From: Ostrinia nubilalis
Lineage: Eukaryota; Arthropoda; Insecta; Lepidoptera; Crambidae
Length of the DNA stretch: 64,000 nucleotides
NCBI RefSeq assembly: GCF_963855985.1
Contig: NC_087106.1
Span: 3,517,001-3,581,000 of the forward strand
Reading direction: 5' to 3'
Shown here: piece after piece, positions 1 through 64,000 of the stretch
Position numbering within the stretch: position 1 is the first letter of the stretch
Layout of the letters: each line of letters begins with the position of its first letter
The notes under the pieces: generated by a model
Seen by the model: the letters and a program-made list of their open reading frames with translations, nothing else
The model's database searches: none
Told to the model about the DNA's origin: nothing
Position numbers and translations under genes: made by a program

Positions 1-310
1 GGTCTTGAAACAATGTTTTTAAAATACCTTTAACTTTTTTGCTTACAATGAACTAATTAAACGCTAAAATTAGTTAACTTAGTTTTGAAACAATGTTGTT
101 AAGATAGGTACCTTTAATTTTTTTTTGCTTACAATGAACTAATTAAACGCTAATATAAGCTAACTTAGTTTTGAAACAATGTTGTTAAGATAGGTACCTT
201 TAAATTTTTTGCTTACAATGAACTAATTAAACGCTAACTTAGTTTTGAAACAATGCTATTAAGATACTTTTAATTTTTTGTTTACAATTAACTAATGAGC
301 TAATTAAACG
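1..310. repeat. AT-rich tandem repeat, about four units of 74-86 bp
   Basis: The motif TTGAAACAATG recurs at about 4, 84, 170 and 244. Each copy is followed by a similar run containing GCTTACAATGAACTAATTAA and ACGCTAA. Units differ by small indels. No coding potential is seen. It may belong to the 3' part of the neighbouring LTR element or be an independent satellite. Confidence 0.85.
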
Positions 311-834
311 AGTTGTTTACCTTGTTATTACGAGTATTACTTGAAATATTTCTTTAATACAATAAGTAAGTATTCATGGCACTTGTTATTAATATTTCTA
401 GTTTACTAGTTTAATTATTTAAATTACCATACTCAGAATAGGCATCTGATTAATGTTAATAATTTCTATAATTATTAAAAGTTATACACGATAATGGCAG
501 TCAAGGGGTTAAGTTTTAACTACAATAATATTATTTCATAATGGAATGCAGCCTGACGCGGCGCGCAAACATTAGGCAGGTAAAATCTAGTTATGAGTCA
601 TCTAGTAAGCGAGTGCTGTTGATCGCCCGTGGCGAATAGAAAAAATACATGTTTCTCTGATAATATGCAAATGAGCTCGCTCGGTGAATCGTTCTTACAA
701 TGTTTGTTTACTATTTAAAAGTTATCGAGAAACTGGTAGTACTATTGACGCGTATCAAACCGGTTTGTTATTTATGTGAGTTTAGGTTGCGAGTTACGAG
801 TAAATAACAATGCGATTTGCGTCAATAGTTATTT

Positions 835-1008
835 TACGAGATTAAATAGAACAATTGAACGATTTAAATTATACAGGGCTACTATGTAATGTTAATTAAT
901 AGTTATAGGTTATTGATATATGATATTTAACGAGATTAAATTCAAGAACTGAATGATCTAGAATCTAGATTATACAGGGTTGCTATGTAATGTTAATTAA
1001 TACTTTTA
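835..1008. repeat. Two-copy direct repeat, AT-rich
   Basis: Two successive copies share ACGAGATTAAAT, then TTATACAGGG and CTATGTAATGTTAATTAATA (about 837-902 and 927-1002), with an intervening variable part. The rest of 311-1121 shows no gene. No copy of the gypsy LTR found at 3376 onward was recognised here, so the 3' LTR seems to be missing or displaced. Confidence 0.6.
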
Positions 1009-1121
1009 CATTATTGACTTGTTTTTAATATTGATGAATTTACTTTAACGAGAACTGACTAGACAATTACTATGTATTTTGTATCTATCTATTAGAAACC
1101 TAACTTAGGTATAAAGTTAAG

Positions 1122-3269
1122 CTACGAGTAAATGTTACTGGCCTTGTTCAGCTGGTTTTGGATTTGGCCGCGCCTCTTCTTTCTCCTCGGCCGCCTCCTG
1201 GTCTGGTCCTCAGCTCGGGTCGTCTCCTCTCCAGGGCCGGACTCGCGCCAGTCCAGGTCTTGTGGGTGGTCGATGGTGTCAACATCGAGGATTTCGGTCC
1301 AGTCTGTGGACCGGTTTGATGATCTGGGTAGTGGTCTACTTGGGTCTGTAGATGCCATGCTCCAGGGTTTGCGTGCGTTGTTAACTTGACAAGTTTTGCA
1401 GTTCTTGACGTACGTTGACACATCTCTGAACATACCGGGCCAATAATATCTCTGTGATATTTTGTTCAGTGTTTTTGCTGTTCCTAGATGGCCTGCGATT
1501 GGTGTATCGTGGTTTTCTTTGAGAATCTGGTCTTTTTCTTTGTTGTTTATGCATAATTTCCAGTCTGGTGATGCTTCTGTTCTTGGTCCGTATGCGTGAT
1601 TTGTTATTTTCCTGTATAAACTATTATTTGACATTTTATAATCTTTGTTTCCGTTTTTCTGTAGTTCTTGAATTTTCTTTTGGATCCAGTCTTTTTGTTT
1701 TTCCTGTGTTAAGCGTGTTACGTGTTTATTTATTATTTCTTGATTTTTAGGGTTCCGTGAATATTCTTTTTTCTTGATTGGTTTTTCGAGTTCAAGTTCG
1801 TGTACGAGTTTGATCTTGTGTTTTTTCTTGCTTGTCGGTGTTTCAGCCATTTCGTATGTAGGTACGATGTTGGTTTCTGTAGTTTTTCTTGATGTTGTTC
1901 CCACTTGTTCCCCTTGCTTGGTACTATCTTTGGGCCATTCTATTTTGGCTCCTATTCTATTTAATATGTCCATGCCTATCAGTATGCTCTTGATTTGTGG
2001 ATGATATAACACTTGGTGGTTAATTATTTTTCCCTTTATATTTATTTGCAAGTCTAGTGCTTCTTTAATTCTAGTTGTGTGCCCATCTGTCATGCTAGCT
2101 GTTATGCTTACTGTTTTCAGTTTCAGGTTTCTTTTCACGAATTTACTGTACACTTGGTCGTTGATGTATGATCTTGTGGCGCCGGTGTCTACGAGTGCTT
2201 GATATTTTTCGCCTAGTATCGTTACATCTACGAATGGACGGTTATCTTTAAGTTGCGGACTTGTGTTTATTGTCATGGACTGTGTGTATTCATTTGTTTT
2301 CTTACAACACTGTTTACTCATTTTGCCGATCTTGCCACAACCGTTACAAAATAGTATTTTCTTACTTCTGCAATCTTTCATGGAGTGTCCGTGTTTTCCA
2401 CAGCTCCAGCAGCAAGTATTTGTGTTGTAATTGTGTATGTATGATGCCGTCTCCTTGTGTCCTTGATTTGTGCTTGTTTCGTGGTGATCATTTCGTGGTT
2501 CTCGTTCTGTGAAGCTAGTTTGACGTTCTGCTGTGACATTTTCATAGTCGTTTGCCAGTTGTATTAATTTGCTTATCGAGTCGACTTCAGATTTCTTGAT
2601 ATAGTACTTGTATTTTGCGTTCATGTTTTCGTAGATTCTGTTTAGTTCTTCCTCTTTTGACATTTTTGCGTATCTGCGCATGAGTGTTTGTATTTCAATG
2701 AGGTAGTCTGTGAATTTTTGGCGGTGATGTTGCCTATAATTCACTATTTTAGCTAACAGGTCACTGTCACAGCTCACAAATGTCAACTTGAAGAGTTCTA
2801 TGAATTCGTTCCATGTAGTGAACGAGTTTTTATTATTTCTATACCACAGTATGGCCTTTCCTTTCAGGAATCTGGGGAGCACTTTGAGCACTTTATCTGG
2901 CTTGACCTCGCCCGATGACATGAGTTCGTCCAGTTGCTCTAGGAACTCCACTGGGTCGTTGTATGTGTCAAAACTTAGGTTCCATCTGGCCGTTATGCTT
3001 TCAGTCTGATCTACGGTGTACGACATGTTTGGTTCTTGTTGCATCTCTGTGTCTTCAAAATCGGTTTCTGACTCACTGTTAGACTGTTCTTCGGAGGATT
3101 TACTGGCGGACTGGACGGGTTGACGGGACTGCTTGGTTCTGAGTACTTCTGTGAGGTTCTGTCTCAGTTCTTGTACGGTTCTGTTCTCCGTTTTTATGTT
3201 TCTTCTTTTGCACTCGTTCTCAAGTTCTGTCTTCTTCAGTTTGTATATCCAAGATGTCGGTTCTGACAT
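1122..3269 (-). CDS. Ty3/gypsy-type retrotransposon gag-protease-integrase zinc-finger remnant (RT deleted)
   Basis: One uninterrupted 715-codon frame. In order it shows a gag-like N-terminal half (residues 1-270), a CCHC zinc knuckle CWSCGKHGHSMKDC near 286-300, a retroviral-type aspartic protease with LVDTGA near 358, and an HHCC integrase zinc finger (HDTPIAGHLG through CKTC) near 590-630. Reverse transcriptase, RNase H and the integrase catalytic core, which should lie between protease and zinc finger and after it, are absent. The joins are in frame and the tail is low-complexity basic and acidic sequence. This is an internally deleted element and cannot replicate by itself. An upstream primer-binding site and LTR on the same strand support element identity. 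Confidence 0.85.
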   Translation of the reverse strand: MSEPTSWIYKLKKTELENECKRRNIKTENRTVQELRQNLTEVLRTKQSRQPVQSASKSSEEQSNSESETDFEDTEMQQEPNMSYTVDQTESITARWNLSFDTYNDPVEFLEQLDELMSSGEVKPDKVLKVLPRFLKGKAILWYRNNKNSFTTWNEFIELFKLTFVSCDSDLLAKIVNYRQHHRQKFTDYLIEIQTLMRRYAKMSKEEELNRIYENMNAKYKYYIKKSEVDSISKLIQLANDYENVTAERQTSFTEREPRNDHHETSTNQGHKETASYIHNYNTNTCCWSCGKHGHSMKDCRSKKILFCNGCGKIGKMSKQCCKKTNEYTQSMTINTSPQLKDNRPFVDVTILGEKYQALVDTGATRSYINDQVYSKFVKRNLKLKTVSITASMTDGHTTRIKEALDLQINIKGKIINHQVLYHPQIKSILIGMDILNRIGAKIEWPKDSTKQGEQVGTTSRKTTETNIVPTYEMAETPTSKKKHKIKLVHELELEKPIKKKEYSRNPKNQEIINKHVTRLTQEKQKDWIQKKIQELQKNGNKDYKMSNNSLYRKITNHAYGPRTEASPDWKLCINNKEKDQILKENHDTPIAGHLGTAKTLNKISQRYYWPGMFRDVSTYVKNCKTCQVNNARKPWSMASTDPSRPLPRSSNRSTDWTEILDVDTIDHPQDLDWRESGPGEETTRAEDQTRRRPRRKKRRGQIQNQLNKASNIYS

Positions 3270-3364
3270 GTGTGATTGTCAATTTGGTTGGGTTTTGTTT
3301 TCCTTTTGGTCTTTCGCTTGTGTCTAGCGATCTGGTGTTCCCTGTAGGTTCCGTGGGTTATTTA

Positions 3365-3375
3365 GTTGGGCGCCA
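3365..3375 (-). other. Primer-binding site of the gypsy element (tRNA-Lys type)
   Basis: Read on the minus strand the sequence is TGGCGCCCAAC, the start of a PBS complementary to the 3' end of a tRNA-Lys, as in many retroviruses and insect errantiviruses. It lies about 95 bp upstream of the gag ATG, directly after the presumed LTR end. Confidence 0.7.
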
Positions 3376-4555
3376 TTGCAACGGGGCGTCTTAGCTAGCT
3401 CAGTCTGACACCCCGCTGTTTAGTACTAAGTCCCAGTTCGCCTTCTGCGATGAGGGATGTGTACCTATCCAGGATGCCTACAGGGATATTCGACCAAGGA
3501 AACGCACAATCAATAACACAATGGCACTTTATAATTCAGGTTCCACAATAGTTTACTTATTCTAGTTTCACTGACTCTAAATTACTATTATTTAAATAAT
3601 GAGCAAGTTATTCCACAATTGCAAATCTACTATGACAAGAGGGATAGCGACGCGCCCGGTTCGCGTCCCGAAACTAGTTTATGTATCCGCGAGAGGGGCG
3701 GCGCCCTGTGCGAGGTTTAGCGAGTGTTAGTTTGGATACTTATAAACTAGGGGGGTAGGACGGTTCGCTCCCAAATCGGTAACCGAGGTTAACGAAGTGG
3801 GGATTCGTGCACCAAAGGTAAAAGGCTTGGGACTAGGGTTGCCAGGTCCAAAACCACAAAAGCCGGACTCTGTGCTCCATTTGGCCGGACATTTCACCCT
3901 AAAAGCCGGACATGTGATGCGGGTGCAATTAGTGTCATAGCTCACGAGTGAGTACTATCATCATCGGTTGCCCAACATCATGATGCCTGCCCTTCATTAT
4001 CATTCAGTGGCTCGACTTTCGGCTGGCACGGCAGCCAAATAAAAAAGCCTAACAAAAGCCGGACAGGCCGGACAAGCCAATATTTGGCCGGACAAGACCG
4101 TAAAAAGCCAAACATGTCCGGCTAAAGCCGGACGCCTGGCAACCCTACTTGGGACCTACGTGGCGAGTGGGGAGGAATTACAGGAAGGGTGGCAGCGGGA
4201 TTGCTACCGTAGGTCGGGATTGAGTAAAGCATGCACTCGGTAAGGATTTGAATGTGAATACAGGCAGCGATGGTTCGCTCGTGTCGCGGAAACCGCGCGA
4301 GCAGAAAGTCCTATCGAGCCAGGTTAGTGGGAACAATGAGGGCAGCTATTCGCTAGGGACTCTTGCGCAATTAACCGTAGACGCGCGCGCGATCGTCTGG
4401 CTGTTGCGATGGCTCCCGAGCGAATGCTAGGCGCCCGCGGTCGCCGCCGTCTCTTATATTAGCTCGGTCCGTGCGGCGTGCGGCCGCGCAGCCGTAGGGT
4501 TGGCAAAATCTCTGCGCTCGGTGCTAGGGCTGTCGATGCGTCGCGGGGCGCGTCA
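3376..4555 (-). mobile_element. 5' LTR of the gypsy element, interrupted by a hAT MITE
   Basis: Sequence between the PBS and the broken BEL/Pao frame. The inner boundary is set by the PBS. The outer boundary is inferred from where BEL/Pao coding similarity stops, at about 4550-4562. Removing the MITE at 3834-4147 leaves an LTR of roughly 870 bp. A second LTR for comparison was not found, so the exact ends are uncertain. Confidence 0.5.
3834..4147. mobile_element. Non-autonomous hAT-type MITE, 314 bp
   Basis: Perfect terminal inverted repeats TAGGGTTGCCAGG and CCTGGCAACCCTA are flanked by a perfect 8-bp target-site duplication, CTTGGGAC (3826-3833 and 4148-4155). The interior repeats the word AAAGCCGGAC many times. 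There is no ORF. It sits inside the gypsy LTR, so it is younger than that insertion. Confidence 0.93.
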
Positions 4556-7500
4556 CAACCATGAGACGAGGCACTGAAATGACATTCAAGCATTCAAGAT
4601 TGGCACAAAAAAAAATCCATTTAGATAAAATAGCGTCAGGCACCTCAGAATCCCAGTCAACGTTTGCCTTCCAGATATCTTGCATTATCAACTTAGCATA
4701 GACTGTAACTGGAGCAATAAAACCCAAGGGATCATAGACCTTAGCAATATCAGACAAAATATTTCTTTTGGTATGACTAGTGGAAGTATATTTAGGTACC
4801 TCGACCTGAAATTTATCTGAGTTTGGCTCCCACTTCAAACCTAGCGTTTTAATACAAGAACCTTCTTTATTGTCAAAGGAAAAATGACATTTTTCAAGTT
4901 TTTCAGGAGGAAATTGCGACATTAACATTGAGCTATTAGAGTACCATTTGTGCAATTCAAACCTTCCTTTAGCTAACAACTCTTGCAACTCATTTATGAT
5001 ATTTAATGCAGAAGAAAGATCATTCTCGCCATGCAAAATGTCATCAACGAAGGTACTTTGAAGTAATGCCTTAGAAGCAGATGGAAAATTATCACCTTCA
5101 TCCTCAACCAATTTCACCAATGTCCGTGTAGCAAGGTAACTGGCTGATGCTGTTCCATATGTAACAGTATCCAGCTGAAGACACTGTATATCATGCGATG
5201 GATCATCTCTCCACAGGATGCGCTGAAGTGCTTGATACTGAGGTTTCACTCGAATTTGCCTGTACATTTTAGTTATATCAGACACAAAAACATAAACATA
5301 GGTACGAAATCTCAGAAGTATGGTAAACATGTCAGGTTGAACAACAGGACCCACAAGAAGTACATCATTTAAGCTCAAGCCCGTAGAAGTGGGTTGAGAA
5401 CCATTGAATACAATCCTAAGCTTGGTAATAGAGGAACTTTCCTTCAAGACAGCATGATGAGGCATGTAATATTCAATTTCATCACTTTTGTGTGGATTTA
5501 TATGAACAAAGTGAGCATGGCCAAGTTTAAGAAATTCCTCAATAAAAGCTTTATAGGCCTTAAAAAAGTCAGAATTATTTTGGAATTTTTTCTCCAATGA
5601 CATAAGACAACGAAAAGCAACATTGTAAGAATTACCTAGTTTTGGTAGAAGTTCTTTGTTTATTGGCAAATCGACATGATACCTTCCTTCTTCATCCCTG
5701 GACACAGAATCAAGGTAGCTCTGTTCGCACCTTTTCTCCTGAAATGACAACATATTATCATTATGCATTTCTTCTAATTGCCAAAATTTTTTAATGTCGT
5801 TATGTAGGACAGACAAATGACATTGGCTTTTTAAACCCGAAACATGTTGACCTACCACAGACAATTCACCACAAAATACCCAACCAAATTCAGTATTTAT
5901 TAATGTGGGCATATTTGGACCTAGATCGATCTTGCCTTCTCGAAGACATTTTGCAAAACATGAAACACCAAGAATCATATCAATGTCCTTAGACATATTG
6001 AAATTAGGGTCAGCTAAATGCAAATGCATGAGAGATGGCAGTGCCTCTTTAGACACATTGACCATTGGTAAAGGATCAGTAATAAAATCTAACACACCAA
6101 ATTCTGAACAATATTTAAAATCAGAACAGTTAGAATAAACTGATAGTGCAACTTTATGCTTTATTTTACAAGTATGACCTCCCACCCCGGCCACAGTTTG
6201 ACTAGCATCTTCAAAATTAACACAGTCCAATTTATTAGCAAACGCAGAACTAATATAATTCTTTTGGCTACCTATGTCCAAAAGCACAGTGCAGTCATAT
6301 CGCTTACCATCACTGTCACACACATTCACTAATGCAGTGGGCAGAAGGGACACTTGACATACAGAGGTACTATTTTGTGTAACTATTGAAGATGTCATTA
6401 CAACATTACTCGGGGAATTGATGTGAGAATCATTTGAAGTAGAGCTACGGGCAGAAGTCTCATTACATGTCTGCGAATCAAGATGTAATAAGTGATGATG
6501 CTTTTGTAAACACTTTTTACAGACAATATTGGATGTGCAATTGCTAGTACAATGTTTATCTGATAAACAAACAACACACAAATTAGTTTTGTTAACAAAT
6601 GTCTGTCTGTCATTGGGACTCAATTTAATGAATTTAAAACACTTGTAAGTTGAGTGATTTTTGTTGCAATACAAACAAGAAAATAACTTACCATTTGCAC
6701 TTCTGCCGCTGCCAACAGTCACATGACTAGTGCTCTTTGCCGGAGGCACGACCTTTGTAGTGCTCACTGCTTCATCACGGCATAGCATATCTAATGCATG
6801 GCAGCGCTGCTGTATAAAGTTAAGAAATTGTTGCAAACTAGGGAAATCACTGGAATCTCTATGCAATTCAAAGTCACGCAAAGAACTGTAATCAATTTTT
6901 GTTGACAAAATATGTATGAGAATAATATCTTGCAAGTTTGAAATATTCAGTGATAATAGTGAGTTATAATACTGCATAAAATCATTTGTTAATTGCCTTA
7001 GTGTATAAGATTTACCATTGACTTTATGTAAAGACAAAATGTGTTGCAAATGATAATTAGCTATAAGAACCTTATTGTCATATCTTGATGTAATCGCAGA
7101 CCATGCCTTCACGTAGTTTTCGTTCGTACATTCCAAAGTCGTAACCAAAGAGGCAGCTTCGCCGACCAAACACGACTTCAAGTAATAGAACTTCTGCACG
7201 GGACTTAAATCTTCATTTCCGTGTACCATAGTGACGTATAAATCCTTGAACGACAACCAGTCTCCATAACTTCCACTGAATTTGGGCAACGATATCTTGG
7301 GAAGATTCGGTTTATGCTTGTGCTCTTGCGTCGATCCGGAGTCACTCGCCGATGAGTTACAATGATGCTTCAGCGCCTCACGACGTTCACGAATGTCAGT
7401 TAGTATTCTTTGACACCTTGACTCGATTTTCGATCCCTCAGCGGTCTCTGAGGTATCCATCGATTCCAAATTGAGATTGACGTCCTCCAATCTCGTAAAA

Positions 7501-7694
7501 AGACTGCTAATTCGTTCGGCGGCAACATCCAACATGGCGGTGGATTTTACGGTAGAAATGTCCCCCAGCTCATTTTCCACAAGTGATATGCGGCCTTTGA
7601 TGTATCTTCTCACATTTATCAATTTTTGCTTGTCTTGATGAGCAAAATCACTGCTGGTATCCTCGCCGGTTAGGGGCATTTTGAAAGCACGCAA
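4524..7694 (-). pseudogene. BEL/Pao retrotransposon polyprotein, 3'-truncated by the gypsy insertion
   Basis: Open frame of 1056 codons. The first about 300 residues are the BEL-type gag (DUF1759-like), followed by cysteine/histidine zinc-binding motifs near 345-410. A DUF1758-type aspartic protease follows, with LLDIGSQ near 470 (isoleucine where Thr/Ser is usual). The reverse transcriptase runs from about 790, with SDITKMYRQI near 811 and the catalytic FVDD near 880. A Peptidase_A17-family segment lies at 940-1040. The frame is lost after VPRLM near 4560, where gypsy LTR sequence supplies about 12 foreign codons. RNase H and integrase are missing. The long uninterrupted frame implies a fairly recent insertion. 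Confidence 0.88.
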
Positions 7695-7791
7695 TATGTG
7701 GTATGCAATGCGTTAACGTCACCCCGGGCCGGCAGCACACAACACGAAAAAAAACTGCTCCAAGTACAGATTCTCAGTACAGACTCCTGCA

Positions 7792-7808
7792 TCCGGCTCG
7801 AAGGACCA
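7792..7808 (-). other. BEL/Pao primer-binding site matching tRNA-Tyr
   Basis: The plus-strand sequence TCCGGCTCGAAGGACCA equals the 3' end of a metazoan tRNA-Tyr including CCA. Its complement is the PBS of the minus-strand BEL/Pao element about 100 bp upstream of its ATG. The match to tRNA-Tyr is from memory of the conserved tRNA 3' end. Confidence 0.75.
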
Positions 7809-7960
7809 TGAACAGAGTGATGCGGCAGGTACAAAAGACACTTAACTTCAGTGATATTCTATTTATTGAGAAGATAATTTACAACCATGTGCACACACTT
7901 GAATGGTAGGAAAAAGAGACCATAGAGAGGGGCCATAGAGCATACAACGCTTCTGGGTTG
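7809..7960 (-). mobile_element. Probable 5' LTR (or part) of the BEL/Pao element
   Basis: By position, the LTR must begin immediately beyond the PBS; on the plus strand it opens with TGAACAGAG. The outer end is not defined because the partner LTR lies beyond the gypsy insertion and was not found. Confidence 0.35.
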
Positions 7961-8671
7961 CCAGATATCGTTATTACATTTTTACCAACTATTTTATGTA
8001 ATTATATTCTGTAATTCAATTCTCATCGAATATTTTGAAGTAAAATAATGATTACGAAACGAAAATAATGTAAACAGATTAATTATTAAGGCACTTGACA
8101 TCTGACTAACCAACCCAATAAACAGTGGTCACATATTTATTATTTTCCTTATTACACTGGACAATAATTTAGCTAATCTGCAATAATATTTTAGGCGTAG
8201 TTTTAGAATGTACCAATATGGGTTCCAATACCAGATCTATAAAACTGAACACATTATCTACCATTGTGTTAGTGAAGGATGCTTATTAGCTAGATACTAC
8301 TGGATTGAAGATATCCTGTTAGAGTAAATTAACTTGCAACCACGTGGTGTGTAATTAAATGGATCCATATTTTAACGGATGCGGTTCGAACACGGATGAA
8401 ACGTAGCGCGCATTTTTGCTATTTCCCTTCTTATACAGAAATTGCTCCAATAATGCCCGCGCGATTAGCTTTTATCGCGCCATTTTGTCGATTTTACGCG
8501 ATAAGCCCATACATTTGTCGTCTAAAAACATCGATAAGATTTTAACACGGCATGAATCCTAGCCCGACAGTAGGTTAAAGACGATCCCTCAGGGTTGTTT
8601 TATGTTTTGTGCAATGGTGTTAATAAAAATACTTTTGTAATAAGCTAATAACTTTCGTTGTTACATTGCAG
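7961..8671. other. Non-coding stretch upstream of the first visible TOLLIP exon
   Basis: AT-rich intron or upstream sequence. At about 8465-8570 it carries a diverged copy of the short element (TACGCGATAAGCCCATACAT, then CATCGATAAG) that also forms the spacers of the DDX49 exon-7 array at 19.7-20.9 kb. No TOLLIP N-terminal exon could be recognised here. Confidence 0.55.
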
Positions 8672-11600
8672 CTACCCCCAGCCGGGCCACCACTCACAGC
8701 CCGACTAAGTATCACAATCGTGCAGGCGAAACTTGTGAAAAATTATGGTAAGTACTTATCTTCTATTTTACTTTTTAATCCTTCAAGCTCCGCGAATCTA
8801 GACACAATAGATAATCAATTGTTATGACATTAATTAATGCCGTCTGGGACTCAATCGGTTAACTGACTTAAATAAGTTTGAGGTTCTCAGTTTTGACCTT
8901 TTACCGAAAATGTTAGTCCCGTATCAATTTTGCACAAAACATTGCAGTATTCGCTTTCCTGTAACTTTTTAGTGGCTTTTTACATTATGAAACTCCCCAC
9001 ACCCCGCGTCCTCGTTAGATGAAACAATTAATAACAAGGTCATTAGAAACAAATAATAGATACAAAAGTAAAAAAAATAATTGCGCTATTTTTTAGGTCT
9101 TACGCGAATGGACCCGTACGTACGTCTTCGAGTGGGCCACTGCATATACGAGACGCACACCGACCCCAGCGGTGGGAAGACGCCACGGTGGAACAAAGTC
9201 ATCCACTGGTGAGACATTATTATTTTACTACTAGCGGCCGCCCGCGACTTCGTACGCGTGGACCCCGTTTAATCCCCTTAGGGGTTAAATTTTGCAAAGA
9301 AGAACGGTCATCTGTGACCCAGGCCCGACAGAAACGAGACATATCTCAGTTTTTTTGTCATGTCTTAATTAGTTAAATTATATATTTTTTATATTCGAAA
9401 TCTATGTATAACACCAAAATATTACCCTTTGTTTTTGTTCAGGCGTTATACAAAAACTAATACAAAATGCCTATTTATCACCAAAATTGGTAAATGTATG
9501 TACCTAAATGTCTATTAGAGCTGCTATGGAATGTATCTAGGTGACCTGGAGATACAGCCGGATTATACAGGGTGGAAACAAGAAGTAACAAAATCCAAAA
9601 ATTCAATGTTACCAGCTTCCATAATCTGTAACCTATTATTGGTACCATTTGAAAGAGCTCGTGAAGCACTTTCAGAATCAGTAGCTAGTTTTTCGATATC
9701 TTGTATAGTTTAGAAATAATCGAGTGAGATAACTTATCGTTCCATATGTATAACCACCCTGTATAATCCGGCTATATCTCCAGGTCACCTAGATACATTC
9801 CATAGCAACTGTAATAGACATTTAGGTACATATATTTACCAATTTTGGTATTTTGGCATTTTGTATTAGTTTTTGTATAACGCCTGAACACAAACAAAGG
9901 GTAATATTTTGGTGTTATACATAGATTTCGAATATAAGAAGTATATAATTTAACTAATTAAGACTGACAAAAAAACTGAGGTATGTCTCGTTTCTGTCGG
10001 GTCTGGGTTTTTTTTGTATGGGGCGTGACCGTTCTTCTTTCGCTGTAAAAACCGTCCTTGGACTTCAACGAACATTTAAAAAAAAGAATTGGTCCAGGCG
10101 TTGTTAAGTTATGCGCTTACCAACACATTTTGCGATTCATTTTTATATTATAGATTTTCTAATTCGTTAAAAAATACGCGATCATCAGGCCCATAAAGTT
10201 AATATACCTAGCGGAATAGAGTATCAAAGGACTCAGTCCGAGCGAGATGTCACTAGCTGCAACACTGTGTGATAAAAAAGAGATATGTAATGCGAGGTCA
10301 CAGAACCTTCTTTTTATCAACTATTTGACAGTTCGTTAGCACTCATTGGCACGCTGAAAATTTGAGATTTTTGCCCTTGTCGCAGCCTCCTGCCGCCAGG
10401 CGTGAACTCAATATACCTGGAGATATTCGACGAATGCTCGTTCACGATGGACGAGCTGATCGCCTGGTCCCACATCACCATACCGCAAGCTGTGCTCAAC
10501 GTAAGTAACATACAAGACTGTGATTTTTAATTTATTTATTTTTGATACAGCTACAGATTTCCAAACATGACATGTACTATGTGTCACACTTCCAGCTACC
10601 TAGTTCCGGTCATGTTATCTCGTTCTATCGCAAAGAATCGCCATTTGATGAGAGCGAAAGAAAAAACGGAAATGGGTAGCTGGAACTGTGGCCCATTGTT
10701 CTTTTTTTTTATGTGACAGGTATGTGATAATTTGTGTTTTATGTGTTCGTAAAATACATGAAATTAATAAAGGTATCTATTAAGTAGACAAAAAGTTACG
10801 CCTTATCTTTTCCATACAAAATAAATGGGAAATTCGTTTGTTGTTGTTAATCAACGATTGTTAACTAATTGAATGTTATCGGGAGTTAATCAATTCGTTA
10901 CCAAAATAATTATGCTGCCTTTTATCTCAATGTATTTAGTAAAGTACAGTAGTGTATTGTAACACTTGTTAATTTAAATGGTTGTATGTTCTAGGGAGAG
11001 ACACACGAAGACTGGTACCCTCTGAACGGCAAGCAAGGCGATGGAGTGGAGGGCATGATCAACCTCGTCCTCAGTTATTCCGTAAGTTTGAATGAACACT
11101 TATTCTATGTAGGTACACTTAAAAACAGCGAAGGGAACTTCTTTGAGCAAATTTTATAAAACGTATTTTTGATGTAACAGTTCCGAAAATCTTTGGCTTA
11201 TTGACATAAACATTTTTGCTATTTTGTTTGATTTGTATCTGTTCTTCTTTTGCTATCTTAGACAGCACAGTCATACAACTTCTAGCATCGGCGATCGGCG
11301 ATAAGATAAATGCAGCGACGAAAACGCCAAACGCGGCAATGAGGGGCTATCGTTTTTATACTTAACAGTTGGCACCCCTGGCTATTGACAGGACCTTACT
11401 CTACAGTGGCGCCATCTTGATGAGTGCAAATACGATAGTCCTCCTACCACTTTAGCGCTCACAAGTTGGCGCCACTGTCTTCGCTACTAGCAAGTGACAG
11501 AACCTTACTCTACAGTGGCGCTAACTGGTGAGCGCTAAAACGATAGCCCTCATTGAGTAACTCTACGGAAGCTGGACGCAGCGATTCCCACGCGTCCGAC

Positions 11601-14355
11601 GAACGCATGAAGCCGCGAAATCGTGATGCTGCATCGATAGTTGCAAAAACGCCGATCGCCCATGCTAAAAGTAGCAAATCTGCTATGACCCTTATAAGAT
11701 TCGTCTATTCTTCCAGGTGGGCCCGGCGGCGGTGGCGGCGTTCCCGCCAGTCCTAGTAGTCCCAAGTACCGGCATGGGCTACGCAGCGATGCCAGTATAC
11801 CCGGCGCCGGCGCAATACCCGCAGCCGCAGCCGCAACCGCAGCCGCCGCAGCAGCCGCCGGTTACTGCAGAACAGCTGCAACAGGTAACGGGAATTCCCA
11901 TCTTAAATTCAGGCCAGTCAGGCTGGCTAGGACTTACTCTGTTCCCCTAGGTGGACCAGGTCGCAGCAGTCCAGCCAAATCCTGATGCCTTATTAGAGAC
12001 CCGTAAGTCTAAAACCTGAGGCTCCGACCTGGAGTACGAGAGTGGCCCCCTGGGGTTGCATTAAGGCCCTCAATCCTGGTCTGTATGAGACCTAAATTCT
12101 GAAGAGAGACCCCCTAGGCCATAGGACTTGCTTAGTTCTCCTAGATGGTCCCGAGCAAGAAGTGGTCAAAAACAACTAGTCAATAGTCATATCTAGAAGA
12201 GGACATTTTAAGAAGTTGTCTCAGACCGCCTAAAGAATCACCGAAGAGCAGCTGCAGCAGGTAAGTCTAGCTAGGACTCACTTTGTTCGTCCAGGTGGGT
12301 CTAGCGATAATCCCGCCGGTGCCCCGCAAAAGTACTAAATCCTGGGGTATTGTTAGAGACCTCTAAGGCTCTGACAGAGCCTCCACCTGGAGCCACGAGA
12401 GAGGCTCCCGGTGAATATCCTAGGGACCGCGTTAGGCCCTCAATAATGGTCTGTATGAGACCTAAATCCTGGGGCTTATCCCCAGCATAGACCCCCAATC
12501 CTGGCTAGCATGTAGGCTTGCACCACATCGATGCAAAGTATCCTCGCCCTCTTCTGGGCCTGGCCTGCATCTTGAGGTCTAGAGAGACCCCCAGGCCAAG
12601 TCCTGGCTGTCTGCCTTTGATCCTGGCTACTACTGTGCTAGTAGTCCCAAGTACCGGCATGGGTTACGCAGCGATGCCAGTATACCCGGCGCCGGCGCAA
12701 TACCCGCAGCCGCAGCCGCAACCGCAGCCGCCGCAGCAGCCGCCGGTCACTGCAGAGCAACTGCAGCAGGTATGACTTACTTTCTGTTCCTGGTCCAAAT
12801 CCTAGGGGCTTGTTAGAGACCCCTAAGTCCAAAACCTGACGCAACGACAGAGCTCCCACGTGGATCCACGAAAGAAGACCCCAGTGAGTATCCTGGGGCT
12901 GCATTAGGGCCTCAATCCTGGTCTGGGGTCAAGAGAGACACCCCTGGCCTGCATCCTGGGGCCTGGAGAGACCCCCAGGCCAAGTCCTGGCTGTCTCCCC
13001 TTAATTCTGGCCACTACAGTGCTAGTAGTTCCAAGGGCACTGCCGAGCAGCTACAACAGGTCAGACCCTGATAGGACTTACGACCTTACTTCTACTTCTA
13101 CTGCATAATTACTTCGGCCTTTTTAGAGACCCATAAGTCCAAAAGCTGAGGCTTTGAGAGAGCCCCCACCTGGAGCCACGAAAGAAGACCCCAGTGAGTA
13201 TCCTGGGGCCGCATTAGGGCCCTCAATCCTGGTCTGCATGAGACCTAAACGGGACTTAGGCCTGCACCACATAGGTGCAAATTATCCTGACCCAAGTCCT
13301 GGGATCTAGAGAGAGACCCTCAGGCCAAGTCCTAGCTGTCTCCCCTTAATCCTGGCTACAGTGCTGGTAGTCCCAAGCACCGGCATGGGCTACGCCGCGA
13401 TGCCAGTATACCCGGCGCCCGCGCAGTACCCGCAGCCGCAGCCGCAACCGCAGCCGCCGCAGCAGCCGCCGGTCACCGCAGAACAGCTGCAGCAGGTATG
13501 AACTTGATAGGACTCACTTTGTTCGTCCAGGTGGATCCAGCAGCATTCCCGCCGGTGGCCCCGCAAAAGAACTAAATTCTGGGGTATTGTTAGATAGAAA
13601 CCCATAAGTCCAAAACCTGACGCAACGAGAGAGCTCCCACCTGGATCCACGAGAGAAGCCCCTAGTGAGTATCCTGGGGCTGCATTAGGGCCTCAATCCT
13701 GGTCTGGGGTCAAGAGAGACACCCCTGGCCTGCATCCTGGGGTCTGGAGAGACCCCCAGGCCAAGTCCTGGCTGTCTCCCCTTAATCCTGGCCACTATAG
13801 TGCTAGTAGTTCCAAGGGTCCCTAGCACGTACACCGCCGAGCAGCTGCAACAAGTCAGACCCTGATAGGACTTATGACCTTACTTCTGCAGCATAATTAC
13901 TTCGGGCTTGTTAGAGACCCCTAAGTCCAAAGCCTGAGGCTCCGAAAGAGCTCCCACCTGGAGCCACGAGAGGCCCCCGGTGAATGTCCTGGGGTCGCAT
14001 TAGAGCCTCAATCCAGGTCTACATTAGACCTAAATTCCGGGGCGAAGAGAGACCCCCCAGGCCAGTTATGTAGTCCTGCACCACATCGGTGTAAATTATC
14101 CTGGCTCTCTTCTGGGCCTGGCCTGCCAATGAAGACACAAATACTGGGTTCTAGAGAGAAACCCCCAGGCCAAGTCCTAGCTGTCTCCCCTAGAGATCTA
14201 AACACAGGGAAGATGAACGATGAACGATGCACTTCCTTTTTCAGATCGAAGAAATGTTCCCGAGCATTGACAAAGAGGTGATCAGGTCTGTGCTAGAAGC
14301 GAACCGCGGGAACAAAGACGCCACCATCAACTCGCTCCTGCAGATGTCGGAATAG
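8672..14355 (+). CDS. TOLLIP: Toll-interacting protein (TOLLIP), C2-linker-CUE part; N-terminal exon outside or unrecognised
   Basis: Six exons in consistent phase: 8672-8747, 9097-9208, 10386-10500, 10995-11081, 11717-11884 and 14245-14355 (222 residues plus TAG). Residues 9-130 form the C2 domain ([43 protein letters not shown]). Residues 131-178 are a Pro/Gln-rich linker ([14 protein letters not shown]). Residues 179-221 are the CUE domain ([31 protein letters not shown]), split by the last intron. TOLLIP is a cytosolic/endosomal adaptor: its C2 binds phosphoinositides, its CUE binds ubiquitin, and it tunes Toll/IL-1 signalling and cargo sorting. The usual short N-terminal Tom1-binding region is not seen, so the first exon must be upstream of 8672. 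Intron 5 is filled with partial copies of exon 5. The gene is convergent with DDX49. Confidence 0.95.
9223..10040. repeat. Large inverted repeat (arms about 280 bp) with a Helitron-like end, in TOLLIP intron 2
   Basis: The left arm, about 9298-9577, is repeated in reverse complement at about 9752-10037. For example, CTAGGTGACCTGGAGATA at 9538 pairs with TATCTCCAGGTCACCTAG at 9774. The loop is about 175 bp. Just outside the left arm, 9223-9290 begins CTAGCGGCCGCCCGCGACTTCG, the reversed 3' end typical of Helitron/Lep1-like elements elsewhere in the window. The transcript could form a long hairpin. Confidence 0.85.
10553..10705. mobile_element. Short MITE-like element (family copy 1)
   Basis: Contains TCTCGTTCTATCGCAAAGAA, then ATTTGATGAGAGCGA and ACGGAAATGG, bracketed by inverted words CCAGCTACC and GGTAGCTGG. 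A second diverged copy lies at 48290-48430. Located in TOLLIP intron 3. Confidence 0.6.
11342..11550. mobile_element. MITE-like element with GGGCTATCGTTTT ends (copy 1)
   Basis: Starts GGGGCTATCGTTTTTA and ends AAAACGATAGCCC, giving inverted ends of about 13 bp. The interior carries repeated TTACTCTACAGTGGCGC words. A reverse-oriented relative lies at 63503-63700. It ends 166 bp before TOLLIP exon 5. Confidence 0.7.
11885..14244 (+). repeat. Array of TOLLIP exon-5 partial copies in intron 5
   Basis: Two long copies of the Pro/Gln-rich exon, at 12637-12771 and 13362-13495, keep the frame from [18 protein letters not shown] to VTAEQLQQ and are followed by GTATGA. Three short copies retain only the AEQLQQ end and donor (12241-12260, 13037-13059, 13829-13853). 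Between them run related minisatellite-like words such as GAGACCCCCAGGCCAAG and CCTCAATCCTGGTCT. Unlike the functional exon (acceptor TTCCAG before GTGGGCCC), the copies start inside the exon without an in-frame acceptor that I can see. Confidence 0.9.
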
Positions 14356-14423
14356 AACGTCAGATAGACGAGTCTACTTAACCTTAGTTCAGTCTGCGGC
14401 ATATCAATTCAGACCCCCTAGAC

Positions 14424-14840
14424 CAGTGGTTCTTAACCGGTGGTCCGCGGACCACTGGTGGTCCCTGGAGGCATTCCAAGTGATCCACGAAGACATCGTA
14501 ATAAACAAGTGACATGACGTGATGAGTCGAGTCAACACAATGCAATCGGCGCATAGTGGGCGAGAAATCGACCGCCCCTTTCATAGGATTTGAAAAAATT
14601 AGTGGTCCCTGACAAGACAGAAATTTGATAAAACGGTCCCTCGTGACCTCGTGACGTAACAGTTGTAATTTTGAAAGACCTTCGCTCCGAAAAAAAAATA
14701 ATGGCGATGTAGCCGGAAAATGCAGCATTCGTCCACCCATAAGGTGTACCGACGACCTCATAAGATACAGAATCGAATAATTTCGATTCTTTGAGTGCAT
14801 TCGAATCGAATGAACAAACACCTCAATCAAATTGGTTACA
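14424..14840. mobile_element. Possible hAT-like fragment in the TOLLIP 3' region
   Basis: Begins CAGTGGTTCTTAACC followed by GGTGGTCCGCGGACCACTGG, a style of terminus common in hAT elements. No matching right end or target duplication was found. Antisense frames across it show no recognisable domain. Confidence 0.4.
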
Positions 14841-16496
14841 ATTTAATCAATAAATCTGAAATAAAATTACTCGTTTAAATCATTTTACTGTATGTATTTA
14901 AACTAGCTTTAGACATTCAGATTCTGAATTGATATGTCGCATTACAAATCAGTGCTGTAAGCATTAGCCCGTCAAAGTATGTGCATATGCCATGCAACAG
15001 TGGCTTTTATACTATGTAAGCTTAAGACCCACATCGTACTTGTATAAAATACATTCGTACACTATTTCATTTCGATCTACTTATTATAGGTCCGTTCAGT
15101 CAGTTATTAGAAATAGCGAAATCCTATTATGCCATCTTGTTCATAGAGAAATGTTTGGATTAATATACAATTCAAATTCTACAAACCCACATTTTCAAAT
15201 AGACTCAATAAGTTTTCTATTTTATTGATATCTATGGCTTTTTTATGGTACACTACGCTGTTGCCACTGATTTGGATTATACAAAAATAAATTAGTTATT
15301 TTGACAGTACGTTTAGATACAGTACAATTCATTCCCTAATTGCCAACAAAGATAAAATAGTTTTCATTAAATTAGAATCTTATTACATTTTAATTAAGTT
15401 TAAAATATGGTGGCTTATAAATTCTTTAAACACCCTGTCAAAAGAACTTACAAAATATCCTCTTTATTATTAGTAGGACCAATAGGTATCTAGTTATGGA
15501 TCGAAAGTATATTTCACACAAAATGTTATATTATATTAATAGCAGAGCATTTATAGGACGAGCACGCTGTTAAATCTACTTATTTTGTATATAAAAATAA
15601 TTTTCAATTCGATTTTCGAGTACTAGTTATTTAATTATTTAAATGGCGATATCATTTTGTAAATCATAGGTATTATTTTCACAATATGGAACCATGACCT
15701 TTCTCAAGTGTTGATTCAATATTACTAATTCACTATAAAAATATATTTCACATAAGATAAAGACAGAATATCGGCCTCCTTTTACTATTCTTGAATAATA
15801 ATAATTCGCCAGGTTGTTTTGGAGAATTTTCCGAATTTTATTTATAATTGGTCTTACATCTAAACCAAATAGGTTTTGTATTTAATTTTATATTGTTTGC
15901 TCAAAACGCAATTTTAATTTTACGATTGGTTTTTAGTCTACAAACAAACGTGATATAATGTGATTGTATTGTCTTAAAAAATAATTAATTTTGATACTAA
16001 TAGTCTGCACAGTAAAATCGCTAGAGAACACAAAAATTATTCACTTTATTATTGTATTCACCAAGGCCTTTTCTTCATATTTTATATAATTTTTTAGATA
16101 ATTCTTAATGAAGCCGCAATTCTTAGGTATTAGAGAGCAAAGTTGCAAAGATAGTAGACTTCACGAAGGCTTATCGGCTAAATTTTGTGCCAAATCATTT
16201 GCCATCGATACTACATTCGCTTAAACAAAATATATTATTGTTGTATTTATTTGTAATTTTACAATGTATTAATAAATAAATTATTGACTAAATATTGTTT
16301 TCTTTACCTTAATAATTTGGTTACGTCAAATCATTTTATTGTTAGAATTTTAGCATGTATTATTTTACATAAAAAAATGCATTTGTAAACTTTTAAAGAA
16401 GTTCCACACTTGATTCAATACTTCAATATTAAAGGTGTGTATAAAATAAATAAATAGATGTGCTTAAAAAGAAAAACTCAAGGCATTTTAAATACA
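14841..16496. other. Convergent intergenic region between TOLLIP and DDX49
   Basis: Strongly AT-rich. Contains candidate AATAAA signals for TOLLIP near 14849 and 14861, and a minus-strand AATAAA (TTTATT on plus) near 16334 that could serve DDX49. No ORF with recognisable similarity, no RNA gene and no clear transposon end was seen. Confidence 0.6.
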
Positions 16497-19400
16497 TCAT
16501 TTATTAACAACTTTCTTCTTCTTCTTCTTATGTTCTTTATCCACCGTCTGGTTTTTGACATTCTCCGCTTTCCTCTTAATTTTGCTGATCTTTCCTATGA
16601 CGTTCTTGAATCTGTCGTCTTTCTTCATCAAGCCCTTGTTGACCTTTTTCAGGCCCTCCTTGATGCTCGCATCTATGTCTGTCTCGCTCGGTTGCAGGCG
16701 ATTCCCATCGCTCTGTCCCGTTTCCTCTTTACTCGCCATTTGTGCCTGCAGTTGTTTGATTTTCTCCAGTTTAGCTTTCTTGGCCTCTTTGACTCGCTTC
16801 CGACGCATTTCTTCCAATCTATGGATGTAGAAAATATTACATTTATTTCAAAGATATTTGCGCAATTTTGTGTAAACATAGGATCTTAGTAAAATGATGG
16901 ATCAATAAAGATAATATTTAAAACTATGTACAGTCTGTACACTGTAGTAGTGTACAGTACTACAGTGGTCCTCATTGAGGTCTGGGTCCAATAGAATGAA
17001 GACTAAATGGCCTCGTCGAAACACATCTGGCGATTCAAAATGGGCCTTAATCTGTTCAAATAGAGTAGAGCCCACACTAAAGTTAAGTGCCAAGCGATAG
17101 TGACCCTTTCTGCATAAGGTAGAGACATCCGAGTATCTTGCAGTTCAAAATGGACCCTAAATCTTTTCAGGTAGAGTCCATATCTACGTACGATTGCCAA
17201 GCGACACTGACCCGTCCTGTATAAGGTCGAGACATCCGAGTATCTTGCAGTTCAAAATTGTTCCTAAAGGCCTTGCCACACTGGCGGATTGCAAGCGGAG
17301 CGGCGGGTACGCCGCGGTCGCCAAAATGCTTGCAAAATGCCGCGGCGTACCGCGCCGTGCCGCTGCTCCGCCCAGAAAACGCTTGCAATCCGCCAGTGTG
17401 GCAAAGCCCTAAATCGATTTAAGTAAAGCCACAGAATAATAATAAGTACTACGTACAGAAGTTTTACTTCGCGAAGGTATTTAAAAAAATGTATGCTCAA
17501 TGTCATTAACAATATAGTGTTATTTAGCCTGTCTCAAGAGTCAAGCACCATTTTGTTGACAAACGTCAGTGATCGGCACTGCGCCGAAGCTATAGGGCTG
17601 ACTTCGGTAAAATGATGTGACGTGAGGTGCCAAACTGCGGAAAATGGCGGAGGAAATACATGATTTAACATGAATTATTATGAATAATATTAACTAATTA
17701 TTTACCTCTCAGTGTCTTGAGGCAACTTAAAAAAGTACATTCTGTGTTTTTATTATTATTTAGGCAGTTAAATACTGCACAGTATTTAGTACACCATTTT
17801 CTTTATTTTCTTCTATCATACACAAGAATACGCGTGCGTGAGTCAATGTTCGCTCGTATGTGAAACCTTGTCGAATAGTATCCTGTAGGTGGGCCATCGT
17901 GCGTGTTTTGTTTTCGATGTAAACTCACGGAGATGAACAGGCCTGGTAAAGCCCACATTAAAGTCAAGTGCCAAGCGATACTGACCCTTTCTGCATAACC
18001 ATAAGGTCTGACATCCGAGTATCTTGTCGTTCAAAATGGACCCTAAATCTATTTAAGTAGAGCCCACATCTACGTACAATGAGGGTTTTCGCGAATGAAA
18101 GATCCGCTAGATGGCGGGACGTGGATGTGGGGTCTGACTGCTGCGTGATTGGCGGATTTTGACATATCTGTCAATGTCATGTCAAAAATAACCAATCACG
18201 CAGCATTTGGACCTCCTGTACGTATTGCCATCTGGCGGATTTTTCATTCGCGAAAACCCTCATTGCCGAGCGATACTGACCCTCTGCATAACCATAAGGT
18301 CGAGACATCCGAGTATCTTGCAGTTTAAAATGGACCCTAAATCTTTTCAGGTAGAGTCCATATCTACGTACGCGTGCCGAGCGACACTGACCCGTCCTGT
18401 ATAAGGTCGAGACATCCGAGTATCTTGCAGTTCAAATTGTTCAAAATGATTGACCCTAAGGGCTTTGCCATACTGGCAGATTGCAAGCGAAGCACGGTCG
18501 CCAAAATGCTTGCAAAATGCCGCGGCGTACCGCGCCGCGCCCCTGCTCCGCCCAGAAAACGCTTGCAATCCGCCAGTGTGGCAAGGTCCTAAATCGATGT
18601 AAGTAAAGCCCACATTAAAGTCAAGTGCCAAGCGATACTGACCCTTTCTGCATAACCATAAGGTCTGACATCCGAGTATCTTGTCGTTCAAAATGGACCC
18701 TAAATCTATTTAAGTAGAGCCCACATCTACGTACAAGTGTCAAGAGATACTGACCGTTCCTGCATAAGGTCGAGACATCCGAGTATCTTGCAGTTCAAAA
18801 TTGAGCCTAAGGGCCTTGCCACACTGGCAGATTGCAAGCGAAGCAGCGGCGCGGCGGGCACGCCGCGGTCGCCAAAATGTTTGCAAAATGCCGCGCCGCT
18901 GCTCCGCCCAGAAATCGCTTGCCATCCGCTAGTGTGGCAAGGCCCTAAATCGATTTAAGTAAAGCCCACACTAAAGTGAAGTGCTGAGCCATACCAGAGT
19001 AAATACAAATGAGTAGGTCATCTTCATAGACACGCACCGAGCGCGGTTTGTATGTGAGCGCGCCAATACGTATGCGGTGCGCACGCACACACTGACAAAA
19101 TTCGGCACAACACCCCGCTAATCCACGCTAAATTGTAACGTATTGGCGCACTCACATACAAACCGCGCTCGGTGCGTTTCTATGAAGATGACCAACTCAT
19201 TTGTATTTACTCTGGCGATACTGACCCTTGCTGCATGAGCTCGGGATCCACGCCGGCCATGCGCCAGCGCTTGACGCGGTAGTTGAGCGCGCGCTGCTCA
19301 AACTCCTCGTTGTCGAGCTTGGCTTCCTGCTCGCGGCGCGTCACGCTGACTGTTGTGAATACTCGCACGGCCTCGTCGTCTGGAAACAGAATAGCTTTTA

Positions 19401-22400
19401 ATTATACTATTATTTTATTATGCAGTGTTTAAAAACCTATTTGGTAATTCTGGTGCTCGAATACGACGTCTTTTTATTTGGGACTAACATCTAAAACGCA
19501 TTAAAGACAGGGTGGGGCAAAAGTAATCATAATATTGGAAGATGCTATAACTTTTGCAAATATAGCCAAATGTGAAATCGGAATCGGTTCTCATATATTT
19601 GAAGTAAACATTTATGTGTTTCATTCATTACCCTTTGTTAGACACAGAACCCTAAATAGGCTGATTGAAATGTCCAGTAGGCCTAGGATGCGTGCCATGA
19701 TAAATTTATATCAAGGTGTTTTATAATTTTTACACGATAAGCCCATACATTTTTCGCCTAAACCCATCGATAAGGTTTTATCGCGCATCCTAGCCTCGCT
19801 TATGTCGACACATACCATCGATCTTGTACTCCGTGAGCTTGGTGTTGATGTGTTCCTCGATCTCGCCGAGGCGCAGCAGGTCGTACGGCGTGATCAACGA
19901 GATGGCCAGCCCGCTGCGAGCCGTGCGGCCCACAGGTATTTTATCGAGTTTTCACGATAAGCCCATACATTTGTCGTCTAAACTCATCGATAAGGTTTTA
20001 TCGCGCATCCTAGCCTCGCTTATGTCGACACATACCATCGATCTTGTACTCGGTGAGCTTGGTGTTGATGTGTGCCTCGATCTCGCCGAGGCGCAGCAGG
20101 TCGTACTAGGATGCGCGCTACAATAAACTTTTATCGAGGCATTTTATCGATTTTTCACGATAAGCCCATACATTTGTCATCTAAACTTATCTTTTTTTTA
20201 TGTGACAGGAGGTAAACGAGCATACGGATCACCTGATGGTAAGTGATTTTATCAAAGCGCGCATCCTAGCCTCACTTAGCACTCCTGCACACACACGACG
20301 CCGCTACCGCGCCGCCGCCGCGCCTTTGCAGTGTTTATACGCGCCGCGTGAACACCGCTGCCGCACCGCCGCCGCGCCGCGGGCGAAATTATGCTTTGAT
20401 GGCGCGATGGCGGCGCGGCGGCGGTTTTACTCGGTGCGTATGAACAGGAGCGCTTATGTCGATACATACCGTCGATCTTGTACTCCGTGAACTTGGTGTT
20501 GATGTGTTCCTCGATCTCGCCGAGGCGCAGCAGGTCGTACGGCGTGATCAGCGAGATGGCCAGCCCGCTGCGAGCCGTGCGGCTCACAGGTATTTTATCG
20601 AGTTTTCACGATAAGCCCATACATTTTTCGCCTAAACCCATCGATAAGGTTTTATCGCGCATCTTAGCCTCGCTTATGTCGACACATACCATCGATCTTG
20701 TACTCCGTGAGCTTGGTGTTGATGTGTGCTTCGATCTCTCCGAGGCGCAGCAGGTCGTACGGCGTGATCAGCGAGATGGCCAGCCCGCTGCGGCCCGCGC
20801 GAGCCGTGCGGCCCACAGGTATTTTATCGAGTTTTCACGATAAGCCCATATATTTGTCGCCTAAACCCATCGATAAGGTTTTATCGCGCATCCCAGCCTC
20901 GCTTATATCGACACATACCATCGATCTTGTACTCGGTGAGCTTGGTGTTGATGTGTTCCTCGATCTCGCCGAGGCGCAGCAGGTCGTACGGCGTGATCAG
21001 CGAGATGGCCAGCCCGCTGCGGCCCGCGCGAGCCGTGCGGCCCACCCTGAAGACAAAAGGAGGATCATTCCAAAACACATCTTAAAAAAACACTTATTCC
21101 TAGCCCCTATAGTGTTAGTTTTCGAATGCTGTAAAATTCTAGTACCTTTGGAATCAATCCGGCTCGAAGGACCATACAGTTGTATGGTTGCTGCAATTTA
21201 CAAGTAAATAAAATGTTGCACCGTACACAATCGCGAACTGGAGACGTCAACCAAAACCATGGAGATTGATGGAGATACTTTTGATGAACTATTAAAATAC
21301 AGTTTCTTCAAGTATGGAAACGCAAACGTTTGACAAAATTCTGGCTTTATTGCCACTACACAATCCACCTATGCACGTGCTCTTTAGGCTCGAGTGGCAA
21401 CTTGTGGTTAACCAACAGTTCCACCAAGGGTATATCAAGGCCTCGCACATTTGTTGCCATGAGCGTGCGCTTCAGATTTATCCGGAACTGCACCACAGTA
21501 ATACTACACCTGTGCACATACTCCTTAGGCTCAAGAAGTGGTAGCTTATGATTAACCACCAGGTCCACAGAAGGTATATTCTAAGCCTCGGGCAGAAACA
21601 TTTGTTGCTACAAGCGTGCGCGTCAGGTAACTTGTTCGGAACTGTGCTACAATAACACTACACTTCTTACCTGTGCACGTACTCCTTAGGTTCTAGCGGC
21701 AACTTGTGGTTAACCACCAGGTCCACAGAAGGTATGTCGAGACCTCGCGCCGCCACATTAGTTGCCACGAGCGTGCACTTCAGGTCGCTGGGACCACTCA
21801 CCTGTGCACATACTCCTTCGGTTCTAGCGGCAACTTGTGGTTAACCACCAGGTCCACAGAAGGTATGTCGAGACCTCGCGCCGCCACATTAGTTGCTACG
21901 AGCGTGCGCTTTAGATTTATCTGGAACTGCACTACAGTAATACTACACCACTCACCTATGCACATACTCCTTCGGTTCTAGCGGTAGCTTATGATTAACC
22001 ACCTGGTTCACAGAAGGTATGTCCAAGTCTCGCGCAGCCCCATTAGTTGTTACGAGCGTGCACTTCAGATCACTGGGACCACTCACTCACCTGTGCACAT
22101 ACTCCTTCGGCTCAAGCGGTAGCTTATGATTAACCACCAGGTCCACAGAAGGTATGTCTAAGCCTCGCGCCGCCACATTAGTTGCCACGAGCGTGCGCTT
22201 CAGATTTATCCGGAACTGCACTACAGTAATACTACACCACTCACCTATGCACATACTCCTTCGGTTCTAGCGGTAGCTTGTGATTAACCACAAGGTCCAC
22301 AGAAGGTATGTCCAAGTCTCGCGCCGCCACATTAGTTGCCACGAGCGTGAGCTTCAGGTTACTTCGGAACTGTGCTACAATAACACTACACTTCTTACCT

Positions 22401-25400
22401 GTGCACATACTCCTTAGGCTCAAGCGGTAGCTTATGGTTAACCACCAGATCCACAGAAGGTATGTCGAGACCTCGCGCCGTAACATTTGTTATCACGAGC
22501 GTGCGCTTCAGGTTACTTCGGAACTGTGCTACAATAACTCTACACTTCTTACCTGTGCACATACTCCTTCGGTTCTAGCGGCAACTTGTGGTTGACCACA
22601 AGGTCCACAGAAGGTATGTCCAAGTCTCGCGCAGCAACATTTGTTGCCACGAGCGTGCGCTTCAGATCGCTGGGACCACTCACCTGTGCACATACTCCTT
22701 CGGTTCTAGCGGCAACTTGTGGTTGACCACAAGGTCCACAGAAGGTATGTCCAAGTCTCGCGCAGCAACATTTGTTGCCACGAGCGCGCGTGCGCTTCAG
22801 ATCGCTGGGACCACTCACCTGTGCACATACTCCTTCGGCTCAAGCGGCAGCTTATGATTAACCACCAGGTCCACAGAAGGTATGTCCAAGTCTCGCGCAG
22901 CAACATTTGTTGCCACGAGCGTGCGCTTCAGATCGCTGGGACCACTCACCTGTGCACATACTCCTTCGGTTCTAGCGGTAACTTGTGATTAACCACCAGG
23001 TCCACAGAAGGTATGTCGAGACCTCGTGCCGTAACATTTGTTATCACGAGCGTGCGCTTCAGGTTACTCCGGAACTATGCTACAATAACTACACCACTCA
23101 CCTATGCACATACTCCTTCGGTTCTAGCGGCAACTTGTGGTTAACCACCAGATCCACAGAAGGTATGTCGAGACCTCGTGCCGCCACATTAGTTGCCACG
23201 AGCGTGCACTTCAGGTTGCTCCTGAACTGCGCTAGGGCGGCGCTGCGCTCTCGTTGACGCATGAACCCGTGTAGGCACACGTTGTCCATGCTTATGGCGT
23301 TCATCATCATCGAGATCACTTGACATTCTCTGCAATAGATAATAAACTTTGGTATATGACCAAGAAATCTTTGGATCATTGTTATGTTTACAATCCGGTG
23401 AGTTAATTGCGCACTTGACAGCCGTGACGTCACATCGATGATCTAGTACAAACGGGGTGAACGCGGGGAGGTGCATTCTAGTGAGGTGCGCAATTAACTT
23501 GACCGGGTTGTAATATTGATCACAACCATTTGTTTTGAGGTAACTTGTAAAATTAACTAAATGCTGGTCAAATATGTTAGGGCCGTTTTCCACCAAGGCG
23601 GAGCAGAGCCGAGAGTAGCGGAAAAGTGCTTTGAATAACCAATCAGATTTCATTATTTTCACTTCTCTTCTCCGCTCCGCACAGCTCCACTGCTGTCAAA
23701 TCTATACTAATACTCGTATTATAAATGCGAAAGTAACTCTGTCTGTCTGTCTCTCTTTCACGCCTAAACCACTGAACCGATTTTGATGAAATTTGGCATA
23801 GAGATAGTTTGAGTCCCGCGAAAGGGCATAGGATAGTTTTTATCCCGGTTTTTGAAACGGACGCGCGATAAAGTTTTTCTGTGACAGACAAAATTCCACG
23901 TGGGCGAAGCTGCGGGCGGAAAGCTAGTTCTATATAAAAATTAGTCCGCCCGTCACTTCTGCGCTTCGCCTTGGTGGAAACTGGGCCTTAGGTTAGGTAC
24001 TTAGAAGATAACTCACTTCTTAGTATCCGTAAACACGATGATGTGCGAACTGGGCTTGGTCTCTCGGTACTTGCGCAGCGTCTGCACTAGATAGACGTCA
24101 CGCGCATACGCCGGGCATACCACGTACCGCTGGTCTAGCGTGGACACCGTCAGCTGAGGGTCTGACTCCGTCCATATTAGCAGTTTCTGATGGAAAAAGA
24201 ATCGCTATGTATCGTAAAAGCCAGAGTACACGACGCGTTGAGGCGGCGGTGCGACGCCGGAGCGGTGACGCTGCGTCGTCTTAAGGTACAAATCCAAGAT
24301 GGACTGCAGACCGCAACCGCAGCTAGAGAATGCGATTAACCGCAATGAATACAAAAAAGTCAAAGAAACCGTGGTGGCTTGCAGTTTGCGGTCTGCACGG
24401 TCAAGGTCTTACCTTAACATAGAAATATGTGGCGGACACACGAAAGCTGCGCTGCGCGATATGGCGAAATCGTTGCGGAGTCAAAACGCATTGTGTGCTT
24501 GACTCATATGAGAGTACTTTCTCTTAACTAAGAAGGTTTAAACAATCTGATGTTATTTTGAATTACATATTAGTTATTTCTCTGAGAAATGTTGTGTTCA
24601 TTCTATAATAATACATTATATTTGGAGATATCATCACACAAAAAGTCCTCTCCTGTGAATTTTTACAAAGCCATAGCTACATCAATCCAAAACTTGACTA
24701 GTCTAACCTGAGCAGACTGAGCTAGAGTACTATGAATACTATTCATATACCTATCAAGAATAAAAACAAATAATTATTTACTGGATGTATAAAATTAAAA
24801 AGGGAGCAGGGAAATAACTAGGGTTTCTGCTCGAGCTTTCTCGAACTCGAGAAAACTCGAGAAATTTGGCTTCATTCGAGACGAGAAAAAAATTACCGGA
24901 GCTCGAGAATTCTCGAGTTTCGAATTTGAAGCTTTTAATATTCTTGAAAGCCTATTTTCTTAGACAAAAGTAAGTTTTTAATTATTTAATAGGTTAACGT
25001 TGCTTTTAGACTGGTCTAGTCTTTCCTTTTTTACCCGACTGCGTGACGCAAAGGAGTGGTAATGTGTCTAACAGCCTATGTATGTATGTTTTTGAAGCAC
25101 TATAGAGACCAAACTCCTGGGTCGACTTTTATAATTCGCACGTCAATCGATTTCTCTTAGCTCGGTGAGTGTCACTAAAACAATGACGTTAGTAAAAATT
25201 CAATATGGCGACTAGGACGCCGATTTTTGTCGCCATAATATGTATTAAAAAAATATCTCAAAACCTATTGAGTGGGGTATCAATAAAGGGTTTTTAAATA
25301 GCTTGCAAAATGTATGCTCTTTAACTAAAAGATTAAAACATATTATTGAAAAAAAAACCCAACTGGGTAAAAATTAACTGAAAAGATAGAAATAAGACAA

Positions 25401-28399
25401 AGTGTTCACAAATGCAGTTGGAGGCATCAAACACTTATCATATCATCATCATCAACAGCCCTTTACAGTCCACTGCTGGACTATGAGCCTCCTCCGCGGG
25501 AAGAGTAGGGGTTGGTGACAAAAATGTATTCTATTCTGCCGTCACCACACAGCTTATCACCAACTACTTATCACCAGCAAAAAAAAATAGTCATTGATGT
25601 CTCCGACTGCATTTGTGAGCACTTTGTCTTGTTCCTATCTTTTCAGTTCATTTTTATGTATAGTCCAGTAGAATTAGCTTTTAAATCGGAAATAATTCCT
25701 ACAAAAGATTTTATTGTTTTAATGGCTTCATTGGTTGCCCATTAAGACTCTCCTAAGTTTTCGACTTCGACGGAGTTGTGCTTAAGTGGTGGGGGCCCCC
25801 GAAAGGGGCATTTTTTCGGTTTTCCGGTTATACCGCGTAAAGGACTTACCCTATCAAAAAGTGGTCTTCATGACGGTTGAAGGGCACTTAATCCTGCATT
25901 GAATAAGACCAAATTCATATGTTTTGAACAAACCGTTCTCGCGCTAAAGTTCGGCAAAGTAGAAAATATACGTATAATTAATGACCCTCTCCATGTCCAA
26001 TGGTTTGTTACCCACAGGCTTCCAAGTCTTGAAAAGGGCCACCTCAACCAATGTAACCCTATCAAGGCTTACGAGCTTGATGCGCCTATCCTTGTTCGTC
26101 CCAGCCGTTCCTTAACTGCGGTTGCTGCACCTCTTCCTGGCACTCACCTGAACGACTCTGTGTTACCTACTGTGGCTGCCCCTCTTCCTTGTATCCTCCT
26201 GCATGACTACGTTGCCTAGCCGTATGCCTGGTCTAAGGTTCGACGCCAAAAATCAACAACAACAAGTTCATATTAAAACGCTGAAGAGTTTTTTGTTTGT
26301 TTGTTTGAACGCGCTAATCTTAAGAATTACTAGTTTGATTGAAATCATTATTTTTGTGTTGAATAGCTCATACATTGAGGAAGGCTATAGGATATATACA
26401 ATCACTCTACGACTAATAGAGGCGAAGCAGTAAAGAAAAATGTTGCAAGCACGGGAAATAGTATTTAAACTATTTTCACTCGTACGAAGTTGATTTTGTG
26501 ACGTCGAACCTTGGACCAGGCATATGGCTAAGCAATGAAATCGTACAGGAGGGTACAAGGAAGAGGGGCAGCCACATTAGGTAACACAGAGTCGTTCAGG
26601 AGAGTGCCAGGAAGAGGTGCAGCAACCGCAGTTAAGGAACGGCTGGGACGAACAAGGATAAGCGAATCAAACTCGTGAGCCTTGTTAGGGTTACACTGGT
26701 TAAGGCGACCCTTAACAAGGCTTGGAAGCATGTGGGTAACAAGCCATTGGACGTGGAGAGGGTCATTAATTATACGTATATTTTCTACTTTGGCGAACTT
26801 TAGCGCGAGAACGGTTTGTCCAAAACATATGAATTTGGTCTTATTCAATGCAGGATTAAGTGCCCTTTAACCGTCATGAAGACCACTTTTCGATAGGGTA
26901 AGTCCTTTACGCGGTATAACCGGAAAACCGAAAAAACGCCCCTTTCGGAGGCCCCCACCACTTAAGCACAACTCCGTCGAAGTCGAAAACTTAGGAGAGT
27001 CTTAATGGGCAACCAATGAAGCCATTAAAGCAAAAAAATCTTTTGTAGGAATTATTTCCGATTTAATCAATTTTTGTGTTTAATTCTACTGGCCTAGTAG
27101 TTGGGTTTTAGTTTTTTGTATGTTAGATTTAAAAAAACCTGTGTTTTTATCAAATTTCAACCGATTTCAACAATTTTAATTAAAAGACTCGAGACCCGAG
27201 AAAACTCGAGACTTTGGCCTCGAGAATTCCCGAAACTCGAGAAAAAAAATAGGTCGAGAAATCAGAAACCCTAGAAATAACATACATTTATTATCCACTT
27301 ACAAGATAATAATTAATTATAATAACACATACCTCTTTATTTAGAGGAAGCAACTTTGACTCTCTTACGTCCTCAGTGATTGTGGCAGAAAACAACAGAT
27401 TTTGTCTCTTCTGTGGTAATGCATTGAATATTGTCTCCAAGTCCTCTTGAAAAGATTCACTGAAAAGCCTGGAATTGAAGACAAAATATAAATTAATGAT
27501 AAATAAAAAGATATTAAGAAATAAGGATAGAAGTAATTTATATCTGTAAAAAACTTAAGTATTTATTTTTTGTTAGTTACAATTACATACAAAAAGTGTG
27601 TAATGCATGTGATTTAGTTTATGTACCTATTAAATAAATAAGGAGTGAACCTTCTTTACATAATAAGTAGCTGAAATCTTTTAGAAATGTCTTACCTATC
27701 TGCCTCATCCAAAACCAAATACTTTATTTTCTTCAAGGAGAAAGTATCACAGCCACTTATGTGGTCCGCCAAGCGGCCAGGCATGGCCACCACTATGTGG
27801 GGACGTTTGGCCAGCTTCAGCGACTCTTCCAATTGATCGGAGCCTCCAGTCACGATGCAGACTTTGAGATTAAGCGGCTGTCCAAGGATACTGAACTGAT
27901 CTGCAATCTGAAACGACATTTTATGGATAAAAAGATATATTTATCAGTTTTAACTATTGTATAGGTTCTTTTACTTATAAATTCTTTAAAAAAAGGATTA
28001 ACAATAGTTTTTAGCCATTTTTATCCAATTGCTTACATACCTGGTAAGCCAACTCATGTGTAGGGGTGAGAACCAAAGCGAATATTCCATAAGGATCGTT
28101 AGATAGGTTCTGCAAAATCGGCAGCGCGAAGGCAAACGTTTTTCCTGAGCCTGTCTTGGCCGCACCTATACAATCGGAACCTTCCAAGATGCCTGGTACG
28201 CAACCTTTTTGGATAGGCGTAGGTGACTTTATACCTAAAAAAATAAAGAAGATTTTCTCTTTCTTTTCCATCATAATATGAAAAAACCAATTCATGTTGT
28301 GGTAAAATAAATAGGCTACTCACCAAGATTAAAGAGTTGCTTTATAAGCCACGATTTCACTCCCAGCGCTGCGAATTCTTTTCCTTCATTTTCACCCAT
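16497..28399 (-). CDS. DDX49: DEAD-box ATP-dependent RNA helicase, DDX49/Dbp45A/Dbp8 family, complete
   Basis: Nine exons (minus strand): 28399-28324, 28234-28041, 27907-27696, 27468-27333, 24186-24017, 23329-23102, 21046-20919, 19379-19226 and 16818-16497. They total 1620 nt and encode 539 residues. Motifs in order: Q motif SPTPIQ (29-34), motif I AKTGSGKT (51-58), Ia PTHELA (83-88; usual PTRELA), GG (111-112), PGR (134-136), DEAD (157-160), SAT (188-190), motif [13 protein letters not shown] (308-319) and [13 protein letters not shown] (338-348). The lysine-rich tail suits a nucleolar protein. Relatives act in 18S rRNA/40S maturation. Introns 6, 7 and 8 each hold an array of partial copies of the preceding exon. 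Intron 4 holds a 2.45-kb hAT element. The start ATG is the first in frame, upstream of the Q motif at the usual distance, and faces the TMEM53-like A gene across a short divergent promoter. Confidence 0.96.
17268..17409. mobile_element. Harbinger-type MITE, copy 1 (TAA target duplication)
   Basis: Inverted ends AGGCCTTGCCACACTGGCGG and CCGCCAGTGTGGCAAAGCCC are flanked by TAA on both sides. The interior is GC-rich and palindromic. Inserted in a unit of the DDX49 exon-8 array. Confidence 0.88.
17431..17945. mobile_element. 515-bp repeat element with 8-bp target duplication, copy 1
   Basis: Begins ACAGAATAATAATAAGTACT and ends AGATGAACAGGCCTG. Flanked by a perfect GTAAAGCC duplication (17423-17430 and 17946-17953). 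A nearly identical copy is at 48500-49003 in TMEM53-like A. Terminal inverted repeats are short or absent, and no ORF of note was found. The 8-bp duplication fits hAT or P-type insertion; the family is not identified. Confidence 0.85.
18080..18264. mobile_element. Foldback MITE with GGGTTTTCGCGAATGAAA ends
   Basis: Left end TGAGGGTTTTCGCGAATGAA and right end TTCATTCGCGAAAACCCTCA are perfect inverted repeats, extending imperfectly through GCTAGATGGC/GCCATCTGGC. The interior includes TGCTGCGTGATTGG/CCAATCACGCAGCA, so the whole element can fold into one hairpin. Confidence 0.88.
18460..18589. mobile_element. Harbinger-type MITE, copy 2
   Basis: Same family as 17268-17409: ends GGGCTTTGCCATACTGGCAG and CCGCCAGTGTGGCAAGGTCC, flanked by TAA. 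Confidence 0.87.
18811..18945. mobile_element. Harbinger-type MITE, copy 3
   Basis: Ends GGGCCTTGCCACACTGG and CTAGTGTGGCAAGGCCC, flanked by TAA. It sits at the same relative place within an array unit as the other two copies. Either the MITE was carried by unit duplication or the site is preferred. Confidence 0.87.
18995..19214. mobile_element. 220-bp foldback MITE next to the DDX49 exon-8 donor
   Basis: Ends CAGAGTAAATACAAATGAGT and ACTCATTTGTATTTACTCTG are perfect inverted repeats. Similarity continues through GGTCATCTTCATAG and the GCGCGGTTTGTATGTGAG core. The flanks GCCATAC and GCGATAC look like an imperfect 7-bp duplication. It starts only about 11 bp inside intron 8, very close to the splice donor. 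Confidence 0.85.
19728..20910 (-). repeat. Array of DDX49 exon-7 copies in intron 7
   Basis: Four copies of the motif VI exon follow the functional one (20919-21046): 20689-20816, 20469-20587, 20036-20106 (truncated) and 19817-19934. Each keeps TEYKIDG and the donor GTATGTGTCGA, but the 5' end reads TACCTG|TGGGCC where the real exon has CTTCAG|GGTGGGCC, so the acceptor AG is gone. Spacers are a short element with CGATAAGCCCATACATTT and CATCGATAAGGTTTTATCGC. Two copies lack nine bases and so lose Ala-Gly-Arg of motif VI. A GC-rich insertion lies at 20276-20440. Confidence 0.92.
21140..21300 (-). mobile_element. LTR-element remnant with a second tRNA-Tyr primer-binding site
   Basis: ATCCGGCTCGAAGGACCAT at about 21157 is the same word found at the BEL/Pao PBS (7791-7809). 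No coding region accompanies it. It probably marks a solo LTR end or a short remnant inside DDX49 intron 6. Confidence 0.55.
21340..23095 (-). repeat. Array of about twelve DDX49 exon-6 partial copies in intron 6
   Basis: Units of about 130-160 bp repeat the 3' half of exon 6, from [13 protein letters not shown] to EYVHR, plus the donor GTGAGTGG. The word CACAGAAGGTAT or a variant falls near 21420, 21562, 21722, 21852, 22008, 22142, 22292, 22450, 22600, 22732, 22870 and 23000; the functional exon has it near 23157. The 5' half of the exon and its acceptor are absent: intron sequence (GTGAGTGGTCCCAGCGAT) runs straight into CTGAAGCGCACGCTCG. Many copies read AARDLDIP in place of AARGLDIP. Confidence 0.93.
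23580..23987. mobile_element. Harbinger-like MITE split by a Lep1-like insertion
   Basis: Ends GGGCCGTTTTCCACCAAGGC and GCCTTGGTGGAAACTGGGCC are near-perfect inverted repeats flanked by TTA. The middle (23701-23928) is a separate element. Confidence 0.85.
23701..23928. mobile_element. Helitron/Lep1-like element nested in a MITE
   Basis: Begins TCTATACTAATACTCGTATT and contains ATAAATGCGAAAGT, CTGTCTGTCTGTC and AAACCACTGAACCGATTTTG. It ends GGGCGAAGCTGCGGGCGGAA then AGCTAG|T. This is a ubiquitous lepidopteran repeat pattern with the CTAG terminus of Helitrons. Confidence 0.8.
25661..27098. repeat. Inverted repeat with about 580-bp arms, each encoding the same 106-codon frame
   Basis: The two arms face each other. 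Each holds a 106-residue frame (25899-26219 plus; 26528-26848 minus) with matching proteins: [46 protein letters not shown] recognise no family. The 260-bp loop is a Helitron-like repeat. An intronic transcript could fold into a very long double-stranded hairpin. Confidence 0.85.
26245..26500. mobile_element. Helitron-like repeat forming the loop of the giant inverted repeat
   Basis: Contains GCTGAAGAGTTTTTTGTTTG, GAACGCGCTAATCT, ATAGCTCATACATTGAGGAA and CGTACGAAGTT, matching the family seen at 40590-40790 (reverse) and 46932-47171. Its CTAGT end is not preserved. Confidence 0.75.
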
Positions 28400-28750
28400 T
28401 TTATTTCACTTTATCCCAAGTTATTGAGACTTATGAAAGAATCAAAAAACACCACATCACTTCACAACAACAAACCATCCGACAGGTTAGAATTTAGAAA
28501 TAATGTCACTGTCAGAAATAGACCACATGTTTGTGACATTTGCGTATTCTGTTCAAAAATCAAACGTCAAATTTTTCCTTTATTTTGGACTGAACACCCG
28601 TTTCTGTGCGTTTTTACTCTGTGTTTTTACGGTTTTTGAACGTATATTTTCCTTTGTCCTTCCTCCCTCCCCTTTCCCTCCGCCACTCACGCCGTGTTCA
28701 CGCGAGAGCTGCGTGTTTTTTGTTGGGGGGTGTCGGAACTTCATAATTCA
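28400..28750. promoter_or_regulatory. Divergent promoter between DDX49 (-) and TMEM53-like A (+)
   Basis: The DDX49 ATG is at 28399 reading left, and a spliced 5' leader of the A gene ends at a donor at 28952 reading right. The only non-transcribed DNA between them is a few hundred bases. It includes a pyrimidine-rich block (TCCTTCCTCCCTCCCCTTTC) and no clear TATA box. The promoter role is inferred from gene geometry. Confidence 0.6.
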
Positions 28751-28951
28751 ATAATTGTATTTTTTGCAGAAGGTACTGAACTTCTGATAGTGATTTTTCA
28801 AAGAACTAAACTGTATCTAATTGAATGTTAACTTGATCATTTATTCCACTGGATAAATTCCGGATAATCGTGTTAAATTAGTGAAAGAGTGCCAACTGAT
28901 TGCACGCACAGTTAAAATTACTGCAATTGCTCTATTTGTGACTATTTGAGG
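28750..28951 (+). other. Predicted 5' untranslated exon of TMEM53-like A
   Basis: A consensus donor (TTTGAGG|GTAAGTACT) at 28952 pairs with an acceptor TTATGCAG at 29940-29947, placing the ATG 24 bp into the next exon. The transcription start is unknown; the left limit is a guess. Confidence 0.55.
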
Positions 28952-29971
28952 GTAAGTACTGCAATCATAAAGCAGAATCTGTTTACTTTTTGGGTTTTAT
29001 CATTAACATTAACCTTACAGCATATACATTTTGATTGCACTCCGACTTCTTAAGTTAGTGTAAACACAATACAAATTAGTGAACTAAAATAAATGAATAA
29101 AATGTAACATGTACAAGAATGTACAAGTTCTTGTAATTTATTTATGAACTATTAATCTTTATTACAAGCTTTTTTATCATAAATCAGCTGATCGAGCGAA
29201 CTTTGTTCGTAGTACAGTCATAAATTTTTTTCGTAAATGACTCTTCTATTATTCTTTTTAGAAACCTCATCCTGCCAATAACAAACACAAAAAAAAATTT
29301 AGAGCAGTTGTGTGGAAATCGTTTGTACATACATTTCAATGATGTACTTTTCCCTTCTTTACGAATACAATTTTGTACTTACAATTAAATTATAAAAATA
29401 TTTTTGCAACAAACGCAAACATAACTAAACAATGGTTTGTTTTAGGTATTTACCCTAATCTAAATTTCACTTTAATATGTTACACTGTAATTCTATACTA
29501 AACTTTTTTCACTTTTAAAAAGAAAGCAATATGTTAATATTGTGACAATGGCTTAAAAAATTCAATGACATATGTAAAATTATTATAAGTTAAAACAAAA
29601 CATGAACAGTTTTTTTGTTTGTTTTGTATGCAACTTGCTTTGTTAGTAGAAATGGAACTTAAAAAACAAACACACAACGGTCAATTACTCTTTTTACAGT
29701 AAAAACCATACATTTTGCAAACTGCAACAACTACATTTTTAATTTGTGTATTTTGTGTCTTTTATTTAAAGTCTCATTGGATCTCAAATCTCAACCTTTG
29801 ATAGTAGTAACGATAATTTCGATCAGTTTTCTCATATCCGTAATGCAAACTATGTTTATTTTCCCTTACAACACTTAGGCATTACAGTACTTCCTTTTGT
29901 GTAACAAGTGAATCAACCCTAAACATTGAATTATTACTGTTATGCAGGTTGGAAAATCATAACGTAACAAG

Positions 29972-32900
29972 ATGGGTGTTTTCCGGACTGCAATGTCAAT
30001 GGCTGCTCATAGTGGGAAAATGGGACTGAAAAGCAAAGGAACTGTAAGTAATTAATTCTTATCTCAATTTACAAAGACTAGTGTCCAGTTTTTTTAATGA
30101 GATTTACAGATTAAGAGTGCCAAATGAAGGGTTATACCTACTTGATTAGAAAATGTGTACGCTCCATCAAAAATCTCAATAATCCAGAACCTGGGTCTAA
30201 GAGAAAATATCAAATCCAGATCTAACAATTTTGTACCTTTTTTGAGTTATTACGTACTATTTGTGGTCAATTACGAAGCGAGTTCCTAGTCAAGACTGGT
30301 ATTGTTTGTTAATTAGATGATATGCATAGCTAAGTGCTATGCATACCTACCTATTTCCTCTATTGAGTTTGTATGTGGCATTTAGGTAATTAAGTAAGTA
30401 AAAAAGTAAAATTAAAAAAGTATTTATTACTAAAAGATGTCACATTGTATAATTTATTCTGGCGGTCTCTGCACTAAGCAGGAAAGCTTGTATCGCATCG
30501 GCCAATACGAACAATTACCTTAAAAATAATGACATTGGTCTCGATAGGATTTAGATTCATTACTTGCAGAGCCTAGTGATAAAAGTTAAGATTCAAGATA
30601 AAACACAAAGTAATCATGCCTATGGGACACTCGAATAGGCCCATAGTCCCATTGGAAGTCAGGTTGAAAAAACATAACACCCTTTTAAGTAAAAAAAAAT
30701 TCAGAGTAAAAAAAGCTGAAGGTAGGTACACCTTGGCCTTGGTAACTGGAACTTAGTTTATACCTACTTACTTACCCATTCATTACATAATCAACCAAAT
30801 TATTACTTATCAGATTTAATTCATTTGTTATGTATGTCCTAACTATTATTTTATGATGATTGTTTGTAAACAAACGCTTAAGTGTGTTACGTACGCCTAA
30901 TCTATGAAGATCGCTGCATCGACGCTGACCCAGTTTACCCAAATCAACATTGCAACTGCACTATGGACCGCGAGGAGCAGCATCAGCAAAATGCGCCTCT
31001 CATGACGACAGCGGCGACGTTTCATTAATTTTACTAATTATTTTATAATCATATTCGTTTCATACTTCGAGACGGTATCACTAGGCTAGGCTAATTTTAG
31101 TTTAATTGTAATTTCTTTCTTTTAAATTAAAATTAATTAAATAAAGTTTGCTTTTTCTTGGAACCTCCGGTTGCAGCTAACGAAATTGGCGCAGTCGGTA
31201 GGATATTCGTGGTTAGGCCCGGGTCGCGTACGAAGATTTCCGTTCACCGAGCCCTCCGAGTGGCTATCAAGTCGCGCTTCGAATATCCGAACCTACGTGA
31301 GCTGCAGTCCAGAGGTGAATCAAGCCATCGATTCGTCCAGAAGAAAGCAATGCTGTAAGTCCTTGAATCTTTCAAGTCCTCACCTTCCTAATCCTAATTA
31401 TATTAAACTTAATTAAGTTAGGTTCATATTACGTCGATAATGAAATAGTAATAGTGTACAAGTTCCCAATCTTTACTCCTTATACATACGACCTAGTATA
31501 CAAATTATCTATTGTCCCTAATGGAAATCACGAAATCCTTGTTCCATCATCCCCATTCCTAGTAATTAAATTGGAAGCAATGGAAGCTAACGCCTAACAT
31601 AAATAAATACTATTTATAAACAGATTACATTATACATACAAACAATACATAATAACTTCGCAATTATACATACTAAATTACATAAAACCTAACCTATCCC
31701 AACATTCTATGACTAGATATTATGTAGAAATGTCCCGCTACATAGATACAGCCGCTGCGTGGCTAAGCAGCTTCAATTTATGAAATGCATAACGACGCAG
31801 GCGCAGCACGCCGGCGCGTCTTTCCGTTTTATACATGGCCAGAACGCACCCATAGGAAACTGCTCGTGTATATTTTGGAGTGTCTCTTTGTAAGTCGGTC
31901 ACTACAAACTATACACGAATTTTGCGTACTGATCGTGTATAGTTTGTATCGTGGATGGATTCCGTCTTCGCTCCAAACTATACTACACCACTTACAGTTG
32001 ACTAGAGTGTGTTTAGTTTATTTGATTTAATAAAATATGGAATTATATTTAAAATTATTACATTTATTAGATATTATGCTCGTGCTTTGTCCTCGAGATT
32101 AGAAATAAGAACTACCTATGTAGATCACGTACGGTGATGCCATTTTTAAATTCATTAATTTTTACATAAAATATTATTATTTTACTGAATCTACATATTA
32201 TTATAATAAATCTAGATTTATAACACTAATGTAAGTGGTTTCTGAAATTAAATTGATTAGGTAGATTTCAAATTAAATAACAATTATTTATTAGTGAGAG
32301 TGAATGAAGAAAGTTAAACGTGCATTATTAACTAAAATTGTCGACCGTTCGGTGTAGTGGTTCGAAACGGATAACTGTTCCGGAGGTAGCGGGTTCGATT
32401 CCCGCACAGTACAAACATTAATTTGTGTGCATGAACATATTTTGATATTTGTTTGTATTGGACTGGGTGTCTTCTATGTATAATAAGTATGTATTTACAA
32501 AAAAAGTATTTAAGTATGTTTATATCCGTTATCTAGTACCCATAGTACAAGCTTTGCTTAGTTTGGGACTAGAAGCGCAGTGTAAAATGTCCAGGGATAT
32601 TTATTTTTATTTATAAGCTTTTATCTCAAGAACAAAAATCATTTTGACATACATAATTCTTAATTTAAGAGTTATTCAGCCCCAAAACAAACATCTTTTC
32701 TATGGCAGAATATGAAACACCAAAAAGCTCTTTATCAAAACAATGGCACGTGTCGAAATTGATTCAATGTTTAAAGTAGACACGCAGTTATGAATTAATA
32801 TGTAATAGAAAGAGAGGTAAATAAGTCAAAATGACGAGCATGCAACTAAGTACTCGCGTATACATTGTAATCGCGAACTTATTACAATACATACATGATT

Positions 32901-35900
32901 AGTCCGTATGCGTACTGACGGTGTATATTTTGGAGTAAGATAATTGACCTAAGTCACTACAAAGTATACGCGAGCAGTACGCAGCGTATGCGTACTGGTC
33001 GTGTATAGTTTGGAGGAGCTTAGTAAAAAAAGTCACATCCAAACTATACTCGATTAGTTTCACACCCTTGCGTTCTGGCTATGTATAGAATGGAAAGACG
33101 CCACGCCGGCTATCATTTGGACTTTGTACCTTGCGTTCTCGCGCCTTACAAGTATGGTGGATGCACTGTATATGGAAAGAATATCCACTATATGGAAAGA
33201 AATTTCTGCTATAAAAAATGTTATTATTATTATTTATTATGCACTTGCTTGTCCCGACACACGTCCTGTCTTACGAAAAGTTAATATTTTTCGCGCATTT
33301 TTTTAGGAACCTTCTGAAAAATCAACAACAAAAACTTTTTTTACAAAATTTTATTCTACCGTTTTGTCGGCGTGATTAATATACATACATACCTCTGATA
33401 CCTTCACAAAATTACAGCTAGTGCCAATAGATTCCAAGCAAAACCTCGACAGAATATCGAAACTATAAGGGTTCCTTGTCAGGACTACGGAACCCTAAAA
33501 AAGAATTAGAGAAATCGGTCCAGCACTTCATGCGTGATGCGATGACCAAGAGAAATTGTCATTAATTTTTATAATATACTAGCTATAGATTTTTTATGCA
33601 CTTAAAACGAGTCTTCCGAGTCGAGTGATCAGGCTCTTTTTATTTATTTAAAATCTTTATTGCACACACAAAAAAAGCTGTACAACAGGCGAACTTAATT
33701 CCATGTGGCATTCTCTACCAGCTAAGTTTTATGTGGTCTTATCCCCATTGATTGACTAGTAGTCAACTTAGACAAGAGTTGAACCCCTTTTCTGATTCCT
33801 GGTCTTTGAGTTGCAAGCATAGATTCAAACTTTTGAATGGTTCAACACAGAAGCTGAATTCTAGTCTTTAGTTTGAAACAGGCCAATTCACAGGTTCGAA
33901 TGTATTCGTGCTGTCCTTATTGTTTCGTTCAAGAACGAAAGAGCTAGATTTAAAAGGATTAGTGAACGTCTCGTTCTAAGCAAATATCGTCGATATAGGT
34001 AGGCAGCGTCCTTTAAGCATACCTACATGCTTAAAGGACGCTGCCTGCGTATGAATAAGCTACCAGCTAATATCAATATTTGCATTCGAACTGTTGTTTG
34101 AAAGTACGTATTTACGATAATTTATTCAAAAAAAATATTTTAAACGGTGCACGATTCAGGGGTGATACTCGATAGTACAATCATATTTTTGCAATTTTAG
34201 GATAAAACACTTCATAAAAGCTCAGAAAAACCGGTTAGTACCTTCTAGCTCTACCGAATGACATTATTCTGTGGCTCTACTACCAACCAAGCTATTTCTG
34301 AAAAATCGTAACCCTAAGATACAAAAAAGACAGACCATTAGCAACCGCGGTTACTTTTTAGTAGCAGGCTAGCACATAGCAACCTGTACCTGAACCCGAG
34401 CTCGCAGCATTGCTAAAATCAAGTGGCAGTGGGCGGGGCACATAGCTCGTAGAGACGATGGCCGTTGGGGCAGAAAAGCTCTCGAGTGGCGACCACGGAC
34501 TGGAAGACGTAGCGTGGGCAGGCCTCCTACTAGGTGGACCGACGATCTGGTAAAGGTCGTTGGAAGAGCCTGGATTCGGGCAGCGCAGGACCGTGCATTG
34601 TGGAAAACCTTGGAGGAGGCCTTTGTCCAGCAGTGGACGTCATTTGGCTGAAACGAACGAACGAACATGCCACCCTAATCCAACCAAGATAATTCCCAAA
34701 AATCGTAACTTTAAGTTACAAATAAATAAGGGTTCCTTGTCAGGACTACGGAACCCTAAAAAGACTATCCATTACTAACCCAGGTTTTTACTAGCAGTCT
34801 AGCACATAGTAACCCTAAGCTTTGCACTTGGCAACAACCGGTTCGGCGTCACGAGTCACGGCGCGCGCACGTGCTATCAATAGGTATCACACCACGAGAC
34901 CATGCGCCTGCGCACTTCAACTTCCAGAGTTCAACGAGTTTGACAAAGGAAACTCGACGATTCACGGAGTTAGAGCGTGATAGGACGTTTGCCGGATGAT
35001 TCCAAAAATGTTACAGTGCGACACAAACTGTCCAATCCATAATAAATTATGTTTTCTGCTCGCTGAATACTGAATAGCTTGATTTCACGCAGATGATACG
35101 GTTTTGAAATATGGTTATTCTGTTGCATATAGGAATATTTTCCTATTTTGCAAAAAATACCAGCAAAATCAACTTGGAGTCCTTCAGGTCCCGTACTCCT
35201 AATAGACCGAAGGCGTCTTCGAGTGTACATACTACAGACACAGGCCGAAAGATAAAGATAAGAAAACTAAACTCAGACTCAAAACAAACTTCTGAACCCA
35301 GACAAAAAGCAGATTATACAATGTAGAGCCGGTATAAGGATGTCCATCATTTCCTTGTTTATCAAAATGCCAGAGTAAAACCGCTGCATTGATGATTCAA
35401 ATTCAATAATTTATTTGTTAGAATACATTCAACTTCAAGGCCAAGAAACGTCTCTCATTACTGACCTGAATATCGACTAACCGTACATTATGGTTGACTC
35501 ACCACCATAATGCATACTTAGAGTGGAAAAACAATGAAACGTTTGCTCAGACTTGCAGTCGCAGACAGTGTATTATCAATTGCGATAAGATTTTAAAAAC
35601 GAATTTTATTCTGTCTGATCTGTCTCTACGACGATAGCATTATGTGGTAGATTGTAGAATACACATACTGTAAGTAACCTACAGTAGCTTTATTGGGACA
35701 AGAATAGTAAACAAGCCAAACTGTAATCTCTGTCAGCTCTGTGCTAACTAGATTGGGCTAGTTTCAAAACGAGTTTACTTTTAATAAGTCTGCTTTTACT
35801 TGGAACTTGATTGTAGTTTATACTTGATTATTTATTTAACTGTAGGATGATATAGTGAATGGTGACCTTAGACGGAGCCTGTTGTCACAGAATAAATAAA

Positions 35901-38900
35901 CCTTTACTCGAGTGCTGTTGTCGAATAAGATGTCTCATATCCACTCAGGGTTAGGATGCACTGTGGGTACAAAGAAGGGATGGATTTACGTAGTCTCTTT
36001 AACATTAAGGGGACAATAGCCCATTGCTGTCGGGGTCAGACTGGCCATTATTACGTGCTCTGTGGACTGACCGAATCGAAATTCGAGGAACGCGAACCCT
36101 GACAACTCTGGACTATTACGGTGAACTCTCTCATATCACAAGCATTACTACGAGGGTTTAACGGGACATTTATCCTTTAAAAATATGTCAGTCGTCTGTA
36201 AAAATGGTGGTCATGAAAAAGCTCGTGGGAGTTACAGAAAACGTCTACTTTTATTTATTTTATACGATCGCAAATACACGTCATTCATGAAATGTTCTGC
36301 ACTAATATATTGGCTCTTGCAGCGGAAAATTCCACATGCAACAAAGTAAGCGTTCTATATCATGCGCCGCGTTACCAAGCGAACAGTACAGTCGAGGGCA
36401 TAACTTGACCTTTATCCTTGGGCATAATAAGGATCTGTGCCAAACTCTGATTATAATGCCCTGGATTAAGGATCTGTGCCAATTGTCAAGCTTGATAAAG
36501 CCATTATACTTGTAAGTACATTTACTGAAATTGCACTGCATTTGGAATACGAGTATCTTAACAGCCGTTAATCGTCATCCTGCGGAAACTATTATAGAAG
36601 CTGATAATATGATGATGGGCAGAAATTATTATAGAAGCGGTTGACATGATCATGATGATGGTCATGTGTGGACGACGTGTGTGTATTTTAATTTATTTAT
36701 TTATTTATTTATTTTAGGAATTACAAACAAATGTGTTACAAAAATTATTGAAGAAAAAAGAAAATAAAGAATCATTATCCTTCTGCAACTTATAAATAGC
36801 CAGGAATGCCAGGATCTGTGACAGTCTGACCGCCAAAGACACCCAAGACCCAACCAGTGAAGGTTAAGTAGACCCGAGGAATAGCTGGAATCCTTAACGA
36901 AGTTAAATCTAAAAGTATTTGTCTGGTTAACTGTACTACGTGTTATATCTCTGCATCGTGTATTACAATAGGAATAGTGATGTCAGACCATGACCTATCA
37001 TAGAGATAGATTAGCGGTTGCTCGTCATGTTAAGGGCGCTTTCAAATATGTAAGTCGTTTTGAGCTGGACACCTACTTATTATTATTCTGTGGCTGGACG
37101 TTAGTTGTGTTTTTGCAGAATCGCATCGCACAAAGGAAATTGAATTGGAATAAAAATGACAAATACCTACCAAGAGTGTTTATAATCCAATAAATGAAAT
37201 GTAGACTGGGGGAGGCCTTTGTCCAGCAGTGGACGTCATTTGGCTGAAACGAACGAACGAAGACACCATGTCCTCTTTAATCCAATGAGGTAGTGTCCAG
37301 TCACTCCAGTAGCGTCAACTAGTGAGCGCGAAATCAAATACGGTAGCCCTATTATATTGCTATAGCACAATTCTCGTTTATTTTTGGACAATATAGATTA
37401 TGGATACTTGAAACAATTTATTGTTATTTATTATCATTTTTATCTCCTCCTCATACTTCATTTCACTGATTATCAACAAGGCGCAGACATTCAAGGTCCA
37501 CTGTAGTTTACCTAATTTTAAAGTAAACATAGCAACAGCTACTAGGTACCTACCAATGTAATCGTGTCTATTTTTATTTAATTTTATTATACCATATGAA
37601 TTGGTAAACTTATTTTTATCATTGATATTTATTACAGCATTGATTAACTTGGTACCCTATTCATTTTCCTAAGTTTCTTAGGTATATTATTATTAGTTTT
37701 CTTTTTATGGTCGGTGCTAGTGTTGCTATAATTTTGGTATTTTTTTAAATCTATTATTACTTTTTTGACCATACATTTTTTTACATTTTTTTTTCTTGTC
37801 CGATTGATTTTTTTATTTATTGCTCGTTAGAAGATGGAAGAACACACATTTTATAGGTATAGATAGATTTCACTGCGTTCAATTTAAAACCTAGATCGCA
37901 GGCGCAATTCCAGCCTGTGCTATAAATGATCATAATGGACGTGGTGTAGCTGTGCTAATATCAACTCTAACACCCTGAATTAAGGAACATCCGCGTTTAT
38001 AAGTTCAACCTTGACCGTGACTGGCATTGAAGCCGGTCAAAAGTGTTATACTTTCGTATTTATTAATAAGTACCTACATATCAATACGGTATTCCTGATT
38101 AGTTGTATGAACTTGTATGGCCAGTTGTATGATGCAAGAAATAATACTTTTGCAACACTCATTCTAAATTGTTCGACCAATGAGGACTATTGTATAATGT
38201 ATTGTAGATCCATCCTTAGATACAATTTAGTATTTTGTACTTTTGACTTTACACCGTACAATGATTTGATATTTATATTCCAGTTTGCTAATGATAATCT
38301 TAGATTAATTGCTTTTTGATTATATCTTTATTTACCTAATGATTCAGATCATCAAACTATCATTACCTACCGCCACAAATTCAATACATTAGCAAGCTGG
38401 TAACTCATCCAAAATCATTAAGTGGGTATCTAGTTATTATTGATAACGGAATCATCATCAGCTCATGACTTTAAGGCTGAGTTGCACCACCAAACTTTGA
38501 CCGTAACTATCACGATAACCAGTGGTTTTTGTATGCAGTTTGACAGATTTTTGACGTTTGTTACAGTCAAAGTAAGATTGTGCAACCCAGCCAAAGTCAA
38601 TTTTGTTCGACGGCTTTATAGGGTAAACCACCCAATTATTGGCACTTTAAGCAGCTACTTCACAAAACCCATAAAATTTACATGTAAAAATATGTTTTAT
38701 CAAAGATAAAAACATTTATATTGGTCTTTTAATCTTTACAGAATATTATAAAGTACTTATCATTAATAAATTAAATCATTTATTCAATATAGTGTACCTT
38801 TTAAAAAAATACCTCAAAATACCAGTTGTTGGCATAGCCAAACCTTTTATTGGCAGTGATAATTACCTATTATTGGCACTGTTCTCGCAAGACTGAAAAA

Positions 38901-41900
38901 TAGCTGCTAGGTCTTATGTAGAGGTTTTAAAGAGATTCATGATAGAAATAAACAAAATATAATCTTTTGTTTAAAGATAAGTAACATTTTTTTTTTTGTA
39001 TAGGAACATACCATATCAGTTCAAACGCTTATATTTAAATATGGTTTTAAACTTTCCATAACCACTTTTATCAAATCTTCTTTTCTCTTCGGAAATTCTT
39101 TTTTGCTACTGATTTTTATTTTATCCAGTCAACAAAAAGCTGTTCTTCCTCGTCAGTTAAAACTGTGAACGGACCGGTCTTAGAGCGATGATCAGGATGT
39201 TTCAATCTGAATTATAGTAGACCGTGGCACCACTTTCAAAGCCTTTCACAGGCTTATTCCACTAATCCCCGTCAACGGGGATTAGTGAACTTTTTATTCA
39301 TTAATCCCCGCTAACGTCAATGGAGCTTATAATGGGGATTAATGAACTAAAAATTTTATGTTTCTTTATTCAGAAAACTACGTTAAAAAATAAAATACTA
39401 ATGTAAGAATCATGTACCTTCTATTTATTATTGGATAACAACTCACTTATTGATTATTTTTATAATCGAATTAAATTAAGTTTAAGCCTGATTACAAAAC
39501 TATTAATTTACACCATTTTTATCTTGTTACATTTTGGGCCAAATTTGTATGTAATACTTTCCATCTTCTTTTAAATGATGAATGGGGAATATCCATAGTG
39601 CTTTTGGTTATCAGGTAAGTGTTAATTTTTTTTAAGTATTGTAATCAGTCTTAAATTTAATTTAATTTGATAGTAAAAATAATAAGTGAGTTCTCTTACC
39701 TTAGTAAAAAACGAATATTTCGATTGTTTTTTTCGCGCAGGTCCCGGTTTGTCAAACAAATGGTTCAAGCGCCGCGATGTTTGAAAAAATAAAAAACGTG
39801 TGTAGCCAGTTGAGTAATAGATGATATTACTCTTCAATTTCTACTAAAAAATATAAGGTTTGGCTACCAAGAATCTTAATTTTCTTAAAAAACTGGAGCA
39901 TGCCAATAAATTGGTACAGTGCCAATGATTGGGTGGTTTACCCTACTTTAAAATTTTATGCCAAGTCGTAGTCAGCTCTTACCTCAATTGAATAGAGTTT
40001 AAACTTACTATAATTGGTCTTCGTGCTAATACCAAAGAACAACAATGTAAATTGATACAGTAGAGTAGTTACCCTATAGGTATAAATATCATATCAGACT
40101 ACACATTTTCGTTGCAATATAACCTCTATTGCAACTACATAAGGTCCAGTCGTTTAGCTTGACATGCTGTCGTCTATCTATACGTTAAACCGCGGTCAGA
40201 GGTCGATACCTCGCACGAGACATGATACTTATCGCTTTTAAATTAATAGTAATCCATTCATTATGAATGTAGTGCTATCGAACATAACAAAGAATGCAAT
40301 AAGGTCATGTGACATGCAGCCTTGTAGCAGAATATTCTTTATTTGAAAAAATAAATAAATAACCCTCCTTCTGCCGCAGTCGGGTAAAAAAAAAAACATA
40401 CTAATCCGGTGTCAGTGTACGCCCTTGACGCCATTTGCGCACAATCGCAGACAAATGTGCATACTTAATTGGTTTATGTATTTTCTTACTGCAACTATGT
40501 TAAATTATAGTGTAAATGTATGTTTTCCAAAAAAATACTGCTGCGTTTTTTAGGAAGAATCCATCAGTACTTATTATAGAGAAATACTAGACTAGCTGGT
40601 ACTAGCTGTGCTCGCGTGAAAATATTTCCCGTTTTTGCAACATTTTTCTATACTGCTCCGCTCCTATTGGATGTAGGGTACAGCCTAAAGCCTTCCTCGA
40701 TAAATGGGCTATCCAACACAAAAATAACTTTTCAAATCGGGGACCTGTAATTCCTGAGATTAGCGCGTTCAAGCAAAAAGATGTAGTCCAGTCCAAAAAG
40801 AGCTTGCTGTGTATATCCTTGCTATGAGAGCACCTAATATTTCTTCTGCTAAAAAATGTTAACAAAAAACAACGGCATGTTACCTAGCTACTTTAAAAAG
40901 ACAAGCCTGATGACTCGACAACTACAAAAACATTGGTTTTGTACAGACGTCAGCGCATAAATCAAAATTGAATCTTATATCGTCACAATATGGCGTGATT
41001 TGCAGCAAACATGTATAGTGTGATGTTCTAACGACAGTGAATGCACGTGAATGTCTGTGAAGATGATTCTTCTTCAACAATTCGACGGATTCAGATAATT
41101 CGAGACCTAGATCGCTCTCCGGATGACTTACAATTGAGTGTGCAGGACACTGGTAGTTAGTAATTTACAGTTTACACACGGCAATGGTTATTTCAAATGA
41201 ATTATGGATACCGAAATACATTTATGTTGCAAAATACAACGATGACATTGTGCTTAGCTTGATGTAATGTCGTTGGAGCAACAATAATAAATAATAATAA
41301 TCAATTATAAGTTATCCCAATAGTTCTTAGAAGGGATCAGACAGAAACGTTCTCTAGTGGCAACCATACACCGGAAGAAGTAATGTAAGCAGGCTTTCGT
41401 TTCCGTGAATCGAGGTTGCAGAATAGCCACGATAGCCCAACGGTGAAGTGGTCGGACTGGCTGACTCGAGATCCGAGGAACGCGGGTTCGAATCCCACCG
41501 CGCTTGACTATTGTGGTGAGCCCACTCGTAACACAAGCTTATTTAACTTAACACGAGGGGCTAACGGGACTATTAGTAATTTGCGCAATACAAATTGATA
41601 ATAATCTTTAAAAAAAGCGCATAAATCTCAAAAATCTCAGAGAAACGTCTTTGTCCAGCAGTAGAAGCTTCGTTTGAAAATGACAGTTCTTTATAATTTA
41701 GTATTATAGATGCCTTTTGATTGTAACTAACCCAATATGTTTGTCTCCAGTCTTTCCGCCCGCTGCTGACGTGCGCACCCGTGGCGATGGTCAGCTTCGA
41801 CCGCAACGCGCACACGCAGGACCTCACCAAGAACATCCAGTACATCAGCAACGACAAGCTCAAACTGACCGCCGACCCTGCCACCATGAAGTGAGCAACT

Positions 41901-44900
41901 TTCTCATTTCCACAGCTTATTTCCACGTTAGTCAGCTACGACAAACCTACGCCACTGAGCTATTCTTTTCCAACTGCTGACCTCTAACCTGACTGTCCTT
42001 GCCAAAATAGGTTTAAAGATCAAAAGTCAGTCTCAACCCAAAATGTTCAGTCACTGAACAGTGGAATGTGTTCAGCTACACCAGTAGTCGCCATTCCTCT
42101 GCTGAGGGACTAAAACTTTATTACATGTCGTTTCTCTGTAAAATTATACTTAAATATGTATTATATTTTTACAATTCAGATATCCAAAAGTAATTTCTTT
42201 ACCTTAATACCTGATGCTTGTCAACAAGAAATAAAACCACTTGAAAATAACTAAAGACCACACAACAGTCTCCTATCTGGTACAGTATCGTCTCAGTTCC
42301 ACTGTCAACGCTTTCACGAAACAGTGCCACGTTTGTCTTAGTTATTTAACGTTTAATCTTTTAGCTACACAGCTTGCGCCGCGTCACAGTTAGAAGATTG
42401 GTGCCAACTCCCAATTGAGACCAGTTTCACTTCCTTGGATATACGAATGCTGATCCTTTCCAGGTTGGACAAGCAACGGAACAAGCCGGTCTGCGTGATG
42501 ATTAACTGGCTTCTAGCGCGGCAGAAGCACGTCATGAAGTACGCTACGCTATACTTGGAGCAGGGCTTCGACGTGGTCTCCGTGTCCTGTACGCCGTGGC
42601 AGCTCATGTGGCCGCAGAAGGGATCGCAGGTATGTATCAGCATCATCAGGTCACTTAGTCTTCACTATAAAAGCGCGACTCTATATTTTCCTAGTCTCTT
42701 AGTTCAAACCCTGGCCAGACGGGTCAGAGGCATAATATTCGCATATTTGTTCTTTCTTGATTTCACCTGGTGACAGACTGAATGAGCCACGAGCACGACT
42801 CAATCAGACTGGCGACTTAAGGCGTCATCCTGAGCAGAAAATAATATTTTGATTAGATAACCTGATTGATTGATCAACTCCTAACCATACTGGGGGCAAT
42901 CATACAGTAGGTTTTCAATCCGAGAATCGAACCCAGAACCTCTAGGTTAAAAGAGTACATATCACTTATCACTAAACAATCTACACTCAACATCAAATAA
43001 ATCGCACCTCCCGCAACAAGCACTTTCAAACGTATGCATCCCCACTTCCCACCAATATTGGCACCATTTAAAAGCCTAGTTCTAAACTTCATTTCATTAA
43101 AGGAAAGGTTTTTACCCCAAAAATGTGTCTTTACAAGGATCCAGAGTCACTTCTTCAAAAAATAGGCTATTACGCTTAAGCCAACTTTTATGGCTATAAA
43201 ACTGTTGGGATTAATCGGTATCCATCTGTTAAAGAGGACACGTGTGATCATTATTTGGTTTTATAACCATAAAATTTGGTCTAATTGATCCCAGAGGTGA
43301 GCCCAAAGTGAGGTCTCTTTTCAAGTCACATTTATGGTATATGATAATCATTTATTTAGAAATTAAATGTGTTTTTCATTAAGGATGTTTATTGGGCTTT
43401 CAAATAACACCAATATTGTTGGGGCACCATGATTGTGTCAGAAGAAAATCTTTAAAGTTCGCGTCGCGGAAGGTGCGGTTTATTTGATGTTGAGTGTAGG
43501 TGTGACATTAACTGACTTGTACTTATTCCCACAGCTGGTTGCAGAGGACTTGATCAAGTTCATGGCAGCGAACGAAAACGACCAGCCGATGGTGATCCAC
43601 GGTTTCTCCGTCGGCGGGTACATGATGGGCGAGGTCTTCGTGCACGTCATGAGGAATAAGGCTCTGTAAGTCATAACGATAATAATAAAAAAAAAATCTT
43701 TGGACAATTTCACACAGCGCCAGCTAGCCCCAAAGTAAGCAACTTAATGCTTGTGTTATGGGTGCTAGCTTAACGTATATACTACTTATATACTTTTTTT
43801 TTTAATACATACATATTATACATTTTATGCCTTTTGTTTACATTTATTTCTTTAGTGTCGACACCACCTTCCCCTTCATATTTTTTTTTAAGTAACTGTC
43901 CTCACCATAGGTTGTCTGGAAGAGATCGCTTCATAGCGATAAGACCGCCTAGTTGTACCTTGTGTGTTCCTTTTCTTTCTGTTCTTATCTTTGGTGTGCA
44001 ATAAAGTGTATTTATTATTATTTCTTTATTCAATTTTCTTTCTTATTTTTAATTTTTTCTTTTTACAATGTACCTAATTATCAAAAAATAAAAATACATT
44101 ATAAAAACAAAAATCTTAAAAATAGTACATAGTAACACCCAGACCCGTCACAGAAATTAAAATTCATCATTTCAATTTCTGCCCGGCCGGGAATCGAACC
44201 CGGGACCTCTCGGCATAGTAGTCCGCTCTGAACCACTACACCAAACGGCCGACAATAAGACCCAGAACACACGGTGAAACGCAACTGCAACGAAACTGCA
44301 ACTTCTAGTTACTTTAGAGTTGCATCTAAGTTTCTGCCATAGATTCCGTTGAGAGACCACACATGACGCGACCAGTTTGAAACCGAAATGATTGTGGTTG
44401 CAGCGTGTGTGGAAAATTGTTAAAACTGGTTTCAAATCAATAATTTCAAAAGGGTTTCGTTGCAGTCGCATTTCACTGCGTGTTCTGGGTATAAGCTGAA
44501 CACCGCAGTATCTTATGTCGTTGTAGCAGATGGTATTTTGCAACAATGATGGTCAGATCAAATTCGAAAGTGCGAATTTTTGCATGTCATGAGTAAAAAT
44601 ACAAATTGGGTCTGTGCCATTGATAAAAAAGGATGAAATAAACGTACAGCAATGAAAAGCGTGGGTTCAAAACTCTTAAGACTCCCCGCAGACAATTTAG
44701 TCTTTTATATAGAATTTTAGTCGGCCGATAGTTGGGCCCGATTTTAATTTATATGAAGAATCGGCACCATTTTTATACATCTCCGTATTTATTAACAGCC
44801 CGACCCAACTATCGGCCAACTAAAAGTTGGTGATCTGTGCTTAGGCTTAGTAGGTGCTATACTTATTCTCTAAATGGCTAAGAACTCACGGCGCGATTTT

Positions 44901-47900
44901 CACCCGCGCCCGCTGCGGTTGTGGAATTGCGGTTTTATTTCAAAACTCACGGGAGCGGTAATTTGCGCGGTTAATCTAAGAACGCACGCAATTAATCGCG
45001 CCGCGTGCTAAGTCACTAGTACAAAATGGTCGCCCGTCGATCGGGCGGTTTTTAAACTGCGTCGTGTGTTTGTGCATTAGTTTCAGTGTTGCCAGAAGGT
45101 TACTTTTGTAACCTTTTAGGTTACTTTTGAACTGCATAGGTTACTTTTAGGTTACACTAATGAAAAGGTTACTTTTAGCTGATTTTTCAGAAATTGTGGA
45201 ATTAACTTTTACAGGTTATTCAGTAAAAAATATTAATAGTGACAATTTAAAAATTATGTCATAAACTGTATTTAAACATGAATTTGATTTATTATTTGTT
45301 AAAGAAAATGAATTTTAGCGAATGTTTTTCGATAATAAAACGCAAATCCAGGAAACGGTTTTATACGACCGGTCACTTTTCGGTTTTCATGGAATGATCA
45401 AAATTTCGAATTTAGCTAAACGATTGATGATCAATTGTTTTCTTTTTACATCTATACACAATCGCTCCGCACCCCCCCCCCCCCCCCCCCCCGTATGAAG
45501 GTTACTTTTTATTCAAAAAGGTTACTTTTTTTTATATTTCTGGTAATTTCTGACAAGACCCGACTGGCAACACTGATTAGTTTTTACATAAGTATCTGCA
45601 TTCTACAGAAGCTGCGGGCCCGCAACCGCCGCGGGCGCGGGTGAAAATCGCGCCATGAGTTCTTAGCCTATAATAGACTAGATGTAGACTTCCTACGCTA
45701 CTAAATCTACTAAATCGGCGTATAGAAGTCTCTAAGCCCATATATTTTTTTCATTCAGTTTTAATAAGGGTGTTATTGTTTCAGCTATCAACCCGTCCTG
45801 GACCGCGTGTCGGCCCAGATATGGGACTCCGCGGCGGATATCAGCGAGCTGACCATAGGTGTCCCGGCTGCTGTCTTCCCGAAGAACAAGATTATGCAGA
45901 AGACGCTCCGAGCGTATATGGAGTGAGTATACAGTCAATACTACTTCTATCGGCTGCGGGGTTACTCCGAAAAACATTATCCGAAGTTTCGAATGTTGCC
46001 ATCCCTCTCACGTAAAGCGAGATGCCGGTATGAGCGATTGAGACAGATAGACCTGAAACTACGTAAACAGTGATTCGGAGTAGCCTTGCTACATAAGTAA
46101 ATCAAATCAAATCAAAAATATTTTATTCAATTTAGACCACTAGTGGCACTTATGAACGTCAAAATACAGTAAAAAAGGTAGCCCTTAAGGGGCACTTTAT
46201 GTTTCCTTGTCTTTTGGGCCCTACCAGCGCTTCGAGACAAACATTATGGCAAGTGCTGAGAAGAAACGCCGGAACAAACTCAAGACTTGGTGTTAGACAT
46301 TACGAAGCTGGTCGTATAGGCGTATGACATAACGACTTGTAGGATAGGAAGCGATGGGTTAACGAGCCAATCAAGCAATGCTTACCTTCACATTTCACAA
46401 ATTCAAATTCTTTATGAGCATGTTAGACATATCTAGATTTATCTTAATTTACTTCCTAAAGTGATATGTTGCTGCTATTACGTTTTATTTTTCCAGACTT
46501 ATCGCTCCACCATTTGACGTCACAAATATTTACATTCCATGAATCAAATATTCTGTAATAAAAATGCCTGGGAAGACAAAACACCAATTATTTTAAAATG
46601 TATCACAACAAAAGATAAATAAAGTAGGTATTTTTGTTTAATTTTTGCATTAAAATATGTATCAAAACAGTAACCTACCTACAACTGACTTTTTTTACTA
46701 TTGTCACTATGAGTAATATCAGTAAATTATCTCTATTGTAATAAATATTGCTGAAATCTATTAATTCGGAAATAACAACATGGATTTAGTCATAATATCG
46801 CCGAAAGCTCAAACGAGCTTTGTTTATCAATAAATTGATCGACCCAATATAATACATGTGGAAGGCCGACAAAGTGTTTGTTTTTGTATTTTAAACCTTT
46901 CATTTTATACTATACATAATATGTATTATTACTATCTATACTAATATTATTAAGCTGAAGAGTTTTTTTTGCTTGAACGCGCTAATCTCAGGAACTAACT
47001 GGTCTGATTTAAAAAAATATATTTTTATGTTGGATAGCTCATTTATCGAGGAAGGCTTTAGGCTATTATAGCATCACCCTACAGCCAATAGGGGCGGAGC
47101 AGTAAAGAAAAATATTGGAAATATTACTCAAACTATTCTCACGCGTACGAAGTCGCGGGCACAGCTAGTTTCAGAGATAAAGATAATACATTTGTAATCA
47201 AATAAGATACAGGAAATTTGAAAATACTATCATCACGTATTTGATTGCGTAATTTTAATCTTATCGTGGCACGTGTAGTCAAAACTTGTGAAAAACGTGT
47301 GTTGCCGAATTTTATTTTGGCGTTGAGTAATCTAAAAATATCGCATGATCTTCCAAAATTAGACGGAACTCGAAAAAGCGGCAATGGACTTTGGATTGAA
47401 TGGACAAGACATTCAGCCAGATTTTTTCAGTCACTGAACTTAAAATATGTCAAAAGGTGACCTTTTCGGTAATATTAAACGTAGCGAGCGTGTAATCCTA
47501 CTAATATTATAAATGCGAAAGTTTAGATGTCTGGATGTCATGACGTCTGGATGTTTGTTACTCTTTCACGCAAAAACTACTAAACGGATTTTGTTGAAAC
47601 TTTACAGCAGTGTTTTTCAACCTGTGGGTCGCGACCCCCTGGCGGGTCGCCAAGCCTCTATATCGCGAGAGGTCGTAAAAACTACTTCAGTAAAAAAAAA
47701 ATCTTAAAAAGACAGAATAATCTGAAATCTAATTATGCAAATGTTGTATGGATTGAAGTATTCGGTCCCTACAAACATCTTTGCAACATTATAAAACACA
47801 TGAAAAAAAAGCGAACGGTCGGGGGGTCGCCAAAATTTTTTCATACTAGGGGGGTCGTGTCATGAAAAAGGTTGAAAAACACTGCTTTACAGTATTATTG

Positions 47901-50900
47901 TTTTTAACCCAGAATAACATATAGGCTATAATTTATGATGATATGTGACAAATAAATTTCAATAAATAAATAAGACGTGTCTAAATAGCGCCATCTATCG
48001 TCATTGGTTAAAATCTACAGCTACTGTTTTTGAAGTTCGTAAATATTCATGCGGGGGAAGCCGTGAAACGCTATCTATCAACATGATATCAAACAACAGA
48101 TTATACGAACTAAGGGGAAAAAACGAGGTCCACGAGTACGAAGTCGCAGGCGGCCACTAGTAAACAATATCAGGAAGGATGCCAGGAACGCATTCTCTCA
48201 GCTGCTGACCTGTAACTGAAAATTATTACCTGTCATCATCATAATAGAGTTGATTATACAACTTGATCGAGCTAACTGCGCACGTACTATCGGCAACAGT
48301 GTTAACTGTTGCCAATAGTACGTGGCCATTGTCATCGTGGCCATTGCCATGTCGTCTCGTTCTATCGCAAAGAATCACCATTTGATGAGAGCGAGAGCAA
48401 AAACGGAAATGGATAGTTAACACTGTAGCTGTGTGTACCTCGATGGAATGCGACTCTACCCGCACACCTCTCCACGTTTGCCACGTCCGAACCAAAGCCA
48501 CAGAATAATAATAAGTACTACGTACAGAAGTTTTACTTCGCGAAGGTATTTAAAAAAATGTATGCTCAATGTCATTAACAATATGGTGTAATTTAGCCTG
48601 TCTCAAGAGTCAAGCACCATTTTGTTGACAAACGTCAGTGATCGGCACTGCGCCGAAGCTATAGGGCTGACTTCGGTAAAATGATGTGACGTGAGGTGCC
48701 AAACTGCGGAAAATGGCGGAGGAAATACATGATTTAGCATAAATTATCATGAATAATATTTACCTCTCAGTGTCTTGAGGCAACTTAAAAAAGTACATTC
48801 TGTGTTTTTATTATTATTTAGGCAGTTAAATACTGCACAGCATTTAGTACACCATTTTCTTTATTTTCTTCCATCATACACAAGAATACGCGTGCGTGAG
48901 TCAATGTTCGCTCGTATGTGAGGCCTTGTCGAATAGTATCCTGTAGGTGGGCCATCGTGCGTGTTTTGTTTTCGATGTAAACTCGCGGAGATTAACAGGC
49001 CTGCCAAAGCGTCGAAGTGACGTCACAGCCGCTAGGTGCGCAGTTAACTCGACCGGGTTGTAGCTGTAAACTATTACTTGTTATCATCACAATAGAGTTG
49101 ATTATAGTGCATCATTCTCAGCTGTACTGTAATAGTATTTTTTTTATTTTCAGGTACCACCTGAGGACTTTCCACGACGCGGCCACCACACACTACATTC
49201 GCTCGTCGCAGATGTTCCACAGCACGCTGTGTCATGCGCCCGCGCTGTTCCTGCTGTCCCGTAGCGACCCCGTAGGCGCTGAGAACAGCAATCGCAGCGT
49301 GCATGATAGCTGGGTCAACCTGGGCGTTAAGGTAACGTTAATGTTCCACGGGACGTTGTGCCTCGCGCTGTTCCTCCTACTGTCCCGTAGCGACCCCGTA
49401 TACATCGAGCGTAGCAATCGCAGCGTGCATAATAGCTGGGTCAACCTGGGCATCAAGGTAACACTAATGTTTCATGGGACGCACTAATGTCCCGTAATGA
49501 CCCCGTAGACGTTGGAAGCAGTAATCGCAGCGTGCACGATAGCTGGGTCAACCTGGGCGTCAAGGTAACACTAATGTTCCATGGGACGCACCAATGTCCC
49601 GTAATGACCCCGTAGACGTTGGAAGCAGTAATCGCAGCGTGCGTGATAGCTGGGTCAACCTGGGCGTTAAGGTAACGTTAATGTTCCACGGGACGTTGTG
49701 CCTCGCGCTGTTCCTCCTACTGTCCCGTAGCGACCCCGTAGGCGCAGAGAGCAGCAATCGCAGCGTGCATGATAGCTGGGTCAACCTGGGCGTTAAGGTA
49801 ACACTAATCTTCCATGGGACGCACTAATGTCCCGTAATGACCCCGTAGACGTTGGAAGCAGTAATCGCTGCGTGCGTGATAGCTGGGTCAACCTAGACGT
49901 TAAGGTAACACTGATGTTCCACAGTGACAGGATGCACTAATGTCCCGTAGCGACCCCGTAAGAGCCGAGCGTACTAATGGCAGCGTGTATCAACTTGGGC
50001 ATCAAGGTAACACTGATGTTCCACGGGATGCACGAATGTCCCGCGCTGTTTCTGCTGTCCCGTAGCGACCCCGTAGGCGCCGAGAGCAGTAACCGCAGCA
50101 TGCATGATAGCTGGGTCAACCTGGGCGTCAAGGTAACACTAATGATCCATGGGACGCACTAATGTCCCGTAATGACCCCGTAGACGTTGGAAGCCGTAAT
50201 CGCAGCGTGCACGATAGCTGGGTCAATCTGGGCGTCAAGGTTACTAATATTTCACGGGACGCTTTGTTAATACTGTCCCGTAGCGACCCCGTAGGCGCCG
50301 AGAGCAGCAATCGCAGCGTGCATGATAGCTGGGTCAACCTGGGCGTCAAGGTAACGTTAATGTTCCACGGGACGCACTAATGTCCCGTAATGACCCCGTA
50401 GACGTTGGAAGCAGTAATCACAGTGTGCGTGATAGCTGGGTCAACCTGGGCGTCAAGGTAACACTGATATTTCACAGGACGCTGTATTTCTGGTGTCCCG
50501 TAGCGACCCCGTAGGCGCCGAGAGCAGCAATCTCAGCGTGCATGATAGCTGGGTCAACCTGGGCGTCAAGGTAACACTGATGTTCCACAGGACGCACTAA
50601 TGTCCCGTAGCGACCCCGTAAGAGCCGAGCGTACTAATCGCAGCGTGTATCAACTTGGGCATCAAGGTAACACTGATGTTCCACGGGACGCACGAATGTC
50701 CCGCGCTGTTCCTCCTACTGTCCCATAGCGATCCCGTATACATTGAGTGTAGTAATCGCAGCGTGCAAGATAGCTGGGCGTCAGGGTAACACTAATGTTC
50801 CACGGGATTCTGGGTCTCGCGCCCGCGCTGTTACAGTTGTCCCGTAGCAACCTCGTAATGATTTCGTTCGTTCGGTTAAGCCGAAAGATGTCCACTGCTG

Positions 50901-51400
50901 GACAAAGGCCTCCCCAAAGTTTTCCACAAACTCCGGTCCTGCGCCGCCCGCATCCAGGCTCTTCCCGCGACATTTACCAGATCATCGGTCTATCTTGTGT
51001 GGGGCCTGCCCACACTACGTCTTCCGGCTCGTGGTCGCCACTAGAGAACTTTTCTACCCCAGCGGCCATCAGCTCTACGAGCTATGTGCCCTGCCCACTG
51101 CCACTTGATTCTAGCGATTCTGCGGGCTATGTCAGTCACTTTGGTTCTCCTGCGGTCCGTAACGATTTATGACATTTTTATTAGAACTTTTATTACCAAA
51201 ATTACATAACTTACAGATTTATTGATTATAATATTCTAAAAGTATTATTCTTCCCACAGTGCACATGGAAATGCTGGGACCGTTCACCCCACGTCCAACA
51301 CTACAACTACCACAAGAAGGAATACGTGGAAGCCCTTTACAACCATCTCCACGCCTACGGTCTACTCTCGCAGCCGGAGAAGATGCGCCAGAGGTTATAA
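29972..51400 (+). CDS. DUF829/TMEM53-like alpha/beta-hydrolase-fold protein, copy A, complete
   Basis: Seven coding exons: 29972-30043, 41751-41890, 42464-42629, 43535-43665, 45785-45922, 49154-49331 and 51260-51400. They total 966 nt and encode 321 residues. Exon phases and lengths (166, 138, 178) equal those of copy B. Hydrolase-like features: nucleophile elbow GFSVGGY (Ser151), SRSDPV (Asp254) and SPHVQHY (His286/289), as in TMEM53 (DUF829) proteins. Residues 1-40 contain Arg/Lys and Ser but no Asp/Glu, consistent with a mitochondrial presequence rather than the nuclear-envelope form; this is inference. Exon 1 is assigned by phase and similarity of position to copy B exon 1 across an 11.7-kb intron. 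Intron 6 carries 13 partial copies of exon 6. The true substrate of the family is not known to me. Confidence 0.93.
30870..31204 (+). mobile_element. LTR remnant followed by a tRNA-Ser-type primer-binding site
   Basis: TGGCGCAGTCGGTAGGAT at 31187-31204 is the PBS used by 17.6/297-like gypsy elements (complementary to tRNA-Ser). Upstream lies an LTR-like segment starting near TGTGTTACGTACGCC, with an AATAAA at 31139-31144. The leader continues to about 31400. No gag or pol frame follows, so only the 5' end remains. In intron 1 of copy A. Confidence 0.75.
31870..33110. repeat. Scattered palindromic GTATAGTTTGGAG units
   Basis: Related inverted words recur, such as CGTACTGATCGTGTATAGTT near 31926, TCCAAACTATAC near 31970, and GCGTATGCGTACTGGTCGTG with GTATAGTTTGGAG near 32988-33015. 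They look like fragments of one foldback element. The boundaries are unclear. Confidence 0.45.
32343..32625 (+). mobile_element. tRNA-derived SINE
   Basis: The head has pol III A-box-like TAGTGGTTCGAAACGG and B box GGTTCGATTCC, followed by the common lepidopteran SINE body (ATAGTACAAGCTTTGCTTAG, GTCCAGGGATATTTATTTTT). The acceptor arms do not pair, so it is not a functional tRNA gene. Confidence 0.82.
33645..33740 (-). mobile_element. LINE 3'-end fragment
   Basis: AAAATCTTTATTGCACACAC, then ACAACAGGCGAACTTAATTC and CATTCTCTACCAGCTAA resemble the reversed 3' UTR of a widespread lepidopteran non-LTR element. No coding part remains. Confidence 0.55.
34001..34046. repeat. Perfect 20-bp inverted repeat with 6-base loop
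   Basis: AGGCAGCGTCCTTTAAGCAT at 34001-34020 is exactly complementary to ATGCTTAAAGGACGCTGCCT at 34027-34046; the loop is ACCTAC. It stands alone in intron 1 of copy A, with no recognised element around it. Confidence 0.9.
34371..34675 (+). mobile_element. 3' end of an RTE-type LINE reverse transcriptase
   Basis: Plus-strand frame ends WRPRTGRRSVGRPPTRWTDD, WIRAAQDRALWKTLEEAF and VQQWTSFG then TGA (34649-34651), the typical C-terminus of insect RTE-clade endonuclease/RT proteins. The tail is repeated AACGAACGA. The element is 5'-truncated. Confidence 0.85.
37205..37262 (+). mobile_element. Short 3' fragment of the same RTE LINE
   Basis: GAGGCCTTTGTCCAGCAGTG, then GACGTCATTTGGCTGAAACG and the AACGAACGA tail duplicate the last about 55 bp of the element at 34371-34675. 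Confidence 0.8.
38474..38592. mobile_element. MITE with GGCTGAGTTGCACC ends, copy 1
   Basis: Starts GGCTGAGTTGCACCACCAAA and ends ATTGTGCAACCCAGCC, imperfect inverted ends. The family also has copy 2 at 62666-62762, which shows clear TTA target duplications. Confidence 0.75.
38621..39943. mobile_element. Decayed pogo/Tigger-like DNA transposon, 1.3 kb
   Basis: Inverted ends GGGTAAACCACCCAATTATT and the matching right end AATGATTGGGTGGTTTACCC are flanked by TA, the Tc1/mariner/pogo target. On the minus strand at about 39120-39195 a fragment reads KTGPFTVLTDEEEQLFVDWI, like the HTH region preceding pogo/Tigger transposase. Further GGCAC/TTGGCA words lie inside both ends. No intact transposase remains. 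Confidence 0.75.
40592..40790 (-). mobile_element. Helitron-like repeat, reversed
   Basis: Reads ACTAGCTGTGCTCGCGTGAA at the left and CTGAGATTAGCGCGTTCAAG at the right, the reverse complement of the family at 46932-47171, with the CTAG terminus preserved. Confidence 0.75.
41420..41600 (+). mobile_element. tRNA-derived SINE just upstream of exon 2 of copy A
   Basis: A-box-like TAGCCCAACGGTGAAGTGG and B box GGTTCGAATCC, then the body TATTGTGGTGAGCCCACTCG and ACGAGGGGCTAACGGGACTA. A minus-strand relative lies at 63305-63482. It ends about 150 bp before the splice acceptor. Confidence 0.8.
43860..44015 (+). mobile_element. Jockey-type LINE 3' UTR fragment
   Basis: Contains TCTGGAAGAGATCGCTTCAT, AGCGATAAGACCGCCTAGTT and GGTGTGCAATAAAGTGTATT, the conserved 3' end of a common lepidopteran non-LTR element with its AATAAA signal. 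Confidence 0.7.
44100..44253 (-). mobile_element. tRNA-derived SINE, minus strand
   Basis: On the minus strand the head reads GGCCGTTTGGTGTAGTGGTT, then CCCGGGTTCGATTCCCGG, with pol III A and B boxes and an A/T-rich tail. The ends of the tRNA-like part do not form an acceptor stem. Confidence 0.78.
44259..44491. mobile_element. MITE with GACCCAGAACACAC ends
   Basis: GACCCAGAACACACGGTGAA and the right end CACTGCGTGTTCTGGGTA are inverted, with CGCAACTGCAACGAAAC/GTTTCGTTGCAGTCGC just inside. Flanked by TAA on both sides, so Harbinger-like. Confidence 0.83.
44690..44850. mobile_element. MITE of the TCGGCCGATAGTT family, copy 1 (diverged)
   Basis: AGTCGGCCGATAGTTGGGCC and AACTATCGGCCAACTAAAAG mark the inverted ends. 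Related to elements at 60379-60537, 60660-60834 and 62975-63149. Confidence 0.7.
44876..45668. mobile_element. MITE with GGCTAAGAACTCA ends, interrupted by a hAT MITE
   Basis: Left end GGCTAAGAACTCACGGCGCG with ATTTTCACCCGCGCCCG mirrors the right end CGGGCGCGGGTGAAAATCGC with GCCATGAGTTCTTAGCC. The inner 45084-45575 is a younger insertion. Removing it leaves an element of about 300 bp. Confidence 0.85.
45084..45575. mobile_element. Nested hAT-type MITE, 492 bp
   Basis: Ends CAGTGTTGCCAG and CTGGCAACACTG are flanked by a perfect 8-bp duplication ATTAGTTT (45076-45083, 45576-45583). The interior repeats AGGTTACTTTT several times and contains a run of about 20 C near 45473. Confidence 0.92.
45950..46085. 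repeat. Interspersed repeat, copy 1 (CTCCGAAAAAC family)
   Basis: GGGTTACTCCGAAAAACATT, ATCCGAAGTTTCGAATGTTG and CTCTCACGTAAAGCGAGATG recur at 53040-53155 with few changes. The right side ends GATTCGGAGTAGCC, possibly an inverted end to GGGTTACTCCG. Begins 28 bp after exon 5 of copy A. Confidence 0.7.
46100..46310 (-). mobile_element. LINE 3'-end fragment with an AATCA-repeat tail
   Basis: AATCAAATCAAATCAAAAAT, then TATTTTATTCAATTTAGACC and AAGTGCTGAGAAGAAACGCC resemble the reversed 3' end of a common lepidopteran non-LTR element whose coding tail reads through GGCGTTTCTTCTCAGC. Confidence 0.65.
46932..47171 (+). mobile_element. Helitron-like repeat, forward copy
   Basis: Starts TCTATACTAATATTATTAAG, contains GAACGCGCTAATCTCAGGAA and ends GTACGAAGTCGCGGGCACAG then CTAG|TT. 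Same family as 26245-26500 and 40592-40790. Confidence 0.78.
47500..48165 (+). mobile_element. Lep1-like element interrupted by a hAT MITE
   Basis: Begins CTAATATTATAAATGCGAAA with TTACTCTTTCACGCAAAAAC, and ends near GAGTACGAAGTCGCAGGCGG then CCACTAG|T. The insertion at 47608-47884 splits it. The middle portion (47960-48120) is diverged. Confidence 0.65.
47608..47884. mobile_element. hAT MITE, 277 bp
   Basis: Ends CAGTGTTTTTCAACC and GGTTGAAAAACACTG are perfect inverted repeats flanked by a perfect CTTTACAG duplication (47600-47607, 47885-47892). Internal GGGTCGCGACCCCCTGGCGG is typical of this hAT group. Confidence 0.93.
48290..48430. mobile_element. Short MITE-like element (family copy 2)
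   Basis: Inverted words ACAGTGTTAACT and AGTTAACACTGT bracket TCTCGTTCTATCGCAAAGAA and ATTTGATGAGAGCGAGAGC, matching the element at 10553-10705. Confidence 0.65.
48500..49003. mobile_element. Repeat element with 8-bp target duplication, copy 2
   Basis: Near-identical to 17431-17945 apart from an 11-bp deletion and scattered changes. Flanks CCAAAGCC (48492-48499) and CCAAAGCG (49004-49011) are a target duplication with one mismatch. It sits 150 bp upstream of exon 6 of copy A. Confidence 0.85.
49332..50830 (+). repeat. Array of about 13 partial copies of exon 6 of TMEM53-like A, with donors
   Basis: After the functional exon 6, units of about 95-140 bp repeat the exon end DSWVNLGVK and the donor AAG|GTAAC. 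Copies end near 49455, 49564, 49672, 49797, 49903, 50006, 50131, 50239, 50350, 50457, 50570, 50666 and 50787. Two classes occur: long units with SRSDPVGAESSNRS and short 107-bp units with SRNDPVDVGSSNRS. None keeps the first 100 bases of the exon or an acceptor. Intron words AATGTTCCA(C/T)GGGACG lie in every unit. Confidence 0.93.
50858..51175 (-). mobile_element. RTE LINE 3' fragment, minus strand
   Basis: TCGTTCGTTCGG tail, then GTCCACTGCTGGACAAAGGC, ACGTCTTCCGGCTCGTGGTC and CTACGAGCTATGTGCCCTGC. This is the reverse complement of the C-terminal coding region seen at 34371-34675. It abuts the end of the exon-6 array, 85 bp before the last exon of copy A. Confidence 0.82.
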
Positions 51401-51439
51401 TAACACTGCCTTGAAGCTACGTAATGTAGTATAGAAGCC

Positions 51440-51895
51440 GTACACCCGCGGAGTTTATTATGAATCTTAGCAACCGATTGCTAATAGGGAATATGCAAGG
51501 TTTTTTTACACGTTTCAGTAGCTTGGCATTATCAAATCAATCAGTGCTTTTCTATAACAAAAATTTCAAAAGAGATCTCATGACGTCATTGGTCATGTTA
51601 GAACGACACGCAGAGTGTCACAAGTTACTATGGGCGGGTGACATTTGACGTCACGCTCAGCTATTTCAAACACTTGTAACTTTTTTGTTTCTAGTCCGAT
51701 TTCAATACTAGTTTTTCAGAAATTCTATGATTTAACTAAAGTGTTTATTTATACATAATTTATTAACTTTTAAAATCGATGCATATTCCCTATTGAATGC
51801 AACGCGTATGCTACGCCAATCAATTATAGATGGCGCTAGTTTTCATACATTTTTCGCAGTCACATGCTAAGATTCGTAATAACCCCGCCGTATTC
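51440..51895. mobile_element. MITE or foldback element in the 3' region of copy A
   Basis: GCGGAGTTTATTATGAATCT then TAGCAACCGA is mirrored by ATGCTAAGATTCGTAATAAC then CCCGCCG. Inner words AGGGAATATGCA and TGCATATTCCCT are also inverted. Target duplication was not resolved. Confidence 0.65.
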
Positions 51896-54800
51896 CTAAG
51901 TTTCTCTATGGTTTGCTTAGCGTAAGAATCCTCAAGGAAATCTTTGTATTCTTATACGAAAGTTAATGGAAGAAAAGGTTGACCTTTCCTTGTGATTGTG
52001 ATTATCAGTTTTGTGTGGTGTGCACTAAGGATTATTTTTGAACAAAGTAATATTTTTGATGCGGGGTTTCTGGATATAATGGAACATAAACTGCCCCGTC
52101 GCATTCGAAAGGTTCTGAGACTCTCACAAGAGTTGATCTGTCAAAATTATTTGAATTTTAAGTTGAGAGCCTAATCTTGAGAGTTTATTGGATGAAATCG
52201 AGGCAATGTTTCAGAATATGGGTTTATGATGAACCTCCAACTGTTCAAAAAACAATGAAAACCTACTTGATGGAAAAATATGTTGCATAAACAATGGCTG
52301 CGAAATCAATTCGATTTGCCAGTTGAGCAAAGCTTGCTTTTAAATAACGAACAAAAGATATCGAAACCAAAATTACCCAAATTATAATGTTTGTGTGGCT
52401 AATCGAGTAACTTTATATTTTTATGGAGCTAAACGTTGTGTTCCATCAGTGTACTCTCTTAAAACAGCCATGGTAATATTTCTTCTCTAGTAATATTGCT
52501 TATGACGTCGACTTTCAATATCGCTGCTAGCGAATTTTTATTGAATGCTAAAGCGATAAAATGTATAACTCGAGAAAACAAATACATTCGAAGTTATACC
52601 GTTGGGAATAATTATGCAATATTACTAACATAATAAAACTAGAAAAACTTTATTCTGAACATTAGTAATAAACAGTTTAGAAAACTATTTTTAAAATTTG
52701 GCACTTATTAAGATTTTTATTACGGACGCAGACTTATAAACGAGAGATCGTAGTTGATTTGATGTGACTGAAAATAAGGTGTCTTAAATATGGCAGGTAA
52801 ATTTAAAATTATATTGTTTCTTATATTTTGGGAGGAAATTGTATTATTTGTCACTAGTGCAGCAGCATTAGTCTTATAGTTCCTATTTTGGATTTTATAG
52901 AAAACAAATTCTTATGGCATGCATCGTCACTTCGTCACTGAGCGTGCCTCATAAAATTAATATTATGGGACTGCGCAAACGTAGAAACTTTTCCACGCCA
53001 TCATAGGGAACCGAGTTATATGGTGTCAAGTGGAAGCAACTACGGGGTTACTCCGAAAAACGTTATCCGAAGTTTCGAATGTTGCTATCCCTCTCACGCA
53101 AAGCGAGATGCCAGTATGAGTGACAGTGACAAATAGACCCGAAACTACGAAGCACTGCTGGACACAAAAAATGTCAACGTCTGTTGATTATATGAAAATG
53201 AAATATTCACTATTAGCTTGTATATCACAAGACACAAGTGTCTATTTGCGCAGCCTCTATCAATTCGTGGAACTAAAATACATTATGTAAATTCAACCTA
53301 TTTACTTATTATTTGTAACGATTTACAAGACAATGAGCATTGTTATTTAAATTATATTTCACTGCACGTGTATTTGTGTCGGTTTAGATGCAATAAGAAT
53401 AAATTAAGACTTGATTAGAATTAGCCGCACTTTATTTAGTCAAAATTTTTAAAACTGCCCTTGGCGTTTTTTCTAACTTTTGTTTTATTTGGCATCGTAT
53501 TAAGGAATTGATAAATTAATGCAAACATTATTCTACACAAATAAGCACACTAGACTTCACATTTGATCTTAATATCGCTCTTATTTTTAGCGAAATAAGA
53601 TCTACTCTTAAGTGCAACTTTTAGGCTTGATATTATGTGTGAGTGAGAAAATGTAGGTAAGGCAGCGGTTTGTATATTTTTTATGATAAATTGAAAAATC
53701 ATGGAAAGGCGCAAATCAATATGGCGGTTGTTTCAAGACAATGAATATTGTACGAACGAACCGCTGGCGGGTCGATCCAATAGATTTTTATGTTTATATC
53801 GGCGTGGACTATACGTAAACTAGTATTTTGTTAAGTATACAATATTCGGATGCGACATTGTAAGCGACATAAATTAATATTTTAAGACTAAATGGCTAAG
53901 GTTAAACTGAAGGAAACGACCGAATTGACTGTCAATTTAATGTAAAATTCAAAGACTTGGTAGGTATTAGGCGAATATTCGTATACAAATTGTCATCGAA
54001 AGAAATGGTTTGTGCAACAACTTATGGCGAAGATGGGTATAATAATATTTTAATTATAAGATACTTTTATATTTAGTTAACATTTATATACGCACTATGA
54101 GTTAGTTTAATAAATACATTTTTGTAAAATCATAAAATGTGTTCTTATTGAGGACGTGGAGAATATTTTTTTATTTCATTTTTATAGGTTTTCGGACATT
54201 TCCATCTAGTACAAAACTAAGCAGTTCTTTATCATATTTCCATATAATTGACATACAAAGAGCCCGTTTAATCCAAGTATCCTCAAGTAGTGACCCCTGG
54301 AGGGAGTATCATGCATGAATGTCATCTATCCTTCTGATATACATACTCGTACTTGGCATAATGAATGTCACTTCATGTGCATCAAAATTAATTTTGATCA
54401 ATTTTATTAATTGAAACGTAACTTTACAGGGTTAATTTTATTGTTTTTTTTTGTAGTGTCTACTATTACCGTGACTATACAGTACATTACATAGACAATA
54501 TTTTACTTGAAGAGCAGAAAAATTGGACGCTGTGAGGAATTCATTCCATTAATTCTAGCCTAATATGACCTCATTCCGCGCAACCACATGAGCAGACTTA
54601 TCAATAAAGCTCATCTACCACTGGGAGCGATAACATACAAAGATAGCATAGTAACAGAACCTACGTCAGCGATATTAACAAAAAAACTGAGTGGTGCTTT
54701 GTAAAAAATGCTAATTCGGGTCAAAGTTAAATGAACGAAAACTGAAAGGAATAAAACTAGTAGGTATTTTTCTTTTAATCTACTTGATAAGATTTAAATA

Positions 54801-55060
54801 AATAAAACGTCAAGTGGCTTACTTTACGAGTACTATATCGTCAGAAAATTAACCACAATAGCACTAACTTTAAGGTGCATTATCCCATGCCCTGATTTTG
54901 CATATCTCCAGCACCTACCTACATAAAAAGCAAGGTCGTTTGAAGCTTCCCGCTCATATACAAAGGTCATTGTAGCCGCAATCGATCTAACAGTTGAATG
55001 ACCCGCCGCCCCCATATGATGTCATATCGCGGTCGGTGGATGCCGGCCGGCTTACCAATA
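51896..55060. other. Intergenic region between the TMEM53-like paralogues
   Basis: AT-rich, with candidate AATAAA at 52632 and 54110 for copy A transcripts. The second copy of the CTCCGAAAAAC repeat lies at 53040-53155. Otherwise I see no gene or defined element. Confidence 0.55.
53040..53155. repeat. Interspersed repeat, copy 2 (CTCCGAAAAAC family)
   Basis: GGGTTACTCCGAAAAACGTT, ATCCGAAGTTTCGAATGTTG and CTCTCACGCAAAGCGAGATG match 45950-46085 closely. Confidence 0.7.
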
Positions 55061-55069
55061 AACACAGTC

Positions 55070-55252
55070 AGTTTATTCTTGTAAAACACACAGAACGCGC
55101 GTGTTCATTTTAGTTTGTTTTCGTCAATTTAACAACTATCTATTGTGTGTTAAATTATGTATGACCTCAATGGCTCAGCTAAATGCTAATGGTTGATTTG
55201 TATACATGTATGTTTGAAAAGATGCATACATTACGGACCGGGACACTTGAAT
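55070..55252 (+). other. Predicted 5' untranslated exon of TMEM53-like B
   Basis: A donor TTGAAT|GTGAGTACC at 55253 and an acceptor TAATTCTAG at 55841-55849 would place the ATG 14 bp into the next exon, as in copy A. ACACAGTCAGTTTATT near 55062 resembles an arthropod TCAGT initiator. The left limit is inferred. Confidence 0.5.
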
Positions 55253-55863
55253 GTGAGTACCTATTTATGTTGTCATTAATAATTTTATTGTTTAAAAACT
55301 ACCTACCTTTCCATTGCTTTTTATTAGACTATGTGCGTGCTTAATACGTATGTGAATCGAGTTTCCTATTTTAAAAAATACCGGGTGTCGAGTTTAAAAT
55401 GACTATAAAAGTTTCAAAAACTTTTTCTCCATTCATTGCTTATTGCTAGTTCTGTCGACTACCTATAATTAAATTAAAATGAGGACCTCTATGGGTGGTC
55501 TTCTTTCAATTGTTGCTACCGACCAATCGATCGCATAAATGATGTTAATGAATCTTAACGATAGGAATGAATATCTGTAGCACTTATCTACGCACTTAGA
55601 TATGACCTAAAACTACAGGTAGGTACATCATTCTTATTAAACTTAAAAAAGCATGAAATTGCCACAAGTGGTAATTGAACCCACGAATTGCAGATACAAT
55701 CAGACAGGCGCGTAGGCGCCCAACAAGCGAAAGGTCGTAGGATAAATTCCCAACTGCGGCAATCCGATATTTTCGAGTTAAAAAATAATAATTTGAGATA
55801 ATATTTTTTAAAATAATGACTATACTTACCTAATTTTATTTAATTCTAGGATTATCTGCAATA

Positions 55864-58800
55864 ATGGCTACGTTACGCTCATCTCTATTCGCCTTGCCCA
55901 AAAATCTTAGGAGCCAAGTAAGTAAAATTTCATTTCCTAGCGTAAATAATCCGAATAAGCGACAATAGCCCAAAGGATTGGTACCGAACTAGCCGAATCG
56001 AGATCTCACGCGGGTTCCAACCCCGTCGTCCGCTGGACTAAGTATTGTGGCAACGTAGCAAGCAAAATTTACGCGGGATTTAAAACAAATATTAAACTGC
56101 ACAACTGTTTTTTCCATTCCACTTGGATATCCCAAGTATTAACGAAACCGTTAACTTTAAGACTACATGTACTTTTATCCACCCGAAACTATGTGGTGCT
56201 TGTTTATAACAAATAATGCTTTTTTCCAGCCATGCCCCAGGATATTGTTGGTTCTACCGCCAGCTTTGAGCAGTCAAGGCAGCCGGCTGCTGCATTCGCA
56301 GGCCCTCAGTCAAAACCTGCATTATATCAGCAATGAGAAGGACAAGCTCACTGCGGATCCTGTCACTATGAAGTAAGTTCAGGAAATCGAATCCCTTCAC
56401 TCACGGAGCGAAGTAACTCCATACAAAACTTGACAGGTCTGGGCATAGTTGTGTGTGTACCTACGGTCGCTTTAATCTTATCCTTCGTACTCGTACGTTT
56501 ATAATCGGTTAAATTATCCTACTTCCTGCTAAAATATCATCTTCACTCATAGCATTCATAAAAAAAATAGTTGACATTGAATTTGCACATAATATGTAGT
56601 TACCTTTGTTGCAATTTTCTTTACAGTATAAGGTTTAAGTTTGAGAAAATAAAAATAGAAACAAAAAATCAACCTTGGCCGTTATGTACACTGTTCAAAC
56701 AATTTCGAATTGTCTCGTGCGCCATGCACGAGAAGTTATTCAAAACCATTGAGTTATAATGTACCTACTATACTTCAATGTTCAAAACCTGATTCAATCT
56801 CTTTACAACTGACTGTTGAATGTATTTAACCGAATCATCTACATATTCCATGTCTTACTCAATTCAAAACTGAGTTTTGAGCGTGAAACGACGCTCAATA
56901 GAAGCCAAAACATAAGAACCTGCGCTTGTTTTCAGATTGGACAAGCAGCCCAACAAACCGCTGTGCATCATCATGAACTGGATGCTAGCGCGGCCGCAGC
57001 ACGTCCAGAAGTATGCCTCGTTATACCTGGAGCAGGGCTTCGACGTGGTCTCCGTGTCCTGCTCGCCGTGGCAGCTCATGTGGCCGCAGAAGGGATCACA
57101 GGTTTGTATATCTTTTTTCTTCTTCTCAGAATATTAAAATTCTTATAAATTATGCACCACAACGACATCATTATGTAATTCCAGCAGAGTGGAATAGAAC
57201 ACCAACAATCTTTCCGGGGATGTCTCCACACAACTGGCTAATATCAGGACAATCTTCGTGGTGCCATTCGTCAAAGAGTTCAACAAAATATGCAGTGACC
57301 ACTTCATCAACTGTATCCGCGATAAAAGTGCCCCCATGATATTATGATATTTAATAGTACTACTAACTCATGAGCTATTTATTACACTAATTGTGGGTGT
57401 GACATGGCATTCAGGGACCAGGTCCTCCCTGGAAAATAAAGCTAGATACGCCATGAATATTCTCGGAAACCTCTCTGGATGAGCTAAATTGAAGCAATTG
57501 AGCAGTGGTCGAAGTGGTATAATCTAATGCCTAAACCGTTGGTTTGACAACCTCAAAAGCTGAAAACGACGTCTTTCGGTAGACTAATTTACATTTAAAT
57601 AGAACCTACCTATATTTCAGCTGGTCGGAGCAAGCCTCATGAAGTTCATGGCCGCGAACGGGCACAAGCCGCTGGTGCTGCACGGCTTCTCGGTCGGCGC
57701 CTACGTCTGGGCCGAGGCTCTCGTCTACGCGATGAAGGATAAGGAGAAGTGAGTAGACTGGACACAAGATCGTCTTCTCAGCATATGTATTACCTACTGT
57801 AGACATCAACTGACCTTCACTGGTTGGGTTTTTATTGGCGGTCAAGCTGTAGATCCTGGCTACACAGGAGTTGCAGCGGTGGGAACGAGAGGTGGGAATA
57901 GACATCAAGTCAACAAATCACTAGTGAGCAATGTTTAGTATTTATTTCAGGAAAATATACAGTATATTCTTACATTAACTTAGGCCTTCTAGTTGAATAC
58001 TTACTATCCGAGAAAAGATAAATCTTTATTGCATACTTGACACAAAACTGGTAAATAGAAGAAATAAAACTTTGAATCGGCTCATCTCTGCATCGGATGG
58101 CGGTCGGTAAAGTTCAGTACCTTACCTTTTTTCTTCTGTCAGAACCAGTGACCAGTGAAAAGATTTTTTGTTTTGTTTTTCCTATGTTCAGATTTTTTTT
58201 CTAAAGCCGATCTATTTTAATACTCAATATGTTTCTATCTATCTATATAGCAGCCTTTGGGGTTCGTCTGCGATAGGTACTCGTATTTTAATAAAACGTA
58301 AATTATTATAACTTTTTTTATTTTAACAGATTCGATTGACTTTTAGGGTGACACCTATAAAATCCGCCCCGGGTGCCACCTATGCTAGCTACGCCACTGT
58401 CTGCGAACATAGACCTCCTCTTCAACTTTCCACCGACTTCTATCTCTGGCCACTTGCATCCAGCATATTCCAGCTGTCAATAGCAGTTAGTAATAGTTTA
58501 GAAAGTTGCACAAAACACCACTCAAGACGTATAAAACTTCTCCCTCAGATATCAACCAGTCCTGGACCGAGTGCGCGCTCAAGTGTGGGACTCGGCGGCC
58601 GACATCACCGAGATTCCCGTCGGCTTCCCCTCCGCTGTGTTCCCGAAAAATATGTTCCTACAGAACGCTCTAAGGACCTATACCAAGTAAGTAATGTGGT
58701 TGGTTGTCAAACAAATTACAATTACTGTTTATGACCTCTGTGCTTACCATGAGTTTACATTGGGTGTGTTCACTAGCGACTGTTAAAAATTAAGACGGTT

Positions 58801-61014
58801 GTACAGCGTCTCTAGCGGCTACTATCAAAAACACTACATTGTGAAATGCAATAAAGTATTGAGTAAAAATCTTCATAGATTTTTTTGACGCACTCGCTAG
58901 CAAGCACACCTAACGTAAACTCATGGTTAACACTGATTAACGCAAAAAAGAACGTCAGTCATATAGAAAAACAACCATTAACTACATTCTCAAACGCATA
59001 GCAAAATCGTCTATTTACCTTACTTCAGGAGAAGCGGGCTCGGTTGCTATGGTGCCTCTTCCTCTATCACATAACGGATAGATGTCTCTCTCTCTCTCTC
59101 GCACAATTTCAAAATACTGCCGTGGTGGCAACAGCAATCTGTTATGCTGCGTCCTGGTCAATCGCACTGGACATAATGGTCACACTAGTTCTCGCATATA
59201 TACTGTTCCTTCATTGCCCACTGCTGGACATAGCCCTCCCTCAAGAATTTTCACAATTACCGGTACTGCGCTGCCGGCATCCAAGTGCTTCCCTTGACCT
59301 TCACCAGATCTTCGATCCACCTAGTCGAGGCCTGTCCACGTCTTCCGGCCTGTGGTCGCCACTCAAGAACTTTTCTGCCCCAACGGCCATCAGCTCTACG
59401 AGTTATGTGCCGTTTTACCCAAATGCCAAATGGCGTCCACTGCTGGACAAAACTCCCCCAAGGACTTCCACAATACCGGTCTTGAATCGCCCTAATCCAG
59501 GCCGGGCCGTTTTACCACAGAATAATAATAAGCCTACTGGTTTTACACTGAGTTGCGTTATAATTGAAAACTCTTGTACTAGATACCACTTGAAGAAGTT
59601 CCACGACGCTGCGACGTCGCATTACCTGCGTGCTTCGGATCTCTTCCACAAGACCCCGTGTCGTGCGCCCGCGCTGTTCCTACTGTCCCGTAGCGACCCC
59701 GTAGGCGCCGAGCGGAGTAACCGCAGCGTGCATGATAGCTGGGTCAACCTGGGCGTCAAGGTAACACTAATGTTCCATGGGACCCACTAATGTCCCGTAA
59801 TGACCCCGTAGACGTTGGAAGCAGTAATCGCAGCGTGCACGATAGCTGGGTCAACCTGGGCGTCAAGGTAACATTAATGTTTCACGGGACCCACTAATGT
59901 CCCGGAATGACCCCGTAGACGTTGGAAGCAGTAATCGCAGCGTGCATGATAGCTGGGTCAACCTGGGCGTCAAGGTAACACTAATGTTCCATGGGACGCA
60001 CTAATGTCCCGTAATGACCCCGTAGACGTTGGAAGCAGTAATCGCAGCGTGCATGATAGCTGGGTCAACCTGGGCGTCAAGGTAACACTAATGTTCCATG
60101 GGACGCACTAATGTCCCGTAATGACCCCATAGATGTTGGAAGCAGTAATCGCAGCGTGCGTGATAGCTGGGTCAACCTGGGCGTCAACACATATCTTCAT
60201 TTTAATTATTTTATTTTTCATACAAATCGGATTTTATAAAATTTATTTTGTATGAAAATTTAAAAAAATAAAATGATCATATCATATTTCTGACTTCACC
60301 ATATCATTTATATGCCTATGTTAACATGGGCAGGTGTCGGCTCATATACCCATTTACCTAACACCCTGTATAAGCCTAACCGCAGAAGACTTTGTCGGCC
60401 GATACTGTTAATCAGTATGGAGGTGTATGAAAGTGCGCACATTACACCGATTTGTTGTCGGACGATTCTTCATATAAATTAGAATCGGGCCCAACTATCG
60501 GCCATCTAAAAGTCGGTGGTCTGCGCCTAGACTAAAACTCTCGCTGCGCGACCTAACATTCTTCTTCTTCTCAGTCGTTACATTCTTGACAGAGTGCTCG
60601 TGATCCATGTGTGGATTACTGCGGATTTTGCTCGCCTTACGATGATCTTAGTACATTAAGAGTAGGCGCACACCGTTGATTTTTAGTTGGCCAATAGTTG
60701 TGCCCGATTTTAATTTGTATGAAGAATCGGCCAAATCGAATCGGCGTAGTGTGCGCACTCCCATACATGCCCATACTGATCATCTGCCCGACTAAACTAT
60801 CGGCCGACGAAAAATCAACGGTGTGCGCCTACTCTAAACATCAATATATCATTTTCAGTGCACGTGGCACTGCTGGGAGCGCTCGCCGCACGTGCTGCAC
60901 TACAACAAACACCAGCAAGAGTACCTCCAACTTCTGCACGACCATCTGACTGCGCGGGAGTTGCTCGCGAACCCGGATAAGATGCGTGCGCGTGCCCCGG
61001 TCATGACGTCATGA
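55864..61014 (+). CDS. DUF829/TMEM53-like alpha/beta-hydrolase-fold protein, copy B, complete
   Basis: Seven coding exons: 55864-55917, 56230-56372, 56936-57101, 57621-57748, 58549-58686, 59583-59760 and 60859-61014. They total 963 nt and encode 320 residues. Close paralogue of copy A: exon 3 encodes QGFDVVSVSCSPWQLMWPQK in both with one difference. GFSVGAY (Ser145), SRSDPV (Asp248) and SPHVLHY (His280) form the hydrolase-like triad. The N-terminus (MATLRSSLFALPKNLRSQ and onward) lacks acidic residues for over 40 positions, fitting a mitochondrial presequence (inference). The gene is compact (5.2 kb) compared with copy A (21 kb). Intron 6 carries four 107-bp copies of the exon-6 end. Convergent with RBM28. 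Confidence 0.94.
55965..56090 (+). mobile_element. Degenerate tRNA-derived SINE
   Basis: AATAGCCCAAAGGATTGGTA and CACGCGGGTTCCAACCC resemble the A and B boxes of the SINE at 41420-41600, followed by TATTGTGGCAACGTAGC. Lies in intron 1 of copy B. Confidence 0.55.
59206..59510 (-). mobile_element. RTE LINE 3' fragments, minus strand
   Basis: TTCATTGCCCACTGCTGGAC, then GTCTTCCGGCCTGTGGTCGC, CAAGAACTTTTCTGCCCC and CTACGAGTTATGTGCC, followed by a second partial 3' end (GGCGTCCACTGCTGGACAAA). Two truncated copies of the family at 34371 lie head to tail just before exon 6 of copy B. Confidence 0.75.
59761..60187 (+). repeat. Array of four 107-bp exon-6 end copies in TMEM53-like B
   Basis: Units end at about 59867, 59974, 60081 and 60187 and are nearly identical to each other. 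They match the short units of the copy A array: TGTCCCGTAATGACCCCGTA, then GACGTTGGAAGCAGTAATCG and the donor CGTCAAG|GTAACA. The last unit is cut just before the donor (GGCGTCAACAC). No acceptor is present. Confidence 0.93.
60196..60278. repeat. AT-rich hairpin after the copy B array
   Basis: CATTTTAATTATTTTATTTT then TCATACAAA is mirrored by TTTGTATGAAAATTTAAAAA then AATAAAATG around a loop of about 20 bases. Confidence 0.7.
60379..60537. mobile_element. MITE of the TCGGCCGATAGTT family, copy 2 (diverged)
   Basis: TTTGTCGGCCGATACTG at left and CCCAACTATCGGCCATC, AAAGTCGGTGGTCTGCGCC at right match the family defined by 60660-60834. Confidence 0.7.
60660..60834. mobile_element. MITE of the TCGGCCGATAGTT family, copy 3
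   Basis: GAGTAGGCGCACACCGTTGA and TCAACGGTGTGCGCCTACTC are perfect inverted ends flanked by TAA. It ends 24 bp before the last exon of copy B, so it lies very close to the splice acceptor and probably overlaps the branch-point zone. Confidence 0.88.
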
Positions 61015-61192
61015 CCGGGCCTCGGGAGCAGTGGCAGTCACCAATAGGATTGCGTCTAGGAGGTCAATTGGCTTAATTTTGCCCTATAGAAATTTAAAAT
61101 TATTTATAAAATGCTGCGACCACACTCGCACTGCGAAACATTTGAGTCGTATAGAAGCAGATTCAGCAACGTCCTTTATTACTGTATCATAC

Positions 61193-61198
61193 AATAAA
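61193..61198 (+). terminator. Candidate polyadenylation signal of TMEM53-like B
   Basis: AATAAA (in ACAATAAAAC) about 180 bp after the stop codon of copy B. Confidence 0.5.
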
Positions 61199-61737
61199 AC
61201 TCATTCAATACGAAATGGATATCACACAAAGATAGAAAGCTACATAGAAATATAGATAGTTTCGCCGCACCGCACTCGCCGCAGCATCATACCTCAGCCT
61301 GGATGACTAGATAAAGACTAACGCCCGTATTTACAAACATTACTATGAGGTCTCACAGTGCGCGTGGACGCACAGGGTGACATATGAACCAATCACAGAG
61401 CTCTATTCAACGTTGTGCGTTCGATTTGCTGCTTCACTTAAGCAAGCGTCGTTTGTGAATACGGGCGTAAGATGCAAATGTGTAAATCTGCCACTGCTCG
61501 TTAGTTTCAACCAAACGAGACGTCCACTGCTGGACAAAGACAAAATAGTGGGTTATTATACAGATTTATTCAGACAGCTTCAATATAGCTGGTTAATGGC
61601 GCCATAATTATTCATGTAAATACATTTGTACTTATTTAATTTTGTTTTATTAAGTAAACAATATATTCAGGAATTTCTTGTGTTAGATCTTACCAAAGAA
61701 TAATTAATAAAAATAAACATAATATTTACAATTCAAT

Positions 61738-61743
61738 TTATTT
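61738..61743 (-). terminator. Candidate polyadenylation signal of RBM28
   Basis: TTTATT on the plus strand is AATAAA on the minus strand, about 30 bp after the RBM28 stop codon. Confidence 0.5.
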
Positions 61744-61773
61744 AAAAAGTAATATAAATACATAATGTATAAT

Positions 61774-62897
61774 TTACTTAAGTATATCCCTAATATTATT
61801 CGACTTGAACTTCTTCCTTTTATTTTTCTTGCCGGGCGCTTTATTAATTTTCTGTTTTGGCTGCTTCACCCTTTCCTTGGCCGCCATTTTGAGCCGCATG
61901 GCCTTCTTACTTTTTTTCTTTTCCATTTTGACCTGTTGTCTATGGACGTCCGCCTGTTGTCTTAGTTTATGGTTGCTCCTCATTTTGTGTTGAGAACCCT
62001 CTTTAGCAGTTAATCCAGTGTATTCATTAGATTCGTCGTTTCTTGGTCTCCTTACGAATTTCCCTGCGCTGTTTTCATTTTGGTTTTGATGTTTCTTTCC
62101 CATTAACCTCTTTTTAGCGAAGTCATCATTATGGTTTTTAGGTTTATCGAATCTGCCTTTTTTCACGTAACTCTCGTCTGGTGGAGCCATGTTTTTACGT
62201 TTCCTGTTTTTCGATTGGTTATCGTTGTCCGGTTTGTTGGCTGTAGGGTTGTTGGCGATGGATTTTTCCAGACGCTTCTTTCTGGCGTTCAGCGCGGTTC
62301 TATCTTCTATGGAGAAGGAGACTATGGGCCTCTGGAATACAATGTTTTTGATCAAAACCACATAACGCTCCATCTAAGAGCGCTTTCACATTAGGGAGTT
62401 AGTAGCGCGGCAGCGGCGTTTTTATAATGTGAAGGCATGCATCATCTGTCACATAGTTGGAAATTTTCGGCAGCGCGTCAGTCGCGCGTTTGTCGCGCTG
62501 CTAAATCGCCTAAATGTGAAAACGCTTTAAATGTTTATAGTAGACTAGGAGAAGCACTAATAAGAACACTTCAAATTGTTGCCAGTTAGTTTATAGGACA
62601 ATGCAGGCTTGAATCTACCTGATTACTTTGTGCTTTGTATTAAATAAATGTATTTATATCAGTTAGGCTGAGTTGCACCACCTAACTTTGACCGTAACTT
62701 TAACAGAGTTTGACAGATTTTTGACGTTTGTCAAAGTTAAAATAAGATGGTGCAACCCAGCCTTAGAGTTACAAGGAAGAAATATTTTTTAACTTACGTT
62801 GTTCTGATCGATTATGTCTGGGTTGTTGTTCAACTTTCTCAGGCAAGTAAGTGCATCTTCGTGTCGAGTGAACATTACGAAGCCGTAGCCTTTTGAC
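61774..62897 (-). CDS. RBM28: RNA-binding protein 28 (RBM28/Nop4 family), last two exons
   Basis: Exon 62897-62798 encodes the end of an RRM with the RNP1 motif SKGYGFVMF and HEDALTCLRKLNNNPDI. Exon 62331-61774 continues in phase with RPIVSFSIEDRTAL and a 170-residue Lys/Arg-rich tail to TAA. The order RRM - NNNP - RPIV(E/S)FS(L/I)EDR is diagnostic for the C-terminal RRM of RBM28, a nucleolar protein of snoRNP/60S ribosome biogenesis (yeast Nop4). An in-frame ATG at 62373 lies in the intron and is not the start. Upstream exons with the other RRMs lie beyond 64000. The 3' end is convergent with TMEM53-like B. The last intron contains two MITEs. Confidence 0.92.
62378..62527. mobile_element. 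MITE with GAGCGCTTTCACATTA ends
   Basis: GAGCGCTTTCACATTAGGGA then GTTAGTAGCGCGGC mirrors CGCGCTGCTAAATCGCC then TAAATGTGAAAACGCTT. TAA is found on both sides. It lies about 46 bp from the RBM28 last-exon acceptor. Confidence 0.82.
62666..62762. mobile_element. MITE with GGCTGAGTTGCACC ends, copy 2
   Basis: GGCTGAGTTGCACCACC and GGTGCAACCCAGCC are inverted and flanked by TTA on both sides. The interior AACTTTGACCGTAACTTTAA pairs with TTAAAATAAGAT imperfectly. Lies in the RBM28 intron. Confidence 0.85.
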
Positions 62898-62974
62898 CTG
62901 TTAAAAGCGTACATTTTTTATAAATATTATATCCAAATAATTTTATTAGAAAAAGTTTTACAATCCGATCGGCC

Positions 62975-63149
62975 GAGTAGGCGCACACCGTTGATTTTTC
63001 GTCGGCCGATAGTTTAGTCGGGCAGTTGATCAGTATGGGCATGTATGGGAGAGCGCACACTATGCCGATTCAATTTGGCCGATTCTTCATACAAATTAAA
63101 ATCGGGCACAACTATCGGCCAACTAAAAATCAACGGTGTGCGTATACTC
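62975..63149. mobile_element. MITE of the TCGGCCGATAGTT family, copy 4
   Basis: GAGTAGGCGCACACCGTTGA and TCAACGGTGTGCGTATACTC are inverted ends. TAA follows the right end. Close relative of 60660-60834 in the opposite orientation. Confidence 0.83.
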
Positions 63150-63304
63150 TAACTGCGCACCTCGCTGAAATGTGACTCTCCCTCCCACTTACTCACACAC
63201 CTCCCCGCGTTCGTACCAGAGCGTCGATGTGACGTCATGGCGACCAGGTGCGCAGTTAACTCGACGGGATTGTAACTTGTAATTTCTTTTATAAAAGATT
63301 ATTA

Positions 63305-63482
63305 CTAATTTGTTATTACACAAATTACTAATACTCCCGTTAGCCCCTCGTACTAAGCTAAATATGCTTGTGTCACGAGTGAGCTCACCACAATAGTCGA
63401 GCGGCGGCGGGGACCGAACCCGCGTTCCCCGGATCACGAGTCGATCAATCTAACCCCTTCACCGTTCAGCTATCGTGGCTAT
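63305..63482 (-). mobile_element. tRNA-derived SINE, minus strand
   Basis: Minus-strand A-box-like TAGCTGAACGGTGAAGGGG and B box GGTTCGGTCCC, body GACTATTGTGGTGAGCTCAC and GAGGGGCTAACGGGAGTATT. Same family as 41420-41600. Confidence 0.78.
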
Positions 63483-63502
63483 TGGATTGTAACTTGTAAT
63501 GA

Positions 63503-63700
63503 GGGCTATCGTTTTAGCGCTTACCAGTTAGCGCCACTGTAGAGTAAGGTCTTATCACTTGCTAGTAGCGAAGACAGTGGCACCAACTTGTGAGCGCTAA
63601 AGTGGTAGGAGGACTATCGCATTTGCACTGATTAAGATGGCGCCACTGTAGAGTAAGGTCCTGTCAATCAGGGGTGCCAACTGTTAAGTATAAAAACGAT
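63503..63700. mobile_element. MITE-like element with GGGCTATCGTTTT ends (copy 2)
   Basis: Opens GAGGGCTATCGTTTTAGCGC and closes TATAAAAACGAT. The interior TAGCGCCACTGTAGAGTAAG is the reverse complement of 11342-11550. The last few bases of the right end are lost. Confidence 0.72.
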
Positions 63701-63789
63701 ATTATTATTTTTTTTTTTTTTATTATTGGTTTTGGGCCTTCATTTGCGCCATCTCGACCAGGTTTGATCTATTGTGGCAGCCCTTGTCT

Positions 63790-64000
63790 TTAGAGTTCAC
63801 TGCTTAGTCCCGTTGAGTCTATAAATTTCCAGATTCTTTGGAGCGTGATATCTGCTATCTCATCCGGGTGCATGATGTGTCGCCCGAGATGGATACTTCT
63901 TTTGCTCATAAGCGGGCCGCATGAGCAAAGAACATGCATGGCCGTTTCTTCTTCTGTGTTCAGAATCTGCACAGAGTTTCCTCGAACGAAATAAAAACAA
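63790..64000 (-). mobile_element. C-terminal end of a jockey/R1-type LINE polyprotein
   Basis: Minus-strand frame with EEETAMHVLCSCGPLMSKRS, then GRHIMHPDEI and a stop at 63805-63803. The E-E-T-x(2)-H-x(3)-C-x-C arrangement is the C-terminal cysteine/histidine motif of many insect LINE reverse transcriptases. The upstream part lies beyond the window. Confidence 0.6.

Follow-up and report, generated by a model that had tools for sequence, protein, structure and literature searches.

This locus raises the question of why introns of unrelated genes should carry tandem copies of the end of the preceding exon, and of what has shaped those copies since they arose. The window (the whole stretch of DNA analysed, 64,000 nucleotides from Ostrinia nubilalis) contains TOLLIP, DDX49 and two TMEM53-like genes, here called TMEM53-A and TMEM53-B. 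Exon borders were placed from corn-borer proteins together with splice signals. The stitched exons of DDX49 and TOLLIP gave proteins 100% identical to Ostrinia nubilalis records, the TMEM53-B exons matched an O. nubilalis record, and TMEM53-A was 99% identical to an O. furnacalis protein. These matches mark the window as part of a corn-borer nuclear scaffold and bore out the gene names used in a preliminary description of the window. The canonical exons yielded the annotated DDX49, TOLLIP and TMEM53 proteins and agreed with the Ostrinia cluster representatives among the proteins listed. Since the annotated proteins come from the canonical exons, the exon-proximal donor is used.

The 29 placeable exons, each with 120-nt flanks, were scanned against the whole window, the first exons of TOLLIP and TMEM53-B being unplaced. 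Long local copies were found solely after TOLLIP exon 5, DDX49 exons 6 and 7, and exon 6 of both TMEM53-A and TMEM53-B; the remaining matches reflected similarity between the TMEM53 paralogues or repeats in the flanks. A further array, after DDX49 exon 8, was missed by the exon scan because just about 10 exonic nucleotides are repeated. All six arrays of the preliminary description were thus present at the places it had given. The features are as follows.

11717..11884, plus strand: TOLLIP exon 5 (real; VGPAAV...TAEQLQQ), donor CAG/GTAACG; residues identical to O. nubilalis P0241
12635..12769, plus strand: long intronic copy 1, TOLLIP exon 5 positions 34-168 with donor GTATGA; 6 synonymous and 0 nonsynonymous differences
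13361..13495, plus strand: long intronic copy 2 of TOLLIP exon 5 with donor GTATGA; 9 synonymous and 0 nonsynonymous differences
11938..13564, plus strand: three acceptor-plus-exon-start copies of TOLLIP exon 5 (about 11938-11983, 12286-12337 and 13522-13564), interleaved with donor-side copies
23102..23329, minus strand: DDX49 exon 6 (real), donor TAG/GTGAGT; protein match and splice signals
21369..23101, minus strand: 12-copy array of the DDX49 exon 6 end (113-133 nt), GT after each, spacers of 12-28 nt; third-codon-position variation
20919..21046, minus strand: DDX49 exon 7 (real), donor ATG/GTATGT; protein match and splice signals
19816..20918, minus strand: DDX49 exon 7 array of four copies, three starting at exon position 2 and one at 58, each running through the donor; three with a 102-nt spacer
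19226..19379, minus strand: DDX49 exon 8 (real), ending GCAGCAAGG/GTCAGT; protein match and splice signals
17096..18764, minus strand: DDX49 exon 8 end (~10 nt) with the donor, in four copies inside a degenerate intronic repeat
49154..49331, plus strand: TMEM53-A exon 6 (real), donor AAG/GTAACG
49332..50857, plus strand: 13-copy array (units 96-126 bp) of the TMEM53-A exon 6 end and donor, last copy truncated
59583..59760, plus strand: TMEM53-B exon 6 (real), donor AAG/GTAACA
59761..60187, plus strand: array of four 107-bp units after TMEM53-B exon 6

The donor was retained in nearly every unit. Each of the 12 DDX49 exon 6 copies kept the GT, and 10 kept GTRAG; their units measure 131-161 bp and contain, besides the exon copy, just 12-28 nt. 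An impression by eye that this short spacer ahead of the copies was decayed exon was dropped. GTATGT followed all four DDX49 exon 7 copies, one of which is partial; three of them begin at exon position 2, right after the acceptor, and their 102-nt spacer contains a dispersed repeat. GTAAC was present in 12 of the 13 TMEM53-A copies and a donor in three of the four TMEM53-B copies, the final unit being cut off there. The 126-bp TMEM53 units combine roughly 116 nt of exonic sequence with 9-10 nt on the donor side. The array after DDX49 exon 8 fits the same description in that exon end and donor are repeated, although its unit is mostly intron: a 19-nt string (10 nt of exon end and 9 nt of intron start) recurs in four copies with 1-2 mismatches, where a pattern search allowing up to 3 mismatches would expect 0.01 chance matches. 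As a description of sequence, "decoy U1 sites" was an apt term for these GT donors, which resemble the real ones, and it reaches no further than that; the array copies are fair candidates for decoy 5′ splice sites. The units had also been called recent-looking. This suits the 107-bp TMEM53 units and the DDX49 exon 7 copies, which match their exon at 97-99%, but less so DDX49 exon 6, at 79-95%.

Past its real end, TOLLIP exon 5 is followed by two long and three short copies, a count that omits scan matches at 11860 (within the exon) and 12745 (within a copy). The long copies are spaced 885 and 726 nt, and the spacers between copies differ by 10-23%, with many indels. No acceptor-side array had been seen in the preliminary description, but acceptor-side copies do occur in the TOLLIP intron: its three acceptor-plus-exon-start copies read CCCCTAG/GTGG, TCGTCCAG/GTGG and TCGTCCAG/GTGG at about 11938, 12286 and 13522. 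When compared with block shuffles, 1, 3 and 0 of 300 scored equally well, the stretches having been picked by eye; the same test on 12770-12830 revealed no acceptor-side copy (65 of 300 shuffles as good).

Long-unit arrays in the window are clearly tied to exon 3′ ends beyond random placement. Six of nine such arrays cover an exon end with its donor (P 3.5e-6), the three off-exon arrays in this list having been picked by eye. With the TMEM53 pair counted once, five of eight lie on exon ends (P 5.8e-5), and under the most conservative event count, in which the DDX49 introns are also counted once, three of six do (P 0.0035). A strict donor-only rule was not supported, the donor-side bias by itself falling short of significance, with a two-sided P of 0.06 if all five are scored as donor-side and 0.38 if TOLLIP is scored as mixed (4 of 5). 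Such asymmetry as there is could, by reasoning, follow from cotranscriptional order, in which the authentic donor is made first whereas a duplicated acceptor puts the wrong one first.

The cases are also fewer than the six independent ones previously claimed. TMEM53-A and TMEM53-B share array units of 107 bp, the B units being up to 98.1% identical to A units and 83-87% identical to their own exon end, and the A unit at 50131 is nearer exon B (0.961) than exon A (0.921). The two proteins are 68-69% identical, the two exons 5 are 70% and the two exons 7 62% identical, and two TMEM53-like proteins are listed for several other Lepidoptera too. Array units 98% identical despite this protein divergence indicate that the arrays were recently transferred or homogenised between the loci, the kind of between-locus unit exchange expected of a gene-conversion donor array; the TMEM53-A and -B arrays are one event plus transfer. 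Between the paralogues, pS was 0.26 in the array part of exon 6, 0.57 in its 5′ part, and 0.72 in exon 5. Conversion of the coding sequence itself is only suggestive, because exon 3, which has no array, is also low (pS 0.33). In an A/B protein alignment that used 19 of at least 120 listed proteins, the array segment was not distinguishable from ordinary conservation.

The copies were aligned codon by codon to their own exons, except where they were too short (all those of DDX49 exon 8 and the three short ones in TOLLIP). For DDX49 exon 6, copy-copy comparisons (66 pairs) gave pS 0.377 and pN 0.065, a ratio of 0.17, with 234/153/742 differences at first, second and third codon positions; exon-copy comparisons (12 copies) gave pS 0.384 and pN 0.050, a ratio of 0.13. 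Variable sites were distributed 12/9/29 over the three codon positions, of 43 each (G+C-stratified permutation, P 5e-5). Over the last 23 full codons, residues were unchanged in 10 of the 12 copies despite silent changes, and in the last 46 nt, a region chosen after viewing the copies, 12 of 13 variable sites were silent (P 2e-6). In TOLLIP, the two long copies differ from the exon by 15 silent and no replacement changes, so that pN/pS was 0, as it also was between the copies; all 12 variable sites were third positions (P 6e-7; G+C-stratified permutation P 5e-5). The ratios for DDX49 exon 7 (0.22 and 0.26) come from few changes, and its codon pattern is too thin to judge. The TMEM53-B ratios were 0.35 and 0.19. 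In TMEM53-A the ratios were 0.42 and 0.42 and no codon-position bias was detected (variable sites 11/10/13, P 0.36 by the same G+C-stratified permutation), which suggests that the method itself does not create codon bias. Mutation bias from G+C or CpG was rejected as the source of the pattern: the third-position excess persisted after G+C stratification and was present at both CpG and non-CpG sites in DDX49 exon 6. Codon-phase conservation in DDX49 exon 6 and TOLLIP exon 5 is a real statistical surprise: copies absent from the annotated proteins seen, and mostly without acceptors, have preserved the encoded residues nearly intact, which is not expected of untranslated DNA. It is the most unusual property of the intronic copies, and the preliminary description did not contain it.

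Other features of the DDX49 exon 6 array point to exchange. The four-gamete test failed for 210 of 351 site pairs. By our own reading, the exon had no private state at any of 51 variable sites, and there were no fixed exon-copy differences. Singletons comprised 10 silent and 15 replacement variants versus 26 and 9 among shared variants (Fisher P 0.015), so that by this weak test singletons look nearer neutral. Speaking against simple functionality of the copies, five of the 12 carry Gly to Asp in the ARGLDI motif, at a position occupied by Gly in all 120 relatives listed, and one copy contains a stop codon.

The codon pattern was compared with models of copy evolution. A freely decaying copy should, by reasoning, differ from its exon at a replacement rate at least about half of the silent difference; an exon-copy ratio of at least ~0.5 is expected because the exon changes silently only, whereas the copy changes everywhere. 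The observed ratios of 0.13 for DDX49 exon 6 and 0 for TOLLIP led to rejection of a snapshot model, in which the exon gave rise to copies at various times. Families evolving by conversion or unequal crossing-over that lacked a one-way bias were likewise rejected: all nine settings, some with copy-to-exon transfer and some lacking it, yielded exon-copy ratios of 0.66-0.87 and copy-copy ratios of 0.80-1.02. Transfer was also modelled in a Wright-Fisher population in which the exon is overwritten by copies and any replacement change it takes on is lethal. Without transfer, exon-copy ratios were 0.55-0.80 and copy-copy ratios 0.80-1.18 in five of five replicates. One-way transfer at low rates (N×r 0.12 to 3.6) was rejected as well, with copy-copy ratios of 1.03 falling to 0.54 (two replicates each). 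At N×r 4.8 the copy-copy ratio was 0.33-0.63 and the exon-copy ratio 0.20-0.43 (five replicates), at N×r 9.6 they were 0.10-0.22 and 0.06-0.13 (five of five replicates), and at N×r 19.2 the copy-copy ratio was 0-0.07 (five replicates), or 0.03-0.14 with slower turnover. One unreplicated run made earlier with slower turnover (N×r 9.6) had given 0.66 copy-copy and 0.43 exon-copy; other earlier runs agree in trend.

With N×r of about 10, the copy-to-exon conversion model comes close to the data. The observed copy-copy ratio of 0.17 fell inside the simulated range and the exon-copy ratio of 0.13 at its upper edge, and the exon-copy ratio was lower than the copy-copy ratio, the same direction as observed. 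Simulated mean pS was 0.28-0.41 in the transfer model, and at N×r 9.6 silent divergence was 0.28, under the observed 0.38. The model requires conversion into the exon to be about 270 times commoner than copy replacement. It also fits the near-neutral singletons and the absence of private exon states, both of which are weak tests. Mosaic sites, the lack of a private exon state and a simulation near the data are compatible with copy-to-exon transfer of the kind expected in a gene-conversion donor array; no transfer was seen directly.

The simplest origin of the arrays is tandem duplication that splicing tolerates. In every array the first unit of the duplication is, as can be read from the DNA, the exon's own 3′ end and 5′ splice site. 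Such duplications presumably persist because the donor next to the exon is still the authentic one and a usable acceptor is missing from most copies, which leaves the annotated mRNA unchanged. The exon stays in the repeat family, with units swapping among copies, as the mosaic sites support, and in TMEM53 swapping between paralogous loci about 10 kb apart, as the 98% identical units support. In this proposal DDX49 exon 6 and TOLLIP exon 5 would mainly be recipients, for example if exon breaks were repaired from intronic copies. Overwriting by an amino-acid-changed copy would damage the protein while silent changes pass, and the copies would come under indirect purifying selection, as the codon statistics and simulation suggest. 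Tolerated donor-side tandem duplication combined with copy-to-exon exchange in DDX49 exon 6 and TOLLIP exon 5 is tentatively taken as the best explanation as a whole. The bolder statement, in which intronic exon-end copies seeded at 5′ splice sites act as repair templates that constantly overwrite the exon and so are untranslated copies under coding constraint, is doubtful at present. Counting against the combined explanation, besides the roughly 270-fold bias that the model requires and its low silent divergence, are the absence of the codon effect in TMEM53-A and the presence of just two long copies in TOLLIP.

There are two serious explanations of the codon pattern, conversion into the exon or hidden translation. 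Under the latter, some copies would be spliced and translated as hidden alternative exons and be under direct protein-level selection, which would account for their codon-phase conservation. Open in-frame AG sites do precede copies. Within the 131-bp units of DDX49, GGTCCCAG/C is in phase with exon 5 and has a pyrimidine fraction of 0.45. A pyrimidine tract (0.75) accompanies CTACAG/TG, which lies ahead of a TOLLIP copy, but its phase suits neither of the two preceding exons; the first C2 exon placed is the only one it would match. The scan for substitute acceptors covered both long copies in TOLLIP and eight of the 12 in the DDX49 exon 6 array, and the DDX49-unit candidates had pyrimidine fractions of 0.30-0.60 versus 0.50-0.80 in 25 real acceptors (one 0.50, one 0.55, the rest 0.60-0.80). 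Translation of the TOLLIP copies instead of exon 5 was weakened as a candidate by the low fractions of its in-phase AG sites, 0.35-0.55, which are level with or under the poorest of the real acceptors. The fit of the listed Ostrinia cluster representatives to canonical exons, together with the ARGLDI substitutions and stop codon in DDX49 copies, also argues against hidden exons, which we regard as improbable though a main rival. The proline-glutamine linker of Ostrinia TOLLIP is identical in exon and copies; this linker, whose length ranged from 33 to 50 residues where measurable, was absent from all 41 other proteins checked, which is awkward for a long common history of translated copies.

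Plain neutral donor-side duplication, with the codon pattern arising from small numbers, uneven mutation or exon history, would suffice for most of the anatomy and suits the TMEM53-A array, near neutral by codon position; CpG and base composition are known influences on mutation. It is nonetheless unlikely, given a third-position excess that survives the G+C and CpG controls and simulated exon-copy ratios of 0.55-0.87 against the observed 0.13 and 0. The view of the preliminary description, that a genome-wide process amplifies exon-donor junctions, perhaps through breakage at transcribed splice donors, draws on the concentration of arrays on exon ends within one window, but the smaller number of independent cases and the acceptor-side copies in TOLLIP make it very improbable. 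An assembly or haplotype artefact is hardly credible: such arrays are hard to assemble, but many units are several per cent apart from their neighbours, with insertions and truncations, and the TMEM53-A and -B arrays are unequal in length.

Several known systems resemble parts of this arrangement. Mutually exclusive tandem exons are tandem exon-like copies with coding constraint; the copies here differ in having no exon start and mostly no acceptor. Cassette or mutually exclusive exons have their own acceptor and donor per copy, whereas in the DDX49 exon 6, DDX49 exon 7 and TMEM53 arrays donors are kept and the true acceptor region is missing from the copies, the TOLLIP acceptor-side copies are separate, and the substitute acceptors before the scanned copies (eight of 12 for DDX49 exon 6, two for TOLLIP) are mostly weak. 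Avian immunoglobulin V genes have gene-conversion donor arrays of pseudogenes. The arrays here are alike in that nearby non-expressed copies are proposed as donors to one functional exon, but they would bring about silent turnover under purifying selection instead of diversification, and conversion is deduced. In minisatellites across an exon-intron junction the tandem units include the junction, as do the head-to-tail units here; the latter differ in being about 100 to several hundred bp long and in showing codon-phase conservation in two arrays.

Among intron- or splice-site-creating tandem duplications, the reported potato RdRp intron gain (PMC4974935) is alike in duplicating across coding sequence with splice sites; it differs in that here nothing is newly spliced in the annotated proteins and many-copy arrays lie inside an existing intron. 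Dual-specific splice-site arrays in polyubiquitin UBC (PMC10809524) are reported to have tandem units bounded by AG/GT, and isoforms containing variable numbers of whole coding monomers. The DDX49 exon 6, TMEM53 and long TOLLIP copies likewise end AG/GT (all 12 of the DDX49 exon 6 array and the majority of TMEM53 units, with TG or CG before the GT in DDX49 exon 7), but they are partial exon copies within introns and at most putative acceptors. Titles and abstract openings returned by a literature search described no array of exon-end-plus-donor copies.

If never-translated copies carry a codon signature, tests for coding constraint can mislead. Intron-to-exon gene conversion, if true, would be a hidden force on exon evolution; if instead the copies are translated, then at least DDX49 and TOLLIP, both conserved genes, contain exons that the annotation lacks. 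With intact donors arrayed next to a single authentic one, these introns also offer a natural test of how the spliceosome chooses among duplicated 5′ splice sites.

The minus-strand gene DDX49 and the plus-strand gene TMEM53-A have in common a dispersed repeat of 528 bp, the two copies of which are 95% identical, one (17425-17952) adjoining the array of exon-end and 5′ splice site copies that follows DDX49 exon 8 and the other (48494-49010) lying inside an intron of TMEM53-A. The array of the latter gene ends at a repeat insertion (50863-51128) with the near-identical sequence GTAAYGATTT at both flanks. In TMEM53-A exon 6 (49154-49331) an Asn codon stands at a position that is Ser in the O. 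furnacalis protein, and several array copies encode Ser there.

A hairpin-like insertion in DDX49 intron 8 (18994-19215), with the donor on one side and the array on the other, has arms of 2 x 78 nt with 96% complementarity. Intron 4 holds a 578-bp inverted repeat (25681-26257 and 26489-27066; 94% identity).

Elsewhere, an uninterrupted lysine-rich open frame of 199 residues (61774-62373, minus strand) is perhaps, as a guess, part of a nucleolar-type protein. Upstream of the TOLLIP C2 exons, long minus-strand reading frames at 4524-7712, presumably BEL/Pao-like, and 1122-3278 resemble those of retrotransposon polyproteins.

In the DDX49 exon 7 array, the spacer carries a dispersed repeat that recurs in the TOLLIP region upstream of the C2 exons:

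8482-8549, 19728-19780, 20137-20191: dispersed repeat common to the exon 7 array spacer and the TOLLIP region

Because the spacer repeat is shared in this way, the duplicated unit of DDX49 exon 7 may have included a mobile fragment.
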